Virus record (IMG/VR): IMGVR_UViG_3300008448_000244
Coordinates: 1 to 38,648 of that record
Strand: one strand, 5' to 3'
DNA: 38,648 bases
DNA from: a virus
The notes beneath the pieces are model-generated. The model saw only the letters and a list, made by a program, of their open reading frames with translations. It did not search any database and was not told the DNA's origin. Shown piece by piece: positions 1-38,648 of this stretch. Position 1 is the first letter of the stretch. Every line of letters begins with the position of its first letter. Position numbers and translations under genes: made by a program.

Positions 1-1
1 C

Positions 2-163
2 AAACGCCCCTCGGTGGGTATGAGCCGCAAGGCGAATGAACCAAACAACGCCCGCACTATCGCCCATCTTCAAGCTCTAACCCTAGCCCTTCATATTGGA
101 GGGCTGGAAGGCTTGAGAACCGGCGCGGTCAAGATCGGAGGGCAGCATGACCGCAGCGAATGA
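2..163 (+). CDS. Partial or small ORF upstream of the AlpA-like gene
   Basis: An open frame runs from the window edge to a TGA at 161-163. A possible ATG at 20-22 would give a 47-residue protein; otherwise this is the 3' end of a gene starting outside the window. The 3' end overlaps the next start (147) by 17 bases, a typical coupled arrangement, which is the main reason to think it is coding. I recognise no domain. It lies in the integration module, so a small regulatory role is possible but unsupported. Confidence 0.4.
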   Translation, partial: KRPSVGMSRKANEPNNARTIAHLQALTLALHIGGLEGLRTGAVKIGGQHDRSE

Positions 164-554
164 CAACCTGATGGCCAGCCTCCCTCCCCGCCTGCATCAG
201 CCCCAGGTGCTCGCCCTCGCCGGCTACAGCGTGGCCACCCTTCGCAAGCGTCAGGCCGCCGGCCGCATGCCTATGCCCGTCGACCGTGGCGGGCGCGGCG
301 GGATCTACGATCGTGACGCGGTTCTCAAAGCTCTCGGATTGGCGCAAGATGAAAACGCAGACCACACCCCTGACCCTTGGGACGTCGACCCTGATGCCCT
401 CAACCGACGTCTATCTCGGCCGATACGTGGTGCTCAAGCGCCGCGCGGACGCCAGCGGCCGGGCTTACTTTCAGGTTCCGGCACGCCTGCGCCCCTCCGG
501 CTGGCCAGCGACCGTGCCGATGCTGCGGGACATGGCGCTACCGGGCCGCGTTGA
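147..554 (+). CDS. AlpA/MerR-like DNA-binding protein, possible excisionase
   Basis: The N-terminal 65 residues look like a small winged-helix DNA-binding domain of the AlpA/excisionase kind: a segment like 'LALAGYSVATLRKRQAAGR' (helix-turn-helix), a Gly/Arg-rich wing (DRGGRGG) and a closing helix. The start is well placed, with GGAGG about 5 bases upstream. The frame stays open to 554 and so overlaps the integrase by about 200 bases. The part after residue 85 is low-complexity and may be readthrough of the integrase sequence in another frame. Position directly before the integrase suggests recombination directionality or integrase control. Family membership is inferred from layout and HTH pattern. 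Confidence 0.55.
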   Translation: MTAANDNLMASLPPRLHQPQVLALAGYSVATLRKRQAAGRMPMPVDRGGRGGIYDRDAVLKALGLAQDENADHTPDPWDVDPDALNRRLSRPIRGAQAPRGRQRPGLLSGSGTPAPLRLASDRADAAGHGATGPR

Positions 555-1536
555 CCGCCTGACGCCTGAGCAGGTTGCGGCCATCGTCACGGCGGGCGCC
601 GCGCTGAGCCGCGATCTGGACCGGGCCCGCACAGGATCCGACACGGCGCCGCCGAAGCGCAGCCTGCAGACAGCGATTGCAGCATGGCAGCGATCGACGA
701 AATGGCACGAGCTCACGGACAAGACGCGCGAGGGCTACGGCTACAGCATCAAGAAGATTCAGGCCTGGTCGTCCGAGGCCGGTCACCCGGACCCAACGGT
801 CATCACCCGCGCCAATGTCGAGCGCATGCTCTCAGCGTTCAACGACCGGCCGACGACGAAGCGCCAGACGCTCAAGGCGCTGCGGCTGGTGATGGATCAG
901 GTCATCGCCCTGGGTTGGCGCACGGACAATCCCTGCACGCGCCTGTCGGTGAAAGTGCCGCGGACCAAGGCTGTCATCTGGGAGCAAGCCGACGTCGACC
1001 TGTATGTGAAGACGGCCCGCGCTCAGAAAATGGACAGCATCGCGTTGATCGTCCTGCTCGAGTGGGAGATCGGGCAGCGCCTGACCGACGTGCGCCAGTT
1101 CCGGCAGGGGGTCGAGTACGATCCCGCGCGCGGCGTGTTCTCCTTTGCGCAGAGCAAGACGGATTCGCGGGTCGTCGTTGAGGTCTCGCCGGCGCTGCGT
1201 GCGCTGCTCGAGGGTGTCGGCGACGGACAGATGTTCATGTTCCGCAACGAGCGGACCGGACTGGCCTACACGGAGAACCGGCTGAGCCAGACGTTCCGAT
1301 GGGTGCGTGAGGCGGCGGTCAAGGCGGGCGGCCGGGCACTGGTGCTGCGGCAGTTGCGGCATTCGTGCGTCGTGCAGTTGGCGCGCGCCGGATGCACGGT
1401 GCCGGAGATCGCGAGCATCACCGGGCATGCGCTGGGGAGCGTGCATTCGATCCTGAGCACGTATCTGCCGCGCGATGGGACGGTGGCGCGGAATGCCCAG
1501 GTGAAGCGGGGGTTGGTGATGGAGGTGGCGGGGTGA
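349..1536 (+). CDS. int: Tyrosine recombinase (phage integrase)
   Basis: This is a site-specific integrase of about 395 residues. It has an N-terminal arm-binding part, a core-binding helical domain and a C-terminal catalytic domain. Visible catalytic features are the first Arg in 'EIGQRLTDVRQF', a lysine in 'FAQSKTDSRV', the second Arg box 'LRQLRHSC' (Arg where many relatives have His), the His in 'ITGHALGS' and the nucleophile Tyr in 'ILSTYLPRD'. The frame is open from a GTG at 286. ATG at 349 or ATG at 394 are more likely starts, and neither has a strong ribosome site. The gene reads towards attP, which begins about 110 bases after its stop, as in lambda. Confidence 0.93.
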   Translation: MKTQTTPLTLGTSTLMPSTDVYLGRYVVLKRRADASGRAYFQVPARLRPSGWPATVPMLRDMALPGRVDRLTPEQVAAIVTAGAALSRDLDRARTGSDTAPPKRSLQTAIAAWQRSTKWHELTDKTREGYGYSIKKIQAWSSEAGHPDPTVITRANVERMLSAFNDRPTTKRQTLKALRLVMDQVIALGWRTDNPCTRLSVKVPRTKAVIWEQADVDLYVKTARAQKMDSIALIVLLEWEIGQRLTDVRQFRQGVEYDPARGVFSFAQSKTDSRVVVEVSPALRALLEGVGDGQMFMFRNERTGLAYTENRLSQTFRWVREAAVKAGGRALVLRQLRHSCVVQLARAGCTVPEIASITGHALGSVHSILSTYLPRDGTVARNAQVKRGLVMEVAG

Positions 1537-1558
1537 TGGAGAACAAAATAGCACACCG

Positions 1559-1592
1559 AGTTGGACACGCAGTTGACCGCGAGTTGGATGCG
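1559..1592 (+). repeat. Arm-type integrase sites, left arm (three tandem AGTTGGA repeats)
   Basis: Three direct copies stand at 1559 (AGTTGGACACG), 1571 (AGTTGACCGCG) and 1582 (AGTTGGATGCG), spaced 11-12 bases, about one helical turn. The same motif recurs on the other side of the tRNA-like core at 1722 (inverted) and 1778. Repeats of this kind flanking a core are what integrase arm-binding sites look like. Binding itself is inferred. Confidence 0.65.
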
Positions 1593-1603
1593 CCGGAAAT
1601 GGA

Positions 1604-1648
1604 AAGCCCGCCAGCCGGACTAACCGACTGACGGGCTTAGGGTTTTTT
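1604..1648 (+). terminator. Rho-independent terminator after integrase
   Basis: A stem AAGCCCG (1604-1610) pairs with CGGGCTT (1632-1638) and is followed shortly by six T at 1643-1648. It ends integrase transcription just before the attP core. The last T overlaps the CCA-encoding end of the tRNA-like segment. Confidence 0.65.
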
Positions 1649-1695
1649 GGTCGGAGCGACAGGATTCGAACCTGCGACCCCTTGACCCCCAGTCA
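1648..1695 (-). other. attP: attP core: 3' half of tRNA-Pro(GGG)
   Basis: Read on the minus strand this 48-base segment equals a tRNA 3' half: part of an anticodon arm with anticodon GGG, a TTCGAAT T-loop in a paired stem, the 3' acceptor strand CGCTCCG, discriminator A and CCA. The 5' half is absent, and the anticodon stem stops pairing beyond position 29. Integration by crossover here would restore the 3' end of a host proline tRNA gene. The core lies between the integrase and the tail-spike gene, the arrangement of an unintegrated phage genome. Confidence 0.85.
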
Positions 1696-1721
1696 GCCAC
1701 ACTCTCAACGATTTCAGCGCC

Positions 1722-1788
1722 CGCATCCAACTGTTAGTGGATTGTTCACGGGCGCGAAATCAAAGGGTTAGCAGGCCAGTTGGATGGA
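1722..1788. repeat. Arm-type integrase sites, right arm
   Basis: CGCATCCAACT at 1722-1732 is the exact reverse complement of the left-arm repeat at 1582-1592. AGTTGGATGGA at 1778-1788 is a further direct copy ending just before the tail-spike stop codon. With the left-arm copies they flank the tRNA-like core on both sides, as expected of P and P' arms. The rest of 1696-1788 holds nothing else I recognise. Confidence 0.6.
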
Positions 1789-4700
1789 TCAGCGGCGGAT
1801 CACGAACGCGCGGTAGGTCGCGTTGAGGGCGTCGATTGCGAGGCCGGACCCATTCACATTTGGATTGAACGCGGTGACGGTAACGACATCATCTGCCGAC
1901 ACACGCCCTGCAAGGATCAGGCTGTTGTTGGACGACGACGACACACCAACCACCGCGTCTTGTGTCTTCACACCCGTAGCCGCAATCGTGAACTCGAGGC
2001 TCTGGCCGGCGGCAATGCTGCCCAGGTCCGTGGTCGTATTGAACTCAAGCGCAGGGCGGAGCATCGTCGTGCCGCCGCTGGTCGAGGTCGGGAGCGCACC
2101 GGACTTCTGCCAGAACCGGCCGCCGCTGGTCGGATCCCACCAGAAATGCTCACCGACACCCAGTTGGCTGCCCGAGAGCGTCATCGGGTTGAGGAACTGC
2201 GTGCTCGTCTCGATGAAGTTGGTCGTGCCGGTTTCGGTGCGCACGCGCCCGATCCAGCGTTTGCCGGAGTTGGTGCTCTTGACCATGTAGCCGTGCGTGG
2301 TGTCGATCGTCTCGCCCACGGTCGAGGCAACAATCGTCGGCGTTCCGTCGTTGTCGACGAGATAGACGTTGTAGAGGGTGTTGACGGCAATGGCCGCGCC
2401 CTCGTCATCCAGCGACGAGTTGAGCAGGGTCAGGCCAGTGTTCGGAATGCGCCACTCAACCCACTCGCCCGTGCGCGAGGCAACACCGCCCGCCACCGAG
2501 TTGTCAGGGCCGCGCAGGCGCATCACCGTCTTGTTGCCGGTCGCATAGCCGGACGGCGGGCCGAAAGTCACGGCGGTCGGGCCTGCGTTACGCAGCGTGC
2601 AGTCGTCCTCGACCTGATCGAACTGCCAGCCGACGAAGCGGCGCTGTCCGGTGTAGTCGAAGTCATCCCAGATCGTCGTGCGGACCCGGCAGCTATTCCC
2701 TGCAGCGTTGGCTCCGGCCAGCCGGAACGCATAGCCCTCGCCCAGGCGGGCACGAACCTTGGTGTTGACCCACTGGACGCCGCGCACGGTGAAGTCCTGC
2801 GCGTCGTAGTCGACGCCCGCCCAAGTCTTGTACGACTGATTGCCGTGGAACTGGCAGATCTCCGAGCGCCAGTTGGTGATGCCCGTGCAGAAGACGTGGC
2901 GGCGGTAGTTGTTCTCCCATGTCACAGCATGGGTCAGCACGCCAATGCCGAGGCCGGACTGCCCCTTCACGTAGAAGGCGCAGTTCTGGTTCACGGTGAA
3001 TCCGCACTGATCCATGTGCAGCAACTGGCCCTTCCAGCGCATGCCGCCCGACTGAGGCTCGTAGTAGCCGACCTCGGGGACGCTGACGCCAAGCTGCTTG
3101 TAGTAGGTCGCGTCAACCGCGGCACCGCCACCAGTCGCCGTGGACGTAGCCGCCGACGAGTGGTTGATGGTGTAGGTGTTGGCGGTCAGTTTCGTCAGGC
3201 GGTACTCGCCGGAGATCGTGATCCCGCCGACCGCTGTGGCGCCCGAGAACGTCACCGTGTCGGTGCTGTCCGCGCCGTGGGCCGTGTGCGTGATTGTCAC
3301 CAGGGGCGAGCCGGAGGTCGTGGCAATCGGATTGGTGTTGATCGTCACCGCCGACAGGGGGTTGTAGAGCGCGCCGAAGCCGGTGGAGTCGACCGCGACG
3401 ACACGCAGCACCTTGACGTTGGCGCCGCCGCCCGTGGCCGTGCTGGTCGCGTTGCTCGCCGCCGTGATCGTGAAAGTGTTGGCGGTCGGCACGGACGCGA
3501 CCGTGTAGAGCTTGTCGATGGTCAGGCCGCCGACGGCCGTAGCCTCGGTGATGACCACCAGATTGCTGACGCTCAGCCCGTGCGATGCCGCCGTGACGGT
3601 GACGGTCGCGGATCCGCTCGTTGTGGCCAGCGGGTCGGCACTGGTCGCGATGGCCGTGCCGGATGCCTGGTACAGCGAGAAGGTCGTGGCAGTCGGTGAC
3701 GGGCCGACGTAGCGGTCAAGCTCGTTCAGGCCGGACATGGGGGCGCGAAGCGTGACGCCAGCACCGCCGCCCGTCGCGGCGCCGGACGCAGCGGCGGTGT
3801 GCAGGATCGTGAAGGTGTTGGCCGTGGGGGTGGCGGCGACCTGATAGGCCCCGGCAATGGTGATGCCGCCAACAGCCGTCGCGCCGGCGAAGAAGATGTT
3901 GTCGCCCTCGACGAAACCGTGCGCGGTGTCGGCAATGGTGACGGCAGCCGAGCCTGCCACGGTCGTGATCGGGTTTGCGCCGAGCGTGACGGTGGAGTTC
4001 AGGCCCCACAGCTTCACGCGGTCGCCGGGCACGAAGATATGCGCGGACCGCTCAGGGAAGACCGTCGGGATTTGCAGGGGCGCAACTGTTACCACGGCCG
4101 GGCTGGCGTTGCTGACGCCCGTGATGCGGAAATACTCGTTCTTGCCGCAGCCCTGGATGAAGACGTGCTTCATGTGGGTGAAACTGCCCTCGTTGCGAGT
4201 GACCGAGCCGGTGGCGTCGATGCCCCATTGCTGGCACGCCTCGATCCACAGCCCCTCAAACGCCACCATGTTCCAGCCGTCGTCAGGGAAGTCCCCGTTG
4301 ACCATGATGATGCCGGAGCCCGTCATGTTGCGGATATGGCACTGGGAGAACTTGGCCTGATAGGCGTTGCGGAGCTTGAACACCGACGAGTTGGCCGGGG
4401 TGTTTGCGCCGATGAACGCGATGTTCTCGACGCGGATGCCCTGCTGTGCCCGGTAGGCGTAGTCGCGCGGCGGGACGAGCTCATCCGGCGTCGTCACGTC
4501 CAGATCGAAGGCCACGCCGTTCGGGACCATAGGCCGGATGACCGACTCGGCCATGCCGTCGCCGACAAGCCACAGGCCGGGGGCGAACGCGCCAGGGACG
4601 GACGGCGGCGTCGGCGTTATGTCAATCAGCGGGACCGGCCGAACCGTCACCGTCGTCTTGATCGCGAACGTGTAGCCCATCGGGACGTGGATGGGATGCC

Positions 4701-5391
4701 CCTGCCCGAAGTCCACAGCCTTTTGGAACGCCGGGCCGTCATCCGTCGTGCCGTCGCCGACCGCGCCGAAGTCCAGTTTGATGTTCAGCGGAACGTCAGC
4801 GGCGATCTTGGCCTGAATGCTGGCAGCCAGCGCATCGGTCGAGGACTGCTTGTAGCGAACCAGCGCCGCGCCACCGCTTGCCGCCAGATCGCCCCGCAGC
4901 CCGGCGTCCGTGCCGGTGCCGGTCGAGAAGATGGTGTCTCCGTCAGCGTCAAAGGCGAGGAACTTGTTGGCGGGATCTCCGACCACATCTTCCGGCGTCG
5001 AGCCGAGCGGCATTTTTAGCGCGCGGGCGGCGTCGCGGCGGACGTCCTGCATGTTCGCGGTCAGGCGGTTCAGGGCGAGATCGACCGCGCCGACCGGCGT
5101 GCTTGCGGCCGGGGCAAAGTTGGTGGTGCGCGCGGGCGTCACATCACGACGGATGATGACCGTGCCGGTCGTCACCGCCGTGTTCAGCGTGACTGTGCCG
5201 CCATCATAGCCGCCACCATCCAGCAGCGTGCCGGTGAAGGAGAAGGCCGATTGCGCCAGCACGGTGCCGTTGGCGATGACGGACAGGTCCGCCTTGGCGA
5301 ACAGGCTGAACGTGATCGGAAACACGGTCGTCGAAGTCGTGACCGTGAATGTCGCGAACGTCTGTTCGTCGGGAATGCTGAGGCGGGCCAT
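1789..5391 (-). CDS. Pectate-lyase-type tail spike / receptor-binding protein
   Basis: A protein of 1200 residues. Residues 1 to about 125 resemble the virion-anchoring N-terminal domain of T7-type tail fibres (start MARLSIPDEQ, beta-rich, then 'ALNRLTANMQDVRRDAARAL'). At about 200-217 comes the start of a right-handed beta-helix fold, 'FGAVGDGTTDDGPAFQKAV', the signature of pectate-lyase-like phage spikes that bind or cleave surface polysaccharide. Three repeats of about 75 residues lie inside the helix region (see the repeat entry). It is the last late gene, preceded by the 12-mer element at 5421 and a perfect hairpin at 5393-5407. No Shine-Dalgarno sequence is visible. The enzymatic activity is unproven. 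Confidence 0.88.
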   Translation of the reverse strand: MARLSIPDEQTFATFTVTTSTTVFPITFSLFAKADLSVIANGTVLAQSAFSFTGTLLDGGGYDGGTVTLNTAVTTGTVIIRRDVTPARTTNFAPAASTPVGAVDLALNRLTANMQDVRRDAARALKMPLGSTPEDVVGDPANKFLAFDADGDTIFSTGTGTDAGLRGDLAASGGAALVRYKQSSTDALAASIQAKIAADVPLNIKLDFGAVGDGTTDDGPAFQKAVDFGQGHPIHVPMGYTFAIKTTVTVRPVPLIDITPTPPSVPGAFAPGLWLVGDGMAESVIRPMVPNGVAFDLDVTTPDELVPPRDYAYRAQQGIRVENIAFIGANTPANSSVFKLRNAYQAKFSQCHIRNMTGSGIIMVNGDFPDDGWNMVAFEGLWIEACQQWGIDATGSVTRNEGSFTHMKHVFIQGCGKNEYFRITGVSNASPAVVTVAPLQIPTVFPERSAHIFVPGDRVKLWGLNSTVTLGANPITTVAGSAAVTIADTAHGFVEGDNIFFAGATAVGGITIAGAYQVAATPTANTFTILHTAAASGAATGGGAGVTLRAPMSGLNELDRYVGPSPTATTFSLYQASGTAIATSADPLATTSGSATVTVTAASHGLSVSNLVVITEATAVGGLTIDKLYTVASVPTANTFTITAASNATSTATGGGANVKVLRVVAVDSTGFGALYNPLSAVTINTNPIATTSGSPLVTITHTAHGADSTDTVTFSGATAVGGITISGEYRLTKLTANTYTINHSSAATSTATGGGAAVDATYYKQLGVSVPEVGYYEPQSGGMRWKGQLLHMDQCGFTVNQNCAFYVKGQSGLGIGVLTHAVTWENNYRRHVFCTGITNWRSEICQFHGNQSYKTWAGVDYDAQDFTVRGVQWVNTKVRARLGEGYAFRLAGANAAGNSCRVRTTIWDDFDYTGQRRFVGWQFDQVEDDCTLRNAGPTAVTFGPPSGYATGNKTVMRLRGPDNSVAGGVASRTGEWVEWRIPNTGLTLLNSSLDDEGAAIAVNTLYNVYLVDNDGTPTIVASTVGETIDTTHGYMVKSTNSGKRWIGRVRTETGTTNFIETSTQFLNPMTLSGSQLGVGEHFWWDPTSGGRFWQKSGALPTSTSGGTTMLRPALEFNTTTDLGSIAAGQSLEFTIAATGVKTQDAVVGVSSSSNNSLILAGRVSADDVVTVTAFNPNVNGSGLAIDALNATYRAFVIRR
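3109..3980 (-). repeat. Three tandem beta-domain repeats inside the tail spike
   Basis: Residues of about 472-543, 584-660 and 685-760 share one plan: 'TT.GSA.VTVT...HG', then 'ATAVGG(I/L)TI...Y.V', then 'TANTFTI' and a closing 'TGGGA.V'. DNA copies lie near 3762-3977, 3405-3640 and 3109-3338. The pattern is like the beta-sandwich repeats in phage structural proteins often labelled FCCH-like. They interrupt the beta-helix and differ from each other at many positions, so the duplication is not recent. Confidence 0.75.
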
Positions 5392-5392
5392 G

Positions 5393-5407
5393 CCCGCACG
5401 TTGCGGG
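5393..5407 (-). promoter_or_regulatory. Start-abutting hairpin before tail spike
   Basis: A perfect inverted repeat CCCGCA-CGT-TGCGGG ends one base before the ATG at 5391, where a ribosome-binding site would be expected. The first genes after the elements at 14710, 17195, 22137 and 22546 have the same design. Confidence 0.5.
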
Positions 5408-5420
5408 AGTGGCGCGGTGG

Positions 5421-5432
5421 CTCAACGCACGG
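5421..5432 (-). promoter_or_regulatory. Late element copy 1 (CCGTGCGTTGAG)
   Basis: Exact 12-mer, 29 bases upstream of the tail-spike ATG and directly after the stop of the 1473-residue internal virion protein (5436). No sigma70-type -10 follows. It is one of seven identical copies. Confidence 0.75.
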
Positions 5433-5435
5433 GGA

Positions 5436-8400
5436 TTACTCCCTGCCGCGCACGTCCTCTCGACGCCTGGTGCGATCCGCGGCCATCGCCTGCAGGTCAG
5501 CGGCATAGGTGTCGAGGATTTGGGCGCGAGCGTCGGAGCGATAGGCGCTGACCACGTCCTTGATGTACTCGGCCTTGCCGCCGCCGGGCCCGTCGGTGAG
5601 GCCGTAATAGAACTCACTGTCCGGGTGTGTGCCCGATGCGACAGCGTTCAGGTGCTCGAACGCAGGCTCGCCCGCCAGCCGCACATACTCGCTGTAGATG
5701 TCCGGGCGGTTCTTGAGAGTGACGCTTTCGCCCATGACGTCGATTGCGCGGGTCGGCATGGTGACGCTGACACCGTTGTTCAGGATCTCGAGGTCGATCG
5801 CGGAGCCGCCGCCGGCGCGGGTCTGCACGGGCATGACAGCGTCGTACACCGTGCCCAGTCCGGTCTGGTAGGTGCGCTCACGGCCCCACAGATCGCGCTG
5901 CGCGGGCAGATTGTCCGACAGGCCGGGCATGGTGTTCATCAGCGCCGTGACGACGTTGTGCGTCTCACGCAGGTACTCATCCTCGCCGCGCCGCGCCATG
6001 CGCAGGGCCGACGAGAATGGGATCGCGCCGGACGCGCGGGCCATGAGCATCTTCTCGCCCTTGGCTCCGGTCCGGTCGCCCATCGCCTCGACGATTTCCA
6101 TGACGCCGCGCAGCGAGGTCTTGTCGAAGAAGGCCGACGACATGGCCATGATGCCATGCACAATCGCCTCGTCCACCTCGCCGTTGCGGTCGGAGTCCCA
6201 GTCGCTGTTCTTGAACAGGTCGGCAAGATCGGCAACCAGGCCCATCCCCTGCCCGACCGGGTCCAGCCGCTCGAACGAGACCCAACGGTCGTTGATGCGC
6301 ACGCTGTAGGGTTGGAACACCGTGCCGCCATTCTCGTCGACACGCTGCAGTGCGTCGCGCTGGCCGGGGTTGCCGGGCCCGGCGCCCGTGAGGTCGCCGT
6401 CCATCGCCATGCCCATGAACAGCGAGTACATCGCCGTGCCCAGCGCCATCTGAGCCTTGGCCGTCTCGGCTGCCGCACCGCCCTCGGAAATGGCGTCGCG
6501 GAACCGGCGCATGAAAGGAGCCAGAGGCGAGTAGCGCAGGCCCGTGCTGATGAGGTTGGCGGGCGTCTTGATGAACGGGAACACGACGGTGCCAAACGGA
6601 ATCGGCGTCGGGTTGTTGTCCATGAAGCGGCGCAGATCGCCAAGCGCAGCAGCCATGCCCGGCGTCTCGCGGGTGAACGTGAGGTCGTGCATCTCAAACT
6701 CGGCGGCCTTGAGCATGTCGTCCGTCGGGTTGGTCAGCAGTTCGGCCATGCGAGCGCGAGCCACTTCACCCTCCAAGCCCTCGGCAGCCACCTTGCGGAA
6801 GGCCTGAGCGTGCAGTTCGCCGCGTGCCGCAATCGTCTTGAAGGCGTCGTCGGTCAGGGAGTTGATGTTGGACGGAGCCTCAAACACCATCTGCATGATG
6901 TCGAGCACGCGCCCCAGGGGCGAGTCCTCATTCACGCGCCACGCGCCCGCGCTCAGCGGACGGCCGGAGCCCAGGCCCGCCTCCTCGCGCTCGGCCCGCA
7001 ACTTGATGCCGGCAGGCGCGGCATCGTCCAGCCCCGGTGCCATGCCGCGGAAAACGCCCTGCTCACGCAAGGCGGTCGGAAGCATGCGGCCGTCGGTGCC
7101 TGCGATCCGCTGAGCCGCCTCAAACGGGTTGAGCCGGAAGATGTCGCGCACCGCCTGCTGATAGCCATGCACGAGCGCCGCAGCCTCGCCGACCTTGGTG
7201 GTCGCGCTGCCGCCGAACATGCCTGCCATGCGCGGGGAAATGGCGCGGGTAATCAGGTTCAGGCCCAGCATCATGCCGTTGCCCGCGACGTTGATCGTGG
7301 GCGTGCCGATGCCGGACAGGAGCGCGTTGGTATAGACCAGTTTGACGATCTCGCGGGTGCGCGCCATCGCGCCGCCGCGGACCATCTGGTTGAGTTCGCC
7401 GTCGCCCTTGGCAGCAGCCTCGCGGATCTTGCGCGCCAACTCGACCGCGCCGTTCGCGCCGCCCATGTCAGCGATGAGGGAGTCGACGTTGCGGAGATAG
7501 GATGCGGGCGTGCCCACCTCGGTCTTGAATGCGCCAAGCGCACGGCCGGCCTCAGCGCGTGCGCCGAAAAACTCGTTCTGGATAGCCGCATGCACGGACG
7601 TGGCGCGGCGGAACGCAAACTGGTTGGCCAGCGTCGGATTGTCCTCGACCGCCTTGGCGAGCGCGACAAGCTGCGTGCCGGACGAGTTCAGCGCCATGCG
7701 ATAGGCGACGATCTCCTCCTTGTTCATCGCCTGACCGGGGCGACGATCGGCCATAGACTGAACCCAGTCCATACGCCCGGCCGCCTCGACAGCCTGCGCA
7801 TCGGTCACGACGCCGCGACGAGCCAGGTTGACGTCTTTCGCCATGCGGTCAGCCATGCCGACAATAGCCGCCTGCACATCCTCGGGCGTGTTGATGCGGG
7901 CGAGGTTCAGGTCGAAGACGTTGTCGGCAGAGGCGGAGATGTCGCGGGGCGTGGTGCCCGCCGTCGCCACATAGGCGTCGTCGACCTTGGATTGGAACGG
8001 GGTGATGACGGGGTCGGCGCCACGCACACCAACACGCTCAGCGGCGGCGCGGGCGATTGCCTCGGGGGTCGGCGGAACCGCATCGTCAACATTGGCCAAG
8101 CGGACGCGAATGCTTGTCGGGCCACCATCCAGAGCGGCCATGACCCGGTGGTGGCCGTCGCCGATGTAGTCAAGGCCGTTGACGCGGACGATGAACGGAA
8201 GGTCCGTGTCGTCACCCCGGATGGGCGTCTGTGTCGCTTTGAAGTCAGCACCAACTGACTTTTGAGTGGCCACCAGAGACCGGGGATCAACCTCCACCAC
8301 ATCCCAAGATTTTGCGTCACTGATCGCGTTGCGAACGCGATGCTGGGCACGAGTCATGCCCCTGTTAAGAGCGCCGATAGCAACCCCGTTCATGGCGCCT

Positions 8401-9857
8401 GCGGTAGGAATTTCACCTGCAGCCGCCTCCGGCGCAGCCGGATCACGCACCACCCTAAACCGCGGCCCCTCGGGATTGCCCAGCGCCTCGCGCACGACGG
8501 CCTGCATCTCGACGCCCTTGGCCTCGGCCTCAGCCATCGCCATGACAGGATCTTCCTGCAGGCCCTCGCGAGCCGCGCCGGCACGAGCCTCATCCTTGGC
8601 AATGCGACCGGCGCGGAGGGCGCGGACGCCGCCCGCGATCACCTCAACCGCGCCACCCAGGATCGTACCCTCGACCGCATTCTTGAGGCGGCCGACAATC
8701 TCGGGGTCGTCGCCGTTCGCAGCCAACACCTCGAACATGGGGGCGATGGCGTCGGGGGCATGCTCGGCCAGCAGGTTGCTCAGCCGGGCCTCATTGCCGT
8801 CAAACGCGGTGAAGTCGGCCAGCGCGCCCTGCGCCATCGCCTTGCCGATCTGCCCGGCCTTGGTCGCCGTTTTCCAGCCGCGCAGCACGCGACCGCCGCC
8901 CGCAAAACCGGCGCCAAACTGCGAGATGCCCTCGATCACGCGGCCGGTCACGGACTCGGGGCGCTCAGCCTCGGACGTGGTGAAGCGGCCCGGAGCGGAC
9001 AGCAGGCTCGGAGCCTTGTTCGCCTCGGCCATCCGGCGCGCGGCGTCGTTCTGCGTGGTCAGGAAGATGCGGGCGGGCGTGGCGTCGTTGCCGTCAAAGC
9101 CCTCCCACATGAGCGTGCCGGGAACGTAGGTCTCGATCCAGTCGGCGGCCTCGTCCAGCAGGTCAAGCGTCTCGTTCACGCCGCGCTTCAAGCCGGACAT
9201 AACCGACTGCGCGCCCTCCATGAAGACACCCTTGGCCACATCACCCGCCACGGAACCCGCAGCGTTCACCACGCCCTCGGGCACCAGCGACGCCTGAATG
9301 ATCTCCGACTCTTCTTGGTCGAGAGCCAGGCTCTCACGCGCGGCCTGACGCTCGGCATAGGCGCTGTCCAGCGGCTGAGGCGCAGCGGGGGCGTAGCGGA
9401 ACCATGTCCCGTCAGCGGCCTGCTCATACCCGGCAGCGGTCAGGCTCTCGGGCGTGTCCTCGGGCGCAAGGCCCTGAGCGTTCGCCACAGTGTACTGGCG
9501 ACCGTTTGCGTCGGTGCGGACATCGCCCGGACCGGCACTGGCGGGGATGGGGCGCGGCACGGACGAGCGACCGTCAATGCCGACATGGACGTGGTCGCCC
9601 TCGTTCAGCCGCTCCTGAAAGTTCAGGCCGGAGTTGGCGAGGCGGGTATTGAGTTGAGCCATGCTCAGGCCGCTGCTGCCGGGCACGATGTCGAGCGCGC
9701 GGGCTCCGCCGTCCTCGCCCTCAAGCGTGTGCAGGCTTCCCGGCACACCGCCGACCTCTGCGTTGCGCTGAACGGTGCGTCGCGCGCTCGTGACCCGCGC
9801 CCCCGGCGCGATCTCAGCCAGACGGGCCCGGACCTCTGCTTCTGTCTCGATTGCCAT
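5436..9857 (-). CDS. Large internal virion (ejection) protein with N-terminal M15-like peptidase and embedded ParB-like domain
   Basis: A protein of 1473 residues in the place of T7 gp16. The N-terminus resembles peptidase M15-type murein enzymes: 'GGVPGSLHTLEG' then 'ARALDIVPG' and 'GDHVHVGI', with likely zinc ligands H43, D56 and H91. This suggests a virion-borne cell-wall hydrolase that helps DNA entry where T7 gp16 has a transglycosylase. Around residues 500-590 is a ParB/sulfiredoxin-like stretch with 'GDGHHRVMAALDGG', also known in other phage virion proteins. The remainder is Ala-rich and helical with no domain I recognise. The ATG directly follows the stop of the upstream gene. Confidence 0.85.
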   Translation of the reverse strand: MAIETEAEVRARLAEIAPGARVTSARRTVQRNAEVGGVPGSLHTLEGEDGGARALDIVPGSSGLSMAQLNTRLANSGLNFQERLNEGDHVHVGIDGRSSVPRPIPASAGPGDVRTDANGRQYTVANAQGLAPEDTPESLTAAGYEQAADGTWFRYAPAAPQPLDSAYAERQAARESLALDQEESEIIQASLVPEGVVNAAGSVAGDVAKGVFMEGAQSVMSGLKRGVNETLDLLDEAADWIETYVPGTLMWEGFDGNDATPARIFLTTQNDAARRMAEANKAPSLLSAPGRFTTSEAERPESVTGRVIEGISQFGAGFAGGGRVLRGWKTATKAGQIGKAMAQGALADFTAFDGNEARLSNLLAEHAPDAIAPMFEVLAANGDDPEIVGRLKNAVEGTILGGAVEVIAGGVRALRAGRIAKDEARAGAAREGLQEDPVMAMAEAEAKGVEMQAVVREALGNPEGPRFRVVRDPAAPEAAAGEIPTAGAMNGVAIGALNRGMTRAQHRVRNAISDAKSWDVVEVDPRSLVATQKSVGADFKATQTPIRGDDTDLPFIVRVNGLDYIGDGHHRVMAALDGGPTSIRVRLANVDDAVPPTPEAIARAAAERVGVRGADPVITPFQSKVDDAYVATAGTTPRDISASADNVFDLNLARINTPEDVQAAIVGMADRMAKDVNLARRGVVTDAQAVEAAGRMDWVQSMADRRPGQAMNKEEIVAYRMALNSSGTQLVALAKAVEDNPTLANQFAFRRATSVHAAIQNEFFGARAEAGRALGAFKTEVGTPASYLRNVDSLIADMGGANGAVELARKIREAAAKGDGELNQMVRGGAMARTREIVKLVYTNALLSGIGTPTINVAGNGMMLGLNLITRAISPRMAGMFGGSATTKVGEAAALVHGYQQAVRDIFRLNPFEAAQRIAGTDGRMLPTALREQGVFRGMAPGLDDAAPAGIKLRAEREEAGLGSGRPLSAGAWRVNEDSPLGRVLDIMQMVFEAPSNINSLTDDAFKTIAARGELHAQAFRKVAAEGLEGEVARARMAELLTNPTDDMLKAAEFEMHDLTFTRETPGMAAALGDLRRFMDNNPTPIPFGTVVFPFIKTPANLISTGLRYSPLAPFMRRFRDAISEGGAAAETAKAQMALGTAMYSLFMGMAMDGDLTGAGPGNPGQRDALQRVDENGGTVFQPYSVRINDRWVSFERLDPVGQGMGLVADLADLFKNSDWDSDRNGEVDEAIVHGIMAMSSAFFDKTSLRGVMEIVEAMGDRTGAKGEKMLMARASGAIPFSSALRMARRGEDEYLRETHNVVTALMNTMPGLSDNLPAQRDLWGRERTYQTGLGTVYDAVMPVQTRAGGGSAIDLEILNNGVSVTMPTRAIDVMGESVTLKNRPDIYSEYVRLAGEPAFEHLNAVASGTHPDSEFYYGLTDGPGGGKAEYIKDVVSAYRSDARAQILDTYAADLQAMAADRTRRREDVRGRE

Positions 9858-11501
9858 CTATCGGCCCTGTCGTGCTTCGTTGCGGAGACGGTTCGCCTCG
9901 GTCGTGGTGTAGGGATTGCCGGCAGCGCGCCGGGCCTCGATGCGGGCGTTCACCGCCGCAATGCGCTGGGCGACGGTCTGCGAACCCGCAGCGCCACCGG
10001 CAGCCGGTGCGGGCGTCTGCGTTCCAAACGCGCGCTCGGCATACCAGCGGCCCGCCGTGAGCCGCTGCTCGAGCGTCGTGTTTGGATTGGCGCGCACCCA
10101 GTCAGCGGCACCGGCCTCGGCTCGCGCCATGCGGGCGTTGTAGTCGGGCACCAGTCGGCGACGGCGCTCTCCGGTATCCCGCACCACGCTCATCACGTCA
10201 TCGACCTGCGGCTTGAGCGTGCGATCGTTCATGGTCCGCAGCGTCTGGGCTTGACCTGGGGTGATCTGCCCGGACGAGAGGCCGTCCGCAATCTCTTGCG
10301 CCGTCAGCGTTCCGGCCTGAGCGTCGTCACGGAACATGTTGTATTGCGCCACGCGACCAGCCGTCTCAAGCGCGAGAGCCGTGCGGTCAGCGGTCGCCTG
10401 CTGGCTTTGCTGGGCGCGCACGCTGCGGATCAGTTGAGCCTTGTCGGCGTCGTTCAGATCGGTGCGCGCCTGAATGTCAGCCTCGGTCACCTCGCCCAGC
10501 ACGACCTGCAGGCTCAGTTCGCCGCGCGCCTCACGGCGTGCCGCCTCGGCCGCTCGCGCCGCCTCCTGCGCCTCACGCGCCTGCGCACGATCGACGAGCG
10601 AGAACTGACTGATCTGCGTCTGCAGGTCGCGATTGATCTTGGCGCGGTCCTCCGGCGTCACAGCCGCGAACGCCTCACCGATCATCGCGTCCGCAATGAA
10701 CCGCTGCGCCGCAGCCATGCCCGGCAGGCCTCCGCCGGCCGCCGTGTAGGCCGCGACCGCATCGCGCCCGACAACCGCCGTGGTCATGTCGAGGCCGAGC
10801 TTCTTGTCGTCAAAGTCCCGCTGCTCAGTTGAGTAGAGGATCGCGGGGTTTGCCTCGCGCATCCCCTGCACCTCGGTGTACTCGACCTCGGCCTGCATGA
10901 ACTCGAACGACTCGGGGCCCAGTCGCGGGTCGGCAGCAATCGCGATCAGTCGCTCCTGCAGGGTGCTGGCGCGCAAGGTCAGCGCCTGGTTCGCCTCGAG
11001 CTCGGACGCTGCGCTCGCCGCATCGGCAACGCGCTCAAGCCCCCTGCCCGCAAGCGTGCGCGCGTAGTTCTCGACGTCGACGGCGAACTCAGGCGGAGCC
11101 GACTGGATGAAGCCGGACACCATCTCTTTGGACAGCCGCTCATACTCAGCCGGATCCAGCGAGTTGTCGCGGCGGAGCTCAGCCTCGCGCGTGTCGATGT
11201 CGGAGCGGATGCGCGCGGTGTATGCCGCCTGCATGGCGGTCGTGCGTGCCTCGGCCACATCGCCAAAGAACATCAGGCCGCGCGACGGCAGGACACCCGT
11301 GTCGACCGCCTCGACGCCCTCGGCCGCACCACGCGCCTGAGCGCGACGCAACTGATCCTTCTTGGCCACCTCGGCAAAGCGGTCAGCGACGCGCTCGGCC
11401 TCCTGCCAGACCTCAGCCTCGCCCGTGCGGAAGTCCGCGCCCGGCGTGATGTTGGAGACGGTGCCGCTGCGCCCCTGCTGTACGTTTGCGCCCGTAGCCA
11501 T
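9858..11501 (-). CDS. Internal virion protein, gp15-like position
   Basis: A protein of 547 residues, Ala-rich and almost wholly helical with long charged coiled-coil segments (for example 'AREAQEAARAAEAARREARGE'-type stretches). It has no signal peptide or membrane span. By position between the short core protein and the giant ejection protein it matches the middle internal virion protein of T7-like podoviruses, which builds the ejection channel. Its ATG overlaps the upstream stop by one base (TGATG). Assignment rests on synteny and composition; I see no catalytic motif. Confidence 0.7.
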   Translation of the reverse strand: MATGANVQQGRSGTVSNITPGADFRTGEAEVWQEAERVADRFAEVAKKDQLRRAQARGAAEGVEAVDTGVLPSRGLMFFGDVAEARTTAMQAAYTARIRSDIDTREAELRRDNSLDPAEYERLSKEMVSGFIQSAPPEFAVDVENYARTLAGRGLERVADAASAASELEANQALTLRASTLQERLIAIAADPRLGPESFEFMQAEVEYTEVQGMREANPAILYSTEQRDFDDKKLGLDMTTAVVGRDAVAAYTAAGGGLPGMAAAQRFIADAMIGEAFAAVTPEDRAKINRDLQTQISQFSLVDRAQAREAQEAARAAEAARREARGELSLQVVLGEVTEADIQARTDLNDADKAQLIRSVRAQQSQQATADRTALALETAGRVAQYNMFRDDAQAGTLTAQEIADGLSSGQITPGQAQTLRTMNDRTLKPQVDDVMSVVRDTGERRRRLVPDYNARMARAEAGAADWVRANPNTTLEQRLTAGRWYAERAFGTQTPAPAAGGAAGSQTVAQRIAAVNARIEARRAAGNPYTTTEANRLRNEARQGR

Positions 11502-11941
11502 CAGCCGCCCTTTGCCCCAGCGGACATGGCATTCGCCGCGCCGTCGATGATCGAGCCGCCCGCCGCAACCCAGCCTGCCGTGTTTGCGTTGCTGGCCGCG
11601 CGCCGGCGCATCGTCGCCGAAGTCCGCAGCGCGTATGCCTGATTGCCAAAGCCGACGCGGTCGACGCCCTCGTCACGGCGCGCCTGACGCTGCAGTTCCC
11701 TCTCGACCGCGATGCCGGACGGCGAGTCCAGGGACAGGCCCTTGGCCGCACGACTGGCAATGTAGGCGGCCATGCCCGCGCGCAGCTCCTCGCGTCGACG
11801 CTCGCCCATCTGCACGGCCTGCAGGTCAACGTCCTGAGCCTGACGCTTGAGCATCAGGGATTCCATGCCGAACTGCTTGGCCTGAGCGCGGCCCGCCATG
11901 ACCTGCGTCCCGGCCTTCAGGAGTGGGGTCGAGTCGCCCAT
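11501..11941 (-). CDS. Internal virion protein, gp14-like
   Basis: A protein of 146 residues with an N-terminal helical part ('AQAKQFGMESLMLKRQAQDVD') and repeated 'MGERRREELRAGMAAYIASRAAKGLSLDSPSG'-like helices. The C-terminus is small-residue-rich and could insert in a membrane ('TAGWVAAGGSIIDGAANAM'). This is the usual appearance of the short virion core protein in podoviruses, which is ejected into the outer membrane. Start and stop overlap both neighbours (TGATG junctions), so it is translated within the TTPB-to-ejection-protein block. Confidence 0.72.
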   Translation of the reverse strand: MGDSTPLLKAGTQVMAGRAQAKQFGMESLMLKRQAQDVDLQAVQMGERRREELRAGMAAYIASRAAKGLSLDSPSGIAVERELQRQARRDEGVDRVGFGNQAYALRTSATMRRRAASNANTAGWVAAGGSIIDGAANAMSAGAKGG

Positions 11942-14046
11942 CAGTAGGTTACCTCCAAGGTGATCGACCGGACTTCCAGCGGGCCGCCGACCTCCTGCTC
12001 AATCTTGAACGTCGGGTATTTGGCGCGGCCCAGCGGACGGAAGCGACGCACGCCCGTGCTCGGACCGGCGGGGCCGCCGATATTGCCCTGCCAGCCGGAC
12101 GGGTCGCGGCCATTGCCCTTGAACGGACCGGTCGAGACGACGTCGACGTCAGCCCGCGTGATCTTGTAGTTGGGCCGCAGCCCCCGCTCACTGTCGACCG
12201 GAGGCACACCCTCGACCGTCAGCGTGAAGTCCAGGCCGACCTGCACGGCGGTGTAGCTCTCGGCGTCGACGCCCTGCAGCAGACCCGCCGCATTGACCGC
12301 GAAGTCGCCGATCTTGTTGTTGCCATTCCAGACGCCGACGGTGTGGTTGGCGTACAGCGGGACCGCCGTGGTGGTGGTGGCCAGACTGACCATGCCGTCC
12401 GCCCATGCCGTCGGGCTGAACTTCTCCAGCCGGTATTTGGTGACACCGCCAATGACGCGCTCAGCCACGGCATAGAGCGTGCCAGCCGCGTTGACGATCG
12501 AGCGCCAGGAGCCCGCCGTCGACCACAAGCCCCACGCGGAGAACGTCTGCTGGCGGCGATAGGTCAGGACCGCCACATCGCCGTCGCTGCGCAGGACTGG
12601 CACCAGCCGGTCGCTCTCGGTCCCGGCCGGGATCAGATCCATCTCCACCGGCACGCCCATCAGGTGATAGGCGAGCTCCGACAGATCGGCGATGTCCCAA
12701 CTCTTGCGGACATTGCCGGTCGGAATGGCGATCATCAGGCGACCGGACACCTGCTCGGTGAACATCATCCCCTCGCTGACCAGCAGCGGCGTGGGTGCGC
12801 CGGCGGCTTCCGGGCCGATCTTCAGCAGTTCAAAGTTCGTCGGCGAGAGCGGCGCGGCCACCTGCTCCGGCACGTAGGACGGGCCGGCCTCAGTGAACAG
12901 CAGCAGCTGCTCGGTCGATCCGAAATGGCGGAGCCCCAGACTGGACTCACGCCCCACGCGCTCGACAATGGCGTCCGTCTCAAGGCCGGATCCGGTGTTG
13001 AAGTCGCCGATGTCGCCGGTCGCGCTCGCCGCCATGACGCTTTGCGCCTGCGGGAAGTCGCCGATCAGCAGGCGGTTGCGGTGAAGCGAGCATGCGCCGG
13101 GGTAGCCGCGCGCGGTCGAGACCAGAGCCTCATCCCAATCGGTCGTCGCGGCGGGCGCGCTCGTCAACGTCACGGCGCTGATCGTGCTCTTGGCGGTCGG
13201 CCCGACCAGCGCCTCGGTCGCGTCAAAATAGGTGTAGCCGTCGACAAGCTGGACGGTCACCGTCGTGCTGCCGGGGACCGCAGACACAACGCCGCGGATC
13301 TGGCTGTCCTCGCCCTGGACCTCCTGACCAATCAGGAAGCCGGTCGAGGAGCCGACGGTCACGGTCAGTGTGGGATACAGACTGCCGATGACGGTGCCGG
13401 TCGCCGTATCCGCGTCGGTCACAGCGGTGACGGTGATCTCGACGCCGGTATAGCGCAGCCGCACGCCGACATGGTTCGCCGTGAAATGCGCCGCGCTCGT
13501 CTGCAGCGTCACGCCCGTGCCGGAATATGCCGACGGGGTCAGGCTCACGCCGCGCTCGGCAAATCGCCAGTAGGGCTGCGAGAGGGATCCGTTCAGGCCC
13601 GGCGCAAAGCTCAGGCCCGCAATCGACCACGTCCCGGCCGTGAGGGTCAGTTGCTGCGGGGCGAAGGCGCGGGAGGTGACGACAATCTTGCCGTCCTCAA
13701 ACGCGACCTGCATGGAGAACAGGTCCGCCGCGGCCCACGGGACGGAGGAGGAAATGGTCTGGACAATCGCGCCAGCCAGCGTGCGGACCTGAAACTTGCC
13801 GGCGCTAAACACGATGATCTGCGCATCGTCGGAGCCGACGCCGTAGGTCTCGATGCGCGACAGGCCGTCAAGCTCGGCAAGGTCGGTCGTGCCCCATCGA
13901 CGACGGAACCCGCCGCCTGCCTTCAGCAGCGCATTGCGGAACTGGCGCGCGCCCTCGTTCCTGACCTGCAGGTCCGTGCGCATGATGAACTCGTCGGCAA
14001 GCTCGCCGGCGGCCATGCTCGTGATGAACGGGAAAGTCCTAGCCAC
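11941..14046 (-). CDS. Tail tubular protein B (nozzle), gp12-like
   Basis: A beta-rich protein of 701 residues following tail tubular protein A. The early segment 'AGELADEFIMRTDLQVRNEGARQFRNALL' and the 'GGGFRRRWGT' box are typical of podovirus nozzle proteins, which form the distal tail tube. I chose GTG at 14046 ('VARTFPFITSMAAGE') because it overlaps the stop of the preceding gene by eight bases. A further N-terminal extension would be the shadow of that gene. A later ATG ('MAAGELADEF') is possible. No Shine-Dalgarno is visible, consistent with translational coupling. Confidence 0.85.
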   Translation of the reverse strand: MARTFPFITSMAAGELADEFIMRTDLQVRNEGARQFRNALLKAGGGFRRRWGTTDLAELDGLSRIETYGVGSDDAQIIVFSAGKFQVRTLAGAIVQTISSSVPWAAADLFSMQVAFEDGKIVVTSRAFAPQQLTLTAGTWSIAGLSFAPGLNGSLSQPYWRFAERGVSLTPSAYSGTGVTLQTSAAHFTANHVGVRLRYTGVEITVTAVTDADTATGTVIGSLYPTLTVTVGSSTGFLIGQEVQGEDSQIRGVVSAVPGSTTVTVQLVDGYTYFDATEALVGPTAKSTISAVTLTSAPAATTDWDEALVSTARGYPGACSLHRNRLLIGDFPQAQSVMAASATGDIGDFNTGSGLETDAIVERVGRESSLGLRHFGSTEQLLLFTEAGPSYVPEQVAAPLSPTNFELLKIGPEAAGAPTPLLVSEGMMFTEQVSGRLMIAIPTGNVRKSWDIADLSELAYHLMGVPVEMDLIPAGTESDRLVPVLRSDGDVAVLTYRRQQTFSAWGLWSTAGSWRSIVNAAGTLYAVAERVIGGVTKYRLEKFSPTAWADGMVSLATTTTAVPLYANHTVGVWNGNNKIGDFAVNAAGLLQGVDAESYTAVQVGLDFTLTVEGVPPVDSERGLRPNYKITRADVDVVSTGPFKGNGRDPSGWQGNIGGPAGPSTGVRRFRPLGRAKYPTFKIEQEVGGPLEVRSITLEVTY

Positions 14047-14680
14047 GCGGAGCCGACCGCGATGCGCGCGCACCACGCCAAGCCTCAGCCAGCGGCACGA
14101 ACTCAAACGCCACGCCCGGCTCCTGGCGCTTGTCGCGGATGATGGCGTCCCTCAGCATCGCCTCGGCATCACGCTTCAGCAGCCGGGCATCCTGCGGCTT
14201 GTCGCACAGGGCCTCGAGGAACAGCGCCTGCAGCCGCACCACGACCGCCTCGGACACATCGCCCGGCCACGCGCTTTCATCGGCGCGGGTGGTGGCAATG
14301 ACCTGCAGGGGGGTGTCGCGCTGGACGAGCAGGCGGTCGCCCTCGATCGCGTACTCGCCCGCGCGCAGGCGCGTACCGCCAATGCTGAAGTTGTTGTCGG
14401 ACGGCGCATAGACCACGCCGCGAATGTTCAGCACCTCAGCGGGCCAGACGAACGCATGGGTCCAGGGGCCCAGTTCGACGACGCCCTGATATGTCAGATC
14501 CAGCGTGCGCTTGGCGAACGTCCATGCGTGCCGGGCAAAGACCGACCGGACGATGCCCTCGTAGTTGGAGTTGGCGACGCGCGCCGCCGACTCGTCAGAG
14601 TCGAGCGACGAAATCTCCTCCTCACCAATGCGATGGAGGGCGGCCTGAATGACCTCGATCGGAGTGGCATAGGCGGACAT
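14039..14680 (-). CDS. Tail tubular protein A, gp11-like (gatekeeper)
   Basis: A protein of 213 residues. The start 'YATPIEVIQAALHRIGEEEISSLDSDES', then 'ARVANSNYEGIVRSVFARHAWTFAKR', is the classic podovirus gp11 pattern (a helix bundle that attaches the tail to the portal). It is the first gene of the tail block. It has its own late element 29 bases upstream (14710) and a strong terminator before that. A hairpin (14683-14695) sits two bases before the ATG and no Shine-Dalgarno is seen. Confidence 0.88.
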   Translation of the reverse strand: MSAYATPIEVIQAALHRIGEEEISSLDSDESAARVANSNYEGIVRSVFARHAWTFAKRTLDLTYQGVVELGPWTHAFVWPAEVLNIRGVVYAPSDNNFSIGGTRLRAGEYAIEGDRLLVQRDTPLQVIATTRADESAWPGDVSEAVVVRLQALFLEALCDKPQDARLLKRDAEAMLRDAIIRDKRQEPGVAFEFVPLAEAWRGARASRSAPRG

Positions 14681-14682
14681 TG

Positions 14683-14695
14683 GCGCAGGTTGCGC
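14683..14695 (-). promoter_or_regulatory. Start-abutting hairpin before tail tubular protein A
   Basis: A perfect inverted repeat GCGCA-GGT-TGCGC ends two bases before the ATG at 14680, the same geometry as at 5393 and 17165. Confidence 0.5.
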
Positions 14696-14709
14696 GTGGT
14701 GGTGCGGCG

Positions 14710-14721
14710 CTCAACGCACGG
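14710..14721 (-). promoter_or_regulatory. Late element copy 2 (CCGTGCGTTGAG)
   Basis: Exact 12-mer, 29 bases upstream of the tail tubular protein A start and immediately downstream of the U-run of a minus-strand terminator. This terminator-then-element order is the strongest hint that the element restarts transcription. Confidence 0.8.
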
Positions 14722-14757
14722 AAAAAAAAGACCCCCCGCCGTTTCCAGCGAGGGGTC
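14722..14757 (-). terminator. Rho-independent terminator after capsid genes
   Basis: On the minus strand a 10-bp stem (14748-14757 with 14730-14739, one G-U pair that only works in the minus-strand RNA) has an 8-base loop and is followed by eight U (14722-14729). It closes the scaffold-capsid-cement operon and separates it from the tail genes. Confidence 0.85.
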
Positions 14758-14782
14758 AGTTTCAGTCCACCCGGAGAAGGGG

Positions 14783-14983
14783 TTACTTGGGCAGCGAAAG
14801 CGTCTTGCGCTCAGGCTCAACCGCGCCGCCCTTGCGACCGTCGCCGTCGTGATCGAGCGGGTCGCGGGGCTTCTTCACCTCAACCCACGTCGAGCCTTTC
14901 GGCTGGTCGGTCGTGAACTTGCGACCGGCCTCGACGTAAACGCCGTCGACATAGACCGGGACGCTGGCGGTGTACTCAGCCAT
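14783..14983 (-). CDS. Small conserved structural-region protein with Asp/Gly loop
   Basis: A protein of 66 residues, beta-like at the N-terminus ('ASVPVYVDGVYVEAG'), with 'DPLDHDGDGRKGG' near the C-terminus, which resembles a calcium-binding DxDxDG loop. Similar Asp-rich tails are common in small proteins next to phage capsid genes, but I do not recognise a named family. It sits seven bases after the cement-protein stop and ends just before the capsid terminator, so it is co-expressed with the head genes. A head-tail or decoration role is a guess. Confidence 0.6.
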   Translation of the reverse strand: MAEYTASVPVYVDGVYVEAGRKFTTDQPKGSTWVEVKKPRDPLDHDGDGRKGGAVEPERKTLSLPK

Positions 14984-14989
14984 CGCGCC

Positions 14990-15424
14990 CTACAGCGGGT
15001 TGCGCTGGTTGGCCGCGACGACGCCGGCGGTGACCGCGCCCGCAGTCGCATTGGATCCAGCCACGGTGTAGTAGAGGCGGATGTAGCGAGCCGTGGTCTT
15101 GAGCGGAATGCGGCCGATGTTGAAGGTGTAGCCGGCGACCAGGGTGGCAGCCGGGATGGCCTCGGTTTCCAGCACGACGAGCGGCGAGGTGAAGGCCTCG
15201 TCCGTCGACATCTGGACCGCGACCTTCAGGCTGGTGAGCGTGGCGAAGGTGGTCACGACCTGAATGGCGACCGGGATCTCCTCGCCGACACCCTGATCGC
15301 GAGCAATCGCGGCAGAGGCGCCATAGACGGTGCCGGTCGCAAGCAGGTCGATCACGTTGGTGGAGGCAGCCGAGGCGGTAACCGCCTGAGCCGCCGAGAA
15401 CTTGGTTTGAGCGTCGAAAATCAT
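14990..15424 (-). CDS. Bbp16-like capsid cement (decoration) protein
   Basis: A beta-rich protein of 144 residues. Its course, 'MIFDAQTKFSAAQAVTASAASTNVIDL', then 'IPVAIQVVTTFATLTSLKVAVQ', then 'RYIRLYYTVAGSNATAGAVTAG', matches the Bbp16 family of Bordetella phage BPP-1, which sits on the capsid surface and stabilises it. It lies directly after the major capsid gene as in that phage, with a good ribosome site (AAGGAG) ahead of the ATG. Confidence 0.88.
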   Translation of the reverse strand: MIFDAQTKFSAAQAVTASAASTNVIDLLATGTVYGASAAIARDQGVGEEIPVAIQVVTTFATLTSLKVAVQMSTDEAFTSPLVVLETEAIPAATLVAGYTFNIGRIPLKTTARYIRLYYTVAGSNATAGAVTAGVVAANQRNPL

Positions 15425-15436
15425 GTCAGGTGCTCC

Positions 15437-16450
15437 TTAGGCCACGACGGTTTCGGTGTTGACCAGGGCATCGGTCTCGCGGATCGGGATGCCGCGATAG
15501 GTCATGACTTCCTGACCGGCGATCTCCATCGGGGTCAGGCGCACGAAGTTGTCGGAAGCGCCCTTGTTGTTGGCGATCGCTTCCAGAGCCTCGAGCACGT
15601 CGCGGTTCATGTAGATGGCCTGACGCGGTGCGGCCTCGCCTTCCGGCAGGTTCGCGCCGGGGCGCGCCACGCGGCGGGACTGCAGCTTGTAGTACGCCTG
15701 GCGCATGAACTTGTAGATGTCGACGTTGCCGGCGCGCAGTTCGGAGATGTCGATGTTGGCGACGCGGGCGTTGTAGCGCCAGTCACCCACCGACAGGCCG
15801 ATGTGCCAGCGGAACTGCTCCTCCAGCACGTAGTACGGGTTGCCCGCCGCATCGTTGATGCGCTGGCGGCCGTTGTCCTTGCGGGTCAGGCCCGCCGGGG
15901 CGCCCGCAGGGTGGATGATCGAGGTGAAGCGGTCGCCCCAGGTCACAAAGGCGATCGAGGTGTTGTCCGAGCCAGCGCCGGCGGCCGACACGACGTTCGG
16001 GTTGGTCAGCGAGTTGTAGCGCGCGAACAGGCCCCGAAACTTCTCGGGAGCCGTGGCGGTGTCGTGATAGAAGATGCCGGTCGAGGCTTCCTGCGACATG
16101 GCTTCCAGCACGCCGGAGGCCTCGTTCAGGCGCAGTTGGTTGACCTTGTCCGGCTCAATCTCAAGCGCGCGCTCGTCGACGGACGAAAGCTGCTCGACGA
16201 AGCCGGTGGTGTCCTCGACCGTCTGGGTGTGGCCCTTCGACTGCGGGATGCCCTTGTAGAGCTCGCCCCACGCGACCGACGGCAGGCCGGTGCGGATCGA
16301 GTGCCGGTGCTTGTTGCCGTTGTTGCAGGCGATCATCCAGGCGTCGTCGAGGACCGGGTTGGTCTGCGACAGCACCTCCAGCACAGCGCCCTCGGGCGTG
16401 GTGCGGTGGATGTCCAGAAGGTTCAGGAAGGAGTTGCCGATGGTGGCCAT
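15437..16450 (-). CDS. Major capsid protein, BPP-1-like
   Basis: A protein of 337 residues. The N-terminus ('LLDIHRTTPEGAVLEVLSQTNPVLDDAW', 'RHSIRTGLPSVAWGELYKGI') and the 'VEDTTGFVEQLSSVDERALEI' segment follow the BPP-1/podovirus capsid pattern (HK97-type fold in that family). The C-terminal 'YRGIPIRETDALVNTE' is the usual closing strand. The gene order scaffold, capsid, cement supports the call. No N-terminal prohead-protease site or protease gene is seen, consistent with a separate scaffold protein. Confidence 0.92.
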   Translation of the reverse strand: MATIGNSFLNLLDIHRTTPEGAVLEVLSQTNPVLDDAWMIACNNGNKHRHSIRTGLPSVAWGELYKGIPQSKGHTQTVEDTTGFVEQLSSVDERALEIEPDKVNQLRLNEASGVLEAMSQEASTGIFYHDTATAPEKFRGLFARYNSLTNPNVVSAAGAGSDNTSIAFVTWGDRFTSIIHPAGAPAGLTRKDNGRQRINDAAGNPYYVLEEQFRWHIGLSVGDWRYNARVANIDISELRAGNVDIYKFMRQAYYKLQSRRVARPGANLPEGEAAPRQAIYMNRDVLEALEAIANNKGASDNFVRLTPMEIAGQEVMTYRGIPIRETDALVNTETVVA

Positions 16451-16467
16451 GTGTCAGGAGTCCCCAG

Positions 16468-17163
16468 TTAGCCGTAGAGTCGGGTTGCGATGTCCGGCAT
16501 GGCCGGGGTTTTGTTGGGCACAGCCGACATGGCCGGGCCCTGAATCTTTGAGACAAGCGCCTCGAGCGCGATGACCGCGTCCGCGCTGCGCATCTGCGAG
16601 CGCAGGGCCTCCGCCGAGTCCGCGCCGATGGCGGCGATGACCTGACCGTGCAGGGCGGCGGTGCGCTCCTTGTGCCCGGCGCCCAGCTTGGTCTGCTCGG
16701 CGGCGATGAAGGCGGCGTCGGCCTCCTGCTCAGCCTTGCCGGCAGCAAGCTCTTGCGCGGCGTAGGCCTGCAGGATCTTGGAGACGGCGGCTTGCGGCAG
16801 TCCGGCCTCATGGAACGCGGGCAGGATCGCCTTGACGAGCGGGTCTTCCGGGTCGAACGCGACGGGGTTGCCGTCCAGGCCGACAACCGGCTCAGGCAGG
16901 GCAAGCTCGTACTTGTCGGCGCTCTCGGGAACGCCGTCGCGGGCGGAGGCTTGCGCGGCCTCAAGTTCGGCGAGGCGGGCATAGGCCTCCGGCTTGATGC
17001 CGGCGGCGTCATCCCAGTAGGCGTCAGGCAGTCCGTCGGGCCGCACCGGAGCCGCAGCAGCAGCCGGTTCAGCGGCAGCCATGAGCTCGGGCGCAGGCGA
17101 GTTCGGAACGCTCGTGGTTACGGGCGCCGGGATCGGTTCAGCAGGAGCGGTGGTATCCGTCAT
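16468..17163 (-). CDS. Scaffolding / head-assembly protein
   Basis: A protein of 231 residues directly before the capsid gene. It has an Ala/Pro-rich start, an acidic middle with 'PDAYWDDAAGIKPEAYARLAELEA', and helical segments such as 'EQTKLGAGHKERTAALHGQVIAAIGAD', like podovirus head-assembly (scaffold) proteins. I chose ATG 17163 over an upstream in-frame start at 17199 because it is 31 bases after the late element and directly follows the hairpin at 17165. Confidence 0.8.
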   Translation of the reverse strand: MTDTTAPAEPIPAPVTTSVPNSPAPELMAAAEPAAAAAPVRPDGLPDAYWDDAAGIKPEAYARLAELEAAQASARDGVPESADKYELALPEPVVGLDGNPVAFDPEDPLVKAILPAFHEAGLPQAAVSKILQAYAAQELAAGKAEQEADAAFIAAEQTKLGAGHKERTAALHGQVIAAIGADSAEALRSQMRSADAVIALEALVSKIQGPAMSAVPNKTPAMPDIATRLYG

Positions 17164-17164
17164 T

Positions 17165-17180
17165 CCGCGACGATGCGCGG
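17165..17180 (-). promoter_or_regulatory. Start-abutting hairpin before scaffold gene
   Basis: CCGCG (17165-17169) pairs with CGCGG (17176-17180) and ends one base before the ATG at 17163. Confidence 0.45.
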
Positions 17181-17194
17181 CGATTGCGTTGACC

Positions 17195-17206
17195 CTCAAC
17201 GCACGG
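17195..17206 (-). promoter_or_regulatory. Late element copy 3 (CCGTGCGTTGAG)
   Basis: Exact 12-mer, 31 bases upstream of the scaffold ATG. Its TGA is the stop codon of the preceding gene (17196). Here the element also forms a palindrome with a neighbouring inverted GCGTTGA (17186-17192), spaced by three bases. Confidence 0.75.
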
Positions 17207-17456
17207 AGGGATTCGCCTCCGCCATGTCCAGCAGGCGCACATAGGCTCGCCTCTCGCCCTCGGCCTCACGCAACTGGGCATCGCTCGCGGCGGGGTGCGT
17301 GGGCTGCATGGCCGTGGCGCGGAGCCATGCAATCAGGTGCCGACCGTCGGGCGTCGAGGCGAGCGAGATCATTGCGGCCTGGATCGAGTCTGCGGCCGGG
17401 CCCGTCTCGACAACGCCGTCCGTGCGTCGAAGGGAGTCGAACGTGCGTCGCGTCAC
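17196..17456 (-). CDS. Bbp19-like small protein between portal and scaffold
   Basis: A protein of 86 residues. The 'STPDGRHLIAWLRATAMQ' stretch followed by 'REAEGERRAYVRLLDMAEANP' resembles the Bbp19 family of BPP-1-like phages: a 'GRRF' helix, then 'EG.R..G..L...I' and a final acidic helix. Its molecular role is not known to me. It overlaps the portal stop by four bases (ATGA) and its stop codon lies inside late element 3. Confidence 0.65.
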   Translation of the reverse strand: MTRRTFDSLRRTDGVVETGPAADSIQAAMISLASTPDGRHLIAWLRATAMQPTHPAASDAQLREAEGERRAYVRLLDMAEANPSVR

Positions 17457-18982
17457 TGGGGCACCTGCATGGCCGCCGGATCCATGCCGCTTTGCGCGGC
17501 CATCTCCAGCATCTGCTCCTGAGCAATCTGCTCGTCAGACTTCATCACGATGTGCCGCTCCTTGGCCGTCGCGATGATGTTCTCCATCGTGCCCTTGGCG
17601 TCGATCGGCAGGCCGGTCTGGATCGCCTCGCCGATGCCGCGCGCCATGCTCAGCACCTGCCCGGTGATCGAGATGTCCTCAAGATCCTTGGCCTTGGACA
17701 GCGGGCTGACCGGCTTGACGTCGATGAGGCGGCCGCCCTTGAGCTTGATCTCGGGCAGCACGCCGCGCTTGGCGAGGATCCACGCCACGCGCTCGATGAT
17801 AGGCAGCACCCACTCGCGCACGCAGCGGTCGCGGGGCAGTTCCTTGCGGCGCGTGTTCCACGCCTTCTCGTCCATCCACTGACCCAGCGTCGGGGGCGTG
17901 TCGCCGGGCTGCTCAGGGCGATCCTGGTAGCAGGACCGCTTGATGCCCTTGCGCATCTCGTCGGCGGCGAAGAAGGAGGCGTCGAAACGCACGTCAGGCA
18001 GGAAGGCCTCGGGCGGCTTGGACCCCGGCGCGCGGGCGAACGCCCTGCCCGGCTCCATGCCCTGATCGTAGTTGGCAAGGCCGTCCTCCTCATAGGAGAA
18101 CGCCGGGTCAATGGTGCGGCCCAGCCCCTTGAGGTTCAGGTAGCCAAGCTCGTCCAGCACGCGCGCGCGGGGCGTCGCCTTCTTGAACGGGCCGGGCCCC
18201 CACGCCGAGTCGGCTTGCTGGCGGAACCGGCACGCGACGATCGGGCATGAGCCGGCACCCTCGTACCGCTCGCTGACCTTGATCTTGCCGTTGACGATGA
18301 TGCGGTAGTGCCAGGCCTCGACGCCGGGCGTTTTCCAATCGCGGTCGCAACCCTCAACAACCTTGCAGGCCTTGTTCTGGTTGCCCGCAGGAACCGGGAA
18401 AATGGCCGGGTAGCGGTCGCCCCAGAGGTAATGCTGATCCATCTGGGTCAGGCCGGGCATCTCGCGCCACTTGCCGGTCACGCTGCCGTCGGGGCCGCGC
18501 TCCATGAGCAGGTCGGGAATCTCGATGGGCTGGAAATGCAGGGCGTTCAGCGGCCCCATGTCGGACACGGCCATCGCCATCGCCGAGACGCCCCAGAACG
18601 CAAAGCACTCCTGAGCCGCGTCGTAATAGTTCGACCGTTCGATCTCGGCGAACACGGCGTCCTCAAACGCGCGGAGTTGCGGCGCGATCTCGCGACGCTG
18701 CCCCTCGCTCAGGTCACCGGCCGCGTCGAACGACACCCAACGCTCGTGGCGCGGGGTGAAGGTCGAGATCATGTCGGATGCAAAATCCTCAGCGACGATC
18801 TCCAGTTCGTTGTCGAACTGGTCGTCCTGCTCCTGCACGCGCCCCTCAAGGTCGTTGACCTGATTGATGCGGCGATACGTCGGCAGCGCCAGACGCAGGC
18901 ATTCGTTCAGCCAGGTCTCGTGCCGGTTGCGATCCTGCCGGGCCGCATCAATGCGCCGGACAAGCTGCTTGTCCTCAGCCAT
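17453..18982 (-). CDS. Portal (head-to-tail connector) protein, T7/BPP-1 type
   Basis: A protein of 509 residues with the podovirus head-tail connector pattern: N-terminal 'RRIDAARQDRNRHETWLNECLRLALP', an aromatic clip ('TPRHERWVSFDA'), and the conserved 'GPGPFKKATPRARVLDELGYLNLKGLGRTIDPAF' core. The C-terminal 'EQMLEMAAQSGMDPAAM' is Met-rich. It forms the dodecameric portal through which DNA is packaged. It lies downstream of the large terminase, coupled by TGATG overlap with the 102-residue gene before it. Confidence 0.93.
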   Translation of the reverse strand: MAEDKQLVRRIDAARQDRNRHETWLNECLRLALPTYRRINQVNDLEGRVQEQDDQFDNELEIVAEDFASDMISTFTPRHERWVSFDAAGDLSEGQRREIAPQLRAFEDAVFAEIERSNYYDAAQECFAFWGVSAMAMAVSDMGPLNALHFQPIEIPDLLMERGPDGSVTGKWREMPGLTQMDQHYLWGDRYPAIFPVPAGNQNKACKVVEGCDRDWKTPGVEAWHYRIIVNGKIKVSERYEGAGSCPIVACRFRQQADSAWGPGPFKKATPRARVLDELGYLNLKGLGRTIDPAFSYEEDGLANYDQGMEPGRAFARAPGSKPPEAFLPDVRFDASFFAADEMRKGIKRSCYQDRPEQPGDTPPTLGQWMDEKAWNTRRKELPRDRCVREWVLPIIERVAWILAKRGVLPEIKLKGGRLIDVKPVSPLSKAKDLEDISITGQVLSMARGIGEAIQTGLPIDAKGTMENIIATAKERHIVMKSDEQIAQEQMLEMAAQSGMDPAAMQVPQ

Positions 18983-19290
18983 CAGTACAGGACCGCAAGA
19001 CTGTTGCCGAAGCGCGAGGACGTTCCGCCCCCGCCTCCGCTTGAGCCGAACCCGGAGCCGCCGCCCATGCCGGTCGACATCGTTCCGGCAGGCGCTGCAG
19101 CAGGGCCGCTGTAGAGGGGCACAGAGCCGCCGCCGATCGTGCCGGTGCGACGCAGGCGGCGCACGGTGCTGCCCAGCAGCAGGGCTTGGGTTTCTTCCGT
19201 GCGGGCGCTCTCGGCGCGCTTTTGCTCACGCTCGCGCGCGGCCTTGGCGGCCGGATCCTCCTCGGGAAGCGTGACCTTGGGAGTCCTCAT
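18982..19290 (-). CDS. Small Gly-rich protein before portal
   Basis: A protein of 102 residues. The N-terminal half is charged and helical ('DPAAKAAREREQKRAESA') and the C-terminal half is almost wholly Gly/Ser ('GMGGGSGFGSSGGGGG'). Proteins of this design are frequent immediately upstream of podovirus portals, with no function known to me. I chose ATG at 19290 because it overlaps the upstream stop (ATGA). Late element 4 lies 66 bases upstream inside the preceding gene. Confidence 0.65.
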   Translation of the reverse strand: MRTPKVTLPEEDPAAKAAREREQKRAESARTEETQALLLGSTVRRLRRTGTIGGGSVPLYSGPAAAPAGTMSTGMGGGSGFGSSGGGGGTSSRFGNSLAVLY

Positions 19291-19709
19291 GCCTGCTCGC
19301 CTACGAACGCGGGACGCGCACCGTGAGCGATCAAATCGCGGTATAGCGCCTCCGGCCTCAACGCACGGGACGGCACGGCAATGAGATGGGCGACAGCCGG
19401 CGAGCACCAGAACCCGGCACGGACCGCGGGCGCGGGCGGCTCGGCGGTCGGCGAGAAGGCGACGATCGTGCGGTCGGCGGGCAAGGCCGCAACCCATGCG
19501 TCCATCTGCGACGGCGACATGGCATGGATCAGGGTGCGGCGAAGGGTGACGTCATAGACCAGCCACACGGCCTGATCCGGGCAGTAGCCGAATGCGGCGA
19601 CGTGGCGGAAGCCTGGGCGACACAACGACCACCACCAGTGCGGCCGCTCGCCGTCGTAGAACGCGACATACCACTCGACCGGCATGGCAGCATCGGCGAC
19701 GGAGATCAT
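19287..19709 (-). CDS. Conserved phage protein between terminase and portal
   Basis: A protein of 140 residues rich in Trp and aromatics: 'WYVAFYDGERPHWWWSLCRPGFRHVAAFGY'-type start and 'AVWLVYDVTLRRTLIHAM'. I recognise this as a conserved phage hypothetical that accompanies podovirus large terminases, without known function. It overlaps the terminase stop (ATGA) and the next start (ATGA). Its 3' part contains late element copy 4, read in frame as SRALR. Confidence 0.6.
   Translation of the reverse strand: MISVADAAMPVEWYVAFYDGERPHWWWSLCRPGFRHVAAFGYCPDQAVWLVYDVTLRRTLIHAMSPSQMDAWVAALPADRTIVAFSPTAEPPAPAVRAGFWCSPAVAHLIAVPSRALRPEALYRDLIAHGARPAFVGEQA
19357..19368 (-). promoter_or_regulatory. Late element copy 4 (CCGTGCGTTGAG), within a gene
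   Basis: Exact 12-mer inside the 3' end of the 140-residue gene, 66 bases upstream of the next start (19290). It is the only copy fully inside coding sequence and the only one without a clear start-abutting hairpin. It may serve the portal gene pair. Confidence 0.5.
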
Positions 19710-21337
19710 CGCCCCCTCGACGCCCGGAACAGCCCGCCTCGCGCGCCGCGGTCAAACACGCGCGCCTGCGTCTTGGTCTCGACAACCGCCTTGGCCCGCT
19801 GCGAACCGAACAGGAGATTGCCGCCGTGCCCCATGCCAAGGCAGAGATACCCGGCCGCTTCACACGGGTGTGAGTAGGCGTTCTTGACGATGTCGCGCGA
19901 CGTGAACTGGCCGAAGCTGGAGTTGGTGACCTTGAACTGGTAGCCGCCGCTGAACCCGGCCACGAGCATCCGGCACTCAGGGCTGACCAGCAGGGCCTGA
20001 TAGCCGTCGACCTGCTGGGTCAGCAGTTGGTCGACCACCTCGCGGCGGCCACCGGGCCCGGTGAATCGGTTTGCCCCAGGCGCGCGCATGACTGGCATGC
20101 CGTTCTGGCGGAAGATGTCGAACGCGGTCTTCTCCTCAGCCTGCCCGCGAATGTCGCCGCCGGGGTCGCCGAAAAACTTGACCTTGGACGGGTCCACACT
20201 TGGGAACCGGCGAAGGATGTACTCCTTGACCATCGGCGCGAACGTCACGGCGCCAACGTCCTCGGCATACAGTTCGCCGATCACCAGCACCCGCCCCCGG
20301 AACGTCTGGCCAAAGACAGCCGCCGGAGTCATGCCGAAGTCGAGGCCGACGTAGAGCTCAAGCTCAGGCTTGAACTCGATCGGTCCGGCCGCGACGTGGC
20401 TATTGCGCTCGTTCGCATTCCTGAACAGCGGATGCACCGCCTTGCCGCGCATGACGGACGCAGCGATGTTGCGGCAGTTGGCGTCGATCCACTGAGTCGT
20501 GACCCCGTTGATCTTCTTGGGGTAATAGTCGGGCCTGAGCCAGCGCAGGTTCTCCGCGCCAGGGTTGACGCAATACTCGACCTCGTCGCCCGGATTGAGC
20601 GGCTTGAGGCCGGACGCCTTCAACTCCTCATCCAGCACCAGCAGGGCGGGTGGCTGGACGTACAGGCTCCACTCAGCCGGGCGTTGGTGTCGACGAACCT
20701 CGTCCGGCGAAAAATGGTCCGGCATGGGCGTCTTGCCGAACATGATCGGGGCCCAGTGCAGGTTCTCAGGCGCGTTCATGTCGGCGATGCCGCCGGACCA
20801 CGAGCATCCGCCGTTCTTGACCGAGGGGTAGCGGCCGCAACGCGACAGGCCCTCAGAGACCATCAGCAGCGGAATGTACTGCGTCTCGTTAAAGTAGATG
20901 CCGGTCAACTGCAGGGAGCGCAGCTTCTTGACGTCGTCCTCCTTGTCGAGCGCAAGGAAGATGAACTCCGCCTCGATGTCGCCGTGGCTCATGTAATAGG
21001 TGAACGGCGGCGACATCTGCAGCGTGCCGAACCCGCCCTCAGACTCCTTGCCCTCGGGAAACAGGTCGACGAATGAGCGGATCGTCGTGGTCTTGAGCTC
21101 AGGAAACGTCTGACGGACAATGGCCCAGCGGCTACGTCGCCGGCCGTCACGCTGCAGCGGCTGCTCGCTCGCGTGGCGGAACAGGCGCATCAGCGCGCAG
21201 TCGGTCTTGCCGGATCCGATGGGCCCCTGGATCAGGTCGAAGTCGCCGTTCGACATGAGGAACGCCGACAGAATCGCGCCGTCCGGCTCGAATACGATAG
21301 GCTCGCGCGGTGGTTGGTTTGCTGCCTTGCGGGCCAT
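19706..21337 (-). CDS. terL: Terminase large subunit
   Basis: A packaging motor of 543 residues. The ATPase domain has Walker A GPIGSGKT at 38-45 and a Walker-B-like 'GIYFNE' at 148-153. The RNase-H-type nuclease domain shows 'LYVGLDFG' (Asp 335) and 'GDPGGD' at 392-397 as metal-binding acidic positions. It cuts concatemeric DNA and threads it through the portal. It lies five bases after the 249-residue gene. The small subunit is unusually far away, at 26761-27297, with the lysis genes between. Confidence 0.95.
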   Translation of the reverse strand: MARKAANQPPREPIVFEPDGAILSAFLMSNGDFDLIQGPIGSGKTDCALMRLFRHASEQPLQRDGRRRSRWAIVRQTFPELKTTTIRSFVDLFPEGKESEGGFGTLQMSPPFTYYMSHGDIEAEFIFLALDKEDDVKKLRSLQLTGIYFNETQYIPLLMVSEGLSRCGRYPSVKNGGCSWSGGIADMNAPENLHWAPIMFGKTPMPDHFSPDEVRRHQRPAEWSLYVQPPALLVLDEELKASGLKPLNPGDEVEYCVNPGAENLRWLRPDYYPKKINGVTTQWIDANCRNIAASVMRGKAVHPLFRNANERNSHVAAGPIEFKPELELYVGLDFGMTPAAVFGQTFRGRVLVIGELYAEDVGAVTFAPMVKEYILRRFPSVDPSKVKFFGDPGGDIRGQAEEKTAFDIFRQNGMPVMRAPGANRFTGPGGRREVVDQLLTQQVDGYQALLVSPECRMLVAGFSGGYQFKVTNSSFGQFTSRDIVKNAYSHPCEAAGYLCLGMGHGGNLLFGSQRAKAVVETKTQARVFDRGARGGLFRASRGR

Positions 21338-21342
21338 GCAGG

Positions 21343-22092
21343 TTACCGCGTCTGGGCGGCCATCTTCATCGAGAAGAAGTCCACGTCGAGATTGCGGGCG
21401 TTGGCCGAGGTCGGCACAAGATGAAAGCCCTGCACCATGTTGGTCGACGCCGCGGGCACCGTAGCGCCGGACGCCACAACCTCGGCTCCGCCATTGACCG
21501 AAAAGCCGACCGAGGTGGCGCTGATCTGGCGGATCTTGAACTTGTACCAGGTGTCCGCTGCCGCCGCGACGCCGAGATCCACACGGGCCTGCGACCCCGA
21601 CTGGCGCACGACGCCGAACCAGTTGGTGTCAGCGGTCATCTTCTCGATATAGGCCCCGTTGACGGGCGGGTTGGCGGTCCAGTCGTTGCAGACGCCAATG
21701 CGAATGTCGACAGCCGCCACCGTCGTGATCGGCTCGACGATCCACGTCATCTCGCTCCATTGCTCGAAGCGCATATTGACCGCCGTGCCGCCACCGCCCG
21801 GAAAAGCGGAGGCGACCGTGCCAGAGACAGCGGTGCTTGCGCGCCGGCAGGTTCCGGGGTGGCCAGCTTCCGACGCCACAAGGTTCCACGTTCCGTTCGT
21901 AAAGCCCCAGCCAAGCTCGCCGATCTCGCCGGACTCGGTCGAGGCGAACAGGAACTCGTCGATGATGACGGTCGCGGCCTGCGGATCCGACCGGTCAAGC
22001 GGGACCGGGACGCCGGCAGCGTCGACAATCTGGACCCGGAAGTCAGGAAGCCCGGAGCCCGAGTTGGCGAAGTTGTAGTCGGGCAGAGGCAT
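21343..22092 (-). CDS. Beta-sandwich (lectin/LamG-like) virion protein, putative
   Basis: A protein of 249 residues with regular beta-strand pattern and few charged helices: 'WNLVASEAGHPGTC', 'MRFEQWSEMTWIVEP', 'DTWYKFKIRQISATSVGFSVNGG' and 'TNMVQGFHLVP'. This resembles concanavalin-like jelly-roll domains of virion surface proteins; the fold is my inference and no family is certain. It is the first gene after late element 5, and its start-adjacent hairpin carries the GGAG ribosome site partly in the loop. A decoration or fibre role is plausible. Confidence 0.6.
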   Translation of the reverse strand: MPLPDYNFANSGSGLPDFRVQIVDAAGVPVPLDRSDPQAATVIIDEFLFASTESGEIGELGWGFTNGTWNLVASEAGHPGTCRRASTAVSGTVASAFPGGGGTAVNMRFEQWSEMTWIVEPITTVAAVDIRIGVCNDWTANPPVNGAYIEKMTADTNWFGVVRQSGSQARVDLGVAAAADTWYKFKIRQISATSVGFSVNGGAEVVASGATVPAASTNMVQGFHLVPTSANARNLDVDFFSMKMAAQTR

Positions 22093-22112
22093 GCGGGGCT
22101 CCAGTTTCCCGC
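22093..22112 (-). promoter_or_regulatory. Start-abutting hairpin with ribosome site in loop
   Basis: GCGGG (22093-22097) pairs with CCCGC (22108-22112). It touches the ATG at 22092, and the GGAG ribosome site lies in the loop and upper stem. Confidence 0.5.
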
Positions 22113-22136
22113 ACTACGCCGCCCGCGCCCCCACGC

Positions 22137-22148
22137 CTCAACGCACGG
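22137..22148 (-). promoter_or_regulatory. Late element copy 5 (CCGTGCGTTGAG)
   Basis: Exact 12-mer two bases after the stop of the HEXXH-protein gene (22151) and 44 bases upstream of the next start. Confidence 0.75.
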
Positions 22149-22150
22149 GC

Positions 22151-22504
22151 CTAGTGCTTCCACCCGTTCAGGTGCGCCATCTCGTGCCGCAGGAGCTTGC
22201 CGCAATAGGCGTCCAGGTCAGCCTGACAGTGCGGCAGCAGGATCACGCGCTGCGGCATGAACGTGCAGGCCATGATGATGTCGCGGGCCGGAAGCGGCTG
22301 TCCGCCGCACGCGGCATGCACCTGTCGCGGGGTGCCGACGATGACGACAAACGGCTGGGTCGGCGCGTGGTCGTATTCAGGCGGAGGCGCCTCAACCGCC
22401 TCGGGCGAGGGGACAAAGGTGCGGACTTCCTGCATGGAGGCGGAGGGGCCAGGCATGGTGGTTATGAGCGTGACAGCCGAGGCTGCGATCAGGGTTTTCA
22501 GCAT
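22151..22504 (-). CDS. Small exported protein ending in HEXXHXXGXXH zinc motif
   Basis: A protein of 117 residues. The first 22 residues look like a signal peptide (a Lys, then 'LIAASAVTLITT', then small residues). Four cysteines (66, 80, 93, 101) could form two periplasmic disulfides. The last eleven residues, 'HEMAHLNGWKH' (107-117), fit HEXXHXXGXXH exactly, the zinc-binding pattern of metzincin-type metalloproteases. Small phage proteins with HExxH...NGW motifs occur elsewhere with unknown function. ATG 22504 has a strong AGGAGG ribosome site, so an earlier in-frame start is unlikely. An envelope protease role is inference. Confidence 0.75.
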   Translation of the reverse strand: MLKTLIAASAVTLITTMPGPSASMQEVRTFVPSPEAVEAPPPEYDHAPTQPFVVIVGTPRQVHAACGGQPLPARDIIMACTFMPQRVILLPHCQADLDAYCGKLLRHEMAHLNGWKH

Positions 22505-22505
22505 G

Positions 22506-22529
22506 CGCCCCTCCTGCATGGATGGGGCG
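22506..22529 (-). promoter_or_regulatory. Start-abutting hairpin with ribosome site in loop
   Basis: CGCCCC (22506-22511) pairs with GGGGCG (22524-22529). It lies one base from the ATG at 22504, with AGGAGG split between loop and stem, so folding would hide the ribosome site. Confidence 0.55.
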
Positions 22530-22545
22530 TCTGACAGGGGTTACG

Positions 22546-22557
22546 CTCAACGCACGG
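22546..22557 (-). promoter_or_regulatory. Late element copy 6 (CCGTGCGTTGAG)
   Basis: Exact 12-mer whose TGA is the stop codon of the preceding 67-residue gene (22547). It lies 41 bases upstream of the exported HEXXH protein start. Confidence 0.75.
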
Positions 22558-22750
22558 GGCGGTGAAAGCCAATGGGCGCGCGGCCGCTCATGCGCGCACG
22601 GTGCTCGGCCCGGTCGCGGTCAATCTGAAAGCAGCGGTGGGCGGCAGGGCTGACGGATTTGAACCGCGGCGTCTCAACCTCTTGCAGGGGCTCGGCGCTG
22701 CCCACGCCAAACCAGATGATCCAGTCGTCGTCGTCCCAATCGTCCATCAC
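22547..22750 (-). CDS. Small hypothetical protein, acidic N-terminus
   Basis: A protein of 67 residues beginning 'MMDDWDDDDWIIWFG' and turning basic ('DRDRAEHRARMSGR'). No domain recognised. It overlaps the upstream gene's stop by four bases and ends inside late element 6, so it closes the lysis-side transcript. Confidence 0.5.
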   Translation of the reverse strand: MMDDWDDDDWIIWFGVGSAEPLQEVETPRFKSVSPAAHRCFQIDRDRAEHRARMSGRAPIGFHRPVR

Positions 22751-22929
22751 CCCAACTCCGGGTCAAGATCGTCCAGCGTGCCGGGATCCGGCCGCAGATC
22801 GGTTGCCGACCTGGTGAACGGGCGGCCAAGGCGCGCGGCCCATCGGGCGCGCTTCGCAGAGGCGCGACGGTTCTTGGCCAGTTGTTCCGCCTGCCATGCG
22901 GCGTGCTCGGGCGTGCCGGGGATAATCAT
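22747..22929 (-). CDS. Small basic hypothetical protein
   Basis: A protein of 60 residues, 'MIIPGTPEHAAWQAEQLAKNRRASAKRARWAAR...', with a basic helix and an acidic tail. ATG 22929 overlaps the TGA of the metallophosphoesterase-like gene (ATGA), which decides the start over a longer frame. No family recognised. Confidence 0.55.
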   Translation of the reverse strand: MIIPGTPEHAAWQAEQLAKNRRASAKRARWAARLGRPFTRSATDLRPDPGTLDDLDPELG

Positions 22930-24143
22930 GCGGCGACCATCTCGGGCGTGACCGTGACCGATCCGACCTGACCCCACCGGCTGTGGTAGGTGTAGGCCGT
23001 CGCCTGCCGCTCACTGTGCCAGCCGCCCCGCGCCGCATAGGCGTCTCGTGCAGCCAGGGTCGAGTGCTGCACGACCTTCATGCCGCTGTGTTCCTTGATG
23101 TCCTCGTGGTGCCGGTGGCCGCAATGGGCAAACCGCTTGGTCGTCGCGCCCCACTCGCGCGGGTATTGCGCGGCGAACAGGAGGGGCAGGCCCTCGTTTT
23201 TCTTGAGGTGGCCGTGGTGGAACGCCAGCATCGTCTCACCGTGGACGTGGACGTAGTAGGGCAACTCGTTGTCGATCACCCGGACGCGCGGCTCGTTCTC
23301 GTACAGGGCGGCAAACATGATCCGCAGCCAGACGCTTGAGGCGAGATCGTGGTTGCCCTCGGCCATGACGACAAACACGGTCTTGTGCCGGGACAGGGCA
23401 AGGTCAATCACGCGACGCAGGATGCGGATTGCCGTGCGGACCATCTTGGAAAACCGACCATCGGCATCCAGCACATGGCCGTGCCCCGGCGTCACCGGCA
23501 GCAGACCATCGTAGTGGAGGAAGTCGCCAAGTTGGTTGACGACGCAGGTGTCCGCCAGCGGCGATCGCTCGACCATCTGCTCAAAGCAGCCGACCAGCGT
23601 GTCCTCGGCAATCTGCATGTCCCAGTCAGCACCGCCCTCCTTGCGCCAGGCCAGCATGCCGACATGGGAATCGGTCAGGGTGAACAGGTTGCACAGCGCC
23701 TCGTTCGTGTTCGCCGGCGGAGCTATGGAGGCGAGGCGGGGGACTTGCTCGCTCAGGGCGGCAAAGGCCTCCCGCAGCATCTCCGCCCGGCGCTCGTCAT
23801 CCGCACTGGACTTGTCCCAGGACAGCACCTCGACCCGCTGGCCTGTCACCGGATCCAGCTTGCGCAGCACGGACCGGCCTTTGAGCTTGAACCCATCCGG
23901 CACCTGTTCGGTCATGCCGTACTCAGGCGCATGCCCCTGTGCGGCGCCGCGCGCCTTGATGCCCGCCAGCAGACGCCGGAAGCTCCGCTCGTTCTTTCCC
24001 AGATGCCGCGCCGCATGCTGGACGCTGCCAATGTCAATGACGGCTTGAACCGCCTCGCGCTGAACGTCTGTCTCGCAAAACGCCAGCAGGCCCTCGGTCG
24101 GTATCGCGTCCTGCGGCGGGACAAAGCGGAGCGTCATCCGCAC
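22926..24143 (-). CDS. HTH plus calcineurin-like metallophosphoesterase protein
   Basis: A protein of 405 residues. Residues 25-65 resemble a winged or simple helix-turn-helix ('ETDVQREAVQAVIDIGSVQHAARHLG'). The C-terminal part has metallophosphoesterase motifs in order: 'TDSHVG' (158-161), 'GDFLHYDG' (206-), 'GNHD' (263-266), then 'HGH' and 'CGHRHH'. Such proteins recur in podovirus late regions under several names; I do not know their substrate. The position between the spanin and terminase genes fits a late role in DNA or nucleotide handling. Its start overlaps the Rz1 stop by ten bases. Confidence 0.8.
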   Translation of the reverse strand: MRMTLRFVPPQDAIPTEGLLAFCETDVQREAVQAVIDIGSVQHAARHLGKNERSFRRLLAGIKARGAAQGHAPEYGMTEQVPDGFKLKGRSVLRKLDPVTGQRVEVLSWDKSSADDERRAEMLREAFAALSEQVPRLASIAPPANTNEALCNLFTLTDSHVGMLAWRKEGGADWDMQIAEDTLVGCFEQMVERSPLADTCVVNQLGDFLHYDGLLPVTPGHGHVLDADGRFSKMVRTAIRILRRVIDLALSRHKTVFVVMAEGNHDLASSVWLRIMFAALYENEPRVRVIDNELPYYVHVHGETMLAFHHGHLKKNEGLPLLFAAQYPREWGATTKRFAHCGHRHHEDIKEHSGMKVVQHSTLAARDAYAARGGWHSERQATAYTYHSRWGQVGSVTVTPEMVAA

Positions 24144-24400
24144 AGCCCCCGCGTCGTCCGGGCCCGGCTCTCATTCTCCCGGCCCCAGTCCAGAACCTCG
24201 GCCACCCACCCCAGCATCTCGCGGGTGGCGTCCTTCTCGGCGTCGGTAACGGGAGCCACCAGCCCGGCGCCTTCCGGCAGCGCCGGCTCCGCCCGGACCT
24301 CAGTGCAGAGGCTAGGCGGGAGGAGCGGCGGGCTGGAGGGCTTCGCGCAACTCGCCAGCAGGAACAAGCTCGCGCACAGCGCAGCCTTGCGGATCAACAT
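24134..24400 (-). CDS. Rz1: Rz1-like outer-membrane spanin lipoprotein
   Basis: A protein of 88 residues with a lipoprotein signal: two basic residues, 'ALCASLFLLASC' and lipobox Cys18, followed by a Pro-rich stretch ('PSSPPLLPPSL'). Its first third is encoded within the 3' end of the Rz gene in another frame, the usual nested spanin pair. It would join the inner-membrane spanin across the periplasm and disrupt the outer membrane at lysis. Confidence 0.8.
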   Translation of the reverse strand: MLIRKAALCASLFLLASCAKPSSPPLLPPSLCTEVRAEPALPEGAGLVAPVTDAEKDATREMLGWVAEVLDWGRENESRARTTRGLCG

Positions 24401-24641
24401 GGGTCGGCCTCTCGATGATGGTCTCGATGCGCCGGGCCGACTGACGGGCCTCGTTCACGCGGGACAGGCACTGGTCGGCCTGGATCTGCGCATCCGCCTT
24501 GGCGGTGTCGCGGTACTCACGCAGCAGTTTCAGTTCGGCATTCGCAATCGCCAGCCCCGCCTTGAGCCGGTCAGCGCGGAACGTCTGCACGCCCGTCGCC
24601 AGCAGCGCCACAGCCAGCAGCGCCGCCAGCACGCGGGTCAC
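24312..24641 (-). CDS. Rz: Rz-like inner-membrane spanin
   Basis: A protein of 109 residues with an N-terminal membrane segment ('VLAALLAVALLATGVQTF') followed by a long helical periplasmic part ('AIANAELKLLREYRDTAKADA') and a Pro-rich end. It lies after the endolysin (ATGA overlap) and overlaps Rz1 by 89 bases. This is the expected layout of a two-component spanin. Confidence 0.8.
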   Translation of the reverse strand: MTRVLAALLAVALLATGVQTFRADRLKAGLAIANAELKLLREYRDTAKADAQIQADQCLSRVNEARQSARRIETIIERPTHVDPQGCAVRELVPAGELREALQPAAPPA

Positions 24642-25066
24642 TTGGCAAGCTCAAAGTGCGGCGAATCGGTCTCACCCTTCTCGCGGGCCCGGCCGTCCTG
24701 ATCCCAGTCGCCGCCCCAACGGATCTTGACGCCCAACTGCTTGGCCGCCTCCCGCATCGCCCGCGCGACCTTGTCAAACTGACCGGGGTCTTTCCAGTCA
24801 TACGGCTCCGGCAGCAGGTCGACCGCACGGCCAAACCCATCCGCCTGCTTGAAGTGGTTGGACTTGAGCGTCCACGTCACCTTTTTGCCCGGCTTGGTCC
24901 GCCCCTGCGCATACAACTCGGCCTGACGCTCCGGCGTGCGGACACCCTCAATCACCATGAAATCGGCCGGGCTGATCTCAATGGCACGGGTGACGACCGC
25001 GACCATGTCAGGATGCACGCCAACCAGATTACGCCTGGAGCGGTCGGACAGACGGTACGGCATCAC
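24638..25066 (-). CDS. Endolysin, M15 (VanY/L-alanyl-D-glutamate) peptidase
   Basis: A protein of 142 residues resembling T5/A500-type endolysins: 'EGVRTPERQAELYAQGRT' at 40-57, 'SNHFKQADGFGRAVDLLP' with zinc ligands H71 and D83, and 'DSPHFELA' with H137. No signal peptide, so it needs the holin just upstream to reach the periplasm. It cleaves peptidoglycan cross-bridge peptides in that family. Confidence 0.92.
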   Translation of the reverse strand: MMPYRLSDRSRRNLVGVHPDMVAVVTRAIEISPADFMVIEGVRTPERQAELYAQGRTKPGKKVTWTLKSNHFKQADGFGRAVDLLPEPYDWKDPGQFDKVARAMREAAKQLGVKIRWGGDWDQDGRAREKGETDSPHFELAK

Positions 25067-25302
25067 GCCACTCCCCTGATTTTCTCAATCGTCTTCAAAC
25101 CCAGCATCGCCGCGCAGAAGGTAAGCCAGGCGACCAGATACCCCTCAGCCATCGGCTTGCCGATCATGTGACCCAGCCCAGCCGCATAGACCAGACCCGC
25201 CACCACGACCCACCCGGCCGTCGGACGCCACAGGCGGTCAAACATCTGCCAGGCCCAGTGCGCCCGCATGGGGTGATCCGGCAGGGCGGTGTGGTCGGTC
25301 AC
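25063..25302 (-). CDS. Holin candidate with two membrane spans
   Basis: A protein of 79 residues. Hydrophobic stretches at about 29-46 and 54-71 are separated by a short turn with 'GKPMAEGY', with a charged C-terminus. The type matches the phage holins of the 3TM superfamily kind. It directly precedes and overlaps the endolysin, which supports the call. Confidence 0.75.
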   Translation of the reverse strand: MTDHTALPDHPMRAHWAWQMFDRLWRPTAGWVVVAGLVYAAGLGHMIGKPMAEGYLVAWLTFCAAMLGLKTIEKIRGVA

Positions 25303-25532
25303 GGACGCTCTCCCCGCTCAATGCGGTCAAGCTGCTCTTTCATGGCCTGCGTCCGCTCATCCAGCCGGGCAAGCGTCCCGTCAGCCAGCGGCGCGACAAT
25401 GCGCTCAAGGTTTGACACCCGCTGATTGAGCCCGCCACCCCAAAAGATGAGCGTGGCCGCTTGGACGATGAGGGCAATAATCACGCCGATCATCGACCAG
25501 TTCAGTTTGCGGGCATCGGCATGCAGGGTCAC
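25299..25532 (-). CDS. Single-span membrane coiled-coil protein of the lysis cassette
   Basis: A protein of 77 residues with one membrane segment ('MIGVIIALIVQAATLIFWGGG') followed by a heptad-rich helix ('LNQRVSNLERIVAPLADGTLARLDERTQAMKEQLDRI'). It could be a second holin or antiholin; the sequence does not decide. The start is GTG 25532, with GAGG upstream, and it overlaps the stop of a short upstream ORF (25529-25564). Confidence 0.65.
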   Translation of the reverse strand: MTLHADARKLNWSMIGVIIALIVQAATLIFWGGGLNQRVSNLERIVAPLADGTLARLDERTQAMKEQLDRIERGERP

Positions 25533-25564
25533 GGGCAGGCCTCAGTTTGCGCGCGGTTTTTCAT
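25529..25564 (-). CDS. Leader ORF of 11 codons before the lysis cassette
   Basis: ATG 25562-25564 has GAGG about 7 bases upstream and encodes 11 residues (MKNRAQTEACP). Its TGA overlaps the GTG start of the membrane protein (GTGA). The ATG lies 30 bases after late element 7, matching the 29-31 base spacing at copies 1-3. It may couple or delay translation of the lysis cassette. Evidence is positional only. Confidence 0.4.
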   Translation of the reverse strand: MKNRAQTEACP

Positions 25565-25594
25565 CCCCGCACCTCGCCGCGCACACCCCCCACC

Positions 25595-25606
25595 CTCAAC
25601 GCACGG
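25595..25606 (-). promoter_or_regulatory. Late element copy 7 (CCGTGCGTTGAG)
   Basis: Exact 12-mer two bases after the stop of the 84-residue gene (25609), upstream of the lysis cassette. A possible stem GCGCGG/CCGCGC (25551-25556 with 25577-25582) lies downstream and encloses the leader ORF start. Confidence 0.75.
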
Positions 25607-25608
25607 GG

Positions 25609-25863
25609 TCATGTCACAGACATCACAAACTCAAGCGCGCCGGCCGGCACACTCACCCCCGCGGGCGCCCCCGGCAGGATCTCGAGCTCACCCGCGCCAT
25701 TCACGACCAGCCAGCGGTCATTGACCTTTGCCCCGTCGTCGCCCTCCCCCATGACCCACAGCGATTGTCCCGCGACAATCTGCTGCGCCATCATCGTCGG
25801 CTCACCCACCAGCATGCGCAGGATCACGCCCGTGCCCGTATCAATCACCAGTGCCCGGCTCAT
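25609..25863 (-). CDS. Small beta-rich protein after the fibre gene
   Basis: A protein of 84 residues, mostly strands ('RALVIDTGTGVILRMLVG', 'NDRWLVVNGAGELEILPG'). The fibre gene overlaps its start by four bases (ATGA), so it may be a tail accessory or fibre chaperone. I recognise no family. Confidence 0.5.
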   Translation of the reverse strand: MSRALVIDTGTGVILRMLVGEPTMMAQQIVAGQSLWVMGEGDDGAKVNDRWLVVNGAGELEILPGAPAGVSVPAGALEFVMSVT

Positions 25864-26540
25864 CGCTTGCGCTCCGTCACGCTCAGGAACCTCGAGGAGG
25901 CCGTCGCCGTGGAAAAGGTAATGACCGACGCCTGCGTGGTCAGTTGGTACAGGTAGCTCCCGGCAGCAGGCTGGTCCGTCACCACCACCGATTGCCAGCC
26001 AAAGGCAAAGTCACCGCCCGTCGCCTCGACCACAAAGTCCCAGATCAGCGTGCCCTGCCGATAAAGTCGCAGCGTCGTGTCAATGCTCCCGCCAGCAGGG
26101 TGCCAGACGTTCAGGTAGAAACTGAAAAACACCTCGAGCTTCGAGCCCGTCGTCGTGAACGTCACGCCCTGACAGTTCTGCTCCGCCAGGGTCAGCGTCT
26201 GCGCCGTGTCCGTAAACGCCGACAGCGAGTTCGAGGCACCCGCCAACTCAATCGCCGCGGTCTCGACCACCGCCGTATCCAGCCCGGTCGCGTCCGTCAG
26301 CTTGTCGCCGTCCGTCTTGTCAAGAAACGGCTTCACATTGGTCCCGCCGACATTCAGCCCGGTGAAATCCTCCGTGCCGTCCAGCACATCATCAACCCGA
26401 CCATCCGCCGCATCCGCAGCAGCCTGTGCCGCCGTGGCCGCCGCAGCCGCAGCCTCAGCCTTGCGACGCACACGACGAAGCACAGCCGCCTCGTCATCAG
26501 CCGGCAGGCCCTTGGGTATCCCGCGACGAACGGTGGTCAT
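25860..26540 (-). CDS. Tail or head fibre protein
   Basis: A protein of 226 residues. An N-terminal Ala-rich helix ('RRKAEAAAAAATAAQAAADAADGRVDDV') typical of trimeric fibre shafts is followed by linker repeats and a C-terminal beta domain ('LRLYRQGTLIWDFVVEATGGDFAFGW...') that looks like a knob. It is separate from the tail spike by over 20 kb, so the virion may carry two receptor-binding proteins. The role is inferred from composition. Confidence 0.6.
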   Translation of the reverse strand: MTTVRRGIPKGLPADDEAAVLRRVRRKAEAAAAAATAAQAAADAADGRVDDVLDGTEDFTGLNVGGTNVKPFLDKTDGDKLTDATGLDTAVVETAAIELAGASNSLSAFTDTAQTLTLAEQNCQGVTFTTTGSKLEVFFSFYLNVWHPAGGSIDTTLRLYRQGTLIWDFVVEATGGDFAFGWQSVVVTDQPAAGSYLYQLTTQASVITFSTATASSRFLSVTERKR

Positions 26541-26760
26541 GCGAGCTCCGGGGTGGGGGAAAAAATTTGCGAAAGATTCTCAAAAGGTCTGATCTGAAAA
26601 TCATACCGGGGTGACACAGGTACGGTCTGGCCGCCCCGCGATTTACCCCTCCCCCCCGGCACCCCCGCCCCCTCCGCATCGCCTGGGCAAACGCGATGCG
26701 GCCCGGCCGTGCCCGTTAAGGGACCGGCACCCGGAAACGCGAGACCACTAAACGGGGGCA
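26541..26760. other. Non-coding GC-rich gap between small terminase and fibre genes
   Basis: This 220-base gap has long C/G runs (26645-26675) and a perfect 9-bp hairpin CCGCATCGC/GCGATGCGG at 26676-26703 without a T-run. The stretch near 26560-26600 is A/T-rich, with a possible minus-strand -10 (TATGAT near 26599-26604) but no good -35. It lies beside the small terminase gene, so a packaging site (cos or pac) is possible. No late element is present. Confidence 0.4.
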
Positions 26761-27297
26761 CTAGGCGTCATCCTCACGGCCCGGATCGGCGCGTCCAACT
26801 GGGTCGGAGTTGGATGCATGATCCGATACAGGCCGCCACGCCGGGGCTTCAATGACGCCGCGCATTTGACTAGCGGGCAGATGCGCGGCGTCGCGCCCCT
26901 GATTCACGATGATTTGCACCAGGGTTTTCGCCAGTTGCTCGCCTTGCCCGGCATTCCCGCCAAGCTCGCCTGCAGCCTCAAGAAACACACGGTTAGCCTT
27001 AAGCCGGACGTCCTCGGAGCACGCGGAGTCGGCTAGATCGGCGATATTCAGCCAGGCTTTGGAGGTTCGGGAGTCCATCCACGCGGCCTTGACAGATGAC
27101 TCGAACGCCCGAACGTGAGGCTTTTTGAGCGCGGCTAGCAGCCCGTGCAGCGTCATACCGGCACGGGTAGCGGCGTCGGGCTTGGAAAGGCCTTCTGTAA
27201 CATAGAGGCGGATTGCCTCGCGCAAAGCGGGCCTAATCTGCAGGGTGCGAACCTTCGCGACGGTATCCAGCACCATTTGATCCGCGTGAAGCGTCAC
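26761..27297 (-). CDS. terS: Terminase small subunit, putative
   Basis: A protein of 178 residues with an N-terminal helix-turn-helix ('REAIRLYVTEGLSKPDAATRAGMTLHGLLAALKKPHVRAF', residues 26-65), then a helical oligomerisation part with 'NIADLADSACSEDVRLKANRVFLEAAGEL', as in phage small terminases that recognise the packaging site. It is over 5 kb upstream of the large subunit, an unusual separation. A transcriptional regulator is the alternative. Confidence 0.7.
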   Translation of the reverse strand: MTLHADQMVLDTVAKVRTLQIRPALREAIRLYVTEGLSKPDAATRAGMTLHGLLAALKKPHVRAFESSVKAAWMDSRTSKAWLNIADLADSACSEDVRLKANRVFLEAAGELGGNAGQGEQLAKTLVQIIVNQGRDAAHLPASQMRGVIEAPAWRPVSDHASNSDPVGRADPGREDDA

Positions 27298-27734
27298 TAG
27301 CGCGCGCCTTCCCGCTTAGGCGCCGGAACCGCCCCGATCCGCTCCGCCATATCCGCCGGCATGAGGACCAGGCGGAGTCCGGCCGTCTCGAGCCAAACTT
27401 CAGCCATGAACGACGTCGCGACGTTTCCGCTGAAGGCGGTTGCGGCGTCGGGGCTATCGCTGGAGGGCGGGGTTATGAAAACGCCCTGTTTGCAGCTTGG
27501 CTTGTCCCCGTGCTCGAGTTTCGTCACATACCGATCACTCCAGCCTGCGAGCGCGTCAAACTGTTCGCAAGTCATGCCGGACGCGATGCGGTGCGCGCGC
27601 AAGAGCGAGGCGACATCCGCGCGACTGTGAACGATGACCGGTTGCGTGATCCGGTATGCATCGGAGGCATGGCGGATGCGGGGGGGATCGGCGGCCTGGG
27701 CGCCGCGCCCGGTCTCTTGAGTCTCGCTTGTCAT
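27297..27734 (-). CDS. Cro/CI-type HTH protein
   Basis: A protein of 145 residues. Residues 41-80 form a Xre-like helix-turn-helix ('VASLLRAHRIASGMTCEQFDALAGWSDRYVTKLEHGDK'). The C-terminal half is beta-rich and has no LexA-type Ser-Lys protease motif. It is the first gene left of the divergent control region and overlaps the small terminase start by one base. It may regulate the late operon or lysogeny. A degenerate late element lies 42 bases before its start (27777-27788). Confidence 0.75.
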   Translation of the reverse strand: MTSETQETGRGAQAADPPRIRHASDAYRITQPVIVHSRADVASLLRAHRIASGMTCEQFDALAGWSDRYVTKLEHGDKPSCKQGVFITPPSSDSPDAATAFSGNVATSFMAEVWLETAGLRLVLMPADMAERIGAVPAPKREGAR

Positions 27735-27776
27735 CTGCAGCCCTCTAATCGGGGTGCGGATCAGGATCGGGAGCGC

Positions 27777-27788
27777 GCCAACGCAGGG
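27777..27788 (-). promoter_or_regulatory. Degenerate late element (CCCTGCGTTGGC)
   Basis: Nine of twelve positions match CCGTGCGTTGAG, including the TGCGTTG core, at a spacing of 42 bases from the HTH-gene start, like copies 5 and 6. It could be an eighth, weaker site. Confidence 0.3.
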
Positions 27789-27848
27789 AGAATGTGGCGT
27801 CTAGCGGTTAAGCCGGGGTTATTGCGCGAGAGGGGCTGAAATGGGCTC

Positions 27849-27921
27849 AAACCGTATTTCTTTCCACGGGGGGTATATATCTCTCTTAGTGCCCCCCCCC
27901 CTGTAGAAAGAAATACGGTTT
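27849..27921. repeat. Long perfect inverted repeat in the divergent region
   Basis: AAACCGTATTTCTTTC (27849-27864) and GAAAGAAATACGGTTT (27906-27921) are exact inverse copies of 16 bp. The inner G6 and C10 runs could extend the stem to about 25 bp, leaving an A/T-rich loop with TATATAT. The decamer GAAATACGGT recurs at 28059-28068. Likely roles are an operator, a cruciform or origin element, or an insulating terminator between divergent operons. Confidence 0.7.
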
Positions 27922-27958
27922 TAGAGGTCATTCTCTAGCGTTTTCAAGGCGGTGTGAG

Positions 27959-28061
27959 TTCCACAAGGCTATGTGGAAACTCGTAGAAACTCGATCCTTT
28001 TTTATCGTTAAACGATATGGCCGCGCCTGGTCGAGCGAACTTCCACAGAACGCTTGTGGAA
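27959..28061. repeat. Paired TTCCACA inverted repeats and central palindrome (operator/origin candidate)
   Basis: TTCCACA-N6-TGTGGAA (27959-27978) and TTCCACA-N7-TGTGGAA (28041-28061) are two inverted pairs about 82 bases apart. Between them lies the palindrome ATCGTT-A-AACGAT (28004-28016). Each half-site carries TCCACA, the conserved end of DnaA boxes. The spacing and symmetry suggest repressor operators or a replication origin. Confidence 0.6.
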
Positions 28062-28086
28062 ATACGGTCCTACACTGTTGCAGATT

Positions 28087-28091
28087 GAATC
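28087..28091. promoter_or_regulatory. GAATC (CcrM/GANTC-type) site upstream of early promoter
   Basis: A GANTC sequence lies 23 bases upstream of the TTGACA -35 box. In alphaproteobacteria GANTC is methylated by CcrM, and methylated sites near promoters are GcrA targets. A single 5-bp site can occur by chance. Confidence 0.3.
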
Positions 28092-28095
28092 GGTA

Positions 28096-28144
28096 TGTGG
28101 TCGCATATATTTTGTTGACAGGCTCGGATCTGTGGTCGCATATA
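28096..28144 (+). promoter_or_regulatory. Early promoter with duplicated TGTGGTCGCATATA
   Basis: TTGACA (28115-28120), 18 bases, then CATATA (28139-28144) is a good sigma70-type promoter for the plus-strand early operon. The 14-mer TGTGGTCGCATATA occurs at 28096-28109 and again at 28131-28144, where it contains the -10 box. It therefore looks like an operator pair 35 bases apart. Confidence 0.7.
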
Positions 28145-28154
28145 CGCGTTGTCA

Positions 28155-28172
28155 GCCCCGACGCGGGGCGCC
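28155..28172 (+). promoter_or_regulatory. Leader hairpin 1 (GCCCC-N5-GGGGC-GCC)
   Basis: Stem GCCCC/GGGGC with a 5-base loop, followed by GCC, lies in the 5' leader 29 bases before the ATG at 28202. It is the first of three leader hairpins of identical plan. Confidence 0.5.
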
Positions 28173-28201
28173 AACGGGCCGCGCGCCCAGGGATAAAAAC
28201 G

Positions 28202-28429
28202 ATGCAAGTGCTGACTATCGAAACCGCGAAGGCCTATGTGCTCGCGCATCATGAAACGAGCGGCGAAACGGCCGACATTGAGGGCGCCGCGATCTTCACT
28301 AATGACGACGGAATCGAGATTGTCCGTCTGAATGTCACCGTGACGACGGATCAGGGCGGCGCCTATGTCGCGGCCTGGGACGTTTGGAGCGAACCGCTCA
28401 TGGGCGGCGCACTCTATGGGGAGTGCTAG
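28202..28429 (+). CDS. Small early protein, hypothetical
   Basis: A protein of 75 residues, acidic, alternating helix and strand ('TIETAKAYVLAHHETSGE', 'IVRLNVTVTTDQGGAYVAAWDVW'). It is the first gene behind the early promoter and leader hairpin. The frame is open further upstream, but ATG 28202 lies after the promoter and leader and is the only sensible start. Function unknown; small first-expressed phage proteins often act on the host. Confidence 0.6.
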   Translation: MQVLTIETAKAYVLAHHETSGETADIEGAAIFTNDDGIEIVRLNVTVTTDQGGAYVAAWDVWSEPLMGGALYGEC

Positions 28430-28432
28430 GTC

Positions 28433-28621
28433 ATGAAATACGATCTCTTGAACGCCGATTGCGCCTATCGTCGCCGCTATCTGGGCACCTTTGCCACTAT
28501 CGCCGACGCTCTGCAGGCTATCCCGTTCCCGCTCATTCAGTCCGAATATGACGCTGATCACGATGCGGCCGACGCCTTCGCCGCTAACGGATCGCTCTAT
28601 GTTGTCGAGAGGGCCCGCTAA
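28433..28621 (+). CDS. Small early protein, hypothetical
   Basis: A protein of 62 residues starting three bases after the previous stop. 'YDLLNADCAYRRRYLGTFATIADALQAI' and a C-terminal 'GSLYVVERAR' strand. No family recognised. Its stop overlaps the next ATG by one base. Confidence 0.55.
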   Translation: MKYDLLNADCAYRRRYLGTFATIADALQAIPFPLIQSEYDADHDAADAFAANGSLYVVERAR

Positions 28622-28890
28622 TGGCCGCCTGTATCATCACAACCCGCGATCACACCGGCGTCAATTTTGACGTCATGACATCGACCGGCAACCGCTACGC
28701 CCTCGCGTCTGTTTTCAAGATCACTGGGCAGGCGCGCCCGTTTCACGCTCACGGCCATGACGGCCGGACATGGGTTAAGGTTGGCGCGTTCCGTTTGCGT
28801 CGCGAGGCAATGGCCGCGGCTATGGATCACGCGGAACGCTACGCCAACCTGATCGACCTGGGCGACGCAATGCGAGTCCGGGCCGCCTAA
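28621..28890 (+). CDS. Small early protein, hypothetical
   Basis: A protein of 89 residues with strands then a helix ('RREAMAAAMDHAERYANLIDLGD'). It is the third gene of the first early unit, followed by a hairpin and T-rich tail. No family recognised. Confidence 0.55.
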   Translation: MAACIITTRDHTGVNFDVMTSTGNRYALASVFKITGQARPFHAHGHDGRTWVKVGAFRLRREAMAAAMDHAERYANLIDLGDAMRVRAA

Positions 28891-28906
28891 GCCGACGCTC
28901 AAGTCT

Positions 28907-28933
28907 CCGGCCGTCAATGGCGGCCGGTTTCTT
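28907..28933 (+). terminator. Hairpin with T-rich tail between early units
   Basis: CCGGCCG (28907-28913), a 7-base loop and CGGCCGG (28921-28927), then TTTCTT. It may end or attenuate the first early unit. Confidence 0.5.
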
Positions 28934-28955
28934 GAACGCCTGTCGCGTTCGCAAT

Positions 28956-28973
28956 GCCCCATGACGGGGCGCC
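28956..28973 (+). promoter_or_regulatory. Leader hairpin 2, before ardA
   Basis: GCCCC-ATGAC-GGGGC followed by GCC, 18 bases before the ardA ATG, with GGAG in between. Same plan as leaders 1 and 3. Confidence 0.55.
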
Positions 28974-28991
28974 TTTTGGAGAATAGAACCC

Positions 28992-29558
28992 ATGCGTATC
29001 TATGTCGCTTGTCTCGCCAGCTATAACGCCGGAATCCTTCACGGCCGCTGGATTGACGCCAGTGCGGACGTTGACGCCATGCAAGGCGAGATTGACGCCA
29101 TGCTACGCGCGTCGCCTTGCCCTAACGGGTTTGCGGTTCATCCCGACACGGCCGAGATTGTCCCGTCGGCGGAGGAATACGCCGTGCACGATTACGACGG
29201 CGTTCCGTCCGATCTGGGCGAATATCCCGGACTCGACAAGATCGCCGCCTTTGTCGCCTTGTGTGAGGAATTCGACTTTCTCGACTCGGACGACATCGCC
29301 GCCATTGCCGCGAATTGGTGCGGCGATCTGGATCAGGCGCGGACCGCCCTGCAGGATGATTTTTGCGGGATATACCCGGCGTTCCGCGACTATGCGGACG
29401 ACTGGGCAGATGAATCGATTGCCTGTTTGACCGCGGACGGCCGGGCGCCTCAATTCCTGATCAATTACTTTGATTACGAAAGCCACGCCCGCGATCTCGC
29501 GCATTCAATGACGGTTGTCGACGTCTCGACTGGCGTCGCCGTTTTTCACTCGAGCTAA
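28992..29558 (+). CDS. ardA: ArdA-type antirestriction protein
   Basis: An acidic protein of 188 residues. The start 'RIYVACLASYNAGILHGRWIDA' is the hallmark of ArdA, a DNA mimic that inhibits type I restriction enzymes. 'EYAVHDYDGVP' and the acidic middle ('EEFDFLDSDDIAAIAANW') also follow the family. Early expression would protect incoming phage DNA. The gene has its own leader hairpin and is followed by another hairpin. Confidence 0.92.
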   Translation: MRIYVACLASYNAGILHGRWIDASADVDAMQGEIDAMLRASPCPNGFAVHPDTAEIVPSAEEYAVHDYDGVPSDLGEYPGLDKIAAFVALCEEFDFLDSDDIAAIAANWCGDLDQARTALQDDFCGIYPAFRDYADDWADESIACLTADGRAPQFLINYFDYESHARDLAHSMTVVDVSTGVAVFHSS

Positions 29559-29570
29559 CCGCCCCGCTTT

Positions 29571-29596
29571 CCCGCTCGCATCACGCGGGCGGGTTT
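29571..29596 (+). terminator. Hairpin after ardA
   Basis: An 8-bp stem (29571-29578 with 29586-29593, one G-T pair) with a 7-base loop and a short TTT. It mirrors the hairpin at 28907 in position, and termination may be partial. Confidence 0.4.
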
Positions 29597-29619
29597 GCCG
29601 GACGGTTAGAGTCCGCATT

Positions 29620-29635
29620 GCCCAGACTGGGCGCC
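29620..29635 (+). promoter_or_regulatory. Leader hairpin 3
   Basis: GCCC-AGACT-GGGC followed by GCC, 14 bases before the ATG at 29650, with AAAGGAAAA as ribosome site. Third example of the leader plan. Confidence 0.5.
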
Positions 29636-29649
29636 GAAAGGAAAACGCT

Positions 29650-30318
29650 ATGTCAGATCCGCTGAAACTATACCGAGACGCTGAATCCAAGGCCGGGCAA
29701 CCGGGCGCCCGCAAACGGTGGCGCCTTGCCTGTCACGCCCTTGCCCCGCTTGTCACCGACTCCGCCGCGCTGCAGGCCTATGAGACCGCTCAGGCGACAC
29801 ACAAACGGGCCGAATGGCGAACGGCCGCTAAAGCTATGGCGGCCGCCCTGCAGGGCATTGCACCGGCACCGGCCGTCATCAAACAGGAACGCCCGCCTAT
29901 GTCCCTTTGCGAGTTTCTGTCCCGCGCGGGCGGCCTTCGCGACACGGGCGGCGATCTAAAGGCTATGGGCGCGCACCTATGGCACCGGCGTGGGGCGTTC
30001 CGGCGCAAGCTAGTGACGGACACCGGCCTTGCGCTCGACTACGCCGCCGATCTCGCTTGCGAGCGCGGCTATGTGTCCGGCTATGCCTCGCCGTCCCTGG
30101 GCATGGGTGCGGATCGCGGCGACGAATTGCACCGGCTAGGCGTCGGCGAGCTCTTGACCGCCATTGAGCGCGAGATCAGCGGGACTCCCTGCTATCCGGC
30201 CGAGTCGGACTGGGCGCCGTATGTCGAGCCGGAACCGGAGGACGCCGACGCGCTCTATGCGGAAACATGGCCGGAGTCGGTTGACGACTGGGCAATGTCC
30301 TATGGGGAGGCGGCATGA
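29650..30318 (+). CDS. Early protein with phage polyvalent-protein-like segment
   Basis: A protein of 222 residues. The middle segment ('SLCEFLSRAGGLRDTGGDLKAMGAHLWHRRGAFRRKL...') has the 'F...RGGL.D.GGDL...G...WHR' pattern I know from domains inside large phage and conjugative-element polyvalent proteins. The C-terminus is acidic. ATG 29650 follows leader hairpin 3 and a good ribosome site, so an upstream in-frame start is rejected. Function unknown. Confidence 0.65.
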   Translation: MSDPLKLYRDAESKAGQPGARKRWRLACHALAPLVTDSAALQAYETAQATHKRAEWRTAAKAMAAALQGIAPAPAVIKQERPPMSLCEFLSRAGGLRDTGGDLKAMGAHLWHRRGAFRRKLVTDTGLALDYAADLACERGYVSGYASPSLGMGADRGDELHRLGVGELLTAIEREISGTPCYPAESDWAPYVEPEPEDADALYAETWPESVDDWAMSYGEAA

Positions 30319-30638
30319 TGCGCGATTCCCTGCAGCAAGAGATCGCCCGACGCGAGGCGGCCGGATGCGAGCGGCTTAGCGTGTCCGGCATGGCGGAGCG
30401 GTTCGCCCGTCTGGGCTATCGCCTAGACCGCTCGCTCGATTGTCGCGGCGTGGCGCGGGTGACGACAAGCGAAGGCGAGTCGCTTTCCTATCCATGCGTC
30501 ACAACCGGCGTGAAAGAGCGCGACTCCGGCCTTTCCGCGTTCAACGTCGGCGCTCGCCGCGACCACGCATTCCGCGCCATGCAAGAGCTTCGCCAGACGG
30601 CTTACGCCGTCACGCGCGGCGCCATTTTGGAGGCATAG
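30315..30638 (+). CDS. Early hypothetical protein
   Basis: A protein of 107 residues starting inside the previous gene's end (ATGATG overlap). Helix-rich ends flank a strand-rich middle ('YRLDRSLDCRGVARVTT...SLSYPC'). No domain recognised. Confidence 0.55.
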   Translation: MMRDSLQQEIARREAAGCERLSVSGMAERFARLGYRLDRSLDCRGVARVTTSEGESLSYPCVTTGVKERDSGLSAFNVGARRDHAFRAMQELRQTAYAVTRGAILEA

Positions 30639-30641
30639 ACA

Positions 30642-30884
30642 ATGAACCTAGCAGCCTGGGCAATGCGCCATGACTCGGAGGCGGTTAAACCCGCCTCCGA
30701 ATCCGTAACCCTAGCCGACGGTGCGGCTGATCAATCCCTGATTCCCGGTGTCGCGGCCGTCCCGCTAACCGCTCGCCAGATTGCCCAGGAACGGGCCCGG
30801 CGAGAGGCAAGGCGAGGGGCTGCAGGCTTGCCATGTGGCGGCCTATGGGATGAAACGGCCATGAATCAGGGGAGTCTTTTCTAA
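30642..30884 (+). CDS. Early protein ending in a sliding-clamp-binding-like motif
   Basis: A protein of 80 residues with a basic helix ('TARQIAQERARREARRG') and C-terminus 'DETAMNQGSLF'. QGSLF fits the bacterial beta-clamp-binding consensus (QL[SD]LF) except for Gly at position 2, and it stands at the exposed C-terminus where such motifs work. It might recruit or block host DnaN. The rest is unrecognised. Confidence 0.55.
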   Translation: MNLAAWAMRHDSEAVKPASESVTLADGAADQSLIPGVAAVPLTARQIAQERARREARRGAAGLPCGGLWDETAMNQGSLF

Positions 30885-31048
30885 TGATCAGCGACACGCT
30901 TTCAGACGCGGCCGCCACGGTTCGCGACTATCTCCGCATTGAGCCGGAAACCTATGCGGACCGGCAAGCGCGGGCCCTGATAGATCAGGCCCTGCAGGCA
31001 ATGGACACGGCGCGAACCTTTCTCGACACGCCCCCGGCCATGCCATGA
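30884..31048 (+). CDS. Small acidic early protein
   Basis: A helical protein of 54 residues starting on the last base of the previous stop (TAATG) and overlapping the next ATG (ATGA). 'ATVRDYLRIEPETYADRQARALIDQALQAMDTA' is regular amphipathic helix. The overlaps on both sides support it as real despite its size. No family recognised. Confidence 0.55.
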   Translation: MISDTLSDAAATVRDYLRIEPETYADRQARALIDQALQAMDTARTFLDTPPAMP

Positions 31049-31269
31049 TCACCACGCCGGACGATCTAAAGGCCGCGCGTCACCGTCTGGGCTGGAGTCT
31101 CCGCACAATGGCGCGAGCCCTCCGCCTAGCCGGGGCGCCGGAAAAGGCCGCCACGCGAGTCCGGGAAATGGAAGATGGGCGCCGGGAAATATCCGGGCCC
31201 GTCGCGGTCGCTGTTGAAGCCTTCGCGGACGGCTGGCGGCCGGATGATTGGAGCGAGCACGATGAATAG
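31045..31269 (+). CDS. Small Xre-like HTH protein
   Basis: A protein of 74 residues: 'TPDDLKAARHRLGWSLRTMARAL', a short linker and 'KAATRVREMEDGRREISGPVAVAVEAF' form a complete five-helix Cro-type fold. It is a candidate regulator of the early promoter. It overlaps both neighbours. Confidence 0.7.
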   Translation: MITTPDDLKAARHRLGWSLRTMARALRLAGAPEKAATRVREMEDGRREISGPVAVAVEAFADGWRPDDWSEHDE

Positions 31270-31462
31270 TCCCGCCAGGCGCAAGGCTGCAGCCGCTCAT
31301 GAGTCCAGGCTGCAGGCGGCCGGTTGGCGGCAAATAAAATTCCGAGCCGATCCTGAAATGCAAGCCGATCTCGCCGCGCTCATTGCCCGGCACGGCACCC
31401 TGCAGGCCGCGATCCGGGCCGCGATCGCCTGCGCGCGCGCACAGGACTCGCAGCCTGAATGA
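31262..31462 (+). CDS. Small ribbon-helix-helix-like protein
   Basis: A protein of 66 residues with a basic start ('ARRKAAAAHESRLQAAGW'), a possible DNA-contacting strand ('RQIKFRADPEMQADLAALIARHG') and a final helix ending at a run of alanines. The strand-helix-helix order resembles RHH repressors; this is inference. It is the last gene before the convergent terminator. Confidence 0.5.
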   Translation: MNSPARRKAAAAHESRLQAAGWRQIKFRADPEMQADLAALIARHGTLQAAIRAAIACARAQDSQPE

Positions 31463-31500
31463 ACCGCGCGTGCCGGCGCGAACCGTGGCTGAAAAACCAA

Positions 31501-31535
31501 GGCCCGGCCGGTGATTTCACCAGTCGGGCCTTTTT
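31501..31535 (+). terminator. Convergent terminator between early operons
   Basis: GGCCCG (31501-31506) pairs with CGGGCC (31525-31530), with an inner GGTGA/TCACC stem and five T at 31531-31535. Five A precede it at 31494-31498, so it may also stop minus-strand transcription. It separates the plus-strand early operon from the minus-strand replication operon. Confidence 0.75.
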
Positions 31536-31558
31536 CGTGGGCAGGAATCGACGGCGAA

Positions 31559-33952
31559 TCAGGACGCGCCGGGCGAGGGGCCGTTCCTGTAGAGCGTCTT
31601 TCCGCGCCCGCCTGACATTGGCACCGGGCCGCGCGCCTCATGGATCATGTCGCCGTCGACCAGCATCTTGATGACCCCCTCCAGCCGGCGGCTATCCATT
31701 TGCCGGTGCACGCGCTTGACCAGATCCGACCGGCTGATCTCCCCCGCCTGGCGGATGATCGTGCGCACGGACGTCATGTGCTGATCGTGCTCGCTCTCGC
31801 TCATATAATCCCGCGCCATCTCGACGGTCTGTTCCGCCGACCACCGCGCGAGCGCGATGCCCCAGTCCATGTCCTCCAGCGTGACCTTTGCCGCGGCACC
31901 GTCGCGACCGATCGCCCGGATCGTGGCCATGCGCTGCGCCATCTCCGCCGACCGGGTGAAAAACACCGCGTCCTGCTCGCGCCGCTCGCACTCCTGCCCG
32001 AATGCCATGTAGGACTGATGGGCATACTTGTCGTCCCAAGGCACGACGATCGAGGGCCCGTCCGAGGCGGCATTGTGTGACGTCGCGCGGCTGAGCGGAG
32101 GCAGGGACGCAACGATTGCGACCAGCCCGTCAACGATCGCGTCCGGCACGGCGGTCTTGTCCAGCAGCGGCTCGCGCTCCTCAATGCGGGCATGGGTCGA
32201 GAAGATCAGGAAGCGATTGAGGAAGCCGTTGAAAACGTCCCCGCCGTCGAGGTTCTGAAAGAACTCCTCGTGCGTGGACACGCCGTAGATGCTCAACGCG
32301 GGTGAAAAGATCGGCTCCCCTACCCTGCCCGCCCATTCCGGCGTGGCCATCGTGTCAAAGCTGGAGCCCCAGGCCGAACGCAGGGTGCGCGTGATCGCCT
32401 TCTCATGCGGCGATGCCTTGCGCCCGTTGATCCGGCCGAGATACCCGCCGAACTCGTCAATGCAGGTGAGCGTGAGCGGCTGGCGGTTCAGGCGCGAGAC
32501 CAGCGCCGACATGGACATGAACTCGCCGGGCCCGACATGGGCGCCGAGGGTTGCCGCACGCAACACGCGGTCGATCGCCTTGAGCGGGTGATCCTTTGCC
32601 GCGCCAGACGGCGCCAGAAACAGCCCATACAGGTGCGTTCCGGTGCGCGTAGGGCCTGAAAACGTGCGTCCTGCAGCCGTTCCGACGATCTCCAGCGCCG
32701 CCATGAGCGCGCCGGCACGCTGAGGCTTGCGCGCCGTATCGCAGATCCAGTCCGTGATCGAGCCGACAAGGCCGGGTGCGCGGGTGAGCGCGTCGGGAAG
32801 CTCGCCGCCGAACACCTGCAGGCTATCAGAAACCGGCGCGGTGACGGGCTGCAGGCGTTCAGGCGCGTGATCAACAACGGGCATAGGTGCCAACGCGTGA
32901 TCCACAACCGGCGCCCTCTCGCGCAACGGCTCAGGCAGGTCGTGGTCGCCCACCGTCGGCATATCGAGCGCGATCACCACGCTGTCATCCTTCAGGCCCA
33001 GCCGCTCGCGCAGCCAGTCCGTCGCCGCCGCTTGCTCGCAGTCCCGCGCGGCCATCACCAGGTCGATCGCCGAATAGGTCTCGTTCGTCCCGAAGTCCTT
33101 GATGCCGTCGCGCTGGATCGACAGGTTCAGTTTGCGCTCAGGAATCGGACGCCCGCCGGACGATGCCCGCCATGTAGCGACCGCCTCATAGCCGCCGCGC
33201 GCGGGCCTGCATCCGTACAGGTCGAGCGCGGGCACCCATGCCGGCAGGTTGGCGAGGGCGGCGGCTTTCGTCTCCGACCAGATCGAGTCGGGATCATGCT
33301 CCGATGCCGCACGCACAGGCCGATCAGGTCGCGAGCGGCCACCGCGCACCCAGCCGCATTGCTCGAGCGTTTCCTCAAGCGCAGCCAGGTCATCCTCATC
33401 GAACACCGGCAGGGCATCCGCGCGCACGGGTCCGGCGGTCCAGACGTAGGGCAGGAGCGTGCCGGGGTGGATCGAGGGCGGGCAAACGGTCTGGCGCGCG
33501 TCGAAGCCGGTCAACAGGTCGACCAGCCGTCCGTCGGGCCCGTCATAGGGCTTCGACTTGATCGTCTTCACCGCACGATACAGGCGCGTCTCGCCCTTGG
33601 ACCCGCGCTTGACCATCGGGCTGGCAGGGGCCGCGCGCAGCAGGGTGTCGAGCGCGTCCGGGTCCGTGGCGTCGAAATCCACCGCGATGACGTAGTAGCC
33701 GGGCCCGGCAGGCGATCCGAGAACGATGCCCACGTTGGCGTCGGGTGCCTTCATGGCGAGGCCGAGCTCGAACCCGGCCATCTGGCTGTCGCGGAACCGC
33801 TGCCACTTGGGCATGCCCTGCCAGTGACCGCCGCGACACTCGCCGGGCGCCTTACCCCTGCCGGCGTGGTGAGACGCGGACGGGGGCAAAATCGTGATGG
33901 GGTTGAAGCCGAGGGAGATGAGATCCGGGGCGGCTTGTGCGAAAGCTGACAC
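31559..33952 (-). CDS. Primase-polymerase / DUF3987-type helicase replication protein
   Basis: A protein of 797 residues. The N-terminal third has the bifunctional primase-polymerase pattern: 'GFNPITILPP', 'KWQRFRD', 'NVGIVLGS' and the acidic 'YYVIAVDFDATDPD' (residues 87-98) as metal-binding strand, later 'SKGETRLYRA'. The C-terminal half resembles helicase-like DUF3987 proteins with a P-loop-like 'APSGAAKDHPLKA' near 440 and 'TCIDEFGGYL' as Walker B. The last Walker A residue is Asp rather than Ser/Thr. I chose GTG 33952, which overlaps the upstream stop (TAGTG) and has GGAGG. An upstream extension is shadow sequence. Confidence 0.85.
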   Translation of the reverse strand: MSAFAQAAPDLISLGFNPITILPPSASHHAGRGKAPGECRGGHWQGMPKWQRFRDSQMAGFELGLAMKAPDANVGIVLGSPAGPGYYVIAVDFDATDPDALDTLLRAAPASPMVKRGSKGETRLYRAVKTIKSKPYDGPDGRLVDLLTGFDARQTVCPPSIHPGTLLPYVWTAGPVRADALPVFDEDDLAALEETLEQCGWVRGGRSRPDRPVRAASEHDPDSIWSETKAAALANLPAWVPALDLYGCRPARGGYEAVATWRASSGGRPIPERKLNLSIQRDGIKDFGTNETYSAIDLVMAARDCEQAAATDWLRERLGLKDDSVVIALDMPTVGDHDLPEPLRERAPVVDHALAPMPVVDHAPERLQPVTAPVSDSLQVFGGELPDALTRAPGLVGSITDWICDTARKPQRAGALMAALEIVGTAAGRTFSGPTRTGTHLYGLFLAPSGAAKDHPLKAIDRVLRAATLGAHVGPGEFMSMSALVSRLNRQPLTLTCIDEFGGYLGRINGRKASPHEKAITRTLRSAWGSSFDTMATPEWAGRVGEPIFSPALSIYGVSTHEEFFQNLDGGDVFNGFLNRFLIFSTHARIEEREPLLDKTAVPDAIVDGLVAIVASLPPLSRATSHNAASDGPSIVVPWDDKYAHQSYMAFGQECERREQDAVFFTRSAEMAQRMATIRAIGRDGAAAKVTLEDMDWGIALARWSAEQTVEMARDYMSESEHDQHMTSVRTIIRQAGEISRSDLVKRVHRQMDSRRLEGVIKMLVDGDMIHEARGPVPMSGGRGKTLYRNGPSPGAS

Positions 33953-34155
33953 TATCCCTCCGCCCCCACCGGAATCGTCCATGCGCTGACGATGCGGTCC
34001 CCGGCGGCCTTGTTCGCCTCGTTGACGATGATGCAGGCGAAGGTCAGGTACTCCTCCGCGGACAGGGTGCGCAGGTCGAACTTGCCCAGTGCGTCCAGGT
34101 GCGCACCGCCGATCTCGGATGCGCGCTTGATGTCGTCGAGTGTGAGAAACTGCAT
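33952..34155 (-). CDS. Small helical protein before primase
   Basis: A protein of 67 residues from ATG 34155 (a GTG one codon earlier is possible). 'FLTLDDIKRASEIGGAHLDALGKFDLRTLSAEEYLTFACIIVNEANKAAGDRI' is mostly helix. It overlaps the stop of the gene before it (TGATG) and the primase start (TAGTG). No family recognised; an accessory replication role is suggested only by position. Confidence 0.55.
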   Translation of the reverse strand: MQFLTLDDIKRASEIGGAHLDALGKFDLRTLSAEEYLTFACIIVNEANKAAGDRIVSAWTIPVGAEG

Positions 34156-34325
34156 CACTGAACCCCCAAAATTTCATTGCCGACCAGCAGCACGCGCTTG
34201 CCGTCGGGCAGCGCCTCCCAGTATTTCACCTGCACCGGGTCGCCCTTGTCGGGCTTGACGTTCAGGACGAACTCGCCGTCACGGGTCATGTACCCGCCGG
34301 TCACCTTCGCGTTGAAGCGGGTCAT
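34155..34325 (-). CDS. Small beta-rich protein
   Basis: A protein of 56 residues: 'FNAKVTGGYMTRDGEFVLNVKPDKGDPVQVKYWEALPDGKRVLLVGNEIL', alternating strands. ATG 34325 overlaps the TGA of the DnaA-domain gene (ATGA), and the longer upstream frame is not coding. Unknown function. A small nucleic-acid-binding fold would fit, but no motif proves it. Confidence 0.5.
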   Translation of the reverse strand: MTRFNAKVTGGYMTRDGEFVLNVKPDKGDPVQVKYWEALPDGKRVLLVGNEILGVQ

Positions 34326-34810
34326 GTGGCGGGCCCTCCCTTGAGCAGGCGCGCGGCATGGGCACGAACGCCCCACAAGACCGTCGTGTGATCGCGACCG
34401 CCGAAGTATCGACCGATGTCGTTCAGGCTGTAGCGACGGGTGCCGTCGGGGCGCATTACCCGCCAAGCCTGCCAGTACGCCTCTTGGCGCGGGTGCGAGA
34501 ACTCGTATCGCTTGCTGCCGGGACCGCCATGCGGAGCGCGCAGATCGGCGACCGTGAGCCCGTGCTTGGCGGCCACCTGCAGGGCGACCTCTGGCAGGGT
34601 TGGCGGCGTCTCGACAGCCTGAGCCCCGCGCAAGGCATTGGCCAAGGCCTTTGCCGTATGCAGCGCGCCGTGATGGTGGACGATGCGGCCGATGACGTGA
34701 CCGAGCAGGGCGTGCAGGTCGCCACTGTCCATTGAGCCAAGATTGCGCACGGCGGAGAACGCAGCCAGCCCCAGGGGGCGCTCGTCGTCGTTCACAGGGA
34801 CCGCGCTCAT
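34322..34810 (-). CDS. DnaA domain-IV-like DNA-binding protein
   Basis: A protein of 162 residues. Residues 70-155 resemble the C-terminal DNA-binding domain of DnaA: 'TLPEVALQVAAKHGLTVADL', a basic-aromatic linker, 'EAYWQAWRVM', 'YSLNDIGRYFGGRDHTTVL' and 'GVRAHAARLL'. 'GGRDHTTVL' (137-145) is the DnaA signature that reads DnaA boxes. The AAA+ ATPase domain is absent and is replaced by an unrelated helical N-terminus. It could mark a phage origin or compete with host DnaA. It overlaps GcrA by four bases. Confidence 0.88.
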   Translation of the reverse strand: MSAVPVNDDERPLGLAAFSAVRNLGSMDSGDLHALLGHVIGRIVHHHGALHTAKALANALRGAQAVETPPTLPEVALQVAAKHGLTVADLRAPHGGPGSKRYEFSHPRQEAYWQAWRVMRPDGTRRYSLNDIGRYFGGRDHTTVLWGVRAHAARLLKGGPAT

Positions 34811-35268
34811 GCAACGAACCTCCGCAGGGACCGCTCGTATTCCCGCGCCTTAACGGTCGGGCGGTAAACGATCGAGCGGTGGCCGGCGCAGTAGCTCGTG
34901 CCCCCGTCGCACGGGTTGCAGCACGCATCGCCGCCGTCCAGAATCCACGAGCACTCGCGCATGGTCCGTGACAGGAACGGACGCGCGGCCATGATGTCGA
35001 TGACCACCGGCACCGCGACCACCGCCTCCACCCGCGGCGGCTTGGGCGGCTTCGCTGGCTTGACGACCTTGAACCTCTTGACGCGCGGCGGCTTGGGGGC
35101 CGCCCTCGTCCTGATGCCATACGACGCCGCACCCTCGCGCCTGAGCCCCATGCGAAACAGCCGGCCACACACGGCGTTCCGGGTGACGCCAAAGTGCTGG
35201 GCGATCTGTTGTGCAGACTTGCCCGCGTTCCACAGGTCGCGCGCGGTCTCCTCGTTCCAGCCGCTCAT
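34807..35268 (-). CDS. gcrA: GcrA-family cell-cycle transcription regulator
   Basis: A protein of 153 residues. The N-terminal HTH 'WNEETARDLWNAGKSAQQIAQHFGVTRNAVCGRLFRMGL' (4-42) is the GcrA DNA-binding domain. A basic Lys/Pro linker (58-79) follows, and then the C-terminal Cys/His part 'CSWILDGGDACCNPC..GTSYCAGHRSIVYRP' (106-137), like the sigma70-interacting domain of GcrA. In Caulobacter GcrA activates promoters with CcrM-methylated GANTC sites together with sigma70. ATG 35268 overlaps the upstream stop (ATGA), which sets the start. Confidence 0.9.
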   Translation of the reverse strand: MSGWNEETARDLWNAGKSAQQIAQHFGVTRNAVCGRLFRMGLRREGAASYGIRTRAAPKPPRVKRFKVVKPAKPPKPPRVEAVVAVPVVIDIMAARPFLSRTMRECSWILDGGDACCNPCDGGTSYCAGHRSIVYRPTVKAREYERSLRRFVA

Positions 35269-35552
35269 GCCGGCACCCGTGCGCTGACCCAATCACGCAG
35301 ATCGGGCGTCATCCGGTAGCCGAGGCCGTGGACCGAGATCACGCCCTCCGGCGCATTCACGGCAGACAGGCGGTCGCGGATCCGCTTCACCTCGCCAAAC
35401 ACGGACTCCATGTCGCATCGCCGCGGCAGGGCCTCACGCAGCAGCAGGTTGGATGCGACCATGCCGCGCGCCGAGTACAGCATCGCCAGTACGCGCGCGG
35501 GGCGGAGCGGCAAGCCAATGCCGGACTGCAGCTTGTCGACGAGCGCGCTCAT
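35265..35552 (-). CDS. OmpR/PhoB-type winged-helix DNA-binding domain, stand-alone
   Basis: A protein of 95 residues, nearly only a winged helix: 'PARVLAMLYSARGMVASNLLLREAL', recognition helix 'MESVFGEVKRIRDRLSA' and wing 'GVISVHGLGYRMTPD'. The 'V.GLGYR' wing is diagnostic of response-regulator effector domains. No receiver domain, so activity would not depend on phosphorylation. It lies between the CtrA-like gene and gcrA, with ATGA overlaps. Confidence 0.8.
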   Translation of the reverse strand: MSALVDKLQSGIGLPLRPARVLAMLYSARGMVASNLLLREALPRRCDMESVFGEVKRIRDRLSAVNAPEGVISVHGLGYRMTPDLRDWVSARVPA

Positions 35553-35944
35553 GCGGCCACCGCCTGCGGCTGGAGCCGCGCGTTCAACCAGGCGCGTGCT
35601 TCCGGTGAGAGCGAGTAGCCGCCAGTCCCAAAGGCGGCGGGGATGCAGCGTTCGGGCGCTCCAAGCGGGACGATGTGCTTGCGGATCTCGCAGATCGCGA
35701 CCGGCACGCTCTTGAGAATCGGGCCGTCGCCGTTGTCGTGCTCAAAGACGTGGGCATAGATGGTCTCCGCACTGATGAGGCGGTCCGTGTTGAGCAGCAG
35801 GGCCAGAATGCGGGCGTGCTTGGGGCGCACGCCGGTCGCGGTGCGGATGCGGGTAATCTGATCCTCAGTGCCGGTCAGGCCGGACAGTTGCTCGCGCAGG
35901 TACTCGACCTCAGCGCGGAGGGCTTCGATGGTGGAGATGCTCAC
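35549..35944 (-). CDS. CtrA/OmpR-like winged-helix protein with N-terminal coiled coil
   Basis: A protein of 131 residues. A short coiled coil ('EALRAEVEYLREQLSGL', 7-23) is followed by a winged helix: 'RPKHARILALLLNTDRLISAETIYAHVFE', recognition helix 'LKSVPVAICEIRKHI' (77-91) and wing 'FGTGGYSLS'. The helix pattern is close to CtrA ('IIDVFICKLRKKL'). GTG 35944 overlaps the HNH stop (GTGA) and has AAGGAAG, so an upstream in-frame extension is rejected. The receiver domain is missing. It may compete for CtrA sites or control phage genes. Confidence 0.78.
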   Translation of the reverse strand: MSISTIEALRAEVEYLREQLSGLTGTEDQITRIRTATGVRPKHARILALLLNTDRLISAETIYAHVFEHDNGDGPILKSVPVAICEIRKHIVPLGAPERCIPAAFGTGGYSLSPEARAWLNARLQPQAVAA

Positions 35945-36453
35945 AGGAGTCTTCCTTGCTTTTGAGCGAAAACAATAGGGTCGGTGTTTGACTTGCGGCT
36001 GTTGCACGGGCGGCAAAGCATTTGAGCGTTGCGGACACAGTGCTTCCCGCCTCTCGACACCGGCGTGATGTGGTCAAGAGTGAGTTTGGCGGAGCGTCCA
36101 CACGACGCGCATCGATCGCGCTGACGCTGCTTCAGGGCTGAGATTTCTTCGGCCGAGATACTTCCGTCCACCCCGATTATTGCGCAGCGGCGCTTGTGAC
36201 GTTTTGCGGCCGCACCGTCGGGGTTGTTTTGTGTCCAGCGCCGATAGCGCTCGTTCTCAACGGCGCGGTTGCGGGCGCGATATCGGGACGCTGTGGCCTT
36301 CAGCGTCTCAGCTTTGGCTGAGTACGTCTTTCGCTCACGGAGGCGCCGTGCCTCCCTTGTGGCCGCCACGTATTCCGCAGCGCAGGCCGCGCACCTTCCG
36401 TTTTTCCATCGCTTCGCAAAGTGACCGCGAACGCAGGGGGCAACACTTTCCAT
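35941..36453 (-). CDS. HNH endonuclease
   Basis: A protein of 170 residues. The C-terminal HNH domain has zinc pairs 'CASC' (115-118) and 'CRPC' (147-150), catalytic 'TLDHITPVSRGG' (His 128) and 'RNAQML' (Asn 142). The N-terminus has another Cys pair ('CAAC') and basic helices for DNA binding. It may be a homing-type or replication-associated nicking enzyme. It is not next to the terminase, so a packaging role is less likely. Its ATG overlaps the helicase stop by one base (TAATG). Confidence 0.88.
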   Translation of the reverse strand: MESVAPCVRGHFAKRWKNGRCAACAAEYVAATREARRLRERKTYSAKAETLKATASRYRARNRAVENERYRRWTQNNPDGAAAKRHKRRCAIIGVDGSISAEEISALKQRQRDRCASCGRSAKLTLDHITPVSRGGKHCVRNAQMLCRPCNSRKSNTDPIVFAQKQGRLL

Positions 36454-38075
36454 TACGCAGCCTCCGACATGGAGAACCTGCGGCTCACAATATTGAACCA
36501 CTTCCCGTTCTTCCGGACCCCGATGAAAAGGGGCTGGCTCAACTCTGCCCACCGCGCCAAAGCCTCTTCGACGCACGACGGCACCGGCAACCGCCCGCCA
36601 TGCGCGACCCACCACTTCTCAGCGCGGTAGCGGCCCGGACCCTTGTGACCGAGCAGCACCCACTCCGGGTACGACATGATCCCGGCCGAGTAGGTGACCC
36701 TGAGCGAATCCGGGCTTCCGGTTTTGACGTGCCGGCGACCCATCCAGGTGACCACCGCGATCTCCTCCGGTGCCTGGGTCTTCAAATCCCTGCTGAGGAT
36801 TGCGACGTCGTCCGCCTCAGCGTCGTGCCGGGCCTTGTCCATCGTCCATTCGTGGCCACAAAAGGCGCACGTCTGGGCGTTCAGTGCGGCGAGGGACTTG
36901 CAGGAGGGGCACTCCTTGGCGCGGACGTCCGTGACCTTCGCCGCATCGGGCGCGCCCTTCTTGCCGGGCCGACGATCGACGGTGAGCGTGTCGACGGGGC
37001 CGAGGCGACGGATCGTCCCGGTGTAGTCGAGCACCAAGCAGTCGGTCTTGCCCTCCGCCAGTCGAGTGCCGCGGCCGAGCATCTGCACGAGCAGGCCGGG
37101 CGAGAGCGTCGGACGCAGCAGCGCGATCATGTCGAGGCCGGGGCTATCAAACCCGGTCGTCAGGACGTTGCAGTTCGTGAGGCACCGCAGCCGCCCGGCC
37201 TTGAAGTCGTCGATGAACCGCGCCCGGTCGCCCGGATGCGTCTCGCCCGAGATGACCTCGCAGGAGATGCCCTGCCGGACGAACTCCTCGCGGACATGGT
37301 GCGCATGCTTCACGCCAGCGCAGAACGTCAGCCAGGATCGACGCCCCTGCCCGTACTCGATGATCTCCGAGACCGCGGCTTGCGTGATCGCATCGTTGTC
37401 AGCCGCCGCCTCAAGAGCACCGGAGACAAACTCCCCGCCCCGCTTGGCCACGGCCGAGACGTCAATCTCCATAGCCCCGCGCTTGGACACCAGCGGCGAC
37501 AGCCACCCGTCGTCGATGCCTTTGCCGATGCCGTAGGAGAAGACGATCTCGTCGAACAGGCGGTCCTTGCCGTCGTCGAGGCGGCCCGAGTCCATACGGA
37601 ACGGCGTGGCGGTAAAGCCTGCAACGCGCAGGTCCGGCCGCATCTCGCGCAGGGCATCGAGCAGGTGCCGGTACATGCCCTCGCCCGCCGACGGGACCAG
37701 ATGCGCCTCGTCGATGAGCACCAGGTCGAACGCGCCAAGCTCCTTTGCCCGCCGATAGACCGACTGGATGCTGGCGAAGATGATCCGCTGGCTGGTGTCG
37801 CGGCGCCCAAGGCCGGCGGAATAGATGCCGACCGGGGCTTGCGGCCAGAGGGAGAGCAGCGCCTTGGCGTTCTGGGCGACGAGCTCGCGGACGTGGACCA
37901 GCATGAGGACGCGCATCTGGGGGTAGGCACCCATGAGCCGCTGCGTCAGGTCACCGATCGTGACGGACTTGCCGAGGCCGGTGGCCATGTCGACGAGGGG
38001 GTTGCCGCCGCCGTTGGTCCAGTAGTTGAGGACGGAGTCGATGGCGGCGGATTGGTATGGGCGGAGGGTGGTCAT
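36453..38075 (-). CDS. SF2 DEAD/DEAH-type helicase
   Basis: A protein of 540 residues with helicase motifs in order: 'LRPYQ' (Q-motif-like), Walker A 'MATGLGKS' (30-37), DEAH at 122-125, 'GFTATPFR', 'LTTGFDSPGLD' and 'QMLGRGTRLAEG'. A CPSC...CAFC zinc ribbon follows the helicase core, and the C-terminal 90 residues are a separate beta domain found in phage helicases of this type. It probably unwinds DNA or remodels branched replication intermediates. It overlaps the methyltransferase stop (ATGA). Confidence 0.92.
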   Translation of the reverse strand: MTTLRPYQSAAIDSVLNYWTNGGGNPLVDMATGLGKSVTIGDLTQRLMGAYPQMRVLMLVHVRELVAQNAKALLSLWPQAPVGIYSAGLGRRDTSQRIIFASIQSVYRRAKELGAFDLVLIDEAHLVPSAGEGMYRHLLDALREMRPDLRVAGFTATPFRMDSGRLDDGKDRLFDEIVFSYGIGKGIDDGWLSPLVSKRGAMEIDVSAVAKRGGEFVSGALEAAADNDAITQAAVSEIIEYGQGRRSWLTFCAGVKHAHHVREEFVRQGISCEVISGETHPGDRARFIDDFKAGRLRCLTNCNVLTTGFDSPGLDMIALLRPTLSPGLLVQMLGRGTRLAEGKTDCLVLDYTGTIRRLGPVDTLTVDRRPGKKGAPDAAKVTDVRAKECPSCKSLAALNAQTCAFCGHEWTMDKARHDAEADDVAILSRDLKTQAPEEIAVVTWMGRRHVKTGSPDSLRVTYSAGIMSYPEWVLLGHKGPGRYRAEKWWVAHGGRLPVPSCVEEALARWAELSQPLFIGVRKNGKWFNIVSRRFSMSEAA

Positions 38076-38648
38076 GCGACCGCCTCCATCACCGCCGCTA
38101 TGAAGCCTTCGGCCGCCGGCGCGACAATGGCATTACCATAGCCGCGCAGTCGTCCCACGCGGGCGGCAGCCCCATTAACCAGCGGGAATGACCCGGGCAT
38201 AACTGGCCTCCACTTTCCATCCCGGCATCCGAGCCAGTCAGCATCTCGCCAGAGGCCGTTAGTCGGGCCGGAGCGTCGAGTTCCGTCAAGAACATCACCA
38301 CCTGCTTGGACACAGGCGACTTGCTGCCGCCCTCCCTCGCCCACTCGGTCTTCATGCTCTCGTAGGATCGACGGCTGTGGTTGTCGTCCGCCACCGAGGG
38401 TGTTCCCCAACCCGCCCAATCCACCCGGCTGACTGCGTTCGGCAACTCGCTCATCTTGTGCGGCGCGGCTCCCGCCCGCCCTCGACTGTCCGCTGCCAAC
38501 GGCGTCGGCCACGATGCCTGTCCAGTAGAGCCGCTGTCGGATGTGCGGCGCGCCGAAGCCCGCAGCGCAGGTATCGACCGCCCCGACGGCGTAGTCCGCT
38601 CCTTCCAGGTCAGCGTATACAAGGTCGAGCCAACCGAGGCCGTCCTTG
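38072..38648 (-). CDS. C5-cytosine DNA methyltransferase, 5' part outside window
   Basis: The C-terminal 191 residues are present. The frame runs to the window edge with '[29 protein letters not shown]', then '[12 protein letters not shown]' (motif VIII region), a target-recognition stretch, and '[24 protein letters not shown]' (motifs IX-X) before the stop. The catalytic Pro-Cys motif lies beyond the window. Phage enzymes of this type methylate cytosines and often protect against restriction. A second open frame over the same DNA also looks like known phage sequence (see the next entry). The target site is unknown. Confidence 0.85.
38098..38648 (-). other. Second open frame across the methyltransferase 3' end
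   Basis: In another minus-strand frame the same DNA stays open and reads '...[15 protein letters not shown]', '[11 protein letters not shown]', repeated 'WPTP' and finally '[19 protein letters not shown]'. I recall protein sequences of this second kind annotated in other phages as methyltransferase-related. Both readings derive from one [16 protein letters not shown] and [13 protein letters not shown] are the same bases one frame apart. It could be genuine dual coding or a recurring annotation artefact. Confidence 0.35.

Follow-up and report, generated by a model that had tools for sequence, protein, structure and literature searches.

What a short asymmetric word does when it is repeated without change along the late genes of a podovirus is the question raised by the 38,648-nt stretch of DNA analysed here (the window, taken at its full length). 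A sequence-only reading had placed the 12-mer CCGTGCGTTGAG at 5421, 14710, 17195, 19357, 22137, 22546 and 25595, and a search of both strands confirmed these seven exact copies, all on the minus strand, which is the late-gene strand, with no further copy at zero or one mismatch anywhere in the window. In 100 dinucleotide shuffles scored at up to one mismatch, the mean number of copies was 0.46 and the largest 4, so that seven was never reached (0/100), and the next commonest unrelated 12-mer on the minus strand of the window has 3 copies. The window carries T7-like structural genes together with an integrase, a primase and a helicase, and its early region is without the box.

The spacings between the element and the following start, as given in the same reading, hold as well. 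Copy 1 (5421..5432, on the minus strand like all features below unless stated otherwise) precedes a tail-fibre-like gene (1789-5391) at 29 nt, where it would form the upstream half of a promoter. Copy 2 (14710..14721) stands at 29 nt from a tail gene (14039-14680) and is indeed the one directly following a terminator, as it abuts the intrinsic terminator of the upstream transcription unit (14730..14757, with a 12-pair stem and a T8 tail). Copy 3 (17195..17206) lies 31 nt before a gene in scaffold position (16468-17163), and copy 7 (25595..25606), the putative first late promoter, lies 30 nt before the ATG of a short leader ORF followed by gene 25299-25532. Longer distances are found for copy 5 (22137..22148), 44 nt from gene 21343-22092 with its Shine-Dalgarno sequence, and for copy 6 (22546..22557), 41 nt from a gene in holin position, for which relatives favour the start with AGGAGG at 22504; this AGGAGG begins 30 nt past the 10-mer GTGCGTTGAG. 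Copy 4 (19357..19368) is located within gene 19287-19709, with the next start 66 nt on. At the start point assigned to copy 7 (25564, minus strand), most relatives continue with ATG[A/C]AAACGCGCGC, a conserved leader-ORF start upstream of the first late gene. ARAGORN predicts a tRNA-Cys gene at 22643-22715 (minus strand); as Rfam gives no match there at gathering score, the gene may be degenerate or may have been predicted by chance.

A search with the head-tail connector identified 28 near relatives at 60-80% identity, of which 23 contain the exact 12-mer, always in the late direction. The 10-mer occurs 2-8 times per record in the 15 larger relative records, nearly always on one strand. When upstream regions were picked by protein similarity of the gene and not by motif, the exact 10-mer was found before the holin-position gene in 17/17 relatives, before the large terminase subunit gene (TerL) in 27/29, before the leader-ORF gene in 14/16, before the tail gene in 23/28 and before the fibre gene in 6/7, the seventh having one mismatch. 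Before the scaffold gene, 17 of the 38 sites are exact and 19 more carry one mismatch (GTGCGTTGAA). Most relatives have the box before TerL; in the window TerL lacks it, and a box stands before the gene just upstream of TerL. No exact site precedes orthologues of genes that have no copy in the window, such as those for the major capsid protein, connector, exonuclease and primase. Most of the variation concerns the final two bases, and the core is accordingly taken as GTGCGTTG.

The copy within a gene is informative on the level at which this conservation acts. Copy 4 encodes R-A-L-R, with the codons always CGT GCG TTG AGR in 14 distinct sequences, which share ancestry and are not 14 independent trials. 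In this phage TTG accounts for 5.4% of leucine codons and AGG for 3.6% of arginine codons, giving a usage product of about 1e-4 per sequence, and synonymous variation is present in the flanking codons on both sides. As judged from these alignments, the codon choice is not explained by the protein sequence alone; together with the conservation of the box at orthologous junctions, it shows that selection acts on the DNA.

The spacing between the box and the start codon falls into two classes. Genes without a good Shine-Dalgarno sequence have their ATG 29-32 nt past the 10-mer (30 non-redundant cases), and genes with a good one start at 41-53 nt, with AGGAGG or GGAG beginning at least 30 nt past the 10-mer. 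A single start point, some 30 nt past the 10-mer, would fit both classes. When +1 is set at the A of the ATG, an A is present at -11 in 21/30 cases and a T at -7 in 23/30, counts that include orthologues and are therefore not independent, so that binomial values are merely indicative. A-11 and T-7 are the two key bases of the sigma70 -10 element. On the same assumption of a leaderless start, the first T of the TTG within the box falls at -34 to -37. These features are those of a sigma70-type promoter of the alphaproteobacterial kind (a TTG-type -35 position and a -10 with A-11 and T-7), of leaderless mRNAs (no Shine-Dalgarno sequence and a spacing that places the predicted +1 on the start codon) and of activator-dependent late promoters, as the conserved box near -35 extends beyond the sigma hexamer with a GTGCG that is invariant upstream of TTG.

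The -10 is weak and degenerate in GC-rich phages, that of the window included. The sequence-only reading had seen no -10-like sequence after the element, which turns out to be wrong: when aligned on the predicted +1, all seven window copies are followed by a degenerate -10 with T at -7 and GC at -13/-12. By alignment on the ATG, the predicted -10 is CAACGT (5398..5403) for copy 1, CAACCT (14687..14692) for copy 2 and the CATCGT region (17170..17175) for copy 3, with +1 at the A of the ATG (5391, 14680 and 17163, respectively) and a leaderless message in each case. CGATTT (19333..19338) after copy 4 has its T at -7 if +1 is set 30 nt after the 10-mer. For copies 5 and 6, CGTAGT (22113..22118) and CCCCAT (22522..22527) would go with a +1 at about 22106 and 22515, whereas CGAGGT (25571..25576) after copy 7 would place it at the A of the leader ATG (25564).

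The box is also found far from this group. Remote relatives, with TerL and connector at about 23-40% identity at the lowest, keep two to five co-oriented boxes; they came from a scan of IMG/VR in which the spacing was itself part of the search pattern. A second search relied only on the similarity of connector proteins and gave a marine set of AT-rich contigs of 34-47% GC. In this set (0.94 Mb, counting five L206-type contigs) GTGCGTTG has 162 forward and 19 reverse occurrences, and in 13 box-rich contigs the ratio is 50:0. TTT precedes the box in these AT-rich relatives, the best -10-like hexamer peaks 21 nt past it, and at several sites the box is followed after about 20 nt by CATATT and, a few bases further on, by ATG. 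The 8-mer is kept in phages of 34 to 69% GC. The GenBank phage Mwe-JY08 (PP395640) has 7 forward boxes and 1 reverse, and two of its deposited gene starts lie exactly 30 nt past the 10-mer; positions -12 to -7 there read CACCGT or CATCGT. No enrichment of the box was found in three connector-related phages (Pelagibacter phage Hodr, Methylophilales phage MEP301 and one Vibrio phage), and a simple word search of the more distant Mesorhizobium and Phyllobacterium prophages gave nothing clear. Repeated matches in unrelated low-GC contigs, which are without the promoter spacing, look like chance or conserved coding sequence.

Taken together, the bias in strand and position, the persistence of the box at junctions between orthologous genes and the constraint at the DNA level support the earlier proposal of a phage-specific late promoter or activator site, as do the TTG at the -35 position, A-11 and T-7. 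It is considered probable, with some assurance, that the host sigma70 polymerase and a phage activator fire late promoters marked by the box. Each copy would be the upstream half of such a promoter, in which GTGCGTTG sets a TTG at the -35 position of a host sigma70-type polymerase and the invariant GTGCG just upstream of it may be read by a phage-encoded activator. A degenerate -10 would follow 16-19 bp further, of the form xAxxxT in GC-rich phages and CATATT-like in AT-rich ones, and transcription would begin about 30 nt past the 10-mer. Four window starts stand exactly at the predicted +1 and those messages would therefore be leaderless; the remaining messages would carry a leader, which in two cases includes a ribosome-binding site. 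In this way 6-8 separate late transcripts would be fired by a phage that has no RNA polymerase of its own. That transcription starts at these points, that an activator is needed, which protein it is and that the candidate described below binds the box are all predictions from sequence.

Small phage proteins that read a conserved box near -35 and redirect the host polymerase are known, as with P2 Ogr, T4 MotA and Mu C. The promoters described here resemble theirs in the conserved box near -35 and in the pairing of the host polymerase with a proposed phage protein, but the box and the candidate protein are different, and 6-8 dispersed promoters with several leaderless messages are predicted.

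The box might instead be read by the host alone, through plain RpoD, through an alternative sigma factor or through some host regulator, the phage having borrowed an existing regulon without any activator of its own. The host group is probably Caulobacteraceae, because a Brevundimonas MAG contains a closely related prophage. Of the RpoD motifs in Caulobacter, 93% have their first base at -34 to -37 relative to the mapped start (PMC4287350), and leaderless mRNAs are common in this bacterium (375; PMC4117421). The phage set is similar to these RpoD (sigma73) promoters (PMC4287350, PMC4117421) in its TTG at -34 to -37, its -10 with A and T and its many predicted 5' ends at start codons, so that TTG and A-11/T-7 lie where host RpoD expects them, and Caulobacteraceae genomes are rich in sigma factors (23 Sigma70_r4 matches in one of them, G016). 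However, the invariant GTGCG before TTG is not demanded by plain RpoD, and the phage set is phage-specific and restricted to late genes. Many scattered or host copies, which would have counted against the sequence-only reading, were not seen: clusters of box plus ATG occur in one of 299 Caulobacteraceae genomes, the carrier of a related prophage, whereas the 298 others have 0-2 per genome, without enrichment. The constancy of the 8-mer over the whole range of GC content, and presumably over different hosts, also argues against this explanation, which is regarded as unlikely.

A repressor site that silences late genes in the lysogen was also considered. The stoperators of cluster A mycobacteriophages are 13-bp asymmetric repressor sites that lie in one orientation in short intergenic gaps and are spread over the genome. 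Such sites, mentioned in PMC3203893, share with the box their asymmetry, single orientation and location in short intergenic gaps; the phage of the window bears an integrase, and its XRE-type protein (see below) could be a repressor. Here, however, the sites are few, restricted to the late strand with none in the early region and placed at a fixed promoter spacing, and the XRE gene stands among late-direction genes rather than in the opposite-strand block with the phrog_14076 regulator. Silencing is accordingly given a low probability, well below that of an activated promoter.

The fixed distance to start codons without a Shine-Dalgarno sequence could point to an RNA element of the 5'-UTR acting on translation, and the sequence-only reading had drawn a parallel with the start-associated sequences of cluster K mycobacteriophages. 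These are likewise phage-specific, repeated words of 13 bp near gene starts, but they stand at 3-7 bp from the start and accompany non-structural genes (PMC3203893), whereas the box lies 29-66 nt from the start of late genes, which makes the parallel a poor fit. Genes with a Shine-Dalgarno sequence have the box further off, with that sequence beginning at or beyond the same point, copy 4 is 66 nt off inside a gene, Rfam gives no match in the window, and A-11/T-7 is a promoter pattern. Since the element would sit upstream of the predicted transcript, this possibility is very improbable.

The late region of T7 has several co-oriented promoters. A promoter for a single-subunit RNA polymerase of the T7 kind is hardly credible here, in spite of T7-like structural genes and several co-oriented, dispersed late promoters, one of them directly past a terminator. 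PF00940 gave no match in the window or in four large, near-complete relatives, in a search whose T7 positive control worked. Initiation by an enzyme of this type would be expected within the box or immediately past it, and the sigma70-type anatomy with A-11/T-7 before the ATG would stay unexplained.

For the preferred reading, a sigma70 promoter with a phage activator, the reader of the box is likely to be phage-encoded, because the box is unchanged across phages of very different base composition. The best candidate is an XRE-type helix-turn-helix protein of 145 aa (27297..27734, minus strand; HTH_31, E 2.8e-6), the gene of which precedes the late region, is encoded on the same strand as the late genes and is present in 13/13 near relatives tested. 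Homologues exist in three remote box-bearing records (Mwe-JY08, L293 and G320), and in Mwe-JY08 the gene stands just upstream of the first box. The recognition-helix region (AGWSDRYVTK in the window) stays similar down to 41% overall identity and can be recognised as AGWADGYTGK in G320, AGAPDRYYNK in L293 and AGVPSGYTGK in Mwe-JY08. Weak homologues are found in marine contigs, two of which (L250 and L243) have 0-1 boxes. The AlphaFold model of the protein is of low confidence (mean pLDDT 53). From this co-occurrence, the chances that the XRE protein is the late activator are put at roughly even. Upstream of its gene, 27846-27924 contains a 28-nt inverted repeat, 89% complementary, with the arms 23 nt apart.

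Other proteins were considered for this role. The gene p178 is as universal as the XRE gene among the relatives tested and, from a weak phrog_2538 match, probably encodes the small terminase subunit; p178 and a gene with an OmpR-type domain may still be alternatives to XRE, the latter, nearly universal but strongly diverged, being disfavoured. GcrA was rejected, being missing in two box-bearing relatives, as was the DnaA-C gene, which is patchy among relatives. A phage sigma factor was likewise discarded, with two weak Sigma70_r4 matches in phages versus 23 in the host genome, and the weak match of the window falls on the GcrA-type helix-turn-helix.

These last genes belong to a segment between helicase and primase (34322-36016, minus strand) that encodes DNA-binding domains of Caulobacter cell-cycle regulators, namely two OmpR/CtrA-type winged helices (35549-36016 and 35265-35552; weak, below the Pfam cut-off), a full-length GcrA (34807-35292; E 3e-16) and a DnaA C-terminal domain (34322-34810; E 9e-8). 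GcrA is known in phiCbK-like phages (PMC3556154), and this combination may be new. Two small conserved proteins of about 69 and 57 aa (33952-34158 and about 34155-34330, minus strand) are encoded before the primase in nearly all relatives.

Elsewhere in the window, two exact TGTGGTCGCATATA repeats, 35 bp apart, flank a TTGACA at 28096-28144, in the AT-rich gap between divergent gene blocks, and possibly represent an early promoter with its operators. An ArdA antirestriction protein is encoded at 28992-29558 (plus strand; E 2e-34). Just past the integrase gene, 46 bp (1650-1695) match, at 94% identity, a segment without annotation in mycobacteriophage Giles and its relatives, possibly a tRNA-type attachment core. 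Among the relatives, G007 (IMGVR_UViG_3300046000_007143, 60,786 bp; L038-L040) has a second partial XRE gene as well as another set of early genes, which looks as though pieces from two related phages had been put together.

No earlier description of the box was found in the literature searched. Promoters of this general kind, sigma70-type with a likely phage activator, are known; here the sequence is new, the layout is T7-like with several promoters, leaderless messages are predicted and the spread is wide. A broader proposal, held tentatively and at somewhat less than even odds, is that podoviruses without their own RNA polymerase share a widespread and so far undescribed late-transcription system, in which one XRE-family activator and one GTGCGTTG box would serve several dispersed late promoters with largely leaderless messages, kept across very different GC contents and hosts. 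For a large group of mostly uncultured podoviruses, the box provides a sequence-defined late promoter with start prediction within a few bases, names a candidate regulator of the late genes and may aid late-gene annotation in metagenomic contigs. It also suggests that a T7-like late region can fire from many promoters by means of the host enzyme and a phage helper, and that leaderless messages can serve for the expression of structural genes.
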